A DNA stretch of 64,000 bases. It comes from Candidatus Latescibacterota bacterium. GTDB lineage: Bacteria > JAAXHH01. The stretch spans positions 815,330-879,329 of the forward strand of contig JAJEEG010000006.1 in NCBI GenBank assembly GCA_022821085.1, written 5' to 3'. A program made the position numbers and the translations under genes. Below the pieces are notes generated by a model. That model ran no database searches and was not told where the DNA came from. It saw only the letters and a program-made list of their open reading frames with translations. How positions within the stretch are numbered: position 1 is the stretch's first letter; the number at the start of each line of letters is the position of its first letter. This document shows positions 1 to 64,000 of the stretch, one piece after another.

Positions 1-720
1 GCGCGGTTCGCCGACGAGATCGTGCTCGTGGATTCCGGGAGCGCCGACGACACCGTCGCCATTGCACGGGAATACGCCGACCGCGTCATCGAAACGGAGT
101 GGCTGGGCTACGGACCGACCAAGCAACTGGCCCTGGAGCACGCCACGGGCGACTGGGTGCTGTGGCTGGATGCCGACGAGCGCGTTCCACCGGACCTGCG
201 GGATGAGATTCTTGCCGTCGTGGACAGGGGAGACCGCGCCGGTTACCGGATCGCCCGGAAGACGCTTTTCCTGGGACACTGGATCCGTCATTGCGGATGG
301 TACCCCGACTACGTGCTGCGCCTCTTCCGGCGCGGGGCCGACCCCCGGTTCACGGACGACGAGGTCCACGAGGCGTTGCACATCCGGGGACCGGTCGGCG
401 ATCTGAAGCACCCCATGATCCATGATACCGACCCTACCCTCCATCACTACCTGGCCAAGTTCAACAGCTTTACCAGCCTCGGCGCCCGCCAGCTCTACCG
501 GTCAGGCAGGCGTTTCCGTTTGACAGATCTGGTTTTCCGTCCGATTTTTACCCTGTTCAAAATGTACGTATTGCACAGAGGTTTCCTGGACGGTCTGCCG
601 GGCTTCATCCTGTGCGGCCTTTCCGCCTGTTACGTTTTCACCAAGTACGCCAAGCTCTGGCACCTTCATCTCCGGGGCTCCGCCGACGCCGAATCGGGCG
701 CGGGGGGCCGATCCTCCTGA
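1..720 (+). CDS. Family 2 glycosyltransferase, LPS-core type, 5'-truncated by the window
   Basis: The frame is open at the first base, so the N-terminus lies outside the window; 239 codons and a TGA remain. The nucleotide-sugar core of a GT-A family 2 enzyme is visible: DSGSADDT at visible residues 11-18 and LDADE at 56-60. The C-terminal part has a hydrophobic stretch and a DGLPGF segment also seen in the next gene, a layout typical of WaaE/KdtX-like enzymes that add sugars to the LPS inner core at the cytoplasmic face of the inner membrane. It is the first visible gene of a five-gene glycosyltransferase run. The sugar donor and acceptor cannot be read from sequence. Confidence 0.85.
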   Translation, partial: ARFADEIVLVDSGSADDTVAIAREYADRVIETEWLGYGPTKQLALEHATGDWVLWLDADERVPPDLRDEILAVVDRGDRAGYRIARKTLFLGHWIRHCGWYPDYVLRLFRRGADPRFTDDEVHEALHIRGPVGDLKHPMIHDTDPTLHHYLAKFNSFTSLGARQLYRSGRRFRLTDLVFRPIFTLFKMYVLHRGFLDGLPGFILCGLSACYVFTKYAKLWHLHLRGSADAESGAGGRSS

Positions 721-745
721 AACCGCGCATCCACCGGCGTCTCCC

Positions 746-1534
746 ATGCAATCGCTGTCCGTCGTCGTGATCACTTTTAATGAGGAGCGCAAGCTCCGGC
801 GCTGCCTGGAACCGGTTTCCTGGGCCGATGAGATCATTGTGGTGGACAGCGGCAGCACAGACGGCACGGCGGACATCGCGGCGTCCTGCGGGGGGCGCGT
901 TTTTCAGCGGCCGTGGTCCGGTTTTGCCGACCAGCGGAACTTCGGCATGGAGCAGGCCCGCGGGGACTGGATCCTCTTCCTCGACGCGGATGAATACGTC
1001 ACGGAAGGCCTCGAGGCGCGGATCCGCGAACTGCTTCGGTCCGGCGGAGATTGCGACGCGTACAAGATCCACCGCCAGGAGCACTTTCTCCGGTTTCCCA
1101 TCCGGCACGGGACGCTCAACCCGAGTTATCAGCCCCGTCTCCTCAAGAACGGCAAGGGGTACTGGACCGGAGGCGCGCACGCCCACATCGAGGTAGGCGG
1201 CAATGGCGAACTGGGCCTGATTCACGAAGACCTCTTCCACGATTCCCACAACACGCTCTCCGATTTCATCACCCGGATCGACCGGTATACCACGGTGGAC
1301 GCGGGGGAGCGGATCCAGGCGGGACAGCGCGTGGGACGGCTTCGCCTGGTGTTTTCTCCCCTCGGCATGGCCTGGAAGTGCTACATCGTCAAAAGGGGAT
1401 ACCGGGACGGTTTTCCCGGTCTCGTCTTCAGCCTGTGCATGGGGATCTATTCGTTCCTGAGGCTGGTGAAGGTCTGGCACGGCGAGACCGGGGCGGAAGA
1501 GCGCACGGAAGGACTGGCGCGGCCCTCCGCGTGA
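746..1534 (+). CDS. Family 2 glycosyltransferase, WaaE-like
   Basis: A 262-residue GT-A enzyme that begins at an ATG 26 bases after the previous stop. Motifs: VVITFNEE at residues 7-14, VVDSGSTDGT at 32-41, and the metal-binding DAD at 80-82 inside LFLDADE. The C-terminal third (YRDGFPGLVFS, then LVKVWHG) parallels the end of the preceding gene, so the two look like tandem paralogues acting on successive LPS-core acceptors. Role in LPS or another surface glycan is inferred from this kinship and from the heptosyltransferase-like genes downstream. Confidence 0.88.
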   Translation: MQSLSVVVITFNEERKLRRCLEPVSWADEIIVVDSGSTDGTADIAASCGGRVFQRPWSGFADQRNFGMEQARGDWILFLDADEYVTEGLEARIRELLRSGGDCDAYKIHRQEHFLRFPIRHGTLNPSYQPRLLKNGKGYWTGGAHAHIEVGGNGELGLIHEDLFHDSHNTLSDFITRIDRYTTVDAGERIQAGQRVGRLRLVFSPLGMAWKCYIVKRGYRDGFPGLVFSLCMGIYSFLRLVKVWHGETGAEERTEGLARPSA

Positions 1535-1554
1535 CGGCCGGTTCGGACGGAACC

Positions 1555-2508
1555 ATGGCACAGCGCGAACGATGCAGTATCGTGATCCCGACGTGGAACG
1601 CCGGCTATCTGGTCGAACGGTGCCTGCGTTCACTGAAAGTCCACGGGGAAGCGGACCGGGCGGAGATCGTGGTCGTGGACGACGGAAGCACGGCCGACAC
1701 GGCCGAAAGGACGTGGACGACCTGTCCGGACGCGGTCCTGGTCAGGCACGACGGGAACAGGGGGTTCGCCGCGGCCTGCAACACGGGGGTGTCACGGGCT
1801 TCTCACGAGGTTGTGGTCCTGCTCAATAACGACGTCGTCGCCACCGGCCCCTTCCTGGATCCCCTCCTTTCCCATTTCCGCGACGAGCGGGTGTTCGCCG
1901 TCAATTCCCGGGTTTACCAGGCCGGGGACGGGCGTCCCGGCGGCGGTCTCGTGCGGGGCGCCATGCACTGCGGACTGCTGCGGCTGAGGTGGGCGGAACG
2001 CGAGTCCCAGCGAGAAGTCTGTGCACTCACCCTCTACGCCAACGGGGCCGCCATGGCGGTGTCCCGGTCGAAGTACCTGGCACTGGGCGGTTTCGACACG
2101 TTGTACGCCCCGTTCTACTCGGAAGACCTGGACCTGTCCTACCGCGCATACCAGCGGGGGTGGACCGTGCTCTACGAACCGGAGAGCCGGCTCATCCACG
2201 AACACGGCGCGACGATCGGCGCGCGGCACGACCGGGCTCTCATCGACCGCGTCAGCGCGAGAAACCGGATCCTCTTCGTGTGGCGCAACGTGCGGGATAC
2301 AAGGTACCTGGCGTCGCACGCCTTCTGGATGACGGCCCGTTCCCTCGGCGCGGTGCTGAAGGGCGACCTGACCTTCCCGGGTGCGCTGATGGACGCGGCG
2401 CGCCTTCTGGATGCGGTGATGAAGCGGCGGCGGTCCGATCCGGACCCCGTCGCAACCGACCGCGAGATCCTGGGGTCGACGTCCGGTTGGGCGGCGCGCG
2501 ATAGTTGA
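1555..2508 (+). CDS. Family 2 glycosyltransferase, rhamnosyltransferase-like
   Basis: 317 residues from ATG 1555. This is a different GT2 subgroup from its two neighbours: CSIVIPTWN at residues 7-15, VVDDGST at 40-46, a NND in place of DxD at 91-93, and a YSEDLDLSYR segment with the likely catalytic acidic pair at 190-191, as in WcaA/RfbN-type enzymes. A GTG at 1531 is in frame and overlaps the previous TGA (GTGA), so an eight-residue-longer, translationally coupled form is a real alternative; neither start has a strong Shine-Dalgarno. Likely LPS or surface polysaccharide assembly. Confidence 0.82.
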   Translation: MAQRERCSIVIPTWNAGYLVERCLRSLKVHGEADRAEIVVVDDGSTADTAERTWTTCPDAVLVRHDGNRGFAAACNTGVSRASHEVVVLLNNDVVATGPFLDPLLSHFRDERVFAVNSRVYQAGDGRPGGGLVRGAMHCGLLRLRWAERESQREVCALTLYANGAAMAVSRSKYLALGGFDTLYAPFYSEDLDLSYRAYQRGWTVLYEPESRLIHEHGATIGARHDRALIDRVSARNRILFVWRNVRDTRYLASHAFWMTARSLGAVLKGDLTFPGALMDAARLLDAVMKRRRSDPDPVATDREILGSTSGWAARDS

Positions 2509-2567
2509 AGCTGCACGAAGCGGCACGACCGGCGGATGCCTCGCACTGGAGAAACACTAGAGGTCCA

Positions 2568-3626
2568 ATGGACGCCCCGGCGGTAAGACGGATTCTCATA
2601 TCACGCTTGCGTTTCATCGGCGACGTGGTGCTGACCACGCCGGTGATCAAGGCATTGAAGCGGCACTACGGGGAAGCGGAACTCTACTACCTCGCGGAGG
2701 AGGGGCCTGCGGCGGTCCTCGCCCGAAACCCCTACCTGGAAGAGGTGATCGCGTTGCCGGACGAACTCATGCCGGGCCGGTCGGTGCTGACCCGCTGCCG
2801 GAAGCAGTTGCACTTCCTCCGTGACCTGCGAAAGCGCCGGTTCGACCTGGTGATCGATCTCTTCGGCAATCCGCGCAGCGCGCTGTTGACCCTCGCCACG
2901 GGCGCCCGGTACCGGGTCGGTTATGACGTGCGGGGAAGGGGCGCGGTGTATAATGTCAAGATCAGGCGGTCGGCTTCTCTTCGGGTCGTGGATGCCTACC
3001 TGGATGCGGTCCGTACGATCGGTGTTCCCGCGGATGACGACCGCACAGAGGTCCACTTCTCCGCTGAAGACGCGGCGTGGGCCGAGTCCTGGCTTGCGGA
3101 ACGGGGCGTGGATGGCGACCGCCGGATCGCCGCGCTGAACCCCGGCGCAAGCTGGCCGGCCAAGACGTGGAGCGCGGAGCGATTCGCCGAACTGGCCCGT
3201 CGGATGATCGAAGCGCTGAACCTCCGGGTCCTGCTGGTCGCGGAGCCGGGGCGGCGGGAGGCCATGGCCGGATTGGCCGACATGGCGGGCCACGCCTGTC
3301 CCGTCGTGGAAACCGGTTCCCTGACCCGGCTGGCCGCGTTGATCCGGCGGTGCGATCTGTTCGTGTCCAACGACTGCGGGCCGATGCATATCGCCGCGGC
3401 CGTGGGCACGCCCACGATCGGCCTTTTCGGTCCGAGCCGCCCGCGGATCTGGTTTCCCTATGCGAAGGCCGAAGGGCACATTGCCCTGGATGCCGATGCG
3501 GACGACTGCTGCGGCCGTGATTTCTGCGTCCGGCCTGTCCCCTGCATCGAATCGATCTCGCCGCACCGCGTGCTGGAGACCGTGGAGACCGTCCTTCGTG
3601 GAACCTCCAGCCGACCGGTGGAGTAG
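2568..3626 (+). CDS. Family 9 glycosyltransferase (ADP-heptose:LPS heptosyltransferase-like)
   Basis: 352 residues. ATG 2568 is chosen over an upstream in-frame TTG because AGAGG lies just before it and the family signature RILISRLRFIGDVVLTTPV starts immediately (residues 8-26). The second Rossmann half holds NPGASWPAKTW and, near residue 267, SNDCGPMHIAAAVGTPTIG followed by FGPS, the ADP-heptose-binding region of WaaC/WaaF/WaaQ-type enzymes. Four codons separate it from a second GT9 gene. It should transfer heptose to the LPS inner core in the cytoplasm; which heptose position is not determinable here. Confidence 0.88.
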   Translation: MDAPAVRRILISRLRFIGDVVLTTPVIKALKRHYGEAELYYLAEEGPAAVLARNPYLEEVIALPDELMPGRSVLTRCRKQLHFLRDLRKRRFDLVIDLFGNPRSALLTLATGARYRVGYDVRGRGAVYNVKIRRSASLRVVDAYLDAVRTIGVPADDDRTEVHFSAEDAAWAESWLAERGVDGDRRIAALNPGASWPAKTWSAERFAELARRMIEALNLRVLLVAEPGRREAMAGLADMAGHACPVVETGSLTRLAALIRRCDLFVSNDCGPMHIAAAVGTPTIGLFGPSRPRIWFPYAKAEGHIALDADADDCCGRDFCVRPVPCIESISPHRVLETVETVLRGTSSRPVE

Positions 3627-3630
3627 GCCT

Positions 3631-4680
3631 ATGCCCGATCAACCCAGGCGCATTCTGGTCATCAAGCTGCGGGCCACCGGGGACGTCGTCCTGGCGACGC
3701 CCGTCATCGAGAACCTGAAGCGGCGCTTCCCGCGGGCCCGCCTCGCCTTCCTGGCGGAGGAGGCTTCCGCGGAGGTCCTGCGGTGGCATCCCTCGCTGGA
3801 CGAGCTCATCGTGCTGCCCCTGTGCCGATGGGGAAGCCTGGGCATCCGTGGATCCTGGCGCGAGCAGGTGCGATTTTACCGCAACCTGCGCCGCAAACGC
3901 TTCGATCTCGCGATCGACCTCTTCGGCAATCCGCGCAGCGCCGTGCTGACCTGGCTGACCGGGGCGCCGGAACGGGTCGGTTACGCCTTCCGGGTGCGCC
4001 GCCGCGCCTACACCACCGTGGTCACGCCTCCGGACCAGCCCGGGCACGAGGTCCGGTTCCACCTGGAAGCCCTGGAAGCGCTTGACATCCCCGTGGCCAC
4101 CAACCGGCCGCGCGTCGCCATACCCGGGACTGCCGACGAGAAGGCGGCGCGATGGCTGCGTGAGCACGCCCCGGACGCCCGTGCGGTGATCGGACTGAAT
4201 CCGGGCGGAGGGTGGGCCATCAAGCGCTGGCCGCCCGAGTTTTTCGGCCGCCTGGCCGACGCCCTGATCGATGAATACGGCGTGAACGTCCTTATCCTGT
4301 GGGGTCCGGGTGAAGAAGGGCTTGTCGCGCGGGTAACCGGCGCCATGCGCAACTGCCCCCTCGTGCTCCCGGCGGCGACGCTCGCCGAACTCGGCGCATA
4401 CCTGAAACGCTGCGGCCTTCTGGTCAGCAACGACAGCGCACCGATGCACATGGCCGCGGCGCTGAACGTCCCCACGGTCGGTATCTTCGGCCCCACTGAC
4501 CCCCGCGCCCAGGGGCCCTGGGGCGATGGGCACGGCGTGGTGCGGAAGGAAAGCGTCGACTGTCTCGGCTGCAATCGGATCAAGTGTCCGATCGGCAATA
4601 TCTGCATGACGACGCTGGAACCCGGGGAGCTGCTGGAGAAGATACGCGCGTTTATTCCGGTCGGCATAGTCGGAACTTGA
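3631..4680 (+). CDS. Family 9 glycosyltransferase (heptosyltransferase-like), second copy
   Basis: 349 residues starting at ATG 3631, four bases after the previous stop. It opens with RRILVIKLRATGDVVLATPV and has NPGGGWAIKRWP and SNDSAPMHMAAALNVPTVG (about residue 266), the same landmarks as the neighbour, so it is a tandem paralogue. A Cys-rich tail (CLGCNRIKCPIGNICM) follows the nucleotide-sugar site, common in this family. Its stop codon overlaps the -35 element of the next promoter, so this is the last gene of the glycosyltransferase operon. Confidence 0.88.
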   Translation: MPDQPRRILVIKLRATGDVVLATPVIENLKRRFPRARLAFLAEEASAEVLRWHPSLDELIVLPLCRWGSLGIRGSWREQVRFYRNLRRKRFDLAIDLFGNPRSAVLTWLTGAPERVGYAFRVRRRAYTTVVTPPDQPGHEVRFHLEALEALDIPVATNRPRVAIPGTADEKAARWLREHAPDARAVIGLNPGGGWAIKRWPPEFFGRLADALIDEYGVNVLILWGPGEEGLVARVTGAMRNCPLVLPAATLAELGAYLKRCGLLVSNDSAPMHMAAALNVPTVGIFGPTDPRAQGPWGDGHGVVRKESVDCLGCNRIKCPIGNICMTTLEPGELLEKIRAFIPVGIVGT

Positions 4681-4705
4681 CACCACCCCACCCGTATGTT
4701 ATATT
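4677..4705 (+). promoter_or_regulatory. Sigma70-type promoter for rng-rplU-rpmA
   Basis: TTGACA at 4677-4682, a 17-base spacer, TATATT at 4700-4705: six of six and five of six matches to consensus at ideal spacing. Transcription would start near 4712, giving a leader of about 54 bases before the rng TTG. The -35 box overlaps the stop of the preceding glycosyltransferase gene. Confidence 0.75.
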
Positions 4706-4765
4706 TAACTACTTTGGAACATTTACGTTAACCGGTGCTTAAGGGACCAGACAGAAGGTTTTTAT

Positions 4766-6298
4766 TTGCGGAAAGACATCATAGTTGAGACGGCCACGCA
4801 CGAAACGCGCATTGCGATGCTCGAAGACAACCATCTCGTCGAGCTGCTGGTCGAACGCCCGGAACACGAGCGCGTGGTCGGGAACATCTGCAAGGGCGTG
4901 GTGACGGCGGTCATACCGAGCATTCAGGCGGCCTTTGTGGATATCGGCATGGACAAGGCGGCCTTCCTGCAGGCGTCGGATGTTACCAGCGGGGCCGACT
5001 GGATCGATTTCGACGACGACGAGAACCAGGATTCCGGTTCCGGCAGGAGCAGGGACCGGGAGTACCAGATCCAGGAGATGGTCAAGGAAGGCCAGGAGAT
5101 CGTCGTCCAGATCACGAAGGAGTCCATCGGCACCAAGGGGCCGCGGGTCACCTCCCAGATATCCCTTCCGGGCAGGTTTCTCGTGCTGGTGCCCCATGCC
5201 AATTACGTCGGCGTTTCCCGGCGTATCGACGACTGGAGCGAAAAGCGCCGGTTGAGGGATTTGGCCAGGAAACTCAAGGCCGACGACTTCGGGGTCATCG
5301 TGCGGACCGCCGCCCTGGGCAAGTCGGACTCCGAGTTGAAGAACGACCTCAAGCAACTGACCAGGATCTGGCGGACCATAGAGAAGCAAGTCGGGAAGAC
5401 GCCGGCGCCCGCCATGATCCACAAGGACGTCGAAATGACGTCCGGGATGATACGCGACCTGTTCACGCCCGATATCGACAGCGTGATTATCGACTCGAAG
5501 GCAGTATACAAGGAGATCCAGGCCTATCTCAAGGGCGTGGCCCCCCAGCTTCGCGAGCGCGTCCACATGTACGACGGGACGGCGCCGGTGTTCGATGCTT
5601 ACGGGATCGAGAACGAGATCGGCAAGGCGCTGCACCGGAAGGTATGGCTGAAGAACGGCGGCTACATCCTCATCGAGCCCACCGAAGCGCTGGTGACGAT
5701 CGACGTGAATTCGGGACGGTACGCGGGATCCAGGGGGCACGAGGAGACCGTGTTCCAGACTAACCTGGAAGCCTGCGCGGAGGTGGCGCGGCAGCTCAGG
5801 CTCAGGGATATCGGGGGCATCATCGTCATCGATTTCATCGACATGGAAGACCGTGGGAACCGGCGCCAGGTGCACCAGGAAATGGAAAAGGCCATGTCGC
5901 GCGACCGCGCGCGGACACGCATGTCCAAGGAGATCAGCGAATTCGGGCTGATCGAGATGACCCGACAGCGGATCCGCCCCAGCCTGCTGTTCACCTTCAG
6001 CGAGGCGTGTCCGGTGTGCGACGGGACCGGACGCATCATGTCGCGCATCACCATGGTTACCCAGATCGGCCGGTGGCTTAAGCGGGCCAAGCCCGGTTTG
6101 AGAGAACGGAAACTCAAGCTCAAGGTGCATCCCACCGTGGCGTTGAGTCTGCATGAGAACGGCCGGGAGAAACTGGTGAACCTGCAGGACGAATACAAAA
6201 TGCAACTTCATGTCGAGGAAGACCCGTTCCTGCACGTGGAAGAGTTCCGCGTGTTCTCGGGCAAACGGGACCTGGACGTGACCGACGAGTTCAAGTAG
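4766..6298 (+). CDS. rng: Ribonuclease G/E family endoribonuclease
   Basis: 510 residues, close to RNase G length, with no long RNase E-type C-terminal scaffold. The TTG start at 4766 is supported by AGAAGG at 4753-4758. The N-terminus has the S1-like RNA-binding region (GNICKGVVTAVIPSIQAAFV); the catalytic region holds TIDVNSGRYAG near residue 311 and IIVIDFIDMED near 350, the acidic residues that bind Mg; the zinc-link motif CPVCDGTG is near residue 415. Acts in 16S rRNA 5' maturation and mRNA turnover in the cytoplasm. The order rng-rplU-rpmA is found in many bacteria. Confidence 0.95.
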   Translation: MRKDIIVETATHETRIAMLEDNHLVELLVERPEHERVVGNICKGVVTAVIPSIQAAFVDIGMDKAAFLQASDVTSGADWIDFDDDENQDSGSGRSRDREYQIQEMVKEGQEIVVQITKESIGTKGPRVTSQISLPGRFLVLVPHANYVGVSRRIDDWSEKRRLRDLARKLKADDFGVIVRTAALGKSDSELKNDLKQLTRIWRTIEKQVGKTPAPAMIHKDVEMTSGMIRDLFTPDIDSVIIDSKAVYKEIQAYLKGVAPQLRERVHMYDGTAPVFDAYGIENEIGKALHRKVWLKNGGYILIEPTEALVTIDVNSGRYAGSRGHEETVFQTNLEACAEVARQLRLRDIGGIIVIDFIDMEDRGNRRQVHQEMEKAMSRDRARTRMSKEISEFGLIEMTRQRIRPSLLFTFSEACPVCDGTGRIMSRITMVTQIGRWLKRAKPGLRERKLKLKVHPTVALSLHENGREKLVNLQDEYKMQLHVEEDPFLHVEEFRVFSGKRDLDVTDEFK

Positions 6299-6351
6299 AC
6301 GGGCCGGCGGACCGGCGAACCACCGGAACAAACGGACAAGGAGCGAGATAG

Positions 6352-6678
6352 ATGTACGCTGTGATCAGATCGGGCGATCAGCAGTTCAGTGTCAACGAGG
6401 GTGATACGATCCAGGTCGAGAAGATCGCCGCCGAAGTGGGCGACGAGATCACCATCGACCAGGTGCTGCTCCTGGGCGGCGGAGAGACGCTGGTCGGCAC
6501 GCCGACGGTGGCCGGAGCCACCGTGACGGCCCGGGTTACCGAGCAGGGACGCCATCCCAAGATCGTGGTCTTCAAGATGAAACGCCGTAAGAACTACCGC
6601 CGGAAGAGAGGGCACAGGCAGCCGTACACCGCGCTCGAAATAACCGGCATCAACTACGACCCAAGCGCATCCAACTGA
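6352..6678 (+). CDS. rplU: 50S ribosomal protein L21
   Basis: 108 residues, usual length about 103. Begins MYAVIRSGDQQFSVNEGD and contains the conserved KMKRRKNYRRKRGHRQPYT C-terminal rRNA-binding segment. AAGGAG precedes the ATG. Binds 23S rRNA domain I near L20; sits directly upstream of L27 as usual. Confidence 0.98.
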   Translation: MYAVIRSGDQQFSVNEGDTIQVEKIAAEVGDEITIDQVLLLGGGETLVGTPTVAGATVTARVTEQGRHPKIVVFKMKRRKNYRRKRGHRQPYTALEITGINYDPSASN

Positions 6679-6696
6679 TCGGAAAGGAATCTTCAG

Positions 6697-6951
6697 ATGG
6701 CCCACAAGAAAGGTGTAGGAAGTTCTCGCAACGGGAGAGACAGCAACCCCAAGTTTCTCGGCGTCAAGACCGGAGACGGCATGCGCGTCCGGGCCGGCAA
6801 TATCATCGTCCGGCAGCGGGGAACGCGGATTCTGCCCGGTGACAACGTAGGCCGCGGCAACGACGACACCCTCTTCGCCCTGACGGACGGCATCGTCCAG
6901 TTCCGACGGTACGGGAAGAAGCGCACGCAGGTCCATATCGCCGACGGGTGA
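6697..6951 (+). CDS. rpmA: 50S ribosomal protein L27
   Basis: 84 residues with the family N-terminus [20 protein letters not shown], including the flexible tail that reaches the peptidyl-transferase centre. No cleavable N-terminal extension of the Firmicutes kind is present. A Shine-Dalgarno GGAAAGGA lies upstream. It is 18 bases from rplU and 4 bases from the following mutase gene, so all are probably co-transcribed. Confidence 0.98.
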
Positions 6952-6955
6952 TCCC

Positions 6956-9241
6956 ATGGCGATCGACGACGACGCCGTCGTTCGGAAGGCGAAAGCCGGG
7001 ATCTCCGGTTTCCTCGAAGAGCAGTTCCGACGCGGGCTGATCGACGAAGGACTCTACGAACAGGCCCGTCTGAACGTACTTCCGAATCTGCGCCGCTGGT
7101 TGACCGACCCCCACATCGGCCGGTTGTCCCCCCGGCTCGGCGACGGACTGCGAAGCGCCGTCGAAGCGGCCAGGTGGGATGAACTGGTCGAAGCCTACGT
7201 GGACGAGATCAAGTTCGGCACGGCGGGCATACGCGGCAAAGCCGCCATGTCGGACGAGGAACTGCTGATCCTCTCCCGCGAAGGCATGGACGCCCCCATC
7301 CTCAAGGGGCCCAATACCCTCAACAACATCGTTCTCCTGCTCAAGTCCACGGGCGTCGCGAAGTACGCGACCGCTCATGGACTCCGGTCCATCGTCATCG
7401 GCTATGACAGCCGGGTGGCGGGCCGGGATTTCGCCTGGCTGGTGTCCGGGGTATTCCTCGCGGAGGGGCTGAAAGTCTACCTCTTCGACGAAGCCGGTCC
7501 ATACCCGGAAATGACCTTCGCCATACCGACGCTGGGCGCCGACATGGGCATCCTGATCTCGGCGAGCCATAACGACCGAAGATACAATGGCTACAAGCTT
7601 TCCGCCGGGACGGGGTCGCAGTTTTCTCCCCGGGAACGATCGGTCATCTACAACGAATACATCCGGAAAACGACCCCGGCCCAGATCGCCCTTTTGGACT
7701 TCGAAGACGCCGGGGTCGATCCGGATCACCCCGAAGACCCTCGCCGTGACGGCAACAGGCTCGTGTTCCTGGGCGGTGCCGCGCCGCTGGCAGGATTCGA
7801 CTATCTCGGCCGCCCCCTCGTCGATATCCACCGGATGTACCAGGACCAGATCCGGGGATTCATTGCCGACGCCGCGATGATGAAGTCGTGGGCGCCCTCC
7901 ATCGGGATCGGGTACTGCGCGTTTCACGGGGCCGGACGCAAGGCGGTTCCCCGTTTGTTGCGTGATTTCGGTTTCACCCGGGTGGACACGGTTACCCACC
8001 ACCGGTTGAACGAGCTCAACGGGCTCTTCCCCGCCTTTCAGGAACATCCGGAACAACAGCCGGACCCGGGCGATCCCACGGCGTCCGAGATCGCCGTTGA
8101 CGCGTACGTCGAACAGTACGGCGCCGATGCCATGGAGGCGCTCGACCTGATGATCGGGACCGATCCGGACGCCGACCGGGCGGGGCTCGTGGTCAAAGTC
8201 CCCCCTGCCTTGCGGAAATACCACGAAAACCGGTCCCACGTGCTGCTGTCGGCCGACGACGCATGGTCTCTGCTGCTCTGGTACCGTCTGTCGCAGCTCG
8301 CCGGGAACGCGCGGGGCGGGAACGCACAGGACGCCGGGAACACGCGGGGCGGGAACGCACAGGACGCCGGGAACGCCCGGGCCTCTAGCCGGCGGCCGGA
8401 GGAGTCGTTCATCGTGCTTTCCCACATCACGACCGACGCGCTGGTCCGGCTCGCCCGGAAACACGGTGTCGGCGTCGTAAAGACCTGGGTAGGGTTCGGC
8501 CTGATCGCCAACGCGGTCGAGCGGGTGTGGGCGGGCGACGACCTGTCGGACTCCCGGTTCAAAGACATCATCTATCAGACCGTGGAAATGGAAGGTATGC
8601 CCCGGCGCTACAACGTGGGGTGCCTGGAGCAAAGCAACGGATTCAGTATCCTGGGCGGACCGCCCGATACGGCCGCGGCCATGGGAAGCAACGGCCACGT
8701 GCGCGACAAGGACGGTGTATTCGCCGCGATCCTGCTCGCCGAAGTGGCGGCCTATGCCGCGTCCGTTGGGACGACGGTCTACGAACTGATCGACGAACAG
8801 ATCTACCTGGATCCCGATATCGGGTATTTCGCCACCGACGTCGTACCGGTCCCGCGCTGGGGAGAATTCAAGGGATTGGAAGGATTGACGCGGAAGATCG
8901 GCATCCTGAGACGATGCGCGGAACTGGGACAGCGCGTCCGGGACGGCGCGTCCCTCTCGCTGGACGGCCTACCGGTGCGGTCATCGGAAACCTTCGTGGC
9001 GGGCAAGTACGCGGATGCGCACCAGTGGCCGGGCTTTCCCGACGAGGGCATTCGATTCTATTTCGACGAGGAAAGACTCAACTACCTGACCGTGCGGCCG
9101 TCAGGCACGTCGCAGTGCCTCAGGTTTCACATCCAGTTGAAAGCGGAGAACCTGTCGCGAAACGGTCTGGCGCGACAGAAATACGAGACCAGGATGCGCG
9201 CCCGGAAGATCATCCACGCGATGCGCGACCTGATAATGTAG
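6956..9241 (+). CDS. Phosphoglucomutase/phosphomannomutase family protein (phosphohexomutase)
   Basis: 761 residues, longer than the usual 450-600 of alpha-D-phosphohexomutases. All four landmarks are present: KFGTAGIRGK (about residue 84), the phosphoserine loop ISASHNDRRYNGYK (Ser near 203), the metal loop GTDPDADRAG (near 400) and the C-terminal phosphate clamp VRPSGTS (near 712). It should interconvert sugar 1- and 6-phosphates (glucose most likely) in the cytoplasm. An 11-residue glycine/asparagine-rich repeat is inserted at about residues 450-475, between the metal domain and domain 4, in frame with the rest. Substrate specificity cannot be told from these motifs. Confidence 0.88.
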   Translation: MAIDDDAVVRKAKAGISGFLEEQFRRGLIDEGLYEQARLNVLPNLRRWLTDPHIGRLSPRLGDGLRSAVEAARWDELVEAYVDEIKFGTAGIRGKAAMSDEELLILSREGMDAPILKGPNTLNNIVLLLKSTGVAKYATAHGLRSIVIGYDSRVAGRDFAWLVSGVFLAEGLKVYLFDEAGPYPEMTFAIPTLGADMGILISASHNDRRYNGYKLSAGTGSQFSPRERSVIYNEYIRKTTPAQIALLDFEDAGVDPDHPEDPRRDGNRLVFLGGAAPLAGFDYLGRPLVDIHRMYQDQIRGFIADAAMMKSWAPSIGIGYCAFHGAGRKAVPRLLRDFGFTRVDTVTHHRLNELNGLFPAFQEHPEQQPDPGDPTASEIAVDAYVEQYGADAMEALDLMIGTDPDADRAGLVVKVPPALRKYHENRSHVLLSADDAWSLLLWYRLSQLAGNARGGNAQDAGNTRGGNAQDAGNARASSRRPEESFIVLSHITTDALVRLARKHGVGVVKTWVGFGLIANAVERVWAGDDLSDSRFKDIIYQTVEMEGMPRRYNVGCLEQSNGFSILGGPPDTAAAMGSNGHVRDKDGVFAAILLAEVAAYAASVGTTVYELIDEQIYLDPDIGYFATDVVPVPRWGEFKGLEGLTRKIGILRRCAELGQRVRDGASLSLDGLPVRSSETFVAGKYADAHQWPGFPDEGIRFYFDEERLNYLTVRPSGTSQCLRFHIQLKAENLSRNGLARQKYETRMRARKIIHAMRDLIM
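8303..8380 (+). repeat. 33-bp tandem repeat inside the mutase gene
   Basis: Two full copies (8303-8335, 8336-8368) differing at a few positions and a 12-base partial third copy. Each copy encodes 11 residues (GNARGGNAQDA or GNTRGGNAQDA), so the frame is kept. The segment is low-complexity and lies between conserved domains. Confidence 0.9.
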
Positions 9242-9279
9242 CGTGTCTCACATGGGCCGGCGGCATCGGGGACGGCTTG

Positions 9280-11100
9280 CTAAATGGCGAAGAAATCCCG
9301 CAGGTTGTTCTCGATTTCGGCGTCTTCACGCAGCCTGGTAAGCCACTCCTGGTACAGTTGATTCTGCTTCTGGATCAGCAACTGCCGTTTCAGGTTTTCT
9401 TTCACCATTTCGTAAGTCGTTTCATCGACCGGTTCCCGATTCACCAGCTGAATGAGGTAATAACCCCGTTCCCCTTCGACCACTTCGCTGAGTTCGCCGG
9501 TCTCCGACAGCTGGAAGGCCCCCTTGATGAAATTCAGGTCCTGCCCGATGCGGGGGATGAAGGCCTGTTGCCGCGTAATGGGATCCGTGGTGGCGACCTG
9601 GTCCGCCATTTCACCGCTTAATGCGTCCAGGTTGCCGCCGGCGAGGCCCGCCCGTACCTCTTCGCCGCGCAACCTGGCCTGTTCCATTTTCCGGTTCCGC
9701 ACGAGGATCGACCGGATGCGCAATTCCACTTCCTCGAGGGGCAGTACGCCCGCCGGTTTTTCTCCGGCGTTTTCAAGGACGTAGAAACCACTGGTGTTTT
9801 CCAGTACCTCTCCGATTTCACCGGGTTCGGACGCGAAGGCGAAGGACGACGCGCCAACCAGGTACCCGATGCCGGGGATGAACCCGTCGGGGCGGTCGGC
9901 GAAAAACCCGGTGGATTCGACCTGGAGGGAATCCGGCATGGCGCGGACCGCATCCTCCAGGCCGCTTTCGACGGCCCGGGCCTGCAGCTGTCTCGCCTGG
10001 TCGTTCAGCGCGCCCAGGGTCTGCTGGCCGATAATGGTCTGAAGGAGAATATGGCGCGCGCGGACCTGTTCCTCGCCGTCCCTGACCGCGGTCTCTTCCA
10101 CCTTGATGATGTGCCAGCCGTACTCCGTCTTCACGGGTTGCGACACGGTACCGGGCGGCGTTTCAAAGGCGGCCGCTTCGAATTCCGGGACCATGGCGTT
10201 TCGGCCGAAGAAGCCCAGGTCTCCTCCCTCGGAGGCGTTGGAGGTGTCCTCTGAGAAGTCCCTGGCCAGGGTTTCGAAATCAGCGCCGTTGACAAGCTGG
10301 TCGTAAAGCTCTTCGATCTGTCGTACGACACGCTGGGAATCGGCCACGCTCGGTTGCTTCGGAATCATGACGTAGGAGAGCGAGACCCGGTCGTCCTCCA
10401 GGAACGCTTCGGGATGCTCCGAATAGTACGCGGAGACATCCTCATCGGTGATCGACTCCGGTTCCACGGCCTGGTCTTCCGGGTCGAACAGGAGGTATCT
10501 GGCCGTAAGCCGCTCATTCTGATTCACGAAGGCCTGCCGGACTTCCAGGTCCGTTACGCGTGCGCCCGATACCACGCGACTGACGAGCTTCTGCCTGGGC
10601 AGCAGCATGCGGTACTGGTCTTCGAGAAACGCCCAGCCTTCGACGGCCGGGTCGTTCAGCGCCTGGAGATATTTGGTCTGGTCGAATTCGCCGTCCGTCT
10701 GGAACATCTCCTGCTGCCTGATGTAATCCGGCGGATTCGTGCGAATCGCCTCCAGGATCTCGGCGTCGGTAACGCTGATGCCCTGCTGTCCGATGGTCTG
10801 TTCGAGCAGCGTAAGGTTAACCCGCCGTTCCCAGACCTCGTTGATGATTTCGCGGCGCCGAAATTCGTCCACGCTTCCGCCCTGTTGCTGGCGGTCGATT
10901 TCCTGCTGGCGTTCCACTTCAAACCGCATTTCCTCGTAGGACACCGATTCGCCGTTGATCGAACCGACGGCATTCTGCCCGCCCGGTCCCCTGCCGGTCA
11001 TGTCGGCGCCCCATTCCAGGCCGATCAGTCCCACGAACGCGATGACCAGGATAATCATGACGACGTGGGTTCGTTCTCTCAAGAGTTTCATCAAGGCCAT
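9280..11100 (-). CDS. ppiD: Membrane-anchored peptidyl-prolyl cis-trans isomerase, SurA/PpiD-like
   Basis: 606 residues. A short cytoplasmic N-terminus and one membrane helix (about 13-30) anchor it in the inner membrane, with the bulk in the periplasm, as in PpiD. A SurA_N-like chaperone region (about 45-200) is followed by a parvulin domain at about 240-337 (LSYVMIPKQP, EGGDLGFFGRNAMVPEFE, GWHIIKVEE) and a second helical/parvulin-like region to the C-terminus. Assists folding of outer-membrane and secreted proteins. It is the only minus-strand gene in the first 45 kb and is transcribed away from rpmE. Confidence 0.88.
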   Translation of the reverse strand: MALMKLLRERTHVVMIILVIAFVGLIGLEWGADMTGRGPGGQNAVGSINGESVSYEEMRFEVERQQEIDRQQQGGSVDEFRRREIINEVWERRVNLTLLEQTIGQQGISVTDAEILEAIRTNPPDYIRQQEMFQTDGEFDQTKYLQALNDPAVEGWAFLEDQYRMLLPRQKLVSRVVSGARVTDLEVRQAFVNQNERLTARYLLFDPEDQAVEPESITDEDVSAYYSEHPEAFLEDDRVSLSYVMIPKQPSVADSQRVVRQIEELYDQLVNGADFETLARDFSEDTSNASEGGDLGFFGRNAMVPEFEAAAFETPPGTVSQPVKTEYGWHIIKVEETAVRDGEEQVRARHILLQTIIGQQTLGALNDQARQLQARAVESGLEDAVRAMPDSLQVESTGFFADRPDGFIPGIGYLVGASSFAFASEPGEIGEVLENTSGFYVLENAGEKPAGVLPLEEVELRIRSILVRNRKMEQARLRGEEVRAGLAGGNLDALSGEMADQVATTDPITRQQAFIPRIGQDLNFIKGAFQLSETGELSEVVEGERGYYLIQLVNREPVDETTYEMVKENLKRQLLIQKQNQLYQEWLTRLREDAEIENNLRDFFAI

Positions 11101-11184
11101 CTTGCCAGTGCTCCTTACGGACTTGAGGCGGCCGGGCCGGCCAGGCCGACTGCATGATTCCGGACGATGCTGAAAAGAAACGTA

Positions 11185-11213
11185 AATATAAAGGACCGAA
11201 CATTCGCCGGCAA
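11185..11213 (-). promoter_or_regulatory. Sigma70-type promoter for ppiD
   Basis: Read on the minus strand: TTGCCG (11213-11208), 17-base spacer, TATATT (11190-11185). Predicted start near 11178, about 78 bases before the ppiD ATG. Confidence 0.55.
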
Positions 11214-11255
11214 CTCATTTGTCCTGAGGCGGGCCGGCAGTGGGGCAAAAGATGC

Positions 11256-11284
11256 TTGACAGTCCCTGCCGCTTCGCCTATTAT
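11256..11284 (+). promoter_or_regulatory. Sigma70-type promoter for rpmE
   Basis: TTGACA at 11256-11261, 17-base spacer, TATTAT at 11279-11284: eleven of twelve consensus positions. Predicted start near 11291, leaving an 83-base leader before rpmE that contains a tandem duplication and a small hairpin. Confidence 0.78.
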
Positions 11285-11292
11285 TGCCTCGC

Positions 11293-11327
11293 GCGCTTCG
11301 AACGAGAACGCGCTTCGAACGAGAAGC
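11293..11327 (+). repeat. 17-bp tandem duplication and hairpin in the rpmE leader
   Basis: Two 17-base copies (11293-11309, 11310-11326), identical except for the last base. The second copy can fold GCTTC (11312-11316) with GAAGC (11323-11327) around a six-base loop. L31 leaders with regulatory structure are known in several phyla; whether this one is such an element is not shown by sequence alone. Confidence 0.6.
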
Positions 11328-11373
11328 AGACCGGCCGTGGAGTTTCAATAGCGTTGATCAAGGAGCTTGACCG

Positions 11374-11577
11374 ATGAAGAGCGGTATTCACCCGGAATAC
11401 AAAGAAATCACGGTATCCTGCGCCTGTGGCAATACGTTCCAGACACGCTCGACGATCGACACGATCCACGTGGAGATCTGTTCGGCGTGCCATCCCTTCT
11501 ATACCGGGAAGCAGAAGATGGTCGACAGTGCGGGCCGCGTGGAACGCTTCAACAGGAAGTACGGCATAGACGAGTAA
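11374..11577 (+). CDS. rpmE: 50S ribosomal protein L31, zinc-binding type
   Basis: 67 residues beginning [12 protein letters not shown], with the zinc ribbon pairs CAC and CSAC (in SCACGN and [12 protein letters not shown]), so it is the zinc-containing (C+) paralogue. AAGGAG lies 8 bases before the ATG. It has its own near-consensus promoter and precedes prfA, a common neighbour pair. Confidence 0.97.
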
Positions 11578-11673
11578 TCCTTAAGGCCGAGGTCGCCCGT
11601 TCCTTCCGGGCGAGATGGCCAGGCTTGCCCCGACCTTCGGTTGCACCGATCCCCTTTCCTATCCCATGCCTCC

Positions 11674-12756
<1,083 letters not shown>

Positions 12757-12769
12757 TGCAAGCCACCGG

Positions 12770-13861
12770 ATGGGATTCATGAACGAAGTCGAATGTCCCG
12801 CCGCGTCAACCGTGCTCCAGGCGGTTGACTGGGCGGCCCGTAAGCTGGACGGCCGGTCGGATCACGGCGGCCCGGAGAGCCACGCAACCTCGACGGATCA
12901 CGGCGGCCCGGCAGATCACACCAGCCCGGCAGATCACACCAGCCCGGCGAATCACGTTTGCCGTGTCGAATCGGAACTGCTGCTCGGCGAGGTGTGCGCG
13001 TCGAACCGACTCGAGCTGTACCTTGATCCCGACCGGCGGCTCGACAAGCTGGAATCTTCGCGGTTTTCAGCACTGGTCGGACGGAGAATGCGCGGGGAAC
13101 CGGTCCAGTATCTCACGGGCCGTACGGAATTCTACGGTCGCGGGTTCGAGGTTTCGCCCGCCGTGCTGATCCCCCGGCCCGAGACCGAACGGCTCGTCGA
13201 CCACGTACGCCCCTTCCTGGATGGGGTGCACCGCGAACGGACCGGGCATCCGGCCGTGACGGCCAACGTTCGGCAACCGGGCGTCCGGAAGGCCGACGTC
13301 CGGCAGACCGGTAGTCCGTTTGCAGATTCCCCCGTGCGTTTCGCGGATATCGGCACGGGCTCGGGCGTCCTGGCGGTCACGCTCGCCCTGGAATGCCCTT
13401 TCGCGCAGGGGTACGCCACGGATGTTTCCGATGAGGCCCTGGAGGTCGCGCGCAGGAATGCCGAAAACCTGCTGGGGCTCCGTCAAAGCAGCATCACCTT
13501 TATGCAGGGTTCGCTGCTGGCGCCCCTCGATACGCTTGCGCCGCACACCCTGGACCTGATCGTGTCCAACCCGCCCTACGTCACTTCCCGGGAAATGGAC
13601 GGCCTGCCGAAGGAGGTGCGCGGGTACGAACCCCGGCTGGCGCTCCACGGCGGCGAAGACGGCCTGGAATGTCATCGCGCGCTCATCGGGCAGGCGCCGG
13701 AGTACCTGAATGAAGGCGGGATGATCGCACTGGAGATCGGCGCCGCACAGTCCGCCGCGGTGACCCGCTCGATCGCGGATCGCCGCGCCTATGGAAACGT
13801 GAAGATCGTGAAGGATTACAACGGCCTGGACCGCATCGTGTCCGCCATATACGTCGGATAA
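12770..13861 (+). CDS. prmC: Release factor glutamine methyltransferase, with two repeat insertions
   Basis: 363 residues against about 280 in the family. S-adenosylmethionine motif DIGTGSGVLAVTLA and catalytic NPPY (N267-Y270) are intact, as are YLTGRTEFYG and PRPETE. It N5-methylates the GGQ glutamine of release factors. The excess length is two in-frame inserts: an 18-bp repeat after the first N-terminal helix (about residues 31-62) and a degenerate 10-residue duplication (about 165-184) in the linker before the methyltransferase fold. A second ATG at 12779 could also serve as start. Confidence 0.93.
   Translation: MGFMNEVECPAASTVLQAVDWAARKLDGRSDHGGPESHATSTDHGGPADHTSPADHTSPANHVCRVESELLLGEVCASNRLELYLDPDRRLDKLESSRFSALVGRRMRGEPVQYLTGRTEFYGRGFEVSPAVLIPRPETERLVDHVRPFLDGVHRERTGHPAVTANVRQPGVRKADVRQTGSPFADSPVRFADIGTGSGVLAVTLALECPFAQGYATDVSDEALEVARRNAENLLGLRQSSITFMQGSLLAPLDTLAPHTLDLIVSNPPYVTSREMDGLPKEVRGYEPRLALHGGEDGLECHRALIGQAPEYLNEGGMIALEIGAAQSAAVTRSIADRRAYGNVKIVKDYNGLDRIVSAIYVG
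12860..12955 (+). repeat. 18-bp tandem repeat inside prmC
   Basis: Five adjacent 18-base units from 12860 to 12949, the last two nearly identical (12914-12931, 12932-12949), the second unit strongly diverged, plus a partial sixth. Each encodes a hexapeptide such as DHTSPA or DHGGPA. Frame is preserved. Confidence 0.88.
13262..13321 (+). repeat. 30-bp degenerate duplication inside prmC
   Basis: Two 30-base units (13262-13291, 13292-13321) encoding ANVRQPGVRK and ADVRQTGSPF. Conserved at the first six residues, in frame, located between the N-terminal domain and the DIGTGSG motif. Confidence 0.65.
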
Positions 13862-13890
13862 GCCCGGCATTACCGACCGGAAGGTGCAAA

Positions 13891-14709
13891 ATGCTCAATA
13901 ACCACCGCCTCATGATACTCGGAACAGGAAACATGGGATCCTGCCTGCTCGGCGGCATACGCAGAGCGAATCTCGTTCCCCCGGACCAGATCGTGATTAC
14001 CGGCCTGCGGTCCGACCATCTGAAGGACCTGTCTGATCAGTGGGAAGTACGGTGGACCACCGACAACCGGGAAGCGGTGCGCGAAGCGGATATCGTCATG
14101 ATCTGCCTCAAGCCCCAGGCCATCGAGCGCGTGGTGGACGAGGTACGCGACCTGCTGCGTCCCGACCAGCTGCTGATCACGATCGCGGCGGGGGTAACGA
14201 CTGCCGGTATAACCGAAATGACTCGCACCGAGAATCCCGTCGTGCGCGTGATGCCGAACATCGCCTCGCTGGTGGACGAAGGGGCCGCCGCCATTTCACC
14301 GGGCAGGTACGCCGGCGAAGAACATAAGCAGATGGCCGCCCGGATCTTCCAGGCCGTGGGACGGGTCGTGTTCGTGAACGAGCATCTTCTGGACGCCGTA
14401 ACCGGACTCAGCGGCAGCGGTCCCGCCTACATATACATGGTCATCGAAGCGCTGTCCGACGGCGGCGTGAAAATGGGCCTGCCCCGGGACGTCGCCCTGG
14501 ACCTCGCGGCCCAGACCGTGCTCGGCGCCGCACGGCTGATTCAGGAGACCGGCAAGCATCCGGCGGTATTGCGCGACCAGGTCCTGACGCCGGGCGGCAC
14601 CACCATCGCGGCGGTCCACGACCTGGAGATCCGCGGATTGCGCAGCATGCTGATCAGCGCGGTCGAAACCGCCACCCAGCGATCGAGGGAACTCCGGGAC
14701 GGCAAGTAG
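13891..14709 (+). CDS. proC: Pyrroline-5-carboxylate reductase
   Basis: 272 residues. N-terminal NAD(P)-binding motif ILGTGNMGSCLLGGI, the CLKPQ segment, MPNIASLVDEGAAA and the substrate/dimer signature GLSGSGPAYIYMVIEAL followed by TPGGTTIAAVHDLE are all in family order. Last step of proline synthesis. It starts 29 bases after prmC and is probably the end of that operon, because a long AT-rich gap with a strong promoter follows. Confidence 0.96.
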   Translation: MLNNHRLMILGTGNMGSCLLGGIRRANLVPPDQIVITGLRSDHLKDLSDQWEVRWTTDNREAVREADIVMICLKPQAIERVVDEVRDLLRPDQLLITIAAGVTTAGITEMTRTENPVVRVMPNIASLVDEGAAAISPGRYAGEEHKQMAARIFQAVGRVVFVNEHLLDAVTGLSGSGPAYIYMVIEALSDGGVKMGLPRDVALDLAAQTVLGAARLIQETGKHPAVLRDQVLTPGGTTIAAVHDLEIRGLRSMLISAVETATQRSRELRDGK

Positions 14710-14991
14710 GCCGACCTGCCGCACGAAGCACCGATTCAGTAAGCCCCTCCAGTTTTTTCAACTTTTTTCCGCGTACATGATTGCGTAACCCGCGCAGCGG
14801 CCGGGAAAAACGCGCCGCGACGGCCTATCCGCGTTTAAGACGCCATATGGTGTTATTTTGACGGCATCCCGTGGTATATGGTGTCAACGTATGATGTGTA
14901 TCAACATATATATAGTCTTTAGGGCGCTTGGAGTTACGGAATTCTCCTTATCCATAGGTAAAGAAAACCGATGTAAGTCCATGTTTTTATT
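14710..14991 (+). other. AT-rich non-coding region between proC and the division cluster
   Basis: No credible gene on either strand; base composition drops sharply compared with the flanks. Two T-runs (14753-14758, 14763-14768) follow proC without a clear GC hairpin. The 9-mer ATATGGTGT occurs twice, at 14845-14853 and 14876-14884, 31 bases apart (about three helical turns), possibly sites for a regulator upstream of the mraZ promoter. Confidence 0.5.
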
Positions 14992-15020
14992 TTGACAATA
15001 TGGGGGGCACAATGTAGTAT
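14992..15020 (+). promoter_or_regulatory. Promoter of the mraZ/dcw operon
   Basis: TTGACA at 14992-14997, 17-base spacer, TAGTAT at 15015-15020. Predicted start near 15027, inside the MraZ repeat array, with a leader of roughly 117 bases to the mraZ ATG. Confidence 0.78.
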
Positions 15021-15022
15021 AG

Positions 15023-15046
15023 TGGGAAGAAGTGGGACAAAGTGGG
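15023..15046 (+). promoter_or_regulatory. MraZ operator: three TGGG boxes at 10-bp spacing
   Basis: TGGG at 15023-15026, 15033-15036 and 15043-15046, each separated by six bases, matching the known MraZ-binding pattern of TGGGN repeats with five-base gaps. The array covers the predicted transcription start, so MraZ bound there should repress its own operon. Confidence 0.82.
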
Positions 15047-15143
15047 TCACCGAACATCCTAACTGCCAAACACTTGTATAGTATTCTTAAATGATCACCT
15101 CACGTTAGGGTGTTTACTCCTTTGTATTACAAGGAGATGATGG

Positions 15144-15584
15144 ATGGTCAACTTCCTGGGATCATACACGCACACCGTGGATCACAAAGGACGGGTGAAT
15201 GTCCCTGTGAAGTTCCGCAAGCACATCCGTACCGACGAGGATGACACGCTGATCATCACGCGGGGTCTCGACGGATGCCTTTTTGTATATCCGATCGACG
15301 AGTGGGAACAGATCGACACCCGTTTGCGCGAACTGCCCGTCACGAGGCAGAACACGCGGATCTTCATCCGGATGCTCTCGTCGGAGGCCGTGGCGGTTTC
15401 CATGGACAAGCAGGGGCGCATGGCGCTTCCCCGGCAACTGATCGAACGCGCCGGCATCGAATCCGAAGTGCTGATCGTCGGTACGCTCGACCACTTTGAA
15501 ATCTGGAGTCCCAGGGAATATAAGAAAGTGATGGACGAATCGGGGCACACCTACGAAGAGATCGCGGAGTCCCTGTTCGTCTGA
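15144..15584 (+). CDS. mraZ: Transcriptional regulator MraZ
   Basis: 146 residues with two SpoVT/AbrB-type swapped-hairpin domains: FLGSYTHTVDHKGRVNVPVKF at the N-terminus (first 20 or so residues) and AVSMDKQGRMALPRQL in the second half. Start ATG 15144 follows AAGGAG. In E. coli MraZ is a DNA-binding repressor of its own dcw operon; the TGGG array upstream fits the same circuit here. Confidence 0.97.
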   Translation: MVNFLGSYTHTVDHKGRVNVPVKFRKHIRTDEDDTLIITRGLDGCLFVYPIDEWEQIDTRLRELPVTRQNTRIFIRMLSSEAVAVSMDKQGRMALPRQLIERAGIESEVLIVGTLDHFEIWSPREYKKVMDESGHTYEEIAESLFV

Positions 15585-15624
15585 CCATTAGAAGCCCAAG
15601 GGCAAATACAGCGGCGGAAAAGAC

Positions 15625-16587
15625 ATGGATCTGGCAGAATCGTACATCCATGTTCCCGTTCTTGCCGGGAAGATAGCTGAAATGATCGTGTGGAACAGAT
15701 CGGGCACATACGTGGACGGAACCATAGGAGGCGGCGGTCACGCGCGCGCCATCATGGACAGGCTGGATGAATCCGGCCGGCTGATCGGCCTGGACAAGGA
15801 TCTTGAAGCGGTCCGTGTGTCCAGGACCAGGCTTACGGGCGGCGGAACTCCTCGCGTGGATATCATGCATCGTGACTTTACGGAACTGGCGTCCGTGCTG
15901 GAAGCGGAACGCATCCCACGGGTGGACGGACTGTTTCTGGACCTGGGCGTGTCATCGTACCAGATCGATACGCCCGGCCGTGGATTCTCGTTCCAGTCCG
16001 AAGGTCCGCTCGACATGCGCATGGACCGGGGCGGGGCGCTGACGGCCGCCGATATCGTCAACGGGGGTTCCCGGGACGAAATCGAACGGATTATCGGGGA
16101 GTACGGCGAGGAACGGCAGGCCCGCAGCGTCGCGAACGCGATTGTCAGGAACCGCGCGAAGTCACCGCTGACCTCCACTACCGGGCTGGCCGAGACGATC
16201 AGGTCGGCGGTCCGCCGCAAATGGGCGGTCAAGTCCTGCGCACGGGTTTTCCAGGCACTGCGCATCGCCGTGAACCAGGAGCTGGTCAGATTGAGAACGG
16301 CACTGGACAACCTGCTGCCGTTGCTGAGCGGCCGGGGTCGTTTCGGAGTCATATCCTATCATTCGTTAGAGGACCGCATGGTCAAGCGTACGTTCGAAAC
16401 CTGGGCTTCGGATTGCATTTGCCCGCCGGGTCTTCCGCAATGCGTGTGCCGGCACGAGCGCGTCGCCGTGATGCACACCAGGCGGGCCGTCGTGGCTTCA
16501 CGGGAAGAGGTCACGGCAAACCCGCGGGCCCGAAGCGCCAGGTTTCGTATGATCGAACGCTTGCCCAACGATCAATTCGCACGCTGA
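15625..16587 (+). CDS. rsmH: 16S rRNA (cytosine-1402-N4)-methyltransferase RsmH
   Basis: 320 residues. HVPVLAGKIAEM near the start, the SAM-binding DGTIGGGGHARAI, GLFLDLGVSSYQ, and the late SYHSLEDRMVKRTF motif all match RsmH (MraW). Methylates N4 of C1402 in the P site of 16S rRNA. It occupies its standard place immediately after mraZ. Confidence 0.97.
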   Translation: MDLAESYIHVPVLAGKIAEMIVWNRSGTYVDGTIGGGGHARAIMDRLDESGRLIGLDKDLEAVRVSRTRLTGGGTPRVDIMHRDFTELASVLEAERIPRVDGLFLDLGVSSYQIDTPGRGFSFQSEGPLDMRMDRGGALTAADIVNGGSRDEIERIIGEYGEERQARSVANAIVRNRAKSPLTSTTGLAETIRSAVRRKWAVKSCARVFQALRIAVNQELVRLRTALDNLLPLLSGRGRFGVISYHSLEDRMVKRTFETWASDCICPPGLPQCVCRHERVAVMHTRRAVVASREEVTANPRARSARFRMIERLPNDQFAR

Positions 16588-16622
16588 AATCCGCACCACC
16601 TATCTCGACCGGAGAGGACGAC

Positions 16623-17054
16623 ATGAAATCCGCTTTCAGATTCCGCAGCGACCATCCGTACATGGGACAGTTGTTCAGCTGGATCGGTATGATCGCGCTC
16701 GTCACGTCGCTGAGCATGTTTTACATCCGGCACCAGGTGGAAACCAGGACGCTGAAGCAGGAGATCCTTCAACTGGAGCACCAGAAGGAGGCGATGGAAA
16801 AGAAAAGCGCCTATCTGCACGTGCGGATCGTTCGGCTTGCGGAACAGCTCCGGAACGAAACCGCGGCCATGCAACGTTTCGAACTGGAACACGCGGCGGT
16901 CGGACAGGTCGTGGTCATGGACGCGGTGGACACCGCCGTGGCATTGGCCGGCACGGCCGGCACCGAGCCCGATGTGAGGGCTATCGCGGGAAAACCGGCG
17001 GACGACGCGTTGATCCTCGCCTCATTCCGGACGGCTCGAGTGGATTCCCGATGA
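16623..17054 (+). CDS. ftsL: Cell division protein FtsL-like
   Basis: 143 residues from ATG 16623, preceded by GGAGAGG. One transmembrane helix at about residues 15-34 after a short basic cytoplasmic tail, then a heptad-rich periplasmic stretch (QEILQLEHQKEAMEKK onward) typical of the FtsL/FtsB/FtsQ coiled coil. Sequence conservation in FtsL is low; the call rests on topology and on its position between rsmH and ftsI. The tail beyond residue 95 is not recognisable. Confidence 0.8.
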   Translation: MKSAFRFRSDHPYMGQLFSWIGMIALVTSLSMFYIRHQVETRTLKQEILQLEHQKEAMEKKSAYLHVRIVRLAEQLRNETAAMQRFELEHAAVGQVVVMDAVDTAVALAGTAGTEPDVRAIAGKPADDALILASFRTARVDSR

Positions 17055-17066
17055 GGAACACCCGAT

Positions 17067-19145
17067 ATGGTCGCGAAATCCTGTATGCGCAGACTGACCC
17101 TCCTCTTCGCGGTCGGTATGTTGCTGTGTGCGGGCCTCGGATTTCGAATCGCTCTGATACAGATTCGCGACGGCGAGACCTACAGGCAACGGGCGCGTGA
17201 CCAGCAGCACCGGGTCATCAACATCGATCCCCGACGGGGTCGTATCTTCGATCGAAACGGAAACACGCTGGCGCTGAGCGTCGAGTTCGACTCCTTCGGC
17301 ATCCAGGATCTCGACGGCGATCGGTTCAGTACCTCCGACGTCGGCAACCTTGCCGTACAACTCTCCCAGATCACCGGCGAAGATCCCCGGCATATCGTGG
17401 ACCGGATTTCCGGAACCTCCGACTTCCGGTACCTGGTACGATGGGTGAATCCGGAGACCAGCGAACGGATAAGGGGGCTGTCCGCCTACCCCCGTTTCGA
17501 ACCCTATATACGCACGGAAAAGGAGGCCAGACGGGTCTATCCATACCGGACCGCCGCCGGCCAGGTCCTGGGATTCAGCGTCGACGGCGCCGGACAGGCC
17601 GGATTCGAAATGGAACATAACCGGTTGCTGTCCGGTATAGAAGGATACAGCGTTGTCCGGATCGATGCCCAGCGCCGGGCCTATACGTGGCTGGACGACT
17701 TCCGGAAGTCGGCGGAGAACGGCGCGGACGTCGTCCTGACGATCGATATATCGGCCCAGGTCGCCGCGGAACAGGTGCTTGAAGAGACGATCGCATGGCA
17801 CGAAGCACTCGGCGGCATGGTCATCGTGATGGATCCTGGGAACGGCGACATACTGGCCATGGCCAGCTCGCCGGATTTCGACCCCAACACGCCGGGTCGA
17901 TTCCCGTTCGAAGCCCAGAAGATCAGGCCCGTGGTAGACACCTACGAGCCCGGCTCGACGTTCAAAATCGTCGCCGCGACCGCGACCCTGGAGACCGGCG
18001 CGTTCTCGCTCGAAGACCGGATCGATACGAGCGGCGGGCGGATCGACCTGGGTACCCAGACCATTTCGGACCACGAAGTCTTCGATGAACTGTCCGTGCG
18101 GGAAGTCTTCGAGCATTCCAGCAACGTGGGTACCGTGAAAATCGCCCTGGAGCTCGGTGAGAAGACATTTTACGAATACACCCGGTCATTCGGCTTCGGC
18201 ATGAAGACGGGCGTCGCGTTGCCGGGCGAGGTCAATGGGATCCTGCACAAGCCGGCCAGGTGGTCCAGGTCGACGCTGCCCACCATGTCCATCGGTTACG
18301 GGGTTTCCGTTACCGGAGTGCAGCTGGCGTCCGCCTACTGCGCAGTGGCCAACGGGGGGCTGCTTCTGCAACCCCGGATCATCAAGACCATCATGCGAAA
18401 CGACGGTTCGGTGGCGTCCGTTCCGAAGTCCGTCGTTCGCAGGGTGATGAAACGACAGACCGCCGATACCCTGCTGGACGTGTTTACCGGGGTGGTGGAC
18501 CGGGGCACGGGGACGCGGGCCGCGGTACCCGGATTCAAGGTCGCCGGAAAGACCGGCACGGCCTGGAAGGCGCGTGAGGACGGCAGGGGATACACCCGGA
18601 ACTACCGGTCGTCGTTCGTCGGCATGTTTCCCGCGACGAATCCGGAAATCGTCGTACTGGTCATGATCGACGAACCGAAGAAACGCGGTTTCTACGGTGG
18701 GTCGGTGGCCGCGCCCGTCTTCAATAAACTCGTTCGCCGTCTCGTCCATCTGCCGGACGGTCCGGTGGAGTCGGTACCCGAATCCGACGACGGCCTGCCC
18801 CTGCACCTGGCCTCCATCGAACCGAAGTCCGCTTCGGACCGTGAGCCCGAGTTATCCAGCCGGTTAGGCCCGGGCTTCAGCGGACAGATGCTACGGGACC
18901 TGCAGCCGCTCGACCGCCACTGGGAAATCGAACGTCCCGGTACCCTCACCGGGGAGGAACGGACCCGGATCGAGCTGCCGTCCGTGATCGGCATGAGCGT
19001 ACGAGAAGCCGTCAAGACCCTGGCCGAAATGGGCATCGAAGCAACCATCGTCGGCACGGGCTATGTCCGGCGCCAGATACCGGCACCGGGCCGCTGGGTA
19101 AATCCCGGTGATCGATGCGTCATTGAATGCGGCCCATACAACTAG
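17067..19145 (+). CDS. ftsI: Division transpeptidase FtsI (PBP3 class) with C-terminal PASTA domain
   Basis: 692 residues. Membrane anchor near residues 8-28; PBP dimerisation region from RRGRIFDRNGNTLA; transpeptidase motifs STFK (S297), SSN (351-353) and KTGT (K495). After about residue 634 comes a single PASTA domain (IELPSVIGMSVREAVKTL onward). Cross-links septal peptidoglycan in the periplasm. A PASTA tail is normal in SpoVD/Pbp2x-like proteins of Gram-positives and is also known in some Bacteroidota-type FtsI, but not in enterobacterial FtsI. Confidence 0.95.
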   Translation: MVAKSCMRRLTLLFAVGMLLCAGLGFRIALIQIRDGETYRQRARDQQHRVINIDPRRGRIFDRNGNTLALSVEFDSFGIQDLDGDRFSTSDVGNLAVQLSQITGEDPRHIVDRISGTSDFRYLVRWVNPETSERIRGLSAYPRFEPYIRTEKEARRVYPYRTAAGQVLGFSVDGAGQAGFEMEHNRLLSGIEGYSVVRIDAQRRAYTWLDDFRKSAENGADVVLTIDISAQVAAEQVLEETIAWHEALGGMVIVMDPGNGDILAMASSPDFDPNTPGRFPFEAQKIRPVVDTYEPGSTFKIVAATATLETGAFSLEDRIDTSGGRIDLGTQTISDHEVFDELSVREVFEHSSNVGTVKIALELGEKTFYEYTRSFGFGMKTGVALPGEVNGILHKPARWSRSTLPTMSIGYGVSVTGVQLASAYCAVANGGLLLQPRIIKTIMRNDGSVASVPKSVVRRVMKRQTADTLLDVFTGVVDRGTGTRAAVPGFKVAGKTGTAWKAREDGRGYTRNYRSSFVGMFPATNPEIVVLVMIDEPKKRGFYGGSVAAPVFNKLVRRLVHLPDGPVESVPESDDGLPLHLASIEPKSASDREPELSSRLGPGFSGQMLRDLQPLDRHWEIERPGTLTGEERTRIELPSVIGMSVREAVKTLAEMGIEATIVGTGYVRRQIPAPGRWVNPGDRCVIECGPYN

Positions 19146-19192
19146 CCGACCCATCGCTCGCCTCGAGCGGGACGGCGGCACTGAGGGTCAAG

Positions 19193-20749
19193 GTGTTGAT
19201 ACAGCTTTCCAGACTACTGGACGCGCTGCCTCGGAAAGAGGTGATCCGCCCGTCGGGTCGGACCGACCGTACCGACCAGGCCGGCCGGGCGGACCGGGCG
19301 GCCCGGGCGGCCCGGGCCAACCAGGTCGCCCGGGTTGACCCGGAGATCGGCGGCATCGTCCACGATTCGAGGTCCGTCAAGCCCGGCGATGTCTTTGTCG
19401 CGCTGCGCGAGCCGTCGGGCCGCGACGGCCACAGGTACGTCCGCGACGCGGTGGCGCGGGGCGCTTCGGTGGTTGTCCAGGAAAACGAAGAACGCCTCGA
19501 TGACGCGACCGCGGTGATCGTTCCGGACACCTCACTGGCGTACGGCCTGATGGCTGCCGCGTTTTACGGCCGGCCGGCGGACGGCCTCAGCCTGATCGGC
19601 ATCACGGGGACCAACGGCAAGACGACGGTGTCGCTGCTCGTCGAGGCCATACTCAGGGAGTGCGGCCGGTCCGTGGGCGGGATCGGCACGCTGGGCAGCC
19701 GGTTCATGGGCGCGATGCTCGACTGGAAGCTGAGTCACACCACGCCCTACCCGATGGAACTGCACCGCACCTTGAGGCGGATCCGGGACCAGGGAGGCGA
19801 ATGCGTCGTCATGGAAGTATCCTCGCACAGCCTGGCCTGGCAGCGGCTGTCCGGCCTGCGGTTCAGTACGGGCGTCTTCACCAATCTCTCCCGGGAACAC
19901 CTGGACGACCACAAGACCTTTGACGCATACAGGGAAGCCAAGACGTTGCTTTTCTCCGAACTGCTCGACGAGGGGGGCACCGCCGTCCTCAACATGGACG
20001 ATCCCGCCTTCGTGCATTTCAGGAACGCCTCGCGTGCCCGCGTCCGTACCTATGGACTGGACAAGAGAGCGGAGGTCCACAGGGCGGGTCCGATCGGATA
20101 CCACGCGGACCGGACCACCCTTGCAGTGCAGGTTCGTTCCGATCCGCCGTTCAACGTGACGCTGCCGCTCCTGGGCCGATTCAACGCGTACAACGCCCTG
20201 GCGGCGATTTCCGTGGGGCTGGAGTTCGGCATCGACGGCGCGCTGATGAACCGGGCCGTATCCGGGATCACGGTACCCGGCCGGCTGGAGCGCGTCGACG
20301 CCGGACAGCCGTTCAACGTACTCGTAGATTTTGCCCATACGCCCGATGCACTCGGCGCCGTGCTGTCGGCCTGCCGGGAATGGACGCGGGGGAACCTGAC
20401 TGTCGTGTTCGGCTGCGGCGGGGACCGGGACCCGGGCAAGCGGCCCCTTATGGGCAGGGCGGCGTCCACCCACGCCGACGTCGTCATCGTGACGACCGAC
20501 AACCCCAGAACGGAACCGCCCGACCGGATCATACGGGATATCGAGCCGGGCCTGCTGCCCCACGTTCGCTCCCATATCGTCCAGGACCGTGGCGAAGCGA
20601 TCCGGAAGGCCCTGCGCGAAGCGGGCGAAGGAGACACCGTGCTGATCGCCGGAAGGGGAGACACGGTCTACCAGGTCGTGGGCGATTCGCATATCGAGTT
20701 CGACGACCGTACCAAGGCCCGGGAATGTCTCGAGGCGCATTATGGGTAA
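19193..20749 (+). CDS. murE: UDP-N-acetylmuramoyl-tripeptide synthetase MurE, meso-DAP type
   Basis: 518 residues if started at GTG 19193, which follows GAGGG and gives the usual short MurE N-terminus; TTG 19196 is equally plausible, and an upstream ATG at 19127 inside ftsI would add 22 residues. ATP site ITGTNGKTT; the DNPR motif (D436-R439) is the signature of enzymes adding meso-diaminopimelate rather than lysine. A low-complexity Arg/Ala/Asp-rich insert precedes the conserved HDSRSVKPGDVFVAL. Cytoplasmic step of peptidoglycan precursor synthesis. Confidence 0.93.
   Translation: MLIQLSRLLDALPRKEVIRPSGRTDRTDQAGRADRAARAARANQVARVDPEIGGIVHDSRSVKPGDVFVALREPSGRDGHRYVRDAVARGASVVVQENEERLDDATAVIVPDTSLAYGLMAAAFYGRPADGLSLIGITGTNGKTTVSLLVEAILRECGRSVGGIGTLGSRFMGAMLDWKLSHTTPYPMELHRTLRRIRDQGGECVVMEVSSHSLAWQRLSGLRFSTGVFTNLSREHLDDHKTFDAYREAKTLLFSELLDEGGTAVLNMDDPAFVHFRNASRARVRTYGLDKRAEVHRAGPIGYHADRTTLAVQVRSDPPFNVTLPLLGRFNAYNALAAISVGLEFGIDGALMNRAVSGITVPGRLERVDAGQPFNVLVDFAHTPDALGAVLSACREWTRGNLTVVFGCGGDRDPGKRPLMGRAASTHADVVIVTTDNPRTEPPDRIIRDIEPGLLPHVRSHIVQDRGEAIRKALREAGEGDTVLIAGRGDTVYQVVGDSHIEFDDRTKARECLEAHYG
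19287..19322 (+). repeat. 9-bp tandem repeat inside murE
   Basis: Four 9-base units (gggcggacc, gggcggccc twice, then a diverged copy) within a longer Arg/Ala-rich stretch near the MurE N-terminus. The unit is a multiple of three and keeps the frame. Confidence 0.7.
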
Positions 20750-22163
20750 TCACAACGGGGCCGAGACGCCCACGCTGATGGAAATCGCCGGCATCATGGG
20801 CGGCAGGCTGCACGTTCCGTCACCGTCGCTAGGTCGCAGCCGGATCACGGGCGTCTGTTCGGACACCCGGCGAATCGAGGAGGGCAATCTGTTCGTCGCG
20901 ATTACAGGCGAGCGATTCGACGGTCACGACTTCGTACCCGAGGCCATGCGCGCCGGTGCTTGCGCCTCCCTCGTCACGGACGACTGGCACGCGCGTCGAC
21001 CGGACCGCGAAGCCCCGGAGGCCGCACGGATCGTCGTGCCCGTGGTACTTCCCGCGCTGCAGGCGTTCGCGGGCTGGCACCGGAGGCGCTTCGACCTGCC
21101 CGTCGTCGCGGTTACGGGCTCCAGCGGGAAGACCACCACGAAAAACATGATCGCCTCCGTACTGGGCGAACGCTACCGTGTCTTCAAGACCCCGGGGAAC
21201 CTGAACAGCCAGCTGGGTGTCTCCGAGGCCCTGTTTTCCCTGCAGGGAGACCACGGCGCCGCGGTACTCGAACTGGGCATGAACCATGCGGGTGAACTGG
21301 ACCGGCTTTCCCGGATGACCCGCCCGTCCATCGGCGTGATCACCAACGTGGGGCCTGCGCATATCGAGTTCTTCGAGTCCATCGAAGGCATCGCCCGGGC
21401 CAAGGGCGAGGTCCTCGACCACCTGCCGGAAAGCGGGAGCGCGGTGCTGAACGCCGACGACCCCCTCGTCATGAACCAGGCCGGCCGCAGCCTGGCGAGG
21501 GTAGTCACCTTCGGCCGCGGCGCGGGGGCCGACGTCAGGCTGGCAAGCGTCAGGACCGAACTGTCCGGATCGACCTTCACGTTGTCGGACGGGGCTTCCT
21601 TTCGGATCAACCTGATGGGAGAGCACCAGGTCATGAACGCCGCGGCCGCCGTGGCGGTGGGCAGGCTCACGGGAATCGACGACCAGGGCATCGCCCGCGC
21701 ACTGCGGAGCGTCGAGCCCACGCCCATGCGCATGGAGTACCGAAAGGCGGGCGCTGTGCACCTGATCAACGACGCGTACAACGCCAATCCGTCGTCCATG
21801 AAAGCGGCCCTGGACGCGTTGGCAACGGCTGAAGGCCGCAAACTGGTCGTCCTCGGAGACATGCTGGAGCTGGGCGACCTGGGCCAGGCGGCGCACCGGG
21901 AAATCGGAAGGCGGGCCGCGGAGGTGGCCGAGCGGATCATCACGGTGGGCGAACTGGCCCGTGAAATCGCCGCAGCCGCGGTGGACAGCGGCATCCCGGC
22001 GTCTCGCGTCATGTCCTGCGACTGCAACGACGAAGCGGCCGCCGCGGTACTGTCGGAAGTCGAGGACGGCGACGTGGTGCTCGTCAAGGGATCGCGCGGC
22101 ATGCGCATGGAAACCGTCGTGGAATACCTGGAAAAGTCGCTCGGTCAGGGCGAACTGGGGTAA
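20742..22163 (+). CDS. murF: UDP-N-acetylmuramoyl-tripeptide--D-alanyl-D-alanine ligase MurF
   Basis: 473 residues; its ATG overlaps the end of murE by eight bases, indicating coupled translation. Motifs: CSDTRRIEEGNLFVAI, the ATP loop VTGSSGKTTTKN (near residue 128), ELGMNHAGELDRLS and NDAYNANPSSMKAAL. Adds D-Ala-D-Ala to the UDP-MurNAc-tripeptide. In most dcw clusters mraY and murD come next; here ftsW follows directly. Confidence 0.96.
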   Translation: MGNHNGAETPTLMEIAGIMGGRLHVPSPSLGRSRITGVCSDTRRIEEGNLFVAITGERFDGHDFVPEAMRAGACASLVTDDWHARRPDREAPEAARIVVPVVLPALQAFAGWHRRRFDLPVVAVTGSSGKTTTKNMIASVLGERYRVFKTPGNLNSQLGVSEALFSLQGDHGAAVLELGMNHAGELDRLSRMTRPSIGVITNVGPAHIEFFESIEGIARAKGEVLDHLPESGSAVLNADDPLVMNQAGRSLARVVTFGRGAGADVRLASVRTELSGSTFTLSDGASFRINLMGEHQVMNAAAAVAVGRLTGIDDQGIARALRSVEPTPMRMEYRKAGAVHLINDAYNANPSSMKAALDALATAEGRKLVVLGDMLELGDLGQAAHREIGRRAAEVAERIITVGELAREIAAAAVDSGIPASRVMSCDCNDEAAAAVLSEVEDGDVVLVKGSRGMRMETVVEYLEKSLGQGELG

Positions 22164-22167
22164 GCCC

Positions 22168-23310
22168 GTGTTGCATCAACGTATAGATCTTCCATTGCTG
22201 GTCTCGTCCCTGCTCCTGCTCTGCGTGGGGTCGGTCATGGTTTACAGCGCGAGTTCGGCTGTTGCCGCGGAGATGTTCTCCGGGGACAGTGGATTCTTCG
22301 TGAAACGTTACCTGGTGCGGTTGATCCTCGGAATCGTCATCCTGATCCTCTTCGCCAGCCTGAATTACCAGAAACTGCAGAAATGGTCCCCGGTCCTGAT
22401 CGTCATCGGCATGGCGTTTCTGGCGCTCGTGTTCGTTCCCGGTGTCGGGATGACCATTCGCGGAGCGACGCGTACGGTGAACCTGTTCTCCATGACGATC
22501 CAGCCCGCGGAAGGGGTCAAGATCGCCCTGGTGATCTTCCTGGCCTACTGGCTGTCCCGGCGCCAGCACGTCATGGACCGGTTTCTCACCGGGTTTCTGC
22601 CCGTGTTGGCGGTGATCGCGGCAACCTGCCTGCTGATCGGGCTGCAGCCGGACTACGGCACCGCGATCGTGCTGGCCGCGACCGCGTTCGCCGTGCTCTA
22701 CGTCGGCCGCGCCCGGTTGCTGCACCTGGCAAGCGCCGTGGGGATCATGATCCCGGTCCTCTTTTACAAGCTGTACTCGTCCGCGCACAGCCGGGGCCGG
22801 CTCATGACCTACTTCGAACGGTTTTTCGGCAATTCCGCCGACCAGGCCCATAACCTTCAAGGCGCGGACTACCAGTTGCAACAGGCACTGATCGGACTGG
22901 GTACGGGAGGCGTGTTCGGGAACGGACTGGGGCAAAGCCGGCAGAAGTTCCTTTTCCTTCCCGATCCCCATACGGATTTCGTGTTCGCGGTGATCGGCGA
23001 GGAGCTCGGGTTCCTGGGGTCGGTGGCGGTACTGGGCCTCTTTGTCGTCTTCGCGTGGAGAGGGGTCCGCATCGCCCGCATGGCGCCGGACGCCTTCGGG
23101 TTTTTCCTGGCATCGGGGCTGACCATGCTCATCACGCTGCACGTGCTGGTGAACATCGGGGTGGTGACTGGCTTGCTGCCCACCACTGGGCTGCCGCTGC
23201 CCTTTCTGAGCTACGGAGGGTCCTGGCTGCTCTTCTGCATGATGAGTATCGGGATCCTGCTGAACATATCCAGAATGACCTATCGCCGCCAGAGACTGCA
23301 GTATGACTGA
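22168..23310 (+). CDS. ftsW: Division SEDS glycosyltransferase FtsW
   Basis: 380 residues from GTG 22168, four bases after murF; about ten membrane helices. SEDS landmarks: VMVYSASS in the first helix region, LQPDYGTAIV, the long periplasmic loop with GLGTGGVFGNGLGQS, FLPDPHTDFVFAVIGEELGF, and the C-terminal TTGLPLPFLSYGGSWLL. Polymerises septal glycan from lipid II together with FtsI. An in-frame TTG (22171) immediately follows the GTG. Confidence 0.95.
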   Translation: MLHQRIDLPLLVSSLLLLCVGSVMVYSASSAVAAEMFSGDSGFFVKRYLVRLILGIVILILFASLNYQKLQKWSPVLIVIGMAFLALVFVPGVGMTIRGATRTVNLFSMTIQPAEGVKIALVIFLAYWLSRRQHVMDRFLTGFLPVLAVIAATCLLIGLQPDYGTAIVLAATAFAVLYVGRARLLHLASAVGIMIPVLFYKLYSSAHSRGRLMTYFERFFGNSADQAHNLQGADYQLQQALIGLGTGGVFGNGLGQSRQKFLFLPDPHTDFVFAVIGEELGFLGSVAVLGLFVVFAWRGVRIARMAPDAFGFFLASGLTMLITLHVLVNIGVVTGLLPTTGLPLPFLSYGGSWLLFCMMSIGILLNISRMTYRRQRLQYD

Positions 23311-24748
23311 TCGAACCGACGTTACCGGCCGGACCGCCTGGCATGGACCGGAGATGACTTGCCGCCACGCGCATTTCATCGGGATAGGCGGAATTGGCAT
23401 GAGCGCACTGGCTGAACTGATGCTTGGATATGGATACAAAGTCAGCGGATCGGACCTGCGGGGTACGCAGCTGACCGACCGGCTGCACGGTCTCGGAGCG
23501 TCCGTCTTCCAGGGCCATGACCCGGCCAACGCGCAAGGGGCGGACCTGATCGTGTACTCCTCCGCAATCCCCGGGGACAATTCCGAACTCGCGGCGGCCC
23601 GCCGGCTGGGCCGGCGTACCGTCTCCCGCGCCGAACTGCTCGGCACGCTGATGCGCGGGACGCAGGGCATCGCCGTGGCAGGCACCCACGGAAAGACCTC
23701 CACTTCGGCCATGATCGTCAAGGTACTGGCCGCCGCGGGGCTGGACCCGACGGCCGTCATCGGCGGGATCATGACGGAAAACGGATCCAACCTCCGCCGT
23801 GGAAACGGCCCGTGGATGGTCGTGGAAGCCGATGAATACGATCGTTCGTTCCATGCGCTGACGCCAACGGCGGCCGTGATCACTTCGGTGGACGCCGACC
23901 ACATGGAATACTACGGTTCGCAGGAAGCCATCGATGAAGCCTTTACCGTCTTCGCCCATCTCGTGCCCGGGGACAGGCCCCTGATCGTGTGCGCGGACGA
24001 CCCGGGAATTCGCAGGATCCAGTCAACCCTTCGCCGCCGCCTGGTGACCTACGGGCTTTCAACGCACGCCTGCATCCGGGCGGACCGGGTGGAATCGAAG
24101 GGGTGGAGCATATCCGCCGATGTGTACGTGCGGGAGGTTCCGGCCGGCCGGCTGGTGTTGCCTCAGCCGGGCGAGTGCAATCTGTCCAACGCCCTGGCCG
24201 CCATCGCCGTGGCCGACCATCTCGATCTGCCCGTCGAGCGGACCATGGCGGCCCTGGCGGAATACCGGGGGCTGAAAAGGCGATTCGAGGTGCTGGGCAT
24301 CGTCCGCGGCGTCACGGTGGTGGACGACTACGCCCACCATCCCGCTGAGATCGAGGCCGCACTGCGCGCCGTGTCGAATGCGGGCGCCCGGCGCATGTTC
24401 GTGGTGTTCCAGCCGCACCTTTACAGCCGGACGCGGAATCTGCGCCGCGAATTCGGACGCGTCCTCGGACGGTCTCCCGCATGCCGGACGATCGTGACGG
24501 ACGTATACCCGTCCAGGGAAACGCCCGAAGACGGGGTGACGGGTGAGTTGATCGTCCAGGACTCGAGCGCATTCGGCGAAAACGTCGCTTATATCCCGGA
24601 CAAGGACCGGGTAGCGGCCGCTCTGGTGGACGATCTCGAGCCTGGAGACCTGGTGCTGACCCTCGGCGCGGGGGACATCGGCGAGGTGGGTAGCCAGGTT
24701 TGCGAACTGCTGCGGAAACGCGGGGACAGGTCTCATGGGAATCGCTGA
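23303..24748 (+). CDS. murC: UDP-N-acetylmuramate--L-alanine ligase MurC
   Basis: 481 residues; the ATG overlaps the ftsW end by eight bases. HFIGIGGIGMSALAEL, ATP loop AGTHGKTSTSAM (near residue 130), EADEYDRSF and DDYAHHPAEIEA are in family order. An N-terminal extension of about 20 residues precedes the first beta strand. murG, which normally lies between ftsW and murC, is missing from this position. Confidence 0.96.
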   Translation: MTDRTDVTGRTAWHGPEMTCRHAHFIGIGGIGMSALAELMLGYGYKVSGSDLRGTQLTDRLHGLGASVFQGHDPANAQGADLIVYSSAIPGDNSELAAARRLGRRTVSRAELLGTLMRGTQGIAVAGTHGKTSTSAMIVKVLAAAGLDPTAVIGGIMTENGSNLRRGNGPWMVVEADEYDRSFHALTPTAAVITSVDADHMEYYGSQEAIDEAFTVFAHLVPGDRPLIVCADDPGIRRIQSTLRRRLVTYGLSTHACIRADRVESKGWSISADVYVREVPAGRLVLPQPGECNLSNALAAIAVADHLDLPVERTMAALAEYRGLKRRFEVLGIVRGVTVVDDYAHHPAEIEAALRAVSNAGARRMFVVFQPHLYSRTRNLRREFGRVLGRSPACRTIVTDVYPSRETPEDGVTGELIVQDSSAFGENVAYIPDKDRVAAALVDDLEPGDLVLTLGAGDIGEVGSQVCELLRKRGDRSHGNR

Positions 24749-25661
24749 ACGCTTCAGCGGGTTGGTGCCCGCCGGACGGCTGCGCCGGGACGAGGGGCTC
24801 GACCGGCATACCACCTACCGGGTCGGGGGACCGGCCGACGTGATGTGCTTGCCTGAAACCCGGTCGGAGCTGCTGGAAGTCGTCACCGCGGCCAGGGTGC
24901 ATGAGGTCCCCTGGCTCGTGCTGGGGAACGGGAGCAACATCCTCTTTTCGGATGACGGATTCAGGGGGCTGGTCATCAAGATACGCGGTTCGACCCCGGC
25001 GGATGGGACGCTGTGGCACCTGAAGCAGGAAGGCGAACGTCTCCGGGCCGGCGCCGGCGTGAGCCTGCCCCGGCTCGCTTGGTCGGCGGCGGCCACGGGC
25101 CTGGGCGGACTGGAGTTCTGCACCGGGATCCCCGGCGTGATCGGCGGTTCCATCCGTGGCAACGCGGGTGCCCACGGGAGCGATCTGGGCAGCGTACTGG
25201 AGTCGATTGAGCTGATACAGCCTTCCGGCGAAATCGAGACGGTCCCGGCTGGGGAGGCGGGGTTTTCCTACCGGGATAGCGGGATCGAACCGGACGGCAT
25301 CGTGACCGGGGCCGTATTCAGGCTGACGCCGGACGAACCGGAAAACGTGTATGAACGCATACGGGAATTCACCGAATACCGGAAGCGCACGCAGCCGTCT
25401 GCGGACCAGAGCGCCGGATGCATGTTCAAGAACCCGGAGGGCGACAAGGCGGGAAGGCTCATCGACACGGCCGGTTGCAAGGGCCTGCAGGTCGGGGGAG
25501 CGAGGGTGTCCGACGTCCACGGTAATTTCGTCATCAACCAGGGCGGTGCGACGGCTTCGGACGCGTTGCGGCTGATCGACATGGTGCGCGAACGGGTCTT
25601 CGAACGGACCGGCGTAGCCCTTGAACTCGAAGTCCGCGTGATGAAATCGGGGGTCGTATGA
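24735..25661 (+). CDS. murB: UDP-N-acetylenolpyruvoylglucosamine reductase MurB
   Basis: 308 residues, overlapping murC by 14 bases. FAD-binding landmarks HTTYRVGGPADVM, VLGNGSNIL and GIPGVIGGSIRGNAGAHG; active-site region SYRDSGIE and the SAGCMFKNP segment, the form seen in type II (compact) MurB enzymes. Reduces UDP-GlcNAc-enolpyruvate to UDP-MurNAc with NADPH. Confidence 0.96.
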   Translation: MGIAERFSGLVPAGRLRRDEGLDRHTTYRVGGPADVMCLPETRSELLEVVTAARVHEVPWLVLGNGSNILFSDDGFRGLVIKIRGSTPADGTLWHLKQEGERLRAGAGVSLPRLAWSAAATGLGGLEFCTGIPGVIGGSIRGNAGAHGSDLGSVLESIELIQPSGEIETVPAGEAGFSYRDSGIEPDGIVTGAVFRLTPDEPENVYERIREFTEYRKRTQPSADQSAGCMFKNPEGDKAGRLIDTAGCKGLQVGGARVSDVHGNFVINQGGATASDALRLIDMVRERVFERTGVALELEVRVMKSGVV

Positions 25662-26500
25662 AACTAAAAAGGACGCATACAGCGGTCCGTCTCATGCATG
25701 GACTCGCGGCCGGACTGCTCGTCTCGGCCGTGGCGGCCGTAATGGCCATAGGCGGCCTGGAACTGTCCAGGTGGGCGAAGACCTCGCCGGCCTTCAATCT
25801 GAAAACTATTGACGTCAAGGGGAACATCGCCGTCGGCAAAGAGGAGATCATCACGGTTTCCGGTCTCGAGCGGGGACGGAACATCTGGTCGGCCGATCTC
25901 GAGGAGACCGAAAGGCGCCTCATGATGGCCCGGCGGTTCGAACGGGTCGCCCTGACCAGGAGACTGCCCGGTACCGTCGTCGTCCGGGTGAAGGAACTGC
26001 AACCGATCGCTTTCGTGCAGCTGGACCGGCTCTACGGTGTCTCGGAAGGCGGCGAGTTGATCCCCCTGACGCCCGGACACGGGCTGCCGGATCTTCCCGT
26101 GATCACCGTCGCTGCTTCGAGTAACCTTCGGGAGACGGATGCCGCGGAGTCGCGGGGCCGCAGTTTCGAAACGCTGAGAGACGCTATGCGGGGCAGTCCG
26201 GAGATGGCCCGCGCACTCTACCTGATGCGGGTGCTCAGAACGATGTCTCCGGGGATGTATGACGAGTTGTCCGAGATTCACGTGTCCAGTCCCGATGACC
26301 CGGTCGCCTATATGGTCGAAGGCGGGCTGGCCATCCGGTTCGGGACGGGCAACTATCCCAGGAAGATCGAGATGTTGAGACGGACGGTGGAAAAGCTGGA
26401 ATCCGATGCCATCCGGACCCGCCTGATCGACCTGCGGTTCAAGGACCAGGTCATCGTCCGGCCGATCGTATCGAACCGGTCCGGAGGCGGGAGATCGTAG
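25658..26500 (+). CDS. ftsQ: Cell division protein FtsQ
   Basis: 280 residues; ATGA overlap with murB. One membrane helix at about 15-37, then a POTRA domain starting FNLKTIDVKGN and an FtsQ region (RRLPGTVVVRVKELQPIAFV). The C-terminal beta domain (ISDLRF-like LIDLRFKDQVIV) is present. Bridges cytoplasmic and periplasmic division proteins. No ddl gene lies between murB and ftsQ. Confidence 0.9.
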   Translation: MKLKRTHTAVRLMHGLAAGLLVSAVAAVMAIGGLELSRWAKTSPAFNLKTIDVKGNIAVGKEEIITVSGLERGRNIWSADLEETERRLMMARRFERVALTRRLPGTVVVRVKELQPIAFVQLDRLYGVSEGGELIPLTPGHGLPDLPVITVAASSNLRETDAAESRGRSFETLRDAMRGSPEMARALYLMRVLRTMSPGMYDELSEIHVSSPDDPVAYMVEGGLAIRFGTGNYPRKIEMLRRTVEKLESDAIRTRLIDLRFKDQVIVRPIVSNRSGGGRS

Positions 26501-26518
26501 TGGTAAAAGGAGTTGAAT

Positions 26519-27739
26519 ATGGCTCGTGAACATATCGCCGCGCTCGATCTGGGCACCACCAGAACGGTCGTGCTGGTCGGCGAGATTGCAGAAGACGGCC
26601 TCCGCGTCCTGGGCAAGGGCGCGAGCAGGTCCCAGGGCCTCAGGCGAGGCGTCGTGGTCAATATGGACGAGGCCGCCCGTTCGATCGGGGAGGCGCTCCG
26701 GGCCGCGGAACAAGATGCGGGCGCCAGGGTAAACGAGGTGTTCGTCGGGTTTTCCGGCGAGCACATCGAAAGCGTCAACAGCAGCGGCGCCGTGGCTATC
26801 GCGTCCGAAGCCGGCCGGGGCGTTACGCGGGAGGACGTTGTCCGCGCCCGCGAATCGGCGACGGCGCTGAAGATTCCCTCGGACCGCCAGGTCATCCACG
26901 TGCTCACCCAGGACCACATCGTGGACGACCAGAGCGGGATCCACGACCCGTGCGGCATGTCGGGCGTCCGGCTCGAAGTGCGCGTGCACATCGTAACCGG
27001 CGCGGTCACCCCGCTGCGCAACTTACGCAACTGTATCGTGCAGTCCGGAATGCAGGTCCAGGAACTCGTCCTGGATACGATAGCCGCGGGCGAGGCGGCA
27101 CTCACGTCCGACGAGAAGGAATTGGGCGTCGTGCTGCTCGACCTGGGCGGAGGCACGACGAAGGTCGCGCTGTACCATCACGGCAGCATTCGGCATTCGG
27201 CGGTCATACCGGCCGGGGGCAACAACCTCACGAACGACATCGCGATCGGACTCCGCACGCCGCACGAGGACGCCGAACGGATCAAGTGCGGCTACGCGAG
27301 TGCGGTCTATGTCCGGCCGGACAGGGACAACATGATCGAAGTGCCCGGCGTCGGCGGCCGCGAGTCGCGGCAGGTGACGCGGGAGGAACTGGCCTTCGTG
27401 GCCGGACCGCGGATCAAGGAGCTGCTGTTCCTCGCGCGGGAGGAGATCCGCGGCAGCGGATTCGAACACCTGGTCGGCACCGGAATCGTCATCACGGGCG
27501 GCGGTGCGCTGATGCCGGGCATCGTGAAACTGGCGGAACAGGTCTTCGGCATGTCCGCGAAAATCGGCGGGCCGCAGGAGTTCCCCGGACTGGAAAGTGA
27601 CGGGAACGCGCCTACGTACGCCACAAGTGCCGGCCTGTTGCGCTACGCCATGAACAACCTATTGGAAAAGGAGTGGCTCCATGGTACGGAAGGAGGATTG
27701 CTGGACCGTGTGATAAGCCGGATCGCGGCCCTGATGTAG
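26519..27739 (+). CDS. ftsA: Cell division protein FtsA
   Basis: 406 residues. ATG 26519 is chosen over TTG 26513 because AAAAGGAG (26505-26512) is then six bases away. Actin-like ATPase core: AALDLGTTRTVVLVG at the N-terminus, LLDLGGGTTKVALY, and GIVITGGGALMPGI. The C-terminus ends with a short amphipathic segment (LLDRVISRIAALM) that fits the membrane-targeting helix. Tethers FtsZ filaments to the membrane. Confidence 0.95.
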   Translation: MAREHIAALDLGTTRTVVLVGEIAEDGLRVLGKGASRSQGLRRGVVVNMDEAARSIGEALRAAEQDAGARVNEVFVGFSGEHIESVNSSGAVAIASEAGRGVTREDVVRARESATALKIPSDRQVIHVLTQDHIVDDQSGIHDPCGMSGVRLEVRVHIVTGAVTPLRNLRNCIVQSGMQVQELVLDTIAAGEAALTSDEKELGVVLLDLGGGTTKVALYHHGSIRHSAVIPAGGNNLTNDIAIGLRTPHEDAERIKCGYASAVYVRPDRDNMIEVPGVGGRESRQVTREELAFVAGPRIKELLFLAREEIRGSGFEHLVGTGIVITGGGALMPGIVKLAEQVFGMSAKIGGPQEFPGLESDGNAPTYATSAGLLRYAMNNLLEKEWLHGTEGGLLDRVISRIAALM

Positions 27740-27816
27740 AAACCAGCACGCACCATCGTACAGATTCGGGCAAAACCGGCAGATTGCTGCCTCAAACCCT
27801 CAGAAGGAGGCTGTAA

Positions 27817-28989
27817 ATGTCTACTTTCGACTTCGATGCGGAACCGGGACTGTTCGCGCGCATGAAGATCATCGGCGTGGGCGGCGCCGGAAAGAACGCC
27901 GTCAACCACATGGTTGAAGTCGGCGTCCCGGGCGTCGATTTTCTGGTCGCCAACACGGACGCGCAGGACCTGGCGGGTTCCAATGTCAAGTACAAGATAC
28001 AGCTGGGACACGAAATCACCCGCGGTCTCGGCGCCGGCGCGAATCCGGACGTAGGGCGCAAGGCCGCGGAGGAAAGCCGGGACGTGATCGCGGAACACCT
28101 GACCGATATCGACATGGTCTTCATCACCGCGGGCATGGGAGGCGGCACGGGTACCGGCGCCGCGCCGGTGATCGCGCAGATCGCCAAGGAACTCGACGTC
28201 CTGGCCGTCGGCGTCGTGACCAAGCCCTTTGCCTTCGAGGGACCGAAGCGGGCGGCGAATGCCGAAACCGGTCTCGCCGCGTTGAAAGAGCATGTGGATA
28301 CGGTCGTCATCATACCCAACCAGAAGCTGAAGGAAGCCGTGAGCCACAACACTTCCTTCAAAGACGCGCTCAAGGTGGCCGACGAGGTCCTGCTGCAGGC
28401 CACGCGCGGCATTTCGGACCTGGTTACCCTGCCCGGGCTGATCAATGTCGATTTCGCCGATATCCGGACGACCATGGAGAACAAGGGCGAAGCCCTCATG
28501 GGCACCGGCGAGGCCGAGGGAGAAAAGCGCGCGCTGGAGGCGGCGGAACGGGCCATGAAGCACCCGCTGCTGTCGGATATGGACATAGACGGGGCCAAGG
28601 ACATCCTGCTGAACATCTCGGGCGGCCAGGATATGACCCTGTTCGAAGTGGAAGAAGTGATGACCACGGTCCAGGCGGCCGCGGGACATACCAACATCAT
28701 CATGGGTACGGTCCTCGACGAAAGCCTGGAGGGCAGCATCCGGGTGACGTTGATCGCCACGGGACTGGACCAGGCGATGTCGTCGCCGGACGAAATGCTG
28801 ACCCGGAACATCCTGAAGTTCCAGCCGGACCGTCCTGAAGAGATCGAAACCCCGGCCTTTCAACGGGTCAAGCGTAACGGGTTCGAGACGGAGGAAGTGG
28901 CCGTGGGCGATCCGTCCGACGACGCGGTCGACAACAACGGACTGGACGTGCCGACCTACATGCGCCGCCGCAGGGCTTTCGGTTCGTAA
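27817..28989 (+). CDS. ftsZ: Cell division GTPase FtsZ
   Basis: 390 residues; strong AAGGAGG Shine-Dalgarno. GTP-binding KIIGVGGAGKNAVNHM and the tubulin signature GGGTGTG (108-114); catalytic T7 loop NVDFADIRTTM. The C-terminal peptide DVPTYMRRRRAF (from about 377) is the conserved FtsA/ZipA-binding tail. Forms the Z ring. Last gene of the dcw cluster. Confidence 0.98.
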   Translation: MSTFDFDAEPGLFARMKIIGVGGAGKNAVNHMVEVGVPGVDFLVANTDAQDLAGSNVKYKIQLGHEITRGLGAGANPDVGRKAAEESRDVIAEHLTDIDMVFITAGMGGGTGTGAAPVIAQIAKELDVLAVGVVTKPFAFEGPKRAANAETGLAALKEHVDTVVIIPNQKLKEAVSHNTSFKDALKVADEVLLQATRGISDLVTLPGLINVDFADIRTTMENKGEALMGTGEAEGEKRALEAAERAMKHPLLSDMDIDGAKDILLNISGGQDMTLFEVEEVMTTVQAAAGHTNIIMGTVLDESLEGSIRVTLIATGLDQAMSSPDEMLTRNILKFQPDRPEEIETPAFQRVKRNGFETEEVAVGDPSDDAVDNNGLDVPTYMRRRRAFGS

Positions 28990-29052
28990 CATCCCGGATC
29001 ATACCCGGCCCGGACGGGTGATTCAGGCACAGGCCATACCGGTCAAATTCGT

Positions 29053-29081
29053 TTGACAGGCCCACGGCGGGACGGTATTTT
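29053..29081 (+). promoter_or_regulatory. Sigma70-type promoter for valS
   Basis: TTGACA at 29053-29058, 17-base spacer, TATTTT at 29076-29081. Predicted start near 29088, giving a leader of about 140 bases to the valS ATG. I see no T-box or other recognisable riboswitch in that leader. Confidence 0.7.
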
Positions 29082-29227
29082 GAGGCTGGCGTTTTTGCGG
29101 TGCTGGTTTCAAGATACCATCCCGTCGGAGGGCGTAGTCTTTCCTGTCCGGTAACCGGTCTGATTACGGCCAATCCATATCCTGTTCTATTCTGCAACTT
29201 CCGGTACGACAGGGAGATACATCCGAT

Positions 29228-31912
29228 ATGGCCGAGGGATTGCCCCCTCAGTACGATCCCGGAACCGTTGAGCGGAAGTGGTACGCTTTCTGGGAAGAGC
29301 ACCAGTTCTTCCACGCCGATCCGGCTTCCGGCAAGCCCCCCTATTCCATCGTCATACCCCCACCCAACATCACCGGCATACTCCACCTTGGCCACGTGCT
29401 GAACAACACGATCCAGGACGTGCTCATCCGGTTCAAGCGCATGCAGGGTTTCGAAACCCTCTGGATGCCGGGAACGGATCACGCCGGTATCGCCACGCAC
29501 GTCGTCGTGGAACGGATGCTCGCGGAACGGGGCATCGACCGGAAGGAAATCGGCCGCGAGCGATTCGTGGAAGAAGTTTGGAAATGGCGCGAGCAGTACG
29601 GCGGCACGATTGTCCGCCAGTTGAAGGAACTGGGCTGTTCCTGTGACTGGAAGCGCGAGCGTTTCACCATGGACGAGGGGCTTTCCAGGGCGGTACTCAC
29701 GGTATTCATCGCACTTTTCGAAAAGAAGATGATCTACCGGGGCAATCGCATCATCAACTGGTGTCCCCGCTGCAACACCGCCCTGTCCAACGAGGAAGCC
29801 GTTCCCCGGGACGAGCAGGGATCGTTGTGGCGGATCCGGTATCCCCTGGCAGACGGCACGGGCGGGATCAGCATCGCCACGACGAGGCCGGAGACCATGC
29901 TCGGCGACGCGGCGGTTGCCGTCCACCCTGAAGACGAGCGGCACGCGCACCTGGTGGGCAAACGGGTCAGCCTGCCGCTGACGGACCGGACCATCCCGAT
30001 CATCGCGGACGCGGAATTGGTGGACCGGGCATTCGGCACGGGCGCCGTCAAGGTGACGCCGGCACATGATTTCAATGATTTCATCCTCGGAAACAAGCAC
30101 GATCTTCCCCAGATCGTGATCATGGACGAGGATGGCGCGATGAACGAATCCGCCGGTCCCGCCTACCGGGGAATGGACCGGTTCGAGTGTCGTCGCAGGG
30201 TCGTGAAGGACCTCGAAGACCTCGGCCTCCTCGAAGGGATCGAAGGCCACGTCCACGCCGTCCGCCACTGCCAGCGTTGCGATTCGGTCCTCGAACCCCG
30301 GCTTTCCCGCCAGTGGTTCCTGAAGACCCGGCCGATCGCCCGCCGCCTCCTGCGCGCCCTGGACGAAGACCGGCTGCCGGGCTTCACGCCGGAGCACTGG
30401 GAGAAAACTTACCGTCACTGGCTCGAAAACATCGAGGACTGGTGCCTTTCCCGCCAGCTGTGGTGGGGGCACCGCATTCCGGTATGGTACTGCGCGTCGT
30501 GCGGAAGCGCGCACGCGGGTATCGAAGCGCCCGGGCAATGCGGCCGCTGCGGCCACGGCGTGCTGCACCAGGACGAAGACGTGCTCGACACCTGGTTTTC
30601 TTCGGCCCTGTGGCCTTTTTCGACCATGGGCTGGCCGGAACGCACGGCGGAACTTGAGACCTTCTATCCCACCTCCACGCTGGTGACCGGCCACGATATC
30701 CTGTTCTTCTGGGTCGTTCGCATGATGATGATGGGCTACGAATTCAAGGACGACCGGCCCTTCGACGACGTTTATCTCACGAGCCTGGTCCGCGACATCA
30801 AGGGACGCAAGCTGAGCAAATCGCTGGGCAATTCGCCCGATCCCCTGGAAGTCATGGATACCTACGGCGCCGACGCGCTGAGGTACGCCATGATGTTGAT
30901 CGCGCCGCACGGACAGGACTTGCTGTATTCCAACGAACAGGTCGAAGTGGGGCGCAATTTCGCGAACAAAATGTGGAATGCCGCACGGCTGGTACTCATG
31001 CACCAGAAGACGACGGAATCCGGCCTTGCGGTATCCGGCCTCCCGGAATCCGAGAACCTGTGGGACCGCTGGATCCTGTCCCGGCTGGACCGAACCGTTG
31101 AACAGGCGACGCGGTCCCTGGAGCAATATGCCTTCCACGAGACGGCGCTGCTGCTCTACGACTTCTTCTGGCACGACTTCTGCGACTGGTATCTCGAAGC
31201 GATCAAGCAACGGCTCTACGACGAGACGGACGTGGCGTCCGCGGATCACGCGCGTCGCACGGCCCTGCTTGTGCTCGAACAGACGCTCCGCCTGTTTCAT
31301 CCGTTCATGCCCTTCATCACCGAGGAAATCTGGCAGCATCTGAGACCCTACCTGGATGACCGGGACGCGGAACCGGCCGGCATCGTCGTCGCGCCCTGGC
31401 CGGAGACCCGTCCGGACCGGGTCCAGGCGGATGCCGAAGGGGACATACGTTACGTCCAGGAACTGATCGGGGCCATTCGCGGCGTCCGTGCCGATTTCAG
31501 GGTCCATCCTACCCAGGAGATGGCGGTGCACTGCCGGATCGCGGACCCCCGCCTGATCGAAGTGCTCTCCGGACAGGCTCAGGCCGTCCAGTCGCTTGCC
31601 CGGTGCACGCTGGCCTTCGTCGACGGCGACGAGGCCCGCCCCTCCGGTTGCGCGTCCGGCGTGTTGCGGGACATGGAATTCTACATCCCGCTCAGCGGGC
31701 TGATCGACCTGGAAATCGAAACAGATCGCCTTTCCAGGGAGCGGACCCGGGTCGAACAGGAACTGGAGAAGGTCCGCAAGCGCCTGTCGAACGGCCAGTT
31801 CGTGCAAAAGGCGCCCGCAGAGGTCGTCGAGAAAGAAAAGGACAAGCAGAACAACTACGAGGACATGATCGGCCGGCTGAATCGGAATCTCGAAATGATT
31901 TGTGCAGGATGA
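29228..31912 (+). CDS. valS: Valyl-tRNA synthetase
   Basis: 894 residues. Class I signatures HLGH (53-56, in PPPNITGILHLGHVLNN) and KLSKS (528-532, in GRKLSKSLGNSPDP); the editing domain carries TTRPETMLGD; the ARFADEI-free anticodon domain and a C-terminal coiled coil (RLSRERTRVEQELEKVRKRL) typical of ValRS complete it. Charges tRNA-Val and edits Thr mischarging. Its TGA overlaps the next ATG. Confidence 0.97.
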   Translation: MAEGLPPQYDPGTVERKWYAFWEEHQFFHADPASGKPPYSIVIPPPNITGILHLGHVLNNTIQDVLIRFKRMQGFETLWMPGTDHAGIATHVVVERMLAERGIDRKEIGRERFVEEVWKWREQYGGTIVRQLKELGCSCDWKRERFTMDEGLSRAVLTVFIALFEKKMIYRGNRIINWCPRCNTALSNEEAVPRDEQGSLWRIRYPLADGTGGISIATTRPETMLGDAAVAVHPEDERHAHLVGKRVSLPLTDRTIPIIADAELVDRAFGTGAVKVTPAHDFNDFILGNKHDLPQIVIMDEDGAMNESAGPAYRGMDRFECRRRVVKDLEDLGLLEGIEGHVHAVRHCQRCDSVLEPRLSRQWFLKTRPIARRLLRALDEDRLPGFTPEHWEKTYRHWLENIEDWCLSRQLWWGHRIPVWYCASCGSAHAGIEAPGQCGRCGHGVLHQDEDVLDTWFSSALWPFSTMGWPERTAELETFYPTSTLVTGHDILFFWVVRMMMMGYEFKDDRPFDDVYLTSLVRDIKGRKLSKSLGNSPDPLEVMDTYGADALRYAMMLIAPHGQDLLYSNEQVEVGRNFANKMWNAARLVLMHQKTTESGLAVSGLPESENLWDRWILSRLDRTVEQATRSLEQYAFHETALLLYDFFWHDFCDWYLEAIKQRLYDETDVASADHARRTALLVLEQTLRLFHPFMPFITEEIWQHLRPYLDDRDAEPAGIVVAPWPETRPDRVQADAEGDIRYVQELIGAIRGVRADFRVHPTQEMAVHCRIADPRLIEVLSGQAQAVQSLARCTLAFVDGDEARPSGCASGVLRDMEFYIPLSGLIDLEIETDRLSRERTRVEQELEKVRKRLSNGQFVQKAPAEVVEKEKDKQNNYEDMIGRLNRNLEMICAG

Positions 31913-32766
31913 GCGTCGAGTGCTATATTGATTTGCACGCCCACAGCGACTGTTCCGACGGTGTCGATTCCCCGGAAGAACTCGTGTCGAAGGCCCGTGC
32001 TGCGGGCCTGTGCGCACTGGCGATTACGGACCACGACGCGGTCGAAGGCGTGGAGCGGGCCCGGCGCGAATCTGCCCGGCGCGAATCGGCCCGGCGCGAA
32101 TCGGCCCTGGACCTGGAGATCGTACCCGGCGTGGAACTCAGTGCGCGGGCAGGTGATTCCGACGTGCATATCCTGGGCTACTACTTCGATCCAGGCAACC
32201 GGTCGCTGCTTTCGTACCTGGAGACATTCCGTTCGCAGCGTCTGCACCGGGCGAAGGGCATCGTCCGGAAGCTGAACGACTTGGGCGTACCGCTTGAACT
32301 GGATTCGGTCATCGCTCACGCGCAGGACGGAAAGACCAGCGTTGGCAGACCGCATATCGCCCGCGCGCTGGTGGAAAGCAATCAGGTCGATTCGATACAG
32401 GACGCTTTTACACGGTACCTGGGCAATCACGCCCCCGCGTTCCTGCCCAAGGTTTTTTTCGCCGTCGAGGATGCGATCCAGGTGATCCACGACGCCGGCG
32501 GCGCGGCCGTGCTTGCCCATCCGGGGTCCCTCAGGCGGGACGAATTGATCCCCGGTTTCGTAAAGTCCGGCCTGGACGGCCTGGAGGTCATCCATCCGGA
32601 CCACTCCGGAACGGCCCGCCGCTACTATGGGCAACTGGCTGCGAAGCACGGACTGGTGGCAACCGGCGGATCGGACTATCACGGACCCCGGGCGGACCGT
32701 TGCAGCCTTGGCGGCATGAAGGTACCTCTGCATCATCTGACCGATCTGAAACGGATATTGGCTTGA
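31909..32766 (+). CDS. PHP-domain phosphoesterase (YciV/RNase AM-like)
   Basis: 285 residues from ATG 31909, ATGA overlap with valS. Metal ligands of the PHP fold: DLHAHSDCSDG at residues 8-18, ITDHDAVEG near 40-48, PGVELSA, the HPGS motif and a final GSDYHGPR. The best-known relatives act on 3',5'-nucleotide bisphosphates or RNA 5' ends. A repeated ARRES pentapeptide (three copies) is inserted just after the second metal motif. Substrate is not determinable here. Confidence 0.88.
   Translation: MSVECYIDLHAHSDCSDGVDSPEELVSKARAAGLCALAITDHDAVEGVERARRESARRESARRESALDLEIVPGVELSARAGDSDVHILGYYFDPGNRSLLSYLETFRSQRLHRAKGIVRKLNDLGVPLELDSVIAHAQDGKTSVGRPHIARALVESNQVDSIQDAFTRYLGNHAPAFLPKVFFAVEDAIQVIHDAGGAAVLAHPGSLRRDELIPGFVKSGLDGLEVIHPDHSGTARRYYGQLAAKHGLVATGGSDYHGPRADRCSLGGMKVPLHHLTDLKRILA
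32059..32103 (+). repeat. 15-bp tandem repeat inside the PHP gene
   Basis: Three adjacent 15-base copies (32059-32073, 32074-32088, 32089-32103) with one base difference, each encoding ARRES. In frame. Confidence 0.92.
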
Positions 32767-32825
32767 TATAGCGCCGGATGTTGCGCGTTCGTTCGATGTT
32801 TCTGCACGTTTTAAGGAGACGAAAA

Positions 32826-33860
32826 ATGCGTTTATCCCTGCCGGACTTCTTTTCCAATGATATCGGCATCGATCTGGGTACGGCAAATACGCTCGTTTAC
32901 GTGCGCGGCAGAGGCATCGTCATCAACGAACCTTCCGTGGTGGCGGTCAATACCAAGACCGGTAAAGTCGTTGCCGTCGGCGCCGAAGCCAAGGTCATGC
33001 TCGGCAGGGAGCCACCGGATCTCAAGGCGCACCGGCCGTTGCGAGACGGCGTGATCGCCGACTTCGAGTATACGGAAGCCATGATACGGTACTTCATCCG
33101 CAAGGTGCTCAAGAATTCGTTTTTCATCCGGCCGCGCGTCGTGGCGTGTATCCCCTCGGGGGTGACCGACGTCGAGATGAGGGCGGTCCGGGATTCGGCG
33201 GAACGGGCCGGCGCCAAAGAGGTGATGCTGATCTCCGAACCCATGGCGGCCGCCATCGGCTGTTCCCTGCCCGTGGAAGAGCCGGTGGGGAGCATGATCA
33301 TCGACATCGGCGGCGGCACCTCGGAGATCGCCGTGATCTCGCTCGGCGGTATCGTGACGGCAAAGTCGGTACGCATCGGCGGCGATGAGATGGACGAGGC
33401 CATCATCAACCACATGAAGAACGACTGCAATCTTCAAATCGGTTTCAACATGGCCGAACAGATCAAGTGGAAGCTCGGTTCGGCCTATCCCGTGTTCGAC
33501 AGGGAACTGGAAATGACGGTAAAGGGGCTCGACCTGATCGACCGGATTCCACGTTCGGTCGTGGTCGATTCCCTGGCGATCCGCAGGGTGCTTTCGCAAC
33601 CGCTCGACGGGGTGATCATGGCGGTGAGGCAAACCCTGGAATTGACGCCGGCGGAACTCGCGGCCGATATCATAGATCGCGGGATCATCATCAGCGGCGG
33701 CGGGTCCCGGCTGCCTGGCCTGGACAGGCAAATCACGAAGGAGACGAAGCTGCCGGTAAGGCTCGACGACGAGCCCATGACCTCGGTAGTCCGTGGAGCG
33801 GGGAAGATCATCGAGAATTACGCCGCCTACGAGACTATGCTGAGCGTCCTGAAAGACTAG
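32826..33860 (+). CDS. mreB: Rod-shape determining protein MreB
   Basis: 344 residues from ATG 32826, preceded by AAGGAG. Actin-fold signatures: IGIDLGTANTLVYVRGRGIV, IIDIGGGTSEIAVISLGGIV and IIISGGGSRLPGL. Assembles membrane-bound filaments that guide lateral wall synthesis. First gene of a compact mreBCD-mrdA-rodA operon; a 59-base gap separates it from the PHP gene. Confidence 0.98.
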   Translation: MRLSLPDFFSNDIGIDLGTANTLVYVRGRGIVINEPSVVAVNTKTGKVVAVGAEAKVMLGREPPDLKAHRPLRDGVIADFEYTEAMIRYFIRKVLKNSFFIRPRVVACIPSGVTDVEMRAVRDSAERAGAKEVMLISEPMAAAIGCSLPVEEPVGSMIIDIGGGTSEIAVISLGGIVTAKSVRIGGDEMDEAIINHMKNDCNLQIGFNMAEQIKWKLGSAYPVFDRELEMTVKGLDLIDRIPRSVVVDSLAIRRVLSQPLDGVIMAVRQTLELTPAELAADIIDRGIIISGGGSRLPGLDRQITKETKLPVRLDDEPMTSVVRGAGKIIENYAAYETMLSVLKD

Positions 33861-33861
33861 C

Positions 33862-34707
33862 ATGTTCCGGTTCTTCTACATTCTCTACTACCATCGCCAG
33901 TACACCGCTTTCGCCCTCGCCATGGTCATCTCGATCCTGCTGCTGACGGCGGCCCCGCAGCAGCAGGTCGGTATCACGCGTATTGTCTGGCTGACGGTAC
34001 TGACGCCGTTCCAGGAGGCGTTCGCCTTCATCCCTTCCTATTTCAATCTCAAATCCGAAAACCAGCTGCTGCGCCAGAAACTCGTCCAGATGCAGTTACG
34101 GGCGGCCGATCTCGAGGAAGGCAGATTCGAAAACCAGCGGCTGCGAGGGCTACTCAGCCTGAAGGAGAAAAACAGGTATATCTATGTACCCGCCGAAGTC
34201 ATCGGCTGGAACACGGACCAGAGACTGAACACCATCGTCATCGATGTCGGCCGTTCCGAGCAGATTCAGAAATACATGGCCGTTGTCATGGAAGACGGCG
34301 TCCTCGGAAGAATCATCGAAGTCGGCCTGACTTCGTCCTACGTCCAGCTGCTGACCGACAGGAACAGCCGTATCAGCGGCCTCGTCCAGCGGAGCCGGGA
34401 ACAGGGGACCATCCGGTACGTGAATGACGCGTTGTACATGGAGTTGCCCCTTCGGGCCGATGTCCGCATTGGCGACCGCGTGGTGACGTCCGGCCTGGGG
34501 GGGACCTTTCCGCCCGGATTGCCTGTGGGCAGCATCGGCCAGATCGCGCTGGATAGCCGGAACCTGTTCAAACAGGTTTCCATTACGCCCGCGGTGGAAC
34601 TCAATCGCCTGGAGGAGGTGTTCGTGATCGCGGGTGAACAAACGCCTGCCGAAGAAACGCCTGCCGAAGAAACGCCTGCCACGGCAGATTCGCTTCTGGC
34701 CCAGTGA
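33862..34707 (+). CDS. mreC: Rod-shape determining protein MreC
   Basis: 281 residues. N-terminal membrane helix (about 14-30), a coiled coil (SENQLLRQKLVQMQLRAADL), then the beta domain with VIGWNTDQRLNTIVIDVG, MEDGVLGRI and VVTSGLGGTFPPGLPVG. Periplasmic scaffold linking MreB to PBP2/RodA. The extreme C-terminus is a threefold PAEET repeat absent from the family. Confidence 0.95.
   Translation: MFRFFYILYYHRQYTAFALAMVISILLLTAAPQQQVGITRIVWLTVLTPFQEAFAFIPSYFNLKSENQLLRQKLVQMQLRAADLEEGRFENQRLRGLLSLKEKNRYIYVPAEVIGWNTDQRLNTIVIDVGRSEQIQKYMAVVMEDGVLGRIIEVGLTSSYVQLLTDRNSRISGLVQRSREQGTIRYVNDALYMELPLRADVRIGDRVVTSGLGGTFPPGLPVGSIGQIALDSRNLFKQVSITPAVELNRLEEVFVIAGEQTPAEETPAEETPATADSLLAQ
34636..34680 (+). 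repeat. 15-bp tandem repeat at the mreC 3' end
   Basis: Three 15-base copies encoding EQTPA, EETPA, EETPA; copies two and three are identical. In frame and close to the stop codon, so a copy-number change would only alter the tail. Confidence 0.9.
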
Positions 34708-34747
34708 CTTCGGCGAATCCAGGCCGGTTACATGACCCGGTTTTTAC

Positions 34748-35248
34748 ATGCGCCTAAAACACGTAATCCTGCTGTTCCTGGCGTTTGTCGTCGACAGCAC
34801 CTGGGGACACGAGATCGCCATTTGGGGAATCCGGCCCGATTTCGTAATGATCATGCTGATCTACGGCGCGATGGGATCGGGGGCCTTCGCGGGAACCGTA
34901 CTGGGGTTCAGTGTCGGGCTGTTGGAGGATTTCAACGGTTCGCCTGAGCATCTGGGACTCAATGCCTTGTGCAATACGCTGGTCGCGTATGGTGTGGGTA
35001 TTGCCGGAAACACACTTTACCGGGACAGCCTCTCCACCCTGCTGCTCACGCTGCTGGCCGCCGGCTTCGTTCATTCCGCCATATACTGGCTGGTGTTTAC
35101 CCGGTTCCAGCTGGTCGAATCGGTATACATGCTGGGAACCGTTTCGCTGCCGACGATGCTCTACACGATCTCCGCGGCGCTTTTGCTGATCATCGGATTG
35201 ACTTTTCGACAGGGACAGATCAATGTCCGTTGGCTTTTCCCAGAATGA
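34748..35248 (+). CDS. mreD: Rod-shape determining protein MreD
   Basis: 166 residues, about five membrane helices. MreD conservation is low; the LGFSVGLLEDF segment and the position between mreC and mrdA support the call. Overlaps mrdA by 26 bases. Confidence 0.87.
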   Translation: MRLKHVILLFLAFVVDSTWGHEIAIWGIRPDFVMIMLIYGAMGSGAFAGTVLGFSVGLLEDFNGSPEHLGLNALCNTLVAYGVGIAGNTLYRDSLSTLLLTLLAAGFVHSAIYWLVFTRFQLVESVYMLGTVSLPTMLYTISAALLLIIGLTFRQGQINVRWLFPE

Positions 35249-37043
35249 CAATCCCACCCACAGGGACCAGCTGTACCTGTTCATCGGTATCGTGACCGCG
35301 CTCTTTCTCCTGCTGGCCGTTCGCCTGTTTTATTTCCAGGTCATTTCGGGCGAGGAGTACCGGGCGCATTCGGAACGGAACCGGATACGGCCCGTCGTGA
35401 TCGAGGCGCTGCGCGGATTGATCATGGATCGGAACGGGGTCGTCCTGGCGGAAAACAGGCCATCCTACACCATCGCCGCCGCTCCATTCGAAACTTCCGA
35501 CGAGACCGTGGACTACCTGGGGGAACTCACCGGCCGGGATGCCCGGGCCATCCGAATGCGTATCCGAGACCCGTCGGTAAACAGGTTCAATCCCATACCG
35601 GTCCAACGGAACGTTTCCTTCGAAATCGCAAGCCGGGTCGAGGAACACCTGCCGGACCTGCCCGGGGTACTCGTTCAGATTACCCCCGGCCGGACGTACG
35701 GCACGGGCAAGCTGGCGAGCCACGTGCTTGGGTACGTATCCGAGATCAACCAACTGGAACTCGAGGATCTGGCAGAAGCGGGGTATCGATCAGGCGACAT
35801 CATCGGGAAACAGGGTGTGGAAAAAGCCTTCGAGCATCACCTCCGCGGCCAGAACGGGCTGGAATTCATGGAAGTGAACGCGCGCGGCCAGGAACTCGGA
35901 CCGTTGCCCGGCATGTCGGCCCTCCTGCCGGTATCGGGAAACAACGTCTATCTGACGCTGGACACGCGGATTCAGGCCGTCGCCGAAGAGGCGATTCCCG
36001 ACAGCCTGGCTGGCGCGCTGGTGGCGGTGGATCCCATGACGGGCGCGGTCATCGCGATCGTCAGCAGGCCGGGATTCGATCCGAACCTGTTTACGGAGCG
36101 GATTCCCCAGGAGACGTGGGATTCGCTGGCCAACCATCCCATGAAGCCCCTGTTGGACCGGACCCTGGACGGGCAGTATCCACCGGCTTCCACGATGAAG
36201 ATCGTAACGGCCTCCGCAGCGCTTGAGGAGCACCTGGTCACGCCGTCCACGCTCTTCCGTTCCTGCAATCGAGGTTACCAGTTCGGAAACCGCTGGGCGG
36301 GGTGCTGGACCAGCGGTCACGGTTCCATGGCGTTCAGGGACGCCATGACCCATTCCTGCGACGTGTATTTCTACCAGGTGGGACACCTGATGGGACTGGA
36401 ACGCTGGGGACGGTACGCGCGGGGCTTTGGCCTGGGGACCCCGACCGGTTACGACGCGGGTGACGAACAGGGCGGCCTGGTTCCGGACACAGACTACTAC
36501 GATCCGGCGGAAAACCGCATGTGGACGCCCGGCAAGATCCTGAACCTGGCGATCGGCCAGGGTGAACTGCTCGTCACACCGCTGCAGATGGCGATGTTGA
36601 CCGCCGCGGTAGCGAACGGAGGCGCGCTTTACCGGCCCTACATACTCGACCGTGTGGAGTCGGCCGGCGGAGAAACGGTGGAAACCGGCGAACCGAGCAT
36701 CAGGGACGCGCTGCCCGTTTCCCCGGAGACGCTGCACCTGATCCGGGAATCCCTGGTTAACGTGGTCAATGAAGGGACCGCGCGGTCGGCGCGATTGCCC
36801 TACGCGCAATTGGCGGGCAAGACGGGCACCGCCGAAAACCCGCACGGCGAGAGTCATTCCTGGTTTGTCGCGTATGCACCGGCCGAATCACCGCGTATCG
36901 CCGTCGCGGCGATCATGGAAAACGCGCCTTCGGGTGCCGCCGTGCCGGTCGTTCGGCGGGTTGTCGACACCTGGCTGTCGCTTGAACCGATACCAGTCGC
37001 CGGCCTGATCGACGCCGGATACACGGAAGATGCCACTCCTTAG
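35223..37043 (+). CDS. mrdA: Penicillin-binding protein 2 (elongation transpeptidase)
   Basis: 606 residues. Membrane anchor about 18-40, dimerisation region (RGLIMDRNGVVLAENRPSY), transpeptidase motifs STMK (S323), SCD (378-380) and KTGT (K533). The SCD in second position is typical of PBP2 rather than FtsI. Works with RodA in lateral wall synthesis; the gene starts inside mreD. Confidence 0.96.
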   Translation: MSVGFSQNDNPTHRDQLYLFIGIVTALFLLLAVRLFYFQVISGEEYRAHSERNRIRPVVIEALRGLIMDRNGVVLAENRPSYTIAAAPFETSDETVDYLGELTGRDARAIRMRIRDPSVNRFNPIPVQRNVSFEIASRVEEHLPDLPGVLVQITPGRTYGTGKLASHVLGYVSEINQLELEDLAEAGYRSGDIIGKQGVEKAFEHHLRGQNGLEFMEVNARGQELGPLPGMSALLPVSGNNVYLTLDTRIQAVAEEAIPDSLAGALVAVDPMTGAVIAIVSRPGFDPNLFTERIPQETWDSLANHPMKPLLDRTLDGQYPPASTMKIVTASAALEEHLVTPSTLFRSCNRGYQFGNRWAGCWTSGHGSMAFRDAMTHSCDVYFYQVGHLMGLERWGRYARGFGLGTPTGYDAGDEQGGLVPDTDYYDPAENRMWTPGKILNLAIGQGELLVTPLQMAMLTAAVANGGALYRPYILDRVESAGGETVETGEPSIRDALPVSPETLHLIRESLVNVVNEGTARSARLPYAQLAGKTGTAENPHGESHSWFVAYAPAESPRIAVAAIMENAPSGAAVPVVRRVVDTWLSLEPIPVAGLIDAGYTEDATP

Positions 37044-37069
37044 CGTCCGGGGAACACGCCTGAAATACC

Positions 37070-38287
37070 ATGGAAACCCATTTAAGCCGCACCCTCGTCA
37101 TCATATCCATCCTTTTGTCCGTGATCGGCATCATCGTGATCTACAGCGCCACGCGGGACGAGACCGGCCTGGGCACGTCCCGATACATGCTGCAGTCCAT
37201 GTGGTTCGTGGCCGGCATCGGGGTGATGTACATCACGTCGGTGTTGCCCATTCGTTTCCTCCAGGCCATTACCATTCCCGTATTCGTCGTGGTGATGATC
37301 CTGCTGGTCGTTGTGCTGGCCTCCGAAACCGTCAAGGGGTCCAGCCGGTGGATCAGACTCGGCTTCATCGGCATCCAGCCTTCCGAACTGGCGAAGATCG
37401 CCGTCATCATGGCGCTTGCGCAGTATCTTTCCCAGTTGCGGACCAACATACACCGGCCTTCGGTCATGGCCACCTGTGGCGTAATCGTGGCGTTGCCCGT
37501 TTTTCTCATCCTGTCTCAGCCCGACCTGGGCACCTCCATCGTCTTCGGGGCGATCTTCTGCGGCGTGCTGCTCTGGGCGGGGTTGAGCGTCCTCCAGCTG
37601 CTGCTCATGGTATCCCCGTTGATCGGTGTCGTGATCGGCGTGGTGAGCGGGTTCGACTGGGTCATCTGGTCCGTATTCATACTGATCGTGGCGGGCATCA
37701 TGTACCTGAAGTGGCCGCCTCGGTTCGTTACCATATTCCTCACGGTCACGCACCTGGCCGTGGGTCTGGGTGCGGAGCCCCTGTGGGATTCGCTGCACGA
37801 CTACCAGCAACAACGCGTCGAAACCTTCCTGAATCCCCAGGTCGACCCAAAAGGCGCGGGATACCAGATCATCCAGTCCAAGATAGCCATTGGATCGGGC
37901 GGACTGCTCGGACGCGGGTTTCTGCAGGGATCCCAGACCAGCCTTGCATTCCTGCCCGAGCAGCACACGGACTTCATCTTCTCGGTCATCGCCGAGGAAT
38001 TCGGTTTCGTAGGCTCGATGGCCGTCCTCATCCTATGCTATGTCTTCATACTCATCGGGATCTATATCGCAATGAACGTCAAGAGCCGGTACCAGAGCCT
38101 GCTCGCGGCCGGCTGCGTATCCGTCTTCACTTTTCACGTAATCATGAACGTGGGGATGGCCGTCGGTGTGCTGCCGATCGCCGGCGTACCCCTGCCCTTT
38201 CTCAGCTACGGCGGCTCCTTTCTGATGACCAGCCTGATCCTGTGCGGTCTGCTGCTGAACGTATGGCGCCATCGATTTGATTACTGA
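37070..38287 (+). CDS. rodA: Elongation SEDS glycosyltransferase RodA
   Basis: 405 residues, about ten membrane helices, 26 bases after mrdA. IVIYSATRD, GIQPSELAKI, LSQPDLGTSIVF, FLPEQHTDFIFSVIAEEFGF and AGVPLPFLSYGGSFL are in SEDS order. It is paralogous to FtsW; the mrdA neighbour identifies it as RodA. Confidence 0.95.
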   Translation: METHLSRTLVIISILLSVIGIIVIYSATRDETGLGTSRYMLQSMWFVAGIGVMYITSVLPIRFLQAITIPVFVVVMILLVVVLASETVKGSSRWIRLGFIGIQPSELAKIAVIMALAQYLSQLRTNIHRPSVMATCGVIVALPVFLILSQPDLGTSIVFGAIFCGVLLWAGLSVLQLLLMVSPLIGVVIGVVSGFDWVIWSVFILIVAGIMYLKWPPRFVTIFLTVTHLAVGLGAEPLWDSLHDYQQQRVETFLNPQVDPKGAGYQIIQSKIAIGSGGLLGRGFLQGSQTSLAFLPEQHTDFIFSVIAEEFGFVGSMAVLILCYVFILIGIYIAMNVKSRYQSLLAAGCVSVFTFHVIMNVGMAVGVLPIAGVPLPFLSYGGSFLMTSLILCGLLLNVWRHRFDY

Positions 38288-38289
38288 CT

Positions 38290-38343
38290 GCTTTTTCACG
38301 CTTGACCGCTGTTTCACGTCTGAATGCTGTTTCACGCCTGTAA
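38290..38343 (+). repeat. 18-bp tandem repeat between rodA and lgt
   Basis: Three 18-base units (38290-38307, 38308-38325, 38326-38343) sharing the core TTTCACG. Located directly after the rodA stop, outside coding sequence. Confidence 0.75.
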
Positions 38344-38373
38344 GCCGGCTAGCGCCGCGAACGAGGAAAGTCC

Positions 38374-39207
38374 ATGCATCCCATCCTTTTTGAGATCGGT
38401 CCGTTCACCGTACGCACCTATGGCCTCTTGCTGGCCGTATCATTCATCGCGGGCATACTGCTGGCACTGAGGCGGTCCAAAGCGCGCGGCTTGAACCAGA
38501 ACCAGATGATCAACATGAGCCTGCTTATCATGGTTGCGGGCATTGTCGGTGCCAGGATCATGTACGTCATACCCCACTGGAACGAGTTCAGCGCGAACCC
38601 CCTCGACATCATCAGTCCCTTTCAAAGCTCCGGTTCGATCGGCCTGACCGGGCTGACCATGTACGGCGGGTTCATCGCGGCCATCCTGGTATCCATCCTG
38701 TACCTGCGCGTGAACCGGTTGTCCATCTGGAAGGCCTGCGACGCCTTCGCGCCGAGTATCGCACTCGGCATCGGCATAAGCCGCGTCGGCTGTTACATGA
38801 ACGGCTGCTGTTTCGGACTGCCCACCGAGTCAGCCCTGGGTGTCGTCTTCCCGGCATTCAGCGCGGCGGGCTCGTTCTACCCGGACGTGCATCTGCACCC
38901 CGCCCAGCTTTACAACGCGGTGCTGGGCTTCGGACTTTTCGGCCTGTTGATGTGGCTGGACCGCAAGCCGAAATACGACGGATTCCTCTTCGCCGTGCTG
39001 CTGATCGCCGAACCCGTCACCCGATTCTTCGTCGATCTCTTCAGGTACTATGAATCGAGCATGACCCTGGGCAGCCTGGGCGGGATGGCCCTGTCCGTAA
39101 ACCAGGGCATCAGCATCGTGCTGTTCGGCATAGGACTCCTCCTCCTGGGATGGGTCAGGAACCGTGCGCGGCAACGCTCGCCGCGAAGCCGGTCACGTCG
39201 CGCGTAA
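38374..39207 (+). CDS. lgt: Prolipoprotein diacylglyceryl transferase
   Basis: 277 residues with about seven membrane helices; GAGGAAAG precedes the ATG. YGLLLAVSFIAG, the GISRVGCYMNGCCFGLPT signature with the essential Arg, and HPAQLYNAVLG match Lgt. Transfers diacylglycerol from phosphatidylglycerol to the lipobox cysteine. The last residues are Arg/Ser-rich. Confidence 0.95.
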   Translation: MHPILFEIGPFTVRTYGLLLAVSFIAGILLALRRSKARGLNQNQMINMSLLIMVAGIVGARIMYVIPHWNEFSANPLDIISPFQSSGSIGLTGLTMYGGFIAAILVSILYLRVNRLSIWKACDAFAPSIALGIGISRVGCYMNGCCFGLPTESALGVVFPAFSAAGSFYPDVHLHPAQLYNAVLGFGLFGLLMWLDRKPKYDGFLFAVLLIAEPVTRFFVDLFRYYESSMTLGSLGGMALSVNQGISIVLFGIGLLLLGWVRNRARQRSPRSRSRRA

Positions 39208-39444
39208 TGAAACCGAGCGCGGCGGCCCTGTCCCGCCACGTTTTAAATACGAGCATCCCCCTGTCCTTTCCCGACAGATAGGAGGAAGGGGACGGCCGCG
39301 CTCCGGGCAAGGACCAAGTCGACCGGTTAGACGGAAGGCGACGGCCGGATTCCGGATATGGTCCGGGCCGGCCGGTCCGGATGTTTCAATGCGCGCCCCA
39401 CTCCTGGTCGTCGATCGTCCATGTCATGGATCGAGCCGGTCTGA

Positions 39445-40182
39445 ATGATACCTAAGGCCATATTTACTCATATGTTACGCACGGTTGGCCAAACGGCCCT
39501 GGACATGGTCTATCCCCCGTGCTGCGTCCTTTGCAAGGTCCGGATCTTCGACGAACGCAGCGCCGTCTGTGACGGTTGCGGATCGGGACTGCTCTCGATC
39601 GATGCGCCGTACTGCGAACGTTGCGCCCAGCCGCTGGGCACCCCGGTGGCCTCGTGTCCTGCCTGCCGGGGCCGGACGTTCTATTTCGAAGGTGCGTTTT
39701 CCGCGTTCGAATTCAACCGGCCGCTTCAGGATCTCATCCACCTGCTCAAGTACCGGAACCGCCCGGGGATCGGCCGGTTCCTGGGATCCCTGCTGGCAAA
39801 AAGGGTTGAACAGGAACCGGGGATACCGCATATTACGGGCGTTTTGCCCGTGCCCCTGCATCCGCTCAGGAGGCGGGAAAGGGGCTACAACCAAAGCGCG
39901 TGCATCGCCCGGGGCATATCGGACGTAACGGGCATTCCGGTGCTCGAAAACGTGCTCGGGCGGGGCCGGAACACACCCACGCAGACCTCGCTGAGTCCCG
40001 AAGCGCGGATGGCCAACGTCTCGGGGGTGTTCGAAGTGGCCCGGGCCGATGCGGTGTGCGGCGCCACGGTAGCGCTGGTCGACGATATATTCACTACGGG
40101 GGCGACGATAGACAGCTGTGCCCGGGCCCTGCTTCAGGCCGGCGCCGGAAGGGTGTTTGCCCTGACTGTCGCGCGCGCCTGA
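39445..40182 (+). CDS. ComF family phosphoribosyltransferase-like protein
   Basis: 245 residues. An N-terminal zinc-ribbon-like region with paired cysteines (CCVLCKV, CDGCGS, CERCAQ, CPACRG) precedes a phosphoribosyltransferase fold (LPVPLHPLRRRERGYNQ, then VALVDDIFTTGATI). This is the ComF/GntX layout; in competent bacteria ComF helps DNA uptake, but no other competence gene is present here and many ComF proteins have unproven roles. A second ATG at 39472 lacks support over the first. The 237-base gap upstream (39208-39444) is GC-rich and shows only a near-palindrome around 39361-39381. Confidence 0.9.
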   Translation: MIPKAIFTHMLRTVGQTALDMVYPPCCVLCKVRIFDERSAVCDGCGSGLLSIDAPYCERCAQPLGTPVASCPACRGRTFYFEGAFSAFEFNRPLQDLIHLLKYRNRPGIGRFLGSLLAKRVEQEPGIPHITGVLPVPLHPLRRRERGYNQSACIARGISDVTGIPVLENVLGRGRNTPTQTSLSPEARMANVSGVFEVARADAVCGATVALVDDIFTTGATIDSCARALLQAGAGRVFALTVARA

Positions 40183-40214
40183 GACCCTTCTGTTTACCTT
40201 TGGCGCGGCGGCAG

Positions 40215-40254
40215 CCCGGCGCCACGGGCAACCCGGCGTCACGGGCAACCCGGC
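40215..40254 (+). repeat. 17-bp tandem repeat between comF-like gene and pfp
   Basis: Copies at 40215-40231 and 40232-40248 (one base different) and a 6-base start of a third. Non-coding; unit length is not a multiple of three. Confidence 0.8.
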
Positions 40255-40293
40255 CCCTTCCGTATCACCTGCACGTGGGAGAGAAGACTTCAA

Positions 40294-41325
40294 ATGCATA
40301 TCGGTATCCTGACGGGCGGCGGCGACTGTCCGGGTCTGAACGCCGCGATCCGGGCGGTAACCAGGCGCTCGATCAAGTCTTATGGCTCGACGGTCCTGGG
40401 CATACGCAATGGTTGGGCCGGACTGATCAACAACGAAACCAGTCCGCTTGATCTGGCCTCTGTGTCCGGGATCCTGCACCGGGGCGGAACCATCCTGGGC
40501 ACTTCCAGGACCAACCCGATGAAGGACGAAGGCAATGTTGAACGAATCAAGGAGAACGTCCGGAAACTGGGCCTGGATGCGGTCGTCGCCATCGGCGGCG
40601 AGGACACCCTGGGCGCCGCGGCCGCGCTTAACGAAGCCGGCATTCCCATGGTGGGCCTGCCGAAGACGATCGACAATGACATCGTTGGAACGGACATGAC
40701 CTTCGGGTTCGACACGGCGGTCACGATCGCCACCGACGCCATCGACCGGCTGCATACTACCGCGGAGTCCCACCACCGGGTGATGGTCATCGAGGTGATG
40801 GGCAGGCATACGGGGTGGATCGCCATCAAGTCGGGTATCGCCGGCGGGGCGGACTGCATACTGATCCCGGAGGTCCCCATGGACCTGGACGAGGTCTGCG
40901 CGCTCGTCAAGCAGCGCATCGACCGGGGCAAGACATTCAGCCTCGTCGTGGTCGCCGAGGGCTTCACGATGAAGGACACTCCGGGTCAGGTGACCCAGGA
41001 TGACCAGGTCGATGAGTTCGGTCACGTGCGGTTGGGCGGTATCGGAGAAGTGGTCGGCGCCGAGATCGAACGGCGGGCGGGCATAGAAACCAGGGTGACC
41101 ATCCTGGGGTATATTCAGCGCGGCGGATCGCCCACGCCCTACGACCGCGTCCTGGCGACGAGGTACGGCGTGACTGCGGCCGACCTCGTGCACGACGGGG
41201 ATTTCGGCAAGATGGTGGCGCTCAAGGGCTCGAGGATCGAGAGCGTGCCGCTGGCCGAAGTGACCGGCCGGATCCGCACGGTCGACATGGAGCTGTATGA
41301 CATTGCCCAGGTATTCTTCGGTTAG
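40294..41325 (+). CDS. pfp: 6-phosphofructokinase, PfkA family group III, pyrophosphate-type residues
   Basis: 343 residues. N-terminal GILTGGGDCPGLNAAIR, substrate loops PKTIDNDI and MGRHTGW, and late YIQRGGSPTPYDR. In this family the phosphoryl donor follows residues 104 and 124: ATP enzymes of the E. coli type have Gly/Gly, PPi enzymes have Asp/Lys. Here GGEDT puts Asp at 104 and PKTID puts Lys at 124, the PPi-dependent pair seen in the Amycolatopsis enzyme. I therefore predict reversible, PPi-using phosphorylation of fructose 6-phosphate. Followed by tpiA after 18 bases. Confidence 0.88.
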   Translation: MHIGILTGGGDCPGLNAAIRAVTRRSIKSYGSTVLGIRNGWAGLINNETSPLDLASVSGILHRGGTILGTSRTNPMKDEGNVERIKENVRKLGLDAVVAIGGEDTLGAAAALNEAGIPMVGLPKTIDNDIVGTDMTFGFDTAVTIATDAIDRLHTTAESHHRVMVIEVMGRHTGWIAIKSGIAGGADCILIPEVPMDLDEVCALVKQRIDRGKTFSLVVVAEGFTMKDTPGQVTQDDQVDEFGHVRLGGIGEVVGAEIERRAGIETRVTILGYIQRGGSPTPYDRVLATRYGVTAADLVHDGDFGKMVALKGSRIESVPLAEVTGRIRTVDMELYDIAQVFFG

Positions 41326-41343
41326 CCTGCCAATGGAGCCACT

Positions 41344-42129
41344 GTGAATACGTCGGCGCGCCGGCTGATCATCGCCGGCAACTGGAAAATGCATACCGAC
41401 CTGGTCGAAGGCGCTTCGCTGGTCGCCGAGGTGATCGAACGCATGGAATCACTCGCCCTGGCCGCGGACCTGGTATTGTGCCCGCCTTTTACCCACCTGA
41501 CCGTGGCGGCCACGCAGCTTTCCGGCAGTTCCATATCACTGGGCGCCCAGCACATGCACGACGCCCCGGAAGGCGCGTACACGGGGGAAGTGTCGGCCAG
41601 AATGCTGTTGACTTCGGGGTGCGGGTTCGTTATATTGGGGCACTCCGAAAGACGGACGTATTTCGATGAAACGAACGAGTCCGTCAACGGCAAAGTGAGA
41701 TCGGCGATTTCAGCGGGTCTCACACCGATCCTGTGCGTCGGGGAGACGCTTGAGGACCGTGAAGCCGGCCGTACCGAGGAGGTAGTCGGCGAACAGGTTC
41801 GAGCGGGTCTGTCCGGTGCGGAACCCGGGACGGCCGACGGTCTCGTCCTGGCTTACGAACCGGTCTGGGCGATCGGGACCGGCAGGGTGGCTACCCCCGA
41901 TCAGGCCGACCGGGTACACGGTCATTTGAGGAAGGTGATCGCGGACCTGTTCGGCGACGAATTCGCAGGCCGGATCCGAATTCAGTACGGAGGCAGCGTC
42001 AAGCCTGAAAACGCGGGCGCATTGATGGCCCGGCCCCACATCGACGGCGCGCTCGTGGGTGGTGCCAGCCTGGACGCCTCCTCGTTCGAGGCCATCGTCC
42101 GGGCCGGACTGGGAATCAATGGCGGCTAG
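41344..42129 (+). CDS. tpiA: Triosephosphate isomerase
   Basis: 261 residues from GTG 41344 with GGAG just upstream. GNWKMH (substrate Lys), LGHSERR (catalytic His), AYEPVWAIGTG (catalytic Glu) and the phosphate-binding IQYGGSVKPEN and GALVGGASLD are all present. Glycolysis and gluconeogenesis, cytoplasmic. Confidence 0.97.
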   Translation: MNTSARRLIIAGNWKMHTDLVEGASLVAEVIERMESLALAADLVLCPPFTHLTVAATQLSGSSISLGAQHMHDAPEGAYTGEVSARMLLTSGCGFVILGHSERRTYFDETNESVNGKVRSAISAGLTPILCVGETLEDREAGRTEEVVGEQVRAGLSGAEPGTADGLVLAYEPVWAIGTGRVATPDQADRVHGHLRKVIADLFGDEFAGRIRIQYGGSVKPENAGALMARPHIDGALVGGASLDASSFEAIVRAGLGINGG

Positions 42130-42174
42130 CAGTACCTTATCCGGCCGCCGTTTGCAAACCGAAGGATACATACC

Positions 42175-42546
42175 GTGTTTACCACCGTGGTTGCAGTACA
42201 TGTGCTGGTCTGTCTCGTTCTGATCCTGTCCGTCCTGTTGCAGTCGGGAAAGGGCGGCGGCCTGTCCAGCGCTTTCGGCGCGGGCGGACCTACCGGCGGC
42301 ATGGCCGGCCAGATGTTCGGCGGCCGGGGCGCCGCGACTTTCCTGGGCAAGGTGACCACCGTGCTGGCGACGCTGTACATGCTGATCGTCATCGGCCTGA
42401 ACCTGATCCCCGACGATGCGCAGGGCACGCGAAGCATCATCCAGGAAGAAGCCCTGAGAAACCAGCAGACTTCCCCCGCCCAGGGATTGCCCGACGCGGA
42501 ATCGGGCCTGCCCCCCGCGCCCGGGGAACCAGGGTCCACGCCTTAA
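42175..42546 (+). CDS. secG: Protein-export membrane protein SecG
   Basis: 123 residues from GTG 42175. Two membrane helices (about 3-22 and 59-79) flank the conserved cytoplasmic loop LLQSGKGGGLSSAFG and GRGAATFLGK. Accessory subunit of the SecYEG translocon. The C-terminal 35 residues are Pro/Gln-rich and unconserved. tpiA-secG adjacency is widespread. Confidence 0.95.
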   Translation: MFTTVVAVHVLVCLVLILSVLLQSGKGGGLSSAFGAGGPTGGMAGQMFGGRGAATFLGKVTTVLATLYMLIVIGLNLIPDDAQGTRSIIQEEALRNQQTSPAQGLPDAESGLPPAPGEPGSTP

Positions 42547-42594
42547 TCCATCGACCATCGTGAGGCGGTCCAGCCGCCGGCCGGTCGTCATGAC

Positions 42595-42678
42595 GCCGAA
42601 GTGGTGGAATTGGTAGACACGCTGTCTTGAGGGGGCAGTGGGAGAAATCCCGTCGCGGTTCGAATCCGCGCTTCGGCA
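42595..42678 (+). tRNA. tRNA-Leu (anticodon GAG)
   Basis: Acceptor GCCGAAG (42595-42601) pairs with CTTCGGC (42671-42677), discriminator A. D arm GTGGAAT...GGTAGACAC; anticodon stem CTGTC/GGCAG with loop TTGAGGG, anticodon GAG (reads CUC/CUU); long class II variable arm with TGGGA/TCCCG; T arm CGCGG-TTCGAAT-CCGCG. The 3' CCA is not encoded. Confidence 0.96.
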
Positions 42679-42733
42679 TCCAACCCCTTGTTTCTGTCCC
42701 ACATACCTGTCCTCGTCAACCGGGAGGCGTCCC

Positions 42734-44410
42734 ATGCGTCCGGCGCGTATGCTGTTCTCCCTGATCGCCGGCCTGGCGATCCTGGCGTTTGTCTCCGTAT
42801 CCGCCGGGCAGCCTGGCCAGCCTGGCCAGCAACCGCGCACGAATTCGGTGGGCAAGGTCATGCCTCCCGATGCCGCCCCCCTGTCCCGGCAGGTCATCCG
42901 CGTGATGAACATGGAGCCGCGCAGCATCGACTCCGGCATCCATCCCTATGACGACGAAGGGCTGGTACTGCGACCCTTCGAAACCCTGATGTGGCGCGAC
43001 GAGTTCATGCAGCCCATCCCGGGCGCGGCCGAGCGGTACGAGCGTTCCGAAGACGGCCTGATCTGGACCTTCTACTTGCGGCCCGGCGCCCGGTGGAGCG
43101 ACGGACGACCCGTCACCGCCCACGATTTCGTCTACACGTTCCGTCGGAACATCGATCCCGCATCGGCGAACATTTACGCGAATTTCTACTACGACCTTAA
43201 AAACGCCCGGGCGATCAACCAGGGGCAGATCCCGGACGTGACGCAACTGGGCGTCCGCGCGCTGGACGACCTGACCCTGGTCATCGAGACCGAGCAGCCA
43301 ACGCCCTACCTGCTGTACATCATATCCTTCCCCGATACCTTCCCGGCGCCGCGCTGGGCGATTGAGAAGCATGGCCGCAAATGGACAGAGCAGGGCAAAA
43401 TCGTCACCAACAGTGGATTCAAGATGGCCGAGTGGCTCTCCGGCAGCCACATAAAGTACGTGCCGGATCCCATGTACAATGGTCCCCACAAGCCCTTTCT
43501 GGAACAGGTCGTCCAGCTGTTCCGGGAGCCCGCGGCGGCCAACGTCCTGCCCTACGAAAACGACGAGGTCGATATGGAGGCGGTCGACCTGGCGGAACTC
43601 CACCGTATCCGGAACGACCCCCGCCTCGGCAGGGATATCGTCCGTTCGCCGAGTTACCAGACCTGGTACTTTATTTTCAGGACCCGCGAACCGCCCTTCG
43701 ATGACGTACGGGTGAGGGAAGCCTTTACCCGGATCATCGACCGCGAATCGATCTGCCGCGTGATTCTCCAGGGGGCGGGAATTCCGGCCTATTCCATGAT
43801 CCCACCCGGATTCGACGCCTACGCGGGATCCGAATACGAGCCGATCCAGGGATACGATCCGGACCGGGCCAGGCAGCTCATGGCGGAGGCCGGCTATCCG
43901 CGGGGACGAGGATTCCCGACGGTCGAAACGTGGCTGAGAGCGCCCAATCCCATCACCCGCAGAATCGCCGAGGCGATCCAGGGCATGTTGCGGAATCACA
44001 TCGGGGTGGACATCACCTTCCGCAGCGCCGATATGGGTTCCTACATGAGCGCCCTGTTCGACTGGCAGATTCCTCTCGGATTCATCGCCTGGGGCGCGGA
44101 TTACCTGGACCCGAGGAACATGCTGGACATGACCTGGCATTCCAGGCCGCGGGGGGCGCAGCGCCAGGACTGGACCCATCCCGCCTTCGACGATCTCGTG
44201 GACCGGGCGATCGGGGAAACCGACCCCGCACGGCGCACGGAGATGTACAGGGCGGCCGAACGGATCCTGGTGTCCGACTACGGCGGGGCGTTCGTCTATC
44301 ACCCCATCGGATACGGCCTGCGCAAGCCCTGGTTGAAGGGGTACTCCAGGCGGTCCGACGGGACCGTGGGAAGCCTGCTGTGGACCGAAGTCTACATTGG
44401 TGAACGCTGA
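42734..44410 (+). CDS. ABC-type peptide/solute-binding protein (SBP family 5), copy 1
   Basis: 558 residues from ATG 42734, with GGGAGG upstream. A Sec signal peptide (about 1-24, ending VSVSA) exports it to the periplasm. The body follows OppA/DppA: WTFYLRPGARWSDGRPVTAHDFVYTF (about the first 26 residues of the SBP_bac_5 core), PPFDDVRVREAF and FDDLVDRAI. The mature N-terminus shares TNSxGxxxPPDAAPxxRQV with the protein encoded at 45683-47437. No permease or ATPase gene is near, so the transporter partner is unknown. A small Gln-Pro-Gly repeat (9-bp unit, 42809-42826) follows the signal peptide. Confidence 0.87.
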   Translation: MRPARMLFSLIAGLAILAFVSVSAGQPGQPGQQPRTNSVGKVMPPDAAPLSRQVIRVMNMEPRSIDSGIHPYDDEGLVLRPFETLMWRDEFMQPIPGAAERYERSEDGLIWTFYLRPGARWSDGRPVTAHDFVYTFRRNIDPASANIYANFYYDLKNARAINQGQIPDVTQLGVRALDDLTLVIETEQPTPYLLYIISFPDTFPAPRWAIEKHGRKWTEQGKIVTNSGFKMAEWLSGSHIKYVPDPMYNGPHKPFLEQVVQLFREPAAANVLPYENDEVDMEAVDLAELHRIRNDPRLGRDIVRSPSYQTWYFIFRTREPPFDDVRVREAFTRIIDRESICRVILQGAGIPAYSMIPPGFDAYAGSEYEPIQGYDPDRARQLMAEAGYPRGRGFPTVETWLRAPNPITRRIAEAIQGMLRNHIGVDITFRSADMGSYMSALFDWQIPLGFIAWGADYLDPRNMLDMTWHSRPRGAQRQDWTHPAFDDLVDRAIGETDPARRTEMYRAAERILVSDYGGAFVYHPIGYGLRKPWLKGYSRRSDGTVGSLLWTEVYIGER

Positions 44411-44433
44411 AGGACCCTGGAGGGAGGCGCGAC

Positions 44434-45681
44434 ATGGCCGGTGAACAGGCTGCCGTTCCCGCGGCACAGCGCATCAACATGAGTTGCGGGCAGACGCCGC
44501 TGTCGCCTGCGTGCCTTGCGGCCATCGGGCAGCAGCTTGTGGAGCCGGTCTATTACGCCCATTATCCCGAGGTCGAAAAAGAAACGTGCCTCATGCTCAA
44601 GGAGCTGATGCATACCGAAAACGGACCCATGCTCATTCCGGGGTCCGCCGTATACGGATTGGAAGCGGCCATGCTCGGTACCGTGGAGTCCGGCGACCGC
44701 GTGCTGACCGTACAGACCGGCATCTTCGGCCGGCTCCTGACGGAACTTGCCAGGTTCGCGGGCGGGGAAACGACCGTGATCGCACTCGAGGAAGGGCAGT
44801 CGGTCGATCCGGAAACGATCCGCACGCAACTGGTCGACGACCCGGAGATCAAACAGGTCGCACTGGTCCACTGCGAGACCACGACCGGTACTTTGAATCC
44901 CATCGAAGCCATCGGACGCATGCTGAAGGACGAGTTTCCCCACGTGATCTACATGGTGGACTGCGTGTCGTCCTTCGGCGGGGTCGAGGTGCGGGTCGAC
45001 GACTGGGGCATCGATCTGCTCGTCACCACGCCCCAGAAGTGCCTGAACGCACCCCAGGGCCTGGCGATCGTGGTGGCCAGCGAAAAAGCGTGGGACAAGA
45101 TCGAAAACCTGCGGAACCCTCCGCGGGCCATGTGCCTCGATCTCCACTCCTGGCGGCGCTACGGAATGGAGGGAGGCGCCGCGATGGGGTACAGTACGCT
45201 TGAAAAGGGGCGCGTGCCCCGGGCAGGTAAACCCCATCCGCGGGACTGGCCCGTTCATGGCCCCCACGCGTCATACACCCTGGTCGTTGGGCTGCACGCC
45301 TCGCTGAAGGCCATCATGGACGAGGGGCCGGAACAGGTCTATCGCCGTCAGTTCGTCGCGTCGAGGGCGGTCCACGCGGCACTGCGCGCCCTGGGTCTCG
45401 GCATCATAGCCGCTACCGAGGCATCGGCCGCGCCCGTGGCGACACGCATCGCGCTGCCGGACCACCTGGATGCGGCCGAGTTGAACCGGATCCTCTTTGA
45501 AAAGCGCGGTATCGCGCTCAGCAGCCTCGCCCGGATCGGAACCATGGGCTTCATGGCCGTGCCTCCGCCTGTGCTGCGGACGATATCGGCACTGGAACAG
45601 ACCCTGGGCGAGATGGGATGGGAAGTGGAGGAGGGCACGGGCGTAGCCGCCGCGCAAGCGGTTTTCGATTGCTTGCAGTGA
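44434..45681 (+). CDS. PLP-dependent class V aminotransferase (alanine-glyoxylate/serine-pyruvate type)
   Basis: 415 residues. Fold-type I features: MLIPGSAVYGLEAAML in the cofactor-phosphate region, MVDCVSSFGGVEV with the ring-stacking Asp, and the Schiff-base lysine K202 in TTPQKCLNAPQG. Closest families transaminate alanine or serine with glyoxylate or pyruvate; pyridoxamine-pyruvate transaminases belong here as well. It is 23 bases after the binding-protein gene, so an amino-acid or peptide-derived amine substrate is plausible but unproven. Confidence 0.87.
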   Translation: MAGEQAAVPAAQRINMSCGQTPLSPACLAAIGQQLVEPVYYAHYPEVEKETCLMLKELMHTENGPMLIPGSAVYGLEAAMLGTVESGDRVLTVQTGIFGRLLTELARFAGGETTVIALEEGQSVDPETIRTQLVDDPEIKQVALVHCETTTGTLNPIEAIGRMLKDEFPHVIYMVDCVSSFGGVEVRVDDWGIDLLVTTPQKCLNAPQGLAIVVASEKAWDKIENLRNPPRAMCLDLHSWRRYGMEGGAAMGYSTLEKGRVPRAGKPHPRDWPVHGPHASYTLVVGLHASLKAIMDEGPEQVYRRQFVASRAVHAALRALGLGIIAATEASAAPVATRIALPDHLDAAELNRILFEKRGIALSSLARIGTMGFMAVPPPVLRTISALEQTLGEMGWEVEEGTGVAAAQAVFDCLQ

Positions 45682-45682
45682 T

Positions 45683-47437
45683 TCAACGGCCGGATCCAAA
45701 GAGCCAGTGCCAGAATCCCCTGTCCCGATCCCCGGTCGACCCGTTCCCCGCGACCTCTCCCGTGACGTACATCGTCGTCGACAGGTTGAGATGCTTGTCG
45801 ACGCGAATCGCGTAACCACCCCGCTCGTTCCGCTCGAGGGCCTCGGTGCGAAGATAAGGCTTCCACAGCTCGTTGTGCTGACTGTGCCACAGGAATACGC
45901 CGGCCACGTCCTCGACCACGATGCGTTCAGCCTCCTCGTACAGCGCGGTACGTCTTTCCGGGTCGCCGATCAGGTGATTGGCCTCCGCCATGACCGATTC
46001 GAAGCGCTGGTTGTACCAGGCATGGCGGCCCGTCGAGAGCCAGATGCCGAGCAGGTTGCTGGGATCCATGTAGTCGTACCCGTAGGGGATCATGGCGAAG
46101 GCGATGTTTCCCTGGTACATGGTTTCCATGAACAACTTGGCCTCGGTATTTTGCACGCCGATATCCAGGTTCAGATTGCGCTTCAGCATGGCCTGTACCG
46201 CCTGGGGCGCCTGTCCCCCCTGAAGATTGGCCCCCCGGATCCACATCACGGTCCGAGGAAAACCCCTGCCGTCCGGATAGCCGGCTTCCGCGAGCAGCCG
46301 TCGCGCCAGCACCGGATCGAATCGCTGAACAGACGCGAGTTCCCCGGGATTGGACGCGGGAAACCCCTCGGGCAGCATGGACACCGCGGGAACGGCGACG
46401 CCCTGGAGCGCGGACGCGACCAGCGCTCCGGTGTCGATGGCGTGGCTGAACGCTTGCCTGACCCTCAGATCATCGAAAGGGGGCTTGAAGGTGTCCATCA
46501 TCAGGTAGGTGGTTCCGAATGCCATATAGGTGTCCAGCTGGTCCCTGAGCACGGGATCGTGCTTTACGCGGTTGATTTCCGCCTGGTTCGACAGGTTAGC
46601 CTGGTCCACTGCGCCCGACTCGTAGGACGACAGCATCGGAGGGGGTACCGCGGCGTTGAAGAGCTTCGTAACCACCTTTTCCAGGTAAGGTTTGTGGGGT
46701 CCCCGGTAGCGGGGATTCGGCGCCAGCACGATCCGGTCCAGCTTCGACCATTCCACCAGCTTGAATGGACCGCTGCCCAGCAGCGTTTCCGGCCTCGTCG
46801 ACCAGCCAGGACCGTACTTCTCGAACAGGTGGGTGGGCGTTACCCAGCTGAAGGTCAGGATCAGGGGCAGGTAGGGCGTGGGATCTTCGGTGGCAAAGGC
46901 GATAGTGTGATCGTCCAGCGCCGTTACGCCCAGGGAATCGACGGGCATTCCGGCAGCAACGACCTCGCCCCAGTTCCTGATCGACCGGTAGAACCATTCG
47001 AGATCGAATCCCGTGGCCGGGTCCGCCCACCGTTTGAAGGTGTCCTCGAAGTCGTGGGCGGTCAGGGGATGACCGTCGGCGAAGATCAGATCGGGTTGCA
47101 GGTGAAACGTCCAGGTGAGCCCGTCATCGGACACCTCCCACCGGGCCGCGGCGGCCGGCAGCAGGTTGTAATTCCGGTCCATGCGTACCAGTGGCTCGTT
47201 GACCAGCGCATAATCATGACCGATCACCTGGTAGTGGGAGGTGGCCATGTCCAGGTAGCGGTTTTCGGCCTTGAAACTGGAGAAGACCTGGCGCTCGGGC
47301 GGGGCCGCGTCGGGCGGTAGCGGAATGCCAATGGAATTGGTGTAAGGCGCGGGCGAATCCGCATCGGGCCAGGCCAATGCGGCGGTACAGGCGATGCATG
47401 CCGCGGAGAGCAGCGCTATGGCGAAGCGGACGGTCAC
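45683..47437 (-). CDS. ABC-type peptide/solute-binding protein (SBP family 5), copy 2
   Basis: 584 residues from GTG 47437, which has GGAGA six bases upstream and directly opens a signal peptide (residues 1-22, cleavage after ALA). OppA-like core: WTFHLQPDLIFADGHPLTAHD, GSGPFKLVEW, PPFDDLRVRQAFSHAID. N-terminus TNSIGIPLPPDAAPPERQV mirrors copy 1. Sits 35 bases downstream of the Rieske gene on the same strand and converges with the aminotransferase gene, only one base between the stops. Again no permease nearby. Confidence 0.86.
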   Translation of the reverse strand: MTVRFAIALLSAACIACTAALAWPDADSPAPYTNSIGIPLPPDAAPPERQVFSSFKAENRYLDMATSHYQVIGHDYALVNEPLVRMDRNYNLLPAAAARWEVSDDGLTWTFHLQPDLIFADGHPLTAHDFEDTFKRWADPATGFDLEWFYRSIRNWGEVVAAGMPVDSLGVTALDDHTIAFATEDPTPYLPLILTFSWVTPTHLFEKYGPGWSTRPETLLGSGPFKLVEWSKLDRIVLAPNPRYRGPHKPYLEKVVTKLFNAAVPPPMLSSYESGAVDQANLSNQAEINRVKHDPVLRDQLDTYMAFGTTYLMMDTFKPPFDDLRVRQAFSHAIDTGALVASALQGVAVPAVSMLPEGFPASNPGELASVQRFDPVLARRLLAEAGYPDGRGFPRTVMWIRGANLQGGQAPQAVQAMLKRNLNLDIGVQNTEAKLFMETMYQGNIAFAMIPYGYDYMDPSNLLGIWLSTGRHAWYNQRFESVMAEANHLIGDPERRTALYEEAERIVVEDVAGVFLWHSQHNELWKPYLRTEALERNERGGYAIRVDKHLNLSTTMYVTGEVAGNGSTGDRDRGFWHWLFGSGR

Positions 47438-47472
47438 GGCAAGTCTCCACTTTCCCCGACAGGTGATTCCGG

Positions 47473-47829
47473 TCACTCCAGGTACAGGACCACCATGCCT
47501 TCTTCGATCTCCACCTGGTAGGTCTTGACCCGCATGCGGGGATCGTAGAGCGCTATGCCCGATTCCAGATCGAATTCCCACTGGTGCCAGGCGCACTTCA
47601 GGACCTGCTTCTCGCGATGCTCGACCGAGTACACCTCATTTGCCGTTACAAGGGGCCGCAGGCGGCCGCGGCAGAGCGGCCCGCCCTTGTGCGGACAACG
47701 GTTCCGCAGGGCGTAGTACCGGCCGCCGATGTTAAATACGCCGATCCCGCCGCGCCCGCCCGCGGGGATGATGCGACGTTCACCCGGCGGGAGGTCATCC
47801 ACGGCGGATACGACGTAACGTCGGCTCAT
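47473..47829 (-). CDS. Small Rieske [2Fe-2S] protein
   Basis: 118 residues. Rieske ligands C45/H47 (RCPHKGG) and C79/H82 (CAWHQWEF) are both complete; the length and absence of a membrane anchor fit a soluble Rieske ferredoxin of the kind serving oxygenases. Its ATG overlaps the amidohydrolase stop (ATGA), so the two are made together. Electron-transfer partner is not in the window unless the nearby dioxygenase or flavoprotein serves, which is speculation. Confidence 0.88.
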   Translation of the reverse strand: MSRRYVVSAVDDLPPGERRIIPAGGRGGIGVFNIGGRYYALRNRCPHKGGPLCRGRLRPLVTANEVYSVEHREKQVLKCAWHQWEFDLESGIALYDPRMRVKTYQVEIEEGMVVLYLE

Positions 47830-48935
47830 TCGCAGGGGTTCCCGTGTTCGTCCAGGCCGTAGAGCTCCCGGGCCGTCTCCACGAATACCCGCCGCTTCAG
47901 CCCGGCATCCACGCCGGGCAGTACCGAATCCGGCGATTCCCAGTCCCAGTGGGGATAATCGCTCGCGTATACGAGGATTTCGTCTGCGTGCAGCCAGTCG
48001 AGGAAGGTCCGGAGGTCCTTCCGGGTCGGGGGCTGTTCCATAGGCTGGCATCCGAATCTGACATGGTCCCGGATATACTCGCTGGGCAGCCGCTTGACCC
48101 ACGGCGTGTAATCGCGGACCGCCTTCCAGTCGGCGTCCATGTGCCACATGAGGCCCGGCACCCAGAAGGTGTCGTGTTCGATGAAGAGGAATTTCAGGCC
48201 GGGGAATTTCTCGAACGTGCCTTCGCAGATCAGGCTCGAGACGTGCGCCATGGCAATCTGGGGCCGGGCCATGCGCATTTCCAGGTAGTAGGAGGGATAT
48301 CCCGCGGCCGTGGGGGCATTGGCGATGCCGGCGCCTTCGACACCGAAGTGCACGCAAACGGGAAGCCGGCACTCCTGCGCGGCCTCGTAGATCGGGTCGT
48401 AGAACCGGTTGCCGAAGGGCATGCGTCCACCGGCCGGCATGATGACCTGCAGTACCTCGGGACGACCGCCGATGCGTCGGATTTCCGCGGCCGCCTGCTC
48501 CGGGTCTGTCGGCGCGATCGCTGCCGACACTCGGAAACGGCCGTCCGCCTTGATCCAGGTCTCCAGGGTCCAGTCGTTGAAGGCCCTGCACATGGCGGCG
48601 CCGTAGTCCGCGTCCGGGTGCACCGCCGCGCCGTACACCGTCACCCCGGTCAGCAGGGCGACATCGATGCCGTATTCGTCGAGATGGTGCTTGCGTGCCA
48701 GCTCGATGTTGCTGCTGGGATGGGTTTCGGTGTGTTCCCAGAGTTCGGCCCGGCAGCCGCCCTTCGGGAGATTGGTGTACACCAGGCCGGGCATCATGGA
48801 CCCAAAGTCCTTCACGTATTCCACGTAATGACCGGGGAGAAAAGGGTAAAGATCCTCGATCTTCTCAACCCCGTGATGCAGGTCGCAATCGATGAGACCG
48901 ATAGGAGGTGCGGTTTTCGATTCGGATTCAGTCAT
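47826..48935 (-). CDS. Amidohydrolase family 2 (ACMSD-like metal-dependent hydrolase)
   Basis: 369 residues from ATG 48935; longer in-frame forms exist but read through the repeats of the leader. A TIM-barrel hydrolase: LIDCDLHHG near the N-terminus (metal-binding D/H pair variant), VCVHFGVEG, FLFIEHDTFWVPG and the final YASDYPHWDWESP with its metal Asp. Relatives hydrolyse or decarboxylate aromatic and cyclic acids. Translational coupling to a Rieske protein suggests a role in ring catabolism; the substrate is unknown. Confidence 0.87.
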   Translation of the reverse strand: MTESESKTAPPIGLIDCDLHHGVEKIEDLYPFLPGHYVEYVKDFGSMMPGLVYTNLPKGGCRAELWEHTETHPSSNIELARKHHLDEYGIDVALLTGVTVYGAAVHPDADYGAAMCRAFNDWTLETWIKADGRFRVSAAIAPTDPEQAAAEIRRIGGRPEVLQVIMPAGGRMPFGNRFYDPIYEAAQECRLPVCVHFGVEGAGIANAPTAAGYPSYYLEMRMARPQIAMAHVSSLICEGTFEKFPGLKFLFIEHDTFWVPGLMWHMDADWKAVRDYTPWVKRLPSEYIRDHVRFGCQPMEQPPTRKDLRTFLDWLHADEILVYASDYPHWDWESPDSVLPGVDAGLKRRVFVETARELYGLDEHGNPCE

Positions 48936-48966
48936 GATCTGGTGGCAATTCGTCGGGAAGCTGGTG

Positions 48967-48998
48967 GAAATCGAACCCGGCGGAAATCGAACCCGGCG
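48967..48998 (-). repeat. 16-bp tandem repeat in the amidohydrolase leader
   Basis: Two identical 16-base copies (48967-48982, 48983-48998) and the first six bases of a third. They lie between the predicted promoter and the chosen start codon. Confidence 0.88.
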
Positions 48999-49024
48999 GA
49001 AATCCGAAATGCGTGTTACTGCCA

Positions 49025-49052
49025 TAAATATGCCGTCCCGAAGTCCTGTCAA
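49025..49052 (-). promoter_or_regulatory. Candidate promoter for the amidohydrolase-Rieske-SBP operon
   Basis: On the minus strand: TTGACA (49052-49047), 16-base spacer, TATTTA (49030-49025). The -35 is perfect, the -10 is weak. Leader about 83 bases. Confidence 0.45.
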
Positions 49053-49155
49053 GATGATCATGCCACGTGACGCGGATTGTGCTTTGTATTTGTCGACGAG
49101 ACGCTACATTGCCATACCGTTTCATTCTTTCGATACATGCGACTGCGGCGCAACC

Positions 49156-49197
49156 GGGACGGGTACCGGTCATTCAGGGACGGGTACCGGCCATTCA
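49156..49197 (+). repeat. 21-bp tandem duplication upstream of the aldo/keto reductase
   Basis: Copies at 49156-49176 and 49177-49197 differ by one base. They sit just before the ribosome-binding site of the reductase gene. Confidence 0.88.
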
Positions 49198-49227
49198 TCA
49201 GCCGCGTCCGAAATCGGAGAAGATCAC

Positions 49228-50208
49228 ATGGAATACCGGCAACTCGGACGCTACGGCGTGCGCGTGTCTCCCATCTGTCTCGGTACGGCGTTCCGGGGTT
49301 TCTGGGCCGGACGGACAGACGAGAAAACCTGTATACGCACGATCGAAACGGCGGTGGATCTCGGGATCAACTTCATCGACTGCGCGAACTTTTACTTCGG
49401 CGGCAGGTGCGAGGAAGTGCTGGGCAAGGCCCTGGCCTTCATGAAGGACAAGCGGGACAACCTGGTGATCACCAGCAAGGTCTGGAGCGAGATCGGGCCG
49501 GGGCCGAACGACAAGGGCACCTCCCGTTATCATATCATGCGGGAGATCGACCGCTCGCTGAAGCGTCTGGGGCTGGATCATATCGATCTCTATCTCCTGC
49601 ACCACTTCGATCCCGATACGCCCCTGGACGAGACCCTGGACGCCATGAACGACGTGGTGCGGCAGGGCAAGGCCCGGTATGTCGGCATGTGCAACTACAC
49701 GGCCGCCCAGGTCGTCGAAGCGCTGTGGGTGGCCGACAAGCACGGTTTCGCGACGCCGGCATGTCTGCAGAACCAGTACAACCTGATCCATCGATCCGGC
49801 GTGGAGACCGAGCTGCTCGACCGGTGTCGCCGGCATGGACTGGGGATGATGACGTACAGTCCCATCGCCGTCGGCCTGCTTACGGGCCGGTGCAGGCGCG
49901 GCGAGGATCCCCCCGCGGGCTCGGTCTGGGCGAAGGATATCGATCGGTTCAGGAGGATGATGACTCCGGCCGTCGATCATCTCATCGCCACGTTGATCGA
50001 CGTGGCCGGGGAACTCGGCCGAACCCCCGCGCAGGTCACCTTCGCATGGATCCTGGACCATCCCGAGGTGACGGCCGCCATGACGGGACCGGATCTACCG
50101 GAGCATGTGGAAGAGGTATGCGGTGGAGCGGGTTGGCAGCTGCCCCCCGAGATGCGAAGCAAACTGGACGAGGCTTCCGCCCCGGATCGGCTCGGCCAGG
50201 TTGAGTAG
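49228..50208 (+). CDS. Aldo/keto reductase
   Basis: 326 residues from ATG 49228 (CGGAGAAG upstream). Barrel start MEYRQLGRYGVRVSPICLG; catalytic tetrad in INFIDCANFYFGG (Asp, Tyr), VITSKVW (Lys) and LYLLHHFD (His); KARYVGMCNYTA and the NADP site late in the chain. Most like the YghZ/Kv-beta-type aldo/keto reductases. Reduces carbonyls with NADPH; substrate unknown. Transcribed divergently from the amidohydrolase operon. Confidence 0.92.
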   Translation: MEYRQLGRYGVRVSPICLGTAFRGFWAGRTDEKTCIRTIETAVDLGINFIDCANFYFGGRCEEVLGKALAFMKDKRDNLVITSKVWSEIGPGPNDKGTSRYHIMREIDRSLKRLGLDHIDLYLLHHFDPDTPLDETLDAMNDVVRQGKARYVGMCNYTAAQVVEALWVADKHGFATPACLQNQYNLIHRSGVETELLDRCRRHGLGMMTYSPIAVGLLTGRCRRGEDPPAGSVWAKDIDRFRRMMTPAVDHLIATLIDVAGELGRTPAQVTFAWILDHPEVTAAMTGPDLPEHVEEVCGGAGWQLPPEMRSKLDEASAPDRLGQVE

Positions 50209-50266
50209 CGCGATCGACATGGAACGAAACCCCCTCCCCGTACAGGGCGCGGCGTAACGTCTACTG

Positions 50267-51595
50267 CTAATCGACCTTCTTCGCATCCGCTTCCTCCGCA
50301 TCGGGCAATCCCGCCATTCGATCGATCCTGAGCCGCTGGACGCGGGTCGGCTCCACGCGCAACGCCGTCATCAGGTGCGTGCCGGCTCGGACCTGTTCTC
50401 CTTGCCGGGGTATGTGGCCCAGCAGTTCGGTCATGACCCCGCCCGTGGTATCCGAAGTCAGTTCATCGGATAGCTCCAGCCCGCAGGCGTGGACGACCTG
50501 GTCGACCGGGCAACTGGCTTCGACCTCGAACCGGTGCGGTCCCGTCCGAACGATGAGCGGCGCTTCACTGTCGAATTCATCCTGTATCGGGCCAACCAGT
50601 TCTTCCAGTACGTTCTCCAGCGTGATCATCCCGGAAACCGTACCGAACTCGTCCACCAGCACGGCCAGTACGGAATTGCGCCGCTGGAACTCCAGGAGCA
50701 GTGCGTCGAGACGGATGGTCTCGGGCAGGAACAGCGGCTCACGGGCGATACTTTCGAGGGAGGCGAACTGGTCTTCGTCGTAAAAGCCCTTCATGAGATC
50801 CTTGACGTGAATGATCCCAATGATCTGGTCCAGATCCTCGTCACACAGCGGGAAGCGCGTGTGTCCGGATTCGGCTACGACGCGCAGTTTTTCTTCTGTA
50901 GGGTCGTTCTGGTTCACGAACACGATCTGATTGCGGGGAAGCATGTAGCGCCGGGCGACCTTTTCTTCCAGATCGAGCACGTTTTCCATGATCCGGCGTT
51001 CCCGCCTGGAAACGTGCCCTCCGGCCACCATGCTGACCAGGGCGATGCGCAGTTCCGATTCGGTGAATGATTCGCCGTGCGCGTCGATTACCCGGATGCC
51101 CAGGCACCGGAGCATGAGATTGGCGCTTACGTTCAACAGCCAGATGAAGGGTCGAAACAACCTGTAGAACAGGACGAGGGGGATGCCGATAACCAGCGCC
51201 ACCTGCCGGTACTTCTGCAGGGCGACGAACTTGGGAACGAGCTCGCCGGCCGTGATGAGCAGGAAGGTCATCACCACGAGCGCAAGCGGGATCGCGATGA
51301 GGTGGGCGGTCGCCGCGGAAAAACCCAGGGACAGCACGAGCGGTTCAAGCAGCGCGGCCATCGTCCGTTCGCTGAACCAGCCCAGCCCCAGGCTACCGAG
51401 CGTTACCCCCAACTGGCACGAGGAGAGATAGGTATCCAGATTCTGCAGGATATTCCGAACGGTCTGTGCAATTCTGCTTCCATCCTGGACCATGACCTCG
51501 ATTTCGGCCATCCGGATCTTGACCAGGGCGAATTCCGCGGCTACGAAGAAGCCGTTGAACGCGACCAGCAGAAAAACGATTATGAGGTCGTTCAT
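50267..51595 (-). CDS. CNNM/CorC (HlyC) family membrane protein with CBS domains
   Basis: 442 residues. DUF21 membrane part of about four helices with AGELVPKFVALQ, a CBS pair (RYMLPRNQIVFV onward and RNSVLAVLVDEFGTVSG), and a CorC_HlyC domain (RFEVEASCPVDQV onward). Members are linked to Mg/Co efflux or tolerance. Fifty-nine bases downstream of the SRPBCC gene on the same strand, probably co-transcribed. Confidence 0.93.
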   Translation of the reverse strand: MNDLIIVFLLVAFNGFFVAAEFALVKIRMAEIEVMVQDGSRIAQTVRNILQNLDTYLSSCQLGVTLGSLGLGWFSERTMAALLEPLVLSLGFSAATAHLIAIPLALVVMTFLLITAGELVPKFVALQKYRQVALVIGIPLVLFYRLFRPFIWLLNVSANLMLRCLGIRVIDAHGESFTESELRIALVSMVAGGHVSRRERRIMENVLDLEEKVARRYMLPRNQIVFVNQNDPTEEKLRVVAESGHTRFPLCDEDLDQIIGIIHVKDLMKGFYDEDQFASLESIAREPLFLPETIRLDALLLEFQRRNSVLAVLVDEFGTVSGMITLENVLEELVGPIQDEFDSEAPLIVRTGPHRFEVEASCPVDQVVHACGLELSDELTSDTTGGVMTELLGHIPRQGEQVRAGTHLMTALRVEPTRVQRLRIDRMAGLPDAEEADAKKVD

Positions 51596-51654
51596 GGTAC
51601 CGGGGGCTTACGGAGAGAATCAGACGTTGTTGGTCGTTTGGAGCGAATGCACCC

Positions 51655-52122
51655 TTAGCGAACGGGACGGCCGAATCTGTCGGCGAGGGCTTCGCGCCGG
51701 TAGTCGAAAATGGCGTTGAGCTGGTTCTTCACGATCGCCGCATGTACCATACGGCCCAGCAATCCAAATGGCAAGGCATAATGGATCAGGTCTTTCATTT
51801 CCACGCCGCCCTCCACGGAACGCAGCCGGTGTTCGTGATGCCAGAACCTGTACGGCCCTGATCGCTGTTCATCGATAAAGTAGCTAAGTGGTTCTGCCTG
51901 AGTGATTTCCGTTACCCAGTCAAAGTAGAACATCGAGTAAAGACCGAGCCGGTAGGTGATGATGAGACCCGGGTACATACGGTCCGGGAGATCGGAAGTA
52001 ACGGTCAGGCCGACACCGGGCGGGGTCAGATCGCGCAGGTGCTCGGGCCGGCACAGAAAATCCCAGGCGGCATCCAAAGATATGGGCAGGATCTGCGTAC
52101 GTTGCAACCTGTAGACATGCAT
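51655..52122 (-). CDS. SRPBCC family protein (START-like, ligand-binding)
   Basis: 155 residues from ATG 52122; an upstream in-frame ATG at 52182 would add 20 residues without family similarity. QILPISLDAAWDFLCRPEHLRDLTPPG is the helix-grip start of cyclase/dehydrase-like SRPBCC proteins. In many bacteria such a domain is fused to or beside a TIGR01777 protein; here that gene is divergently adjacent. Biochemical function unknown. Confidence 0.85.
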   Translation of the reverse strand: MHVYRLQRTQILPISLDAAWDFLCRPEHLRDLTPPGVGLTVTSDLPDRMYPGLIITYRLGLYSMFYFDWVTEITQAEPLSYFIDEQRSGPYRFWHHEHRLRSVEGGVEMKDLIHYALPFGLLGRMVHAAIVKNQLNAIFDYRREALADRFGRPVR

Positions 52123-52221
52123 GGATGTTTTCGCTCCGGTCCAGGTTTCCCCTCCCGTCAAGGCGCGGCAGGCCCGTGGCACCGACGGGCGGCGTCCGCG
52201 GTACGTAACCGCGCTTCCTGG

Positions 52222-52250
52222 ATACTACGGGAATCGTCGAAGCGAGTCAA
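52222..52250 (-). promoter_or_regulatory. Sigma70-type promoter for the SRPBCC gene
   Basis: On the minus strand: TTGACT (52250-52245), 17-base spacer, TAGTAT (52227-52222). Predicted start near 52215, leader about 93 bases. Confidence 0.65.
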
Positions 52251-52313
52251 ACCACATTAGCCGGACGCGTAGTCCTGGTGGGGTGGCCGGACGAGGGGGC
52301 CGGCAGCCAGGCC

Positions 52314-52362
52314 GTGGTGTCTTCCGGCCTTGACACCGTGGTGTCTCCCCGGCCTTGACACC
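52314..52362 (+). repeat. 24/25-bp tandem inverted-repeat units before the epimerase gene
   Basis: Two copies (52314-52337, 52338-52362). Each contains GGTGTC and GACACC as hairpin arms around about ten bases, so the pair could form tandem stem-loops; the second copy supplies the -35 TTGACA of the next promoter. Confidence 0.75.
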
Positions 52363-52383
52363 ATGCGGTCCCGATTTTAACTT
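52355..52383 (+). promoter_or_regulatory. Promoter of the TIGR01777 gene, giving a near-leaderless mRNA
   Basis: TTGACA 52355-52360, 17-base spacer, TAACTT 52378-52383. Predicted start near 52390, only about four bases before the ATG at 52394, and no Shine-Dalgarno is present. Confidence 0.5.
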
Positions 52384-52393
52384 TCGCCACACT

Positions 52394-53311
52394 ATGACCA
52401 TACTCGTAACCGGTGGATCGGGGTTGATCGGCCGACGGCTGATCCCCTTTCTCGAGCAGCGGGGCCATCGCGTCCTTCGCCTGGTCCGGTCCAGGGACCT
52501 GGCCGGCGAAAGGGCGGTCTACTGGTCCACCGCGGAAGGCGGCTTCGAGTGGGACGAATCCGGTCCCATCGACGCCGTCGTCCACCTGGCGGGCGAGTCG
52601 ATCCTGGGACGGTGGACCGGAGCCAAGAAGGCCCGGATCCGGGACAGCCGCGTCGATCCCACCCGCAACCTGTGCGCGTTTCTCGCCGGGCTGGCGTCGC
52701 CGCCTTCGGTCCTGGTGTGCGCGTCGGCCACCGGTTTTTACGGCGACCGCGGCGATGAATTGCTCGGGGAGGCATCGCCGCCGGGGGACGGGTTTCTGCC
52801 GGAGGTGAGCAGGCTGTGGGAAGCGGCGACGGAACCGGCCCGAGACGCCGGGATCCGGGTCGTGAACCTGCGCATCGGCATGGTGCTGACCCCGGAGGGC
52901 GGCGCGCTGGCCGCCATGCGCACGCCCTTCCGGCTGGCCCTGGGCGGTAAGGTCGGGGACGGGCGGCAGTACATGAGCTGGATCACCCGGGACGACCTGG
53001 TTTCCGTTATTGATTACGCCCTGGAATCGGATGTATTGGCCGGTCCCATAAACGCGGTTGCTCCAAAGGCCGTCACCAACGCGGAGTTTACCCGGACGCT
53101 GGGCCGGGTGCTGCATCGCCCGACCCCCTTTTCGGTACCCGCCTTCGCCGTCCGCCTTTTGTTCGGACAAATGGGAAGCGACCTGCTGCTCGCGAGCGCA
53201 CGCGTCGAACCCAGACGTCTCCGGGAAGCGGGTTTCCAGTTCGAGCATGCGGAACTGGAGGCCGCGCTGCTCGCCCTGTTGCGGACGAAGCCTTCGAAAC
53301 TTGCGCACTGA
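52394..53311 (+). CDS. TIGR01777 family NAD-dependent epimerase/dehydratase-like protein
   Basis: 305 residues from ATG 52394. Rossmann glycine motif ILVTGGSGLIGRRL, WYSTAEGGFEW-like segment, AVVHLAGESILG, and the CASATGFYGDRGDE stretch with the Tyr expected in this extended-SDR group (YfcH in E. coli). The C-terminus has the usual DUF1731 tail. Despite the name the reaction is unknown; the SRPBCC partner across the divergent promoter supports a joint role. Confidence 0.92.
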   Translation: MTILVTGGSGLIGRRLIPFLEQRGHRVLRLVRSRDLAGERAVYWSTAEGGFEWDESGPIDAVVHLAGESILGRWTGAKKARIRDSRVDPTRNLCAFLAGLASPPSVLVCASATGFYGDRGDELLGEASPPGDGFLPEVSRLWEAATEPARDAGIRVVNLRIGMVLTPEGGALAAMRTPFRLALGGKVGDGRQYMSWITRDDLVSVIDYALESDVLAGPINAVAPKAVTNAEFTRTLGRVLHRPTPFSVPAFAVRLLFGQMGSDLLLASARVEPRRLREAGFQFEHAELEAALLALLRTKPSKLAH

Positions 53312-53333
53312 GCAGACCGGACCGAATCTCTAC

Positions 53334-53387
53334 GACGGCGGTGCCTCTCGCGACGGCGGTGCCTCCCGCGACTGCGATACCTCTCGT
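53334..53387 (+). repeat. 18-bp tandem repeat upstream of the AbgT-type gene
   Basis: Three 18-base units (53334-53351, 53352-53369, 53370-53387), the third more diverged. Non-coding. Confidence 0.82.
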
Positions 53388-53411
53388 CACTAGAAACACT
53401 TAGGAAGGGCC

Positions 53412-55046
53412 ATGAGTACCGACAGTCGGAAACAGCAACAACCCGCGCGGGATCAACCGGCACCCGCGGGCGCGGCGGCTTCAGGCGGATTCCTGGACGC
53501 CATCGAGCGGGTCGGGAACCGCCTGCCGGATCCGGCGACGCTCTTCCTGATCGGCGCGCTGTTCATCATCGTCCTCTCCGACATCGCGGCCCGCGGCCAG
53601 TGGACCGTGGTCCAGCGCCTGCCGGAGCAGGTAGTCCTTCAGGACGGTTCGGCCGGCGTGGAATGGCGCGAGACGGGGAAGACCTTCACGTCCACCAGCC
53701 TGCTTACCCGGGACGGCCTCTTCTGGGTCGTGGCCAATATGGTGGAGAACTTTATGCGGTTCCCGCCACTCGGCGTCGTCCTGGTCGGGATGCTGGGCAT
53801 CGGCGTGGCGGAGCGGACCGGCATGATCGGCGCCCTGCTCAAGGCGTTCATGCTGGCGGTCCCGGGCCGGCTGCTGACCCCGGCCATGGTCTTCATCGGC
53901 ATCATGTCGTCCATGACGCTCGACGCCGGATACGTCATTCTCCCACCGCTGGCGGCCGCGCTGTACAAAGCGGTCGGCCGGTCGCCGCTGGCGGGCCTTG
54001 CCGCCGTATTCGCGGGTGTGTCCGCGGGATTCAACGCCAACCTCTTCGTGACGGGCCTGGATCCCCTGCTGGCTGGCCTTTCCACGGCCGGGGCGCAGAC
54101 GATCGACGCGGCCTACCAGGTAGCCGCCACGTGCAACTGGTATTTCATGATCGTGTCGACGGTGATCATGACCCTGGCGGGATGGCTCGTCACGGCCTGG
54201 TTCGTCGAGCGGCGCCTGGCGGGCAAGCCGCCCGAGGAAGGCGGACCGGCGCCCGCGTCGTCCGCCGGTCCGGAAGAACATGCTCTGACCGCGGTAGAGA
54301 AGCGGGGCATGGCCCGGGCGTCCCTGGCATTCCTGGCGGTACTTTCGGCCATCGTGTTCATGATCCTGTGGCCGGGCGCTCCGCTGCACGGCTCCGGCAA
54401 TCTGTTCGACCGGTGGGTGGAGGCCATCGTGCCCCTGCTGCTTTTCTGCTTCATCCTGCCCGGCATCGTTTACGGGATCTCTGTAGGCGCCATAAAGAGC
54501 GACAAGGACGCGGCCCGGCTGCTCATCGAAACGATCGCCACCATGGCCCCGATCATCGTCCTGGCCTTCTTCGCCGCCCAGTTCATCGCCTACTTCCAGT
54601 ATTCGGGACTCGGCCAGATGCTGGCAATGGCCGGCGGCCAGGCCCTCGGCCAGGCGCAGATGCCGGCGTGGATGCTGATGATCGCCTTCATCCTCGTCAC
54701 GCTGGTGTTCAACCTGCTGATCGGCTCCATGTCCGCCAAGTACGCCCTCTTCGCGCCGATCTTCATCCCCATGTTCATGATGGTGGGCATCAGTCCCGAG
54801 CTGACCCAGGCGGCCTACCGGATCGGCGATTCCGTCAGCAACATCATCACACCACTGAACCCCTACCTGGTAATCATCCTGGTCTTCATGCGCCAGTTCG
54901 TGCCCAAAGGAGGCATGGGCACGCTGATCTCCACGATGCTTCCCTATACCGTGGTATTCGCCGTCATCTGGACGATTCTCCTCGTGGCCTGGATGGCGAT
55001 GGACATTCCCCTCGGCCCCGCGGGCGGACTGGTCTACGTACCCTGA
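53412..55046 (+). CDS. AbgT family transporter (p-aminobenzoyl-glutamate or drug/H+ type)
   Basis: 544 residues with eleven or more membrane helices; AGGAAGGG precedes the ATG. FLDAIERVGNRLPDPATLFL at the N-terminus, SSMTLDAGYVILPPLAAAL, and the C-terminal NIITPLNPYLVIIL are AbgT-family hallmarks. Known members import p-aminobenzoyl-glutamate or export sulfonamides. No aminobenzoyl-glutamate hydrolase gene is beside it. Converges on the SLC13 gene with only 17 bases between stops. Confidence 0.92.
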   Translation: MSTDSRKQQQPARDQPAPAGAAASGGFLDAIERVGNRLPDPATLFLIGALFIIVLSDIAARGQWTVVQRLPEQVVLQDGSAGVEWRETGKTFTSTSLLTRDGLFWVVANMVENFMRFPPLGVVLVGMLGIGVAERTGMIGALLKAFMLAVPGRLLTPAMVFIGIMSSMTLDAGYVILPPLAAALYKAVGRSPLAGLAAVFAGVSAGFNANLFVTGLDPLLAGLSTAGAQTIDAAYQVAATCNWYFMIVSTVIMTLAGWLVTAWFVERRLAGKPPEEGGPAPASSAGPEEHALTAVEKRGMARASLAFLAVLSAIVFMILWPGAPLHGSGNLFDRWVEAIVPLLLFCFILPGIVYGISVGAIKSDKDAARLLIETIATMAPIIVLAFFAAQFIAYFQYSGLGQMLAMAGGQALGQAQMPAWMLMIAFILVTLVFNLLIGSMSAKYALFAPIFIPMFMMVGISPELTQAAYRIGDSVSNIITPLNPYLVIILVFMRQFVPKGGMGTLISTMLPYTVVFAVIWTILLVAWMAMDIPLGPAGGLVYVP

Positions 55047-55063
55047 ATACCCGAACTAACGCA

Positions 55064-56842
55064 TTAACTTGGCCAGAAGAGGGGAATGAAGATAGTGGCG
55101 GTGACGAGCAGGATGAGATTGAGCAGGCCGCCGACTTTCACGAAGTCCATAAAGCGGTATCCACCCGGCCCGTAGATGATGACGTTGGTCTGATAGCCGA
55201 AGGGCGTAACGAAGGAGGCCGACGCGCCGAACATGACGGCGATCAAGAGCGCGTACGGATTCACACCGCCTTGCGTAGCCGCGAAGACCGCGACCGGGGT
55301 GAGCATCACGGCCGTTGCCGTGTTGGACACGACAGCGGTCATCAGGGCGGTCAAAAGATAGAAGGCCGCGATGAGTCCGATCTCTCCCAGCGGCGCCGTC
55401 AGGGTCACCACCCATACCGCGAGCAATTCCGCGGCCCCGGTCGTCTCGAGCGCCAGGCCGAGCGGAATGAGCCCGGCCAGCACGAAGACGACCAGCCATT
55501 CCACCTCCCTGTAGATCTCTTCGAAATGCACGCAGCGCGTAAACACCATCAGGACCACCCCCGTGAGTGCGGCCGTCATGATGTCGAGGACACCAAAACT
55601 GGCAATGAGCACGACACCAGCCATGATCGACGCGGCCACACCGGCCGGCGGCCGGTTGCCGGTATGCGTTTTGACCTCCGACAGGGGGACGAAATCCGGG
55701 TCCTCGGCGAGGACCTGGAGCGCGTCTGGGGTTCCATGTAAGAGGAGCAGATCGCCGACGCGCAGAGTGATCTCGGCCAGTTTCTCATGTAGGGTGGCAT
55801 TGTGGTGCTGTATGGCGATGACGGTCGCGTCGTAGCGTTGCGCGAAGTTCAGATCATGGAGCGTCCGGCCAGCGAGACTCGAGCCGGGCGCTACGATTAC
55901 CTCGACCAGCCGTCCTTGCCCGCCCGTCAGTTCGAGGTCGTGGTTTCCTCCTTCTCCGGCGGTCTTGAGTCGCTGCCGGCTCGCGAGCTCCACGAGAGAT
56001 TCCGCAGATCCCTGCACAACAAGGATGTCGCCTGTTCGTATGTGGCGTTCTCCGTGCGGCGCGGTGATCTCCTCCTCGCCTCTTTCGATGTCCAGCACCG
56101 TGACGCCAAAACGTTCGCCCCACTTAAGCTGGGACAGCGATAGTCCATTCGCCGGAGAATCGTCCGGGACGTAAAGTTTCGTGACGAAACGTCGAACATC
56201 GTACCTGGCTGATAGATCAGGTGTCAGCATCCGCCGCGGCAGCAGTATCCTGCCTGCAGTGAATAGATACAGCAGACCCACGGCGAGGCAGATCAAGCCC
56301 AGTGGTGTGATCGAGAAAATGCCGAGATCGCCAAACCCTCGTCTCATCGCCTCGCCATGCACGACCAGGTTGGCAGTGGTGCCCATCAGCGTGACTGTGC
56401 CCCCGAGAATCGAGACGAAGGAGAGCGGCATGAGATAACGCGAAGCCGGTTCATCCGCTTGCTCCGCCAACGCGACGAATACGGGCAGGAAGACCAGCAC
56501 GACCGCAGTGGTCATGAGAAAGGGAGAGAGGGCCGCACAAATGAGGCAGAGCGCAAACATGCGCATGTACTTGCCGCCCAGCGGTGCGGTTCGCGCCCAG
56601 GCCCCGATGGCGGAAACGAGGCCGGTCTTGCGGAGTCCCAGGCCGAGCACGAGCATGGAACCGACCGTCACGGTTGCGCGGCTCGACAGGCCCGATACCG
56701 CTTCGGCCGGCGTGAGCAAGCCGCTTAGAAGGAGGATGACCGGGACGGACAGCGCGACCTGGTCCACCCGCAGTTTGTCGAGGGAGAACAGGACGAGCGC
56801 CGCTAAGGTCAGACCGAGCACGAAGGCTATATCGAACGTCAT
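55064..56842 (-). CDS. SLC13/DASS family permease with two RCK_C (TrkA_C) domains
   Basis: 592 residues: five or so N-terminal helices, a cytoplasmic centre with two TrkA_C-like domains (about 215-300 and 305-390), then the C-terminal helices with NTATAVMLTPVAVFAA and FGASASFVTPFGYQTNVIIY. This is the layout of Na+/sulfate or dicarboxylate-type symporters related to SAC1/YfbS. Last gene of a three-gene minus-strand operon. Ion and substrate unknown. Confidence 0.92.
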   Translation of the reverse strand: MTFDIAFVLGLTLAALVLFSLDKLRVDQVALSVPVILLLSGLLTPAEAVSGLSSRATVTVGSMLVLGLGLRKTGLVSAIGAWARTAPLGGKYMRMFALCLICAALSPFLMTTAVVLVFLPVFVALAEQADEPASRYLMPLSFVSILGGTVTLMGTTANLVVHGEAMRRGFGDLGIFSITPLGLICLAVGLLYLFTAGRILLPRRMLTPDLSARYDVRRFVTKLYVPDDSPANGLSLSQLKWGERFGVTVLDIERGEEEITAPHGERHIRTGDILVVQGSAESLVELASRQRLKTAGEGGNHDLELTGGQGRLVEVIVAPGSSLAGRTLHDLNFAQRYDATVIAIQHHNATLHEKLAEITLRVGDLLLLHGTPDALQVLAEDPDFVPLSEVKTHTGNRPPAGVAASIMAGVVLIASFGVLDIMTAALTGVVLMVFTRCVHFEEIYREVEWLVVFVLAGLIPLGLALETTGAAELLAVWVVTLTAPLGEIGLIAAFYLLTALMTAVVSNTATAVMLTPVAVFAATQGGVNPYALLIAVMFGASASFVTPFGYQTNVIIYGPGGYRFMDFVKVGGLLNLILLVTATIFIPLFWPS

Positions 56843-56866
56843 CTGGCGTCCATGCCTCCAGGATCC

Positions 56867-56998
56867 CTATTCGGGTGCGGCAAACACGAAGTTGACGGGA
56901 CTGCGAATCTTCATCGCGCGCAGGCAGTAGATGCCGTCCCGGTTCGACTTACGCGATGCCTTGCCGTGATTCGTGCCTGCCGTGTTCTGCTTGCCCAC
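56867..56998 (-). CDS. Small protein of 43 residues between two transporter genes
   Basis: GTG start at 56998, TAG at 56867-56869. AAAGGA lies eight bases upstream, the start is two bases past the APC stop codon, and 24 bases separate it from the SLC13 start, so it fits a translated operon gene. Third codon positions are mostly G or C, as in the neighbours. The peptide is basic in the middle (HGKASRKSNRDG) and more hydrophobic at the end (SPVNFVFAAPE); no family recognised and no signal peptide or full membrane helix. Confidence 0.55.
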   Translation of the reverse strand: MGKQNTAGTNHGKASRKSNRDGIYCLRAMKIRSPVNFVFAAPE

Positions 56999-57000
56999 GT

Positions 57001-58410
57001 CTAATGTCCTTTCGCCGGACGTCCGCGCAGATACAGGTAGGCGGGGATGCCCAGGCCGGTCAGCGCGAGACCCGCGATGGATTCGACGGGCGTCTCGAAG
57101 AGCATGTTGGCGAGAATCCCGGCGGAACCCGCGATGAACAGCAGGGGAACGACCGGATAGCCCCAGGCACGGTAGGGCCTGGGCAGGTCGGGCCGTTTCC
57201 TTCGAAGCGTGAACACCGCTGCCGCGCCGGCGATCCACAGCATGAGATTGGCGAAGGTGACGAAGGTGATCAGATCTTCGAAGGTGCCGCTGAGGGTGAG
57301 CACGCAGGCCCAGGCCGCCTGAAACACCACCGCCGGCCCCGGCGTGCGGAATCTGGGATGTACCGATCCCGCCCGGCTGAAGAACAGCCCGTCCCTCGCC
57401 ATGGCGAAATATACACGGGGGCCCACCAGGACGGTGGCGTTCAGCGCGCCGACGATGGACACGAGGACGGCGGCTGACAGCAGGACGGCGCCGGTTTCAC
57501 CGAAGAGCACGTTGGCGGCCGCTTCACCGACCCGAACGACCCCGGCCATGTCCCCCACCGGTAACGCTTTCAGATAGATGAAATTCACCAGCAGGTAGAC
57601 CACGGTGACGCATGCCGTGCCCATGAAAAGGGCGCGCGGCAGGTTCCGCCCGGGATCCCTGACTTCGCCGGCGACGAAGGTGACCTCCTCCCAGCCGGCA
57701 AAGGCCCAGGACACGGCGATCAGCGCGACGCCGAAGGCGACCACCAGTTGCCCGAAGTCTATCTCCTGCGCATTGATACGGAAGTCGATCGGCTGCGTTG
57801 ACCCGGTCCAGACCCCGAACAGGATGAACAGCCCGAGCGCGGCGATCTTGATCACCGAGGAAACGTTGGTGATGTACTTGCTGAAGGTTACGCCGCGGTA
57901 GTTCACCACTGTGAGCAGGAGGACCAGGACGAGCGCGGTGAGGTGCCCGGCGGAGAGCGCATACGGGAAGGTCCAGCCGGGCAGGGCGATTTCGGTTTCG
58001 AAGAACACGTTGGTCATCCCGAGCGCGGGGATGAAGTACCCCGCGTACTCGGCGAATCCCACGCCGAGGGCGGCGATGATCCCGGTCAGGTACATGGTGA
58101 AGGACACCCAGCCGAACAGGAACCCGCAGAACGGTCCGTAGGCTTCCCGGAGGTAGACGTACTGGCCCCCTGCCCGCGGCATGGCGGCGCCGAGTTCACC
58201 GTAGGTCAGCGCGCCGGCGAGGGCGTGCAGGCCGCCGAACAGCCAGGCCAGGAGAATCAGCGTCGCGGACGGTATACCCCGGGCCATCAGGCCGGTGGTG
58301 AGGAATATCCCCGATCCGATCACGATGCCGATGATGATCATCGTCGTGTCGAAAAGGCCAAGCTGGCGGACCAGGCCAGTCTTTTCTTTTTGATCGATTG
58401 AAATTGCCAT
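57001..58410 (-). CDS. APC superfamily amino acid permease
   Basis: 469 residues from ATG 58410, about 12 membrane helices. First helix GLFDTTMIIIGIVIGSGIFLTTG carries the unwound GSGIF substrate/Na+ motif; AGGQYVYLREAYGPFCGFLFGW and SWAFAGWEEVTFVAGEVRDPGRNLP are typical of the LAT/amino acid transporter branch. No Shine-Dalgarno is visible before the ATG. Heads an operon with the 43-residue protein and the SLC13 permease. Substrate unknown. Confidence 0.92.
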   Translation of the reverse strand: MAISIDQKEKTGLVRQLGLFDTTMIIIGIVIGSGIFLTTGLMARGIPSATLILLAWLFGGLHALAGALTYGELGAAMPRAGGQYVYLREAYGPFCGFLFGWVSFTMYLTGIIAALGVGFAEYAGYFIPALGMTNVFFETEIALPGWTFPYALSAGHLTALVLVLLLTVVNYRGVTFSKYITNVSSVIKIAALGLFILFGVWTGSTQPIDFRINAQEIDFGQLVVAFGVALIAVSWAFAGWEEVTFVAGEVRDPGRNLPRALFMGTACVTVVYLLVNFIYLKALPVGDMAGVVRVGEAAANVLFGETGAVLLSAAVLVSIVGALNATVLVGPRVYFAMARDGLFFSRAGSVHPRFRTPGPAVVFQAAWACVLTLSGTFEDLITFVTFANLMLWIAGAAAVFTLRRKRPDLPRPYRAWGYPVVPLLFIAGSAGILANMLFETPVESIAGLALTGLGIPAYLYLRGRPAKGH

Positions 58411-58437
58411 ATATTGAGGGTAGAGGTCGTTACGCCG

Positions 58438-58551
58438 GGCAGCTGAATCCGGCAAGTGCATTGGCAGCTGAATCCGGCAAGTGCGGTGGCAGCCGCATTC
58501 GGCAAGTGCGGTGGCAGCCGCATTCGGCAGGCACGGTGGCAGCCGGTGCGG
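58438..58551 (-). repeat. 25-bp tandem repeat in the APC operon leader
   Basis: Four complete 25-base units starting at 58438, 58463, 58488 and 58513 plus 14 bases of a fifth. Units drift stepwise along the array (1-2 and 3-4 are most alike), as expected from successive duplications. The array is inside the predicted 5' leader of the minus-strand operon. Confidence 0.9.
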
Positions 58552-58578
58552 GCGTAAAGAAGTCGAAAACGAAAGACC

Positions 58579-58607
58579 ATTTTACCTGAACGGCCCGCCG
58601 AAGTCAA
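58579..58607 (-). promoter_or_regulatory. Sigma70-type promoter for the APC-small protein-SLC13 operon
   Basis: On the minus strand: TTGACT (58607-58602), 17-base spacer, TAAAAT (58584-58579). Predicted start near 58572; the roughly 160-base leader contains the 25-bp repeat array. Confidence 0.68.
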
Positions 58608-58610
58608 GGC

Positions 58611-58640
58611 GGGACCAGGCGGGACCAGGCGGGACCAGGC
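58611..58640 (+). repeat. 10-bp tandem repeat upstream of the PhyH-like gene
   Basis: Three perfect 10-base copies (58611-58620, 58621-58630, 58631-58640) followed by a diverged fourth. Non-coding. Confidence 0.85.
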
Positions 58641-58676
58641 GGATCAGGCAAGGCCGGCGGACCGGACAAGGCCGCA

Positions 58677-59498
58677 ATGCGGAAAGGGGACCCCGAGGTG
58701 AACGATTCGGCGCTGGATCTCATCGACGCGACGACCTATCCCATTCACCGGCCCGGATCGGCCGCATACAACGCGTTGGTCGCCAGGTGCCGGGACGACC
58801 TGGCGGCGCAAAGCGCCTGCCTGCTGCCCGGCTTCATCACGGAGGAAGCGCGGGTGCGCATGGTGGCCGAGGTGGACCGCGCCTCCCCGGACGCCTTTAC
58901 GAGCCGGAAACCCCATAATGTATACCTGGAAGCACACGACGACGCCTTTCCGCCCGACCACCCGCGGCGCAGGCCCCAGGCCACGGAACTGGATTCGGTC
59001 GCCTTCGACCAGTTCAGCCCCTCCGACGGCCTGCACCGGCTGTACGTCTGGGATCCGCTCCTGTCCTTTGTCGCCGATGTACTCGACAAGGAACACTACT
59101 ACCGAATGGCGGACCCGCTGGCCGCGCTGACCGTTAACGTCATGCGCGAAGGCCAGAATCACGGCTGGCATTTCGACGAATCCGAGGCAACGACCACCCT
59201 GATGCTCCAGGCGCCCGAAGTGGGCGGCGTTTTCGAGTACGCCCCGGACGTACGTCCCGCGGACGGAGACGGCTACGAGATCGTGGACCAGGTGCTGCGT
59301 GGCAGCTACCCCGACATTCGAACGCTCGCGGTGGAACCCGGCACGCTCATCCTCTTCGTCGGCTACCGGTCCATGCACCGGGTGACCCCCGTCGAGGGTC
59401 CGGTGACCCGGTACGTCGCCGTGTTCTGCTACAAGGACCGGCCCAATGTCCGCAACAGCCGGGAGGTACAGCAGCTTTTCTACGGACGAACGGCCTGA
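58677..59498 (+). CDS. Phytanoyl-CoA dioxygenase-like Fe(II)/2-oxoglutarate oxygenase
   Basis: 273 residues from ATG 58677; a GTG at 58698 has the better ribosome site (GAAAGGGG) and would shorten it by seven residues. Iron ligands H165 and D167 (GWHFDESEATT) and H234 (MHRVTP), with the 2-oxoglutarate Arg about eleven residues later (TRYVAVFCY). Soluble cytoplasmic oxygenase; PhyH relatives hydroxylate lipids, amino acids and secondary metabolites, so the substrate is open. Lies upstream of the flavoprotein-polyferredoxin pair on the same strand. Confidence 0.87.
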   Translation: MRKGDPEVNDSALDLIDATTYPIHRPGSAAYNALVARCRDDLAAQSACLLPGFITEEARVRMVAEVDRASPDAFTSRKPHNVYLEAHDDAFPPDHPRRRPQATELDSVAFDQFSPSDGLHRLYVWDPLLSFVADVLDKEHYYRMADPLAALTVNVMREGQNHGWHFDESEATTTLMLQAPEVGGVFEYAPDVRPADGDGYEIVDQVLRGSYPDIRTLAVEPGTLILFVGYRSMHRVTPVEGPVTRYVAVFCYKDRPNVRNSREVQQLFYGRTA

Positions 59499-59590
59499 CG
59501 GAGGCCGGCCGAAACGTCGGCAGACCGAAGACGGCGGCAGAACGGAGTCGGCAGCCAGCTGATTTGGAGATCGCTCCAGGAGGTGGACCA

Positions 59591-60865
59591 TTGCACACCG
59601 TGATCGTTGGGAATGGCGTAACCGGCGTAACGGCCGCCACGCGGCTCAGGCAGCTTCAGCCGGACTGGAAGATCACGCTGGTATCGGGTGAATCGGCCTA
59701 CCACTATTCCCGCCCCGCCCTCATGTACATCTTCATGGGGCACATGACCTACGAGGCGACGAAACCCTTCGAGGACCGTTTCTGGCGCGACCAGCGCCTG
59801 GATCTGGTCAGGGACTGGGTCACCGGCATCGATATAGAGGACAAGCAGTTGGTGCTGCATCGGAACGGACGGCTGCCCTATGACCGGCTGCTGATCGCCA
59901 CCGGCGCCAAGTCGAACAAATTCGGCTGGCCGGGGCAGGAGCTCGAGGGCGTCCAGGGCCTGTACAACCTGAAAGACCTGCGCCAGTTGTACAAAAACGC
60001 GGAGCGGACCCGTAACGCGGTCATCGTAGGCGGCGGGCTGATCGGCATCGAACTGGCCGAGATGCTCCATTCGAGGCACATCCACGTCACCTTTCTCATC
60101 CGCGAGGCGTCCTACTGGTGCAACATCCTGCCCATGGAGGAATCGGGCATGATCAACCGGCTGATCGAGGAACAGGGCATCGGCCTGATCAGGGAGACCA
60201 ACCTTAAGGAGATCGTGGACGACGGCTTGGGCAAGGTCGAAGCGGTCGTCACCGAGTTCGACGACCGGATCGAATGCCAGCTCGTCGGCCTGACGCCGGG
60301 CGTTTCGCCCAATACGGACCTGGTCCGGTCGACCCCCATCGAAACCGGCCGGGGCGTTCTGGTCGACCATGCCTTCCGCACGAACATCCCCGACATCTAC
60401 GCCGCTGGAGACTGCGCGGAAATCGTCAGCAGGAACGGAGGCCGCAACCTGATCCAGCAGGTCTGGTACACCGGCAGGAAACAGGGCAAGGCCGCCGGTG
60501 AAGTGCTGGCCGGGGAGGATACCGAATACGATCCGGGAATCTGGTTCAATTCAGCCAAGTTCTTCGACCTGGAGTACCAGACCTACGGCATGATACTCAG
60601 TACCCCCCAGCCCGGCGAGCAGCACCTGTACTGGGAACATCCCTCCCACAGGCACGCCGTCCGCGTCGTCGGCGTCGACGGCTGCATCAACGCCTTCAAT
60701 TTCATGGGAATACGCGCCCGCCACGAGGTCTGCGAACGCTGGATCGCCGAGCGGCGCCCCGTGGAGTACGTCCTGGACCACCTGGAAGAAGCCAACTTCG
60801 ATCCGGAGTTTTTCGTCCGCCACGAGACGGAAATCGTTCGCTCGTTAAAGGAGCAACTCGCATGA
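59591..60865 (+). CDS. FAD/NAD(P)-dependent oxidoreductase (pyridine nucleotide-disulfide type)
   Basis: 424 residues from TTG 59591, fixed by a strong AGGAGGTGG at 59578-59586 and by the FAD motif VIVGNGVTGVTAA that begins at residue 4. A second dinucleotide fold NAVIVGGGLIGIELAEML (about 142-160) binds NAD(P)H, and IPDIYAAGDCAE is the closing FAD contact. No redox-active CxxxxC pair is present, so it resembles rubredoxin/ferredoxin reductase or NirB N-terminal modules. A 90-residue C-terminal extension is conserved-looking but unidentified. Its TGA overlaps the polyferredoxin ATG. Confidence 0.88.
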   Translation: MHTVIVGNGVTGVTAATRLRQLQPDWKITLVSGESAYHYSRPALMYIFMGHMTYEATKPFEDRFWRDQRLDLVRDWVTGIDIEDKQLVLHRNGRLPYDRLLIATGAKSNKFGWPGQELEGVQGLYNLKDLRQLYKNAERTRNAVIVGGGLIGIELAEMLHSRHIHVTFLIREASYWCNILPMEESGMINRLIEEQGIGLIRETNLKEIVDDGLGKVEAVVTEFDDRIECQLVGLTPGVSPNTDLVRSTPIETGRGVLVDHAFRTNIPDIYAAGDCAEIVSRNGGRNLIQQVWYTGRKQGKAAGEVLAGEDTEYDPGIWFNSAKFFDLEYQTYGMILSTPQPGEQHLYWEHPSHRHAVRVVGVDGCINAFNFMGIRARHEVCERWIAERRPVEYVLDHLEEANFDPEFFVRHETEIVRSLKEQLA

Positions 60866-62316
60866 GCACAACGCCTGCTGGAACGACGTTGATCGATCCG
60901 GAAACCATCGCGTACTTCTACGACGAAGAGGCCGACGGATTCGGTGCGCCCGCCACCGCGGCCGAGGCGCCAAAGAACCCGGGCATGATGGTCTCCGCCG
61001 GCGTGATCGGGCTGGGTTTTCTCGCACTCGCCGTCACCTTGCTCGGTATGCCTCTCTCGGGCGCCTGGACGCCCTTTCTGCTTTCCTTCGGCCTGTTGTC
61101 GGCCGGTACGATCGGTTACGTCTGGTTCGCCTACAAAGATACCGTACCGGGCATCAAGCACGACGGCATCATGTTCGGAAACACCACGCACCGCGGCGCG
61201 ATCGCCTGGGCACTGGGCATCGCGCTCACCGGGTTCTATGTCGTGCTGTACTGGTGGCCCGAGTACCTGGCGCGCGCCATTGCGCTCGTCGAGCCGCTGT
61301 CGCTCGCCCTGTCGGGACAACCGGCGAACCAGTGGTTTCTCTACGGGTTTCTCTACACCATGGCCGTGGTGCTCTTCGGTTTCCGCATGTTCATGCGGTA
61401 CCGCCACAACCGCTACCACATCGTCCGGACCATTTCGGTCATGTTCTTTCAGCTGGTGCTGGCCTTTATCCTGCCCCATTTCCTCCGCGCCCTGAACGAG
61501 CCGGAGTTCTATTTCAGCTATTTCTGGCCGCTGAAGTACGACTACCTGTTCCCCGGCACCGTGGATTACCTCGTCAACAGTCCCGGCGCCCTGGGCTCTT
61601 TCATGGTGTTCTGGGGCGCGGTCTGCTCCTTCATCGCCACGCCCGTGCTGACCTATTACTACGGCAAGAGGTGGTATTGCTCCTGGGTATGCGGGTGCGG
61701 CGGACTCGCCGAGACCCTCGGCGATCCCTGGCGGCACCTGACGCCCAAGTCGACGGTGTCGTGGAAGATCGAACGGGCGATCATCTACGCCGTGCTCCTG
61801 CTGATCATCCTGACGACGGCCGTGCTCTGGGTAAGCAGCACGTCCGAAGGCGCGCTGAGCAGTATTTCCGCACCGCTGCAGCAATGGTACGGTTTCTACA
61901 TCGGCGCCGTCTTCGCGGGGGTCATCGGCGTGGGGTTCTATCCCGTACTCGGCAACCGGGTCTGGTGCCGCTTCGGCTGCCCGATGGCCGCGGTGCTGGG
62001 CATCATCCAGCGCTTCTTCTCCCGCTTCCGCATCACGACCAACGGCGGCCAGTGCATGTCCTGCGGGAACTGCACCACCTATTGCGAAATGGGGATCGAC
62101 GTGCGGGCCTATGCCGAGCGCGGCGAGAACATCGTCCGGTCTTCCTGCGTGGGATGCGGGGTCTGTTCGGCCGTGTGTCCCCGCGGCGTGCTCAAGCTCG
62201 AGAACGGCAGGTCCCACGGCGATAGGTACCCGGGGTCCGACAAACCGCTGGGTGCTCTTTCGACAGCCGTCAGCAAGGGCGCCCGGGTGTACGGCGACCG
62301 CGACGGATACGTCTGA
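60862..62316 (+). CDS. Membrane-bound 4Fe-4S polyferredoxin (NapH/NosR/CcoG-like)
   Basis: 484 residues. After an acidic N-terminal region, about seven or eight membrane helices carry the two family cysteine motifs CSWVCGCGG (C273, C277, C279) and CRFGCP (C369, C373); two ferredoxin motifs follow on one face, C398/C401/C404/C408 and C429/C432/C435/C439. NapH and NosR relatives pass electrons between quinol and periplasmic reductases or maintain metal centres. ATGA coupling to the flavoprotein predicts an NAD(P)H-to-membrane electron path. No nap, nos or cco gene is in the window. Confidence 0.9.
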   Translation: MSTTPAGTTLIDPETIAYFYDEEADGFGAPATAAEAPKNPGMMVSAGVIGLGFLALAVTLLGMPLSGAWTPFLLSFGLLSAGTIGYVWFAYKDTVPGIKHDGIMFGNTTHRGAIAWALGIALTGFYVVLYWWPEYLARAIALVEPLSLALSGQPANQWFLYGFLYTMAVVLFGFRMFMRYRHNRYHIVRTISVMFFQLVLAFILPHFLRALNEPEFYFSYFWPLKYDYLFPGTVDYLVNSPGALGSFMVFWGAVCSFIATPVLTYYYGKRWYCSWVCGCGGLAETLGDPWRHLTPKSTVSWKIERAIIYAVLLLIILTTAVLWVSSTSEGALSSISAPLQQWYGFYIGAVFAGVIGVGFYPVLGNRVWCRFGCPMAAVLGIIQRFFSRFRITTNGGQCMSCGNCTTYCEMGIDVRAYAERGENIVRSSCVGCGVCSAVCPRGVLKLENGRSHGDRYPGSDKPLGALSTAVSKGARVYGDRDGYV

Positions 62317-62345
62317 GGCGGAGACACCTGGCGACCGGCCGGCAC

Positions 62346-63251
62346 TCACCTGACCAGGAAGATCACCACCGCGACCGTGACGATGCTGCAGACGGTGGAC
62401 AGGAACACGGCGTTGGCCGCGAAATCCTCCCTGCTGCCGAATTCCATGGCGATCAGCACCGTGTTGATCGCGGTGGGATAACTGGTGGACACCACCAGGA
62501 TCGGGGCGATCCTGGGATCGATGTCCAGCAGGATGACGAGTCCGTAGCCGATCAGGGGAGAAATCACCAGGCGGCATACCAGGGACGCCACGCTGGCCTG
62601 CCACGCGTGCGTGATGCGGGTCCTGGCCAGCTGCATGCCCAGGGTGACCAGGGCCATGGGAACGAGCGCCTCGGCCAGGTACTCGATGGGAAGCCAGACG
62701 AAGCCGGGAAGTTGCAGGCCGAAGTTCCGGATGGCGAAGGCCAGGATCAGCGCGTATACGAAGGGCATCTTGAAGGACTGCAGGAACGCCCTCCGGGCCG
62801 AAATGCGGCCGACCGAGACGAAGAACAGGCCCAGGGTGAACACGAGAAAGTTCTGGACGGCCAGGACGATGGACTGCACGGCCAGGCCCAGGGCGGGAAA
62901 GGCCAGTTCGCTGGCCGGAAAGCCATAGTTCCCGCTGTTGTAGTACATGACCGACAGGCTGAAGGCCTGCTTCATGTCCTTCTTGTACCGCATGATCAGG
63001 GAACCGGCCAGGCTCAGGACATAGAGCGCGACCAGCATGAGCAGGCAGAACACGCTGGTGTCCCAGACGAAATCGGCGGAGAGTTCGGACTGGGTCAGGG
63101 ATACGACGAGGGTCGCGGGCATGACCAGGTAGAGCAGGACCCGCGTCAGGGCCTGCATATCGAAATGCCATTTCTTCTGAAACAGGTAGCCAAGGGAGAT
63201 CAGGACGAAAATCGGGGCGATGATGTCGAGCAGGATGTTCAGGAATGGCAT
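62346..63251 (-). CDS. AEC family transporter (auxin efflux carrier-like)
   Basis: 301 residues with about ten membrane helices in two halves. LLDIIAPIFVLISLGYLFQKK, the NSGNYGFPASELAF segment and YPTAINTVLIAMEF are family features. Bacterial members move malate, malonate or other organic acids; the substrate is unknown. Lies 54 bases downstream of the SDR gene on the same strand and converges with the polyferredoxin gene. Confidence 0.92.
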   Translation of the reverse strand: MPFLNILLDIIAPIFVLISLGYLFQKKWHFDMQALTRVLLYLVMPATLVVSLTQSELSADFVWDTSVFCLLMLVALYVLSLAGSLIMRYKKDMKQAFSLSVMYYNSGNYGFPASELAFPALGLAVQSIVLAVQNFLVFTLGLFFVSVGRISARRAFLQSFKMPFVYALILAFAIRNFGLQLPGFVWLPIEYLAEALVPMALVTLGMQLARTRITHAWQASVASLVCRLVISPLIGYGLVILLDIDPRIAPILVVSTSYPTAINTVLIAMEFGSREDFAANAVFLSTVCSIVTVAVVIFLVR

Positions 63252-63305
63252 CGGATCGCCGGGGTAGGGATTCGGGTGGGCTCGCGTGGGTGCGTGGTTC
63301 GGCGG

Positions 63306-64000
63306 TCAGCCGCCGAAGGGATCGAAGCGGCCGTCCGCCGCCGTCCACCCGCCGTCGACGAACATGACGGAGCCGGTGGTGTAGGAACTGGCGTCCGAGG
63401 CCAGGTAGAGGACGGCCCCCGCGATTTCTTCCGGCCTGGCCCATCGCCGGAGCATCGTCTTGTCGGCGTACGCGCCGTACCATTCCGGTTGTTGCTTGAT
63501 CTGGGCGGTCAGCGGCGTGTCCACCACGCCCGGTGCTATGGCGTTGGCCCGCACGCCCCGGTCGGCCAGTTCGGCCGCCAGCGCGCGGATCATGAGCACT
63601 ACGCCGGACTTCGTCGCGGCGTAAACGCCCTGGCCGGGCTCTACGACCTGTGACCTGATACTCGAGAGAACGATGACGCTGCCTCCGCCGTTTTCGGACA
63701 TGGACCGGGCGACTTCGCGCACCAGGCGGAAGGTGCCTTTCAGGTTGAGATCGACGACCCGGTCGTACTCTTCATCGGTGTACTCGAGGAGCGGTTTGCG
63801 TATGTTGACGCCGGGTGTGCTGACGAGGACGTCCGGGGGAGGAATCTGGTCGAGCACGCGCTGTATATGACCCGTATCACGCATGTCCAGCGCTACCGCA
63901 TCGGCTGAGCCGCCGTCCTTGCGAATCTCCTCCAGGACGGATTCCGCCGCCTCCTGCCGTACATCCGCGCACACCACGTGGGCGCCGAACTGGGCCAGGC
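63306..64000 (-). CDS. Short-chain dehydrogenase/reductase, 5'-truncated by the window
   Basis: 231 codons are visible; the reading frame continues off the right edge, so the glycine-rich TGxxxGIG cofactor motif is outside. Visible: LDMRD adenine-contact region, PPDVLVSTPGVN (NNAG-equivalent), catalytic Ser in VIVLSSI and YAATK (Tyr, Lys), and APGVVDTPL. The ending, VMFVDGGWTAADG, is typical of classical SDRs. Reduces or oxidises a hydroxyl/carbonyl with NAD(P)H; substrate unknown. Confidence 0.9.
   Translation of the reverse strand, partial: LAQFGAHVVCADVRQEAAESVLEEIRKDGGSADAVALDMRDTGHIQRVLDQIPPPDVLVSTPGVNIRKPLLEYTDEEYDRVVDLNLKGTFRLVREVARSMSENGGGSVIVLSSIRSQVVEPGQGVYAATKSGVVLMIRALAAELADRGVRANAIAPGVVDTPLTAQIKQQPEWYGAYADKTMLRRWARPEEIAGAVLYLASDASSYTTGSVMFVDGGWTAADGRFDPFGG

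What the first reader, a model, noticed from the sequence alone, without database searches (positions are those of the whole stretch)
8303..58640. Many short tandem duplications of unrelated sequence; those inside genes keep the reading frame
At least fifteen arrays occur in 64 kb. Inside genes: 33 bp (mutase), 18 and 30 bp (prmC), 9 bp (murE), 15 bp (PHP), 15 bp (mreC), 9 bp (solute-binding protein 1), all multiples of three. Outside genes: 17, 18, 17, 16, 21, 24/25, 18, 25 and 10 bp, mostly not. The units share no motif, so this looks like a local duplication or slippage process filtered by selection rather than a mobile repeat. It has inserted low-complexity loops into highly conserved enzymes. 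I know of no named system producing this pattern.
Basis: partly seen in the sequence, partly recalled or inferred. Interest (0 to 1): 0.75.

Follow-up and report, generated by a model that had tools for sequence, protein, structure and literature searches.

The report
Short duplications crowding a bacterial genome
Seven related species of an uncultured Latescibacterota genus, probably living in sponges, carry about five times more short, recent copy-next-to-copy duplications than the relatives and other bacteria compared; those inside genes almost always keep the reading frame, so essential enzymes have grown floppy extra loops that differ from species to species.

Summary
The window has 33 arrays per 100 kb and the sampled genome 25; shuffles give 0-0.4. 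Perfect duplications of 10 bp or more: 8.6 per 100 kb in the array-rich clade (1.25 Mb) against 1.8 in array-poor congeners and other bacteria. In genes 48 of 51 such units are multiples of three, between genes 19 of 44. Outside one 9-bp family, two thirds of duplications have 4 bp or more of end repeat (2% expected), and in 13 cases with an unduplicated ortholog that repeat is already there (90% of positions). Only indels of 9 bp or more are in excess, so mismatch-repair loss is unlikely. Best reading: slipped-strand duplication between short repeats, accelerated in one clade and filtered by selection on frame. One claim fails: about 17% of arrays share a 9-bp unit, (ACCRGGCNG)n, found in all 12 genomes of the genus and in none of 27 others.

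The parts
8299..8381 (+). 33-bp array, 2.5 copies, in a phosphoglucomutase/phosphomannomutase gene (residues ~448-475, between PGM domains II and III)
   Evidence: -66 bp in G001, G010, G011, G007, G004, G005, -33 in G008, -18 in G003; Pfam domains
11292..11325 (.). 17-bp perfect intergenic duplication; single copy in all congeners seen
12860..12956 (+). 18-bp array in prmC, residues 31-62; 36-90 bp shorter in nine congeners, while G002 has an equally long but different insertion; predicted disordered
   Evidence: model pLDDT < 50 at residues 31-58
13261..13318 (+). 30-bp duplication in the prmC interdomain linker, residues 164-183; absent from all other species examined; predicted disordered
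   Evidence: pLDDT < 50 at 161-182
19274..19318 (+). 9/18-bp array near murE start (residues 50-64, before the Mur_ligase domain); member of the (ACCRGGCNG)n family
31014..31052 (+).
   Evidence: (-15 bp in eight of nine congeners)
32058..32107 (+). 15-bp array in a PHP-domain gene (residues 50-67); two units fewer in array-poor congeners, two more in G010
34636..34680 (+). 15-bp x3 in the mreC C-terminal tail (residues 259-273); single copy elsewhere
38284..38340 (+). 18-bp array at a gene end; -54 to +36 bp in congeners
40210..40254 (.). 17-bp intergenic array; about two units fewer in G003, G010, G006; same length in G001
42809..42830 (+). 9-bp array (Gln-Pro-Gly) near the N terminus of a family-5 solute-binding protein; -18 to +54 bp in congeners; 9-bp family
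   Evidence: congener stretches L062, L069, L073
48966..49004 (.). 16-bp perfect intergenic array with 7-bp partial copy
49156..49197 (.). 21-bp intergenic duplication; single copy in congeners
52312..52362 (.). 25-bp intergenic array, variable
53333..53386 (.). 18-bp intergenic array, variable
58438..58545 (.). 25-bp intergenic array, 4.3 copies; 75 bp shorter to 25 bp longer in congeners
58607..58674 (.). 10-bp and 18-bp intergenic arrays, variable; the 18-bp one resembles the 9-bp family
59497..59552 (.). 17-bp degenerate intergenic array, longer in G001, shorter in G007

Best explanation
Short direct repeats of about 4-9 bp (mode 5 in the cases with a known ancestral state) mispair across a gap of roughly 9-40 bp, most likely by slippage of the nascent strand during replication, and the intervening segment plus one repeat is copied twice. 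A duplicated unit then gains and loses further copies and diverges. In genes, alleles whose unit is a multiple of three and that land in a loop, linker or tail survive; between genes any length survives. The duplication rate, not general indel mutability, is higher in one clade of this genus. Shown: density, copy-number variation between species, frame filter, pre-existing short repeats, excess restricted to events of 9 bp or more. Inferred: slippage rather than end joining, and an unidentified change in replication or repair.
For: Copy number varies at all strong arrays in collinear regions. Perfect duplications of 10 bp or more: 8.5-8.9 per 100 kb against 2.0 in array-poor congeners and 1.1-3.3 in other bacteria; ratio 4.8, p=8e-13, not corrected for shared ancestry among congeners. 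Coding units 48/51 multiples of three against 19/44. End repeats of 4 bp or more in 66% against about 2% expected, present in unduplicated orthologs at 53/59 positions. Indels of 9 bp or more per 1000 substitutions 9.4 against 4.5, 3-8 bp indels 5.0 against 7.8. Array-rich species form a clade, support 1.0 (G006 not in that tree). Repeat peptides rich in A, Q, P, D, G, poor in aromatics, with pLDDT below 50 in PrmC. Ku absent from all 11 genomes of the genus searched, which makes classical end joining unlikely.
Against: No gene presence or absence separates rich from poor species: PolA 5' nuclease, MutS, RecJ, ExoVII and Y-family polymerases are present in nearly all. G011, in the poor group, is intermediate (15 TRF arrays per 100 kb, 46 hits to the 9-bp family). 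Paracoccus at 68% GC has 22 TRF arrays per 100 kb, mostly coding. Part of the excess is a recurrent 9-bp family, which slippage at random sites does not predict. Only 13 events have a clean ancestral state.
Confidence: 0.75

Rival explanations
1. Ordinary background: high-GC bacteria have this many degenerate repeats and nothing is accelerated.
For: Raw TRF counts overlap with 68%-GC Paracoccus (22 per 100 kb); Sphingomonas has 12. Perfect 9-bp duplications are often conserved chance matches: all but three of the 29 length-conserved cases are 9 bp.
Against: Perfect duplications of 10 bp or more are about five times commoner than in pooled controls and 4.3 times commoner than in array-poor congeners of nearly equal GC; intergenic arrays 56-101 per 100 kb of intergenic DNA against 0-17 in GC-matched controls.
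Confidence: 0.1
2. The arrays are kept because they are useful: contingency loci, regulatory spacers or tunable linkers.
For: In the window most coding arrays sit in linkers and tails; intergenic arrays are common between divergent genes (22 of 57, in 24% of intergenic bases).
Against: Unit, length and copy number differ between species, same-site arrays are often unrelated in sequence, and array-poor congeners do without them; intergenic unit lengths do not differ from one third multiples of three (p=0.2).
Confidence: 0.08
3. A mobile or copied satellite spreads a unit around the genome.
For: The 9-bp family (ACCRGGCNG)n makes up 31/182 arrays here; 22-74 pattern hits in each array-rich genome, 5-46 in the poor congeners, none in 27 genomes of other genera; it is read in several frames (ADQ, GPG, GQP).
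Against: The other ~83% of arrays share no clear motif beyond GC richness. Total counts of single 9-mers of the family are only about twice the base-composition expectation (counts, expectation my own estimate).
Confidence: 0.05
4. Assembly artefact of metagenome-assembled genomes.
For: The named relatives are MAGs, and short reads miscount repeats.
Against: Frame preservation in genes and not between them is not expected from an assembler; independent assemblies agree on array positions with diverged units.
Confidence: 0.02

Closest known systems
Tandem repeats of Borg extrachromosomal elements (Schoelmerich 2023, PMC9879509)
   Same: Genome-wide arrays of mostly unrelated units; in genes unit lengths divisible by three, between genes only 14-38%; flanking partial repeats; disordered repeat peptides; nearly absent from the host genomes. 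Similar number of arrays: 69 per Mb of 50 nt and ~3 units here against 46 per 829 kb on average in Borgs.
   Different: A bacterial chromosome with core genes, not a linear archaeal element; units GC-rich (65% against 53% in intergenic DNA) rather than A-rich; most arrays imperfect (24 per Mb at 90% identity or more). Here orthologs show that the short end repeats came first, which the Borg paper suspected ('seed sequences').
Variable-sequence bacterial tandem repeats and satellites (Subirana and Messeguer, PMC6749651, PMC8161180)
   Same: Species-specific tandem repeats of variable sequence, coding ones in multiples of three, abundance differing sharply between related species.
   Different: Those have a constant unit size (20-21 or 52 nt) and often form families; here unit size is broad (9-48 bp between genes, most often 16-18).
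Bacterial VNTR loci and slipped-strand mispairing (general knowledge)
   Same: Same basic mutational step and whole-unit copy-number change.
   Different: Usually few loci per genome, known from strain typing or phase variation; here pervasive, often recent, and in housekeeping enzymes.
Duplications between short repeats in yeast rad27 (FEN1) mutants (own knowledge)
   Same: Segments flanked by short direct repeats are duplicated in tandem.
   Different: The bacterial 5' flap nuclease domain of PolA is present in all genus genomes but one fragmented assembly.

Membership tests
Borg tandem repeats | Unit lengths in genes divisible by three; between genes not enriched | tested here: met
   48/51 against 19/44, the latter not different from one third
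Borg tandem repeats | Arrays flanked by partial repeats | tested here: met
   66% with 4 bp or more extra
Borg tandem repeats | Perfect units, 3 or more copies, 50 nt or more | tested here: not met
   69 arrays per Mb of that size, only 24 per Mb at 90% identity or more
Borg tandem repeats | A-enriched units | tested here: not met
   non-coding units A 19%, G+C 65%
Borg tandem repeats | Carried on a linear extrachromosomal element of Methanoperedens | tested here: not met
   2.87-Mb contig with mur, mre, fts and valS genes; nearest named genomes Latescibacterota
Borg tandem repeats | Copy-number variation within a population | not testable with these tools
   no reads held
Constant-size variable-sequence bacterial tandem repeats | Unit size constant at 20-21 or 52 nt | tested here: not met
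   intergenic periods 9-48 bp, most often 16-18
Mobile repeat element inserted into genes | Common sequence shared by the copies | tested here: inconclusive
   no clear shared motif in most units; a 9-bp family in ~17%
Slipped-strand mispairing loci | Whole-unit copy-number change between relatives | tested here: met
Slipped-strand mispairing loci | Short direct repeats at the ends before duplication | tested here: met
   53/59 positions in unduplicated orthologs, 13 events

The most novel reading that the evidence does not exclude
One clade of this genus carries a heritable change in its replication or repair machinery that raises the rate of 9-40 bp tandem duplications about two- to five-fold without raising short indels, so that a mutational bias alone, sieved for frame, keeps inserting disordered loops into essential enzymes, MutS among them.
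Probability: 0.35. Interest if true: 0.65.

Novelty: new variant of a known kind. Interest (0 to 1): 0.5.

Why it matters
It supplies something the Borg paper could only suspect: orthologous sites before and after duplication, showing that short end repeats precede the arrays. It also offers a bacterial genus with array-rich and array-poor species at 84-94% identity, in which the cause of a duplication-prone state, and the tolerance of core enzymes to new disordered loops, can be studied by comparison.

Tried and rejected
Loss of a repair gene as cause: PolA 5' nuclease, MutS, RecJ, XseA and Y-family polymerases are present in nearly all genomes searched (single misses in fragmented G005 and G009); Ku absent from all 11. 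Mismatch-repair failure: short indels not raised. Hairpin-driven slippage of the 9-bp units: folding z-scores -0.2 to -2.4 for the four sequences tried, no consistent structure. Viral origin of the 9-bp family: 12 stretches with an exact match in 2.9 million viral contigs. 'Arrays only between domains': many lie inside Pfam envelopes as insertions, e.g. sulfatase, RibD, transglutaminase. Literature on tandem repeats in Latescibacterota: none found in the held library.

Full report
Setting. The window is part of a 2.87-Mb contig of a 3.75-Mb genome. The nearest named genomes are Latescibacterota MAGs, some labelled Gemmatimonadetes. That the genus lives in sponges is my inference, from isolate names and from papers on sponge-associated Latescibacterota. 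Eleven congeners are held. The window is collinear with six array-rich congeners at about 90-91% blastn identity (91-93% in my own alignments) and with the others at about 82-83%.

Is it there? I extracted the orthologous stretch of each from up to ten congener stretches. The strong arrays all change length, mostly by whole units: the mutase array is shorter by 18, 33 or 66 bp, the mreC array is single-copy elsewhere, the first prmC array is 36-90 bp shorter in nine congeners, while G002 has an equally long insertion of different sequence there. Weak TRF hits with constant length (8926, 24186, 37620, 53533, 57479, 59237, 61334) are not arrays.

Is it more than chance? The window has 33 arrays per 100 kb and order-3 shuffles give 0-0.4 for this genome; 744 kb of the genome has 25. 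Raw TRF density is a poor discriminator: a 68%-GC Paracoccus stretch reaches 22. Perfect duplications of 10 bp or more separate better: 8.5 per 100 kb here, 8.9 in array-rich congeners, 2.0 in array-poor congeners, and 3.3, 1.2, 2.0 and 1.1 in four control sets. Pooled ratio 4.8, p=8e-13, a figure that ignores shared ancestry among congeners. Perfect 9-bp cases were left out because many are conserved chance matches.

Frame. With a gene finder trained on this genome, perfect units of 10 bp or more are multiples of three in 31/33 coding and 4/19 intergenic cases here, and in 48/51 and 19/44 with array-rich congeners added. Intergenic lengths do not differ from one third (p=0.2). TRF arrays of this genome: coding 91/101, intergenic 24/58.

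How duplications start. For a duplication with unit p, matching bases beyond p measure the direct repeat at its ends. Outside the 9-bp family, 66% of cases have 4 bp or more, where about 2% are expected from base composition. Thirteen duplications in the collinear region have an unduplicated ortholog of exactly the expected length; it carries the short repeat at 53 of 59 positions, most often 5 bp. Example: GGAGC-CTTGCCAAAAA-GGAGC in G006 against a second copy in G003.

What is accelerated. In three pairs of array-rich species, indels of 9 bp or more are 9.4 per 1000 substitutions, against 4.5 among poor species; indels of 3-8 bp are 5.0 and 7.8 (the poor pairs include more distant species). 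This argues against general indel mutability and mismatch-repair failure. The rich species form a clade (G006 lacked data there but is 90-94% identical to the others). The repair genes examined do not separate the groups. G011, in the poor group, is intermediate.

What the proteins get. 77 of 584 genes sampled carry a TRF array; repeat peptides are enriched in A, Q, P, D and G and poor in aromatic and large aliphatic residues. In the window the insertions sit between PGM domains II and III, between ValS catalytic and anticodon domains, before MurE domain 1, after the MreC barrel, and in two PrmC loops; the PHP array lies inside its domain. AlphaFold gives pLDDT below 50 to PrmC 31-58 and 161-182, the array positions, in a model of mean 75.9. 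Elsewhere arrays also lie inside domain envelopes.

A shared unit after all. 31 of 182 arrays here, 18 of 98 in rich and 7 of 20 in poor congeners fit (ACCRGGCNG)n; none do in the control sets. Genome-wide the three-unit pattern, one mismatch allowed, gives 72 (overlapping) hits here, hits in all eleven congeners and none in 27 genomes of other genera. It is read in several frames (Ala-Asp-Gln, Gly-Pro-Gly, Gly-Gln-Pro), so the DNA unit recurs rather than one peptide. Whether it spreads by copying or keeps arising from one favoured sequence is open.

Comparison. Borg tandem repeats share the frame rule, mostly unique units, flanking partial repeats and disordered products (PMC9879509), but differ in replicon, composition and perfection. 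The constant-size bacterial repeats of Subirana and Messeguer differ in unit size. I file this as a new variant of lineage-specific tandem-repeat proliferation.

Limits. No reads are held; 744 kb of 3.75 Mb was sampled; gene calls are my own; controls are 750 kb from other genera plus 250 kb of array-poor congeners; why one clade is accelerated is not known.

Noticed in passing
L173 (G000:C3), L175-L177, against L180-L183: In four array-rich species the MutS linker between the ATPase core and the C-terminal YQLSLF (clamp-binding-like) motif is expanded by Gly/Ala/Asp-rich repeats; it is short in array-poor species.
   Followed up: partly
genome-wide; window 19274-19318, 42809-42830, 58638-58674: Genus-specific 9-bp repeat family (ACCRGGCNG)n, 72 overlapping pattern matches in this genome, present in every congener, none in 27 genomes of other genera.
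   Followed up: partly
L092:5385-6941: LpxC-FabA-like fusion protein with an (Ala-Asp-Arg)n tail of the 9-bp family.
   Followed up: no
   Followed up: yes
intergenic arrays in the sampled 744 kb of G000: 22 of 57 intergenic arrays lie between divergent genes, which hold about 24% of intergenic bases; cause unknown.
   Followed up: no
G011 (L076, L077): This species of the array-poor group has 46 hits to the 9-bp family and 15 TRF arrays per 100 kb, intermediate between the groups.
   Followed up: no
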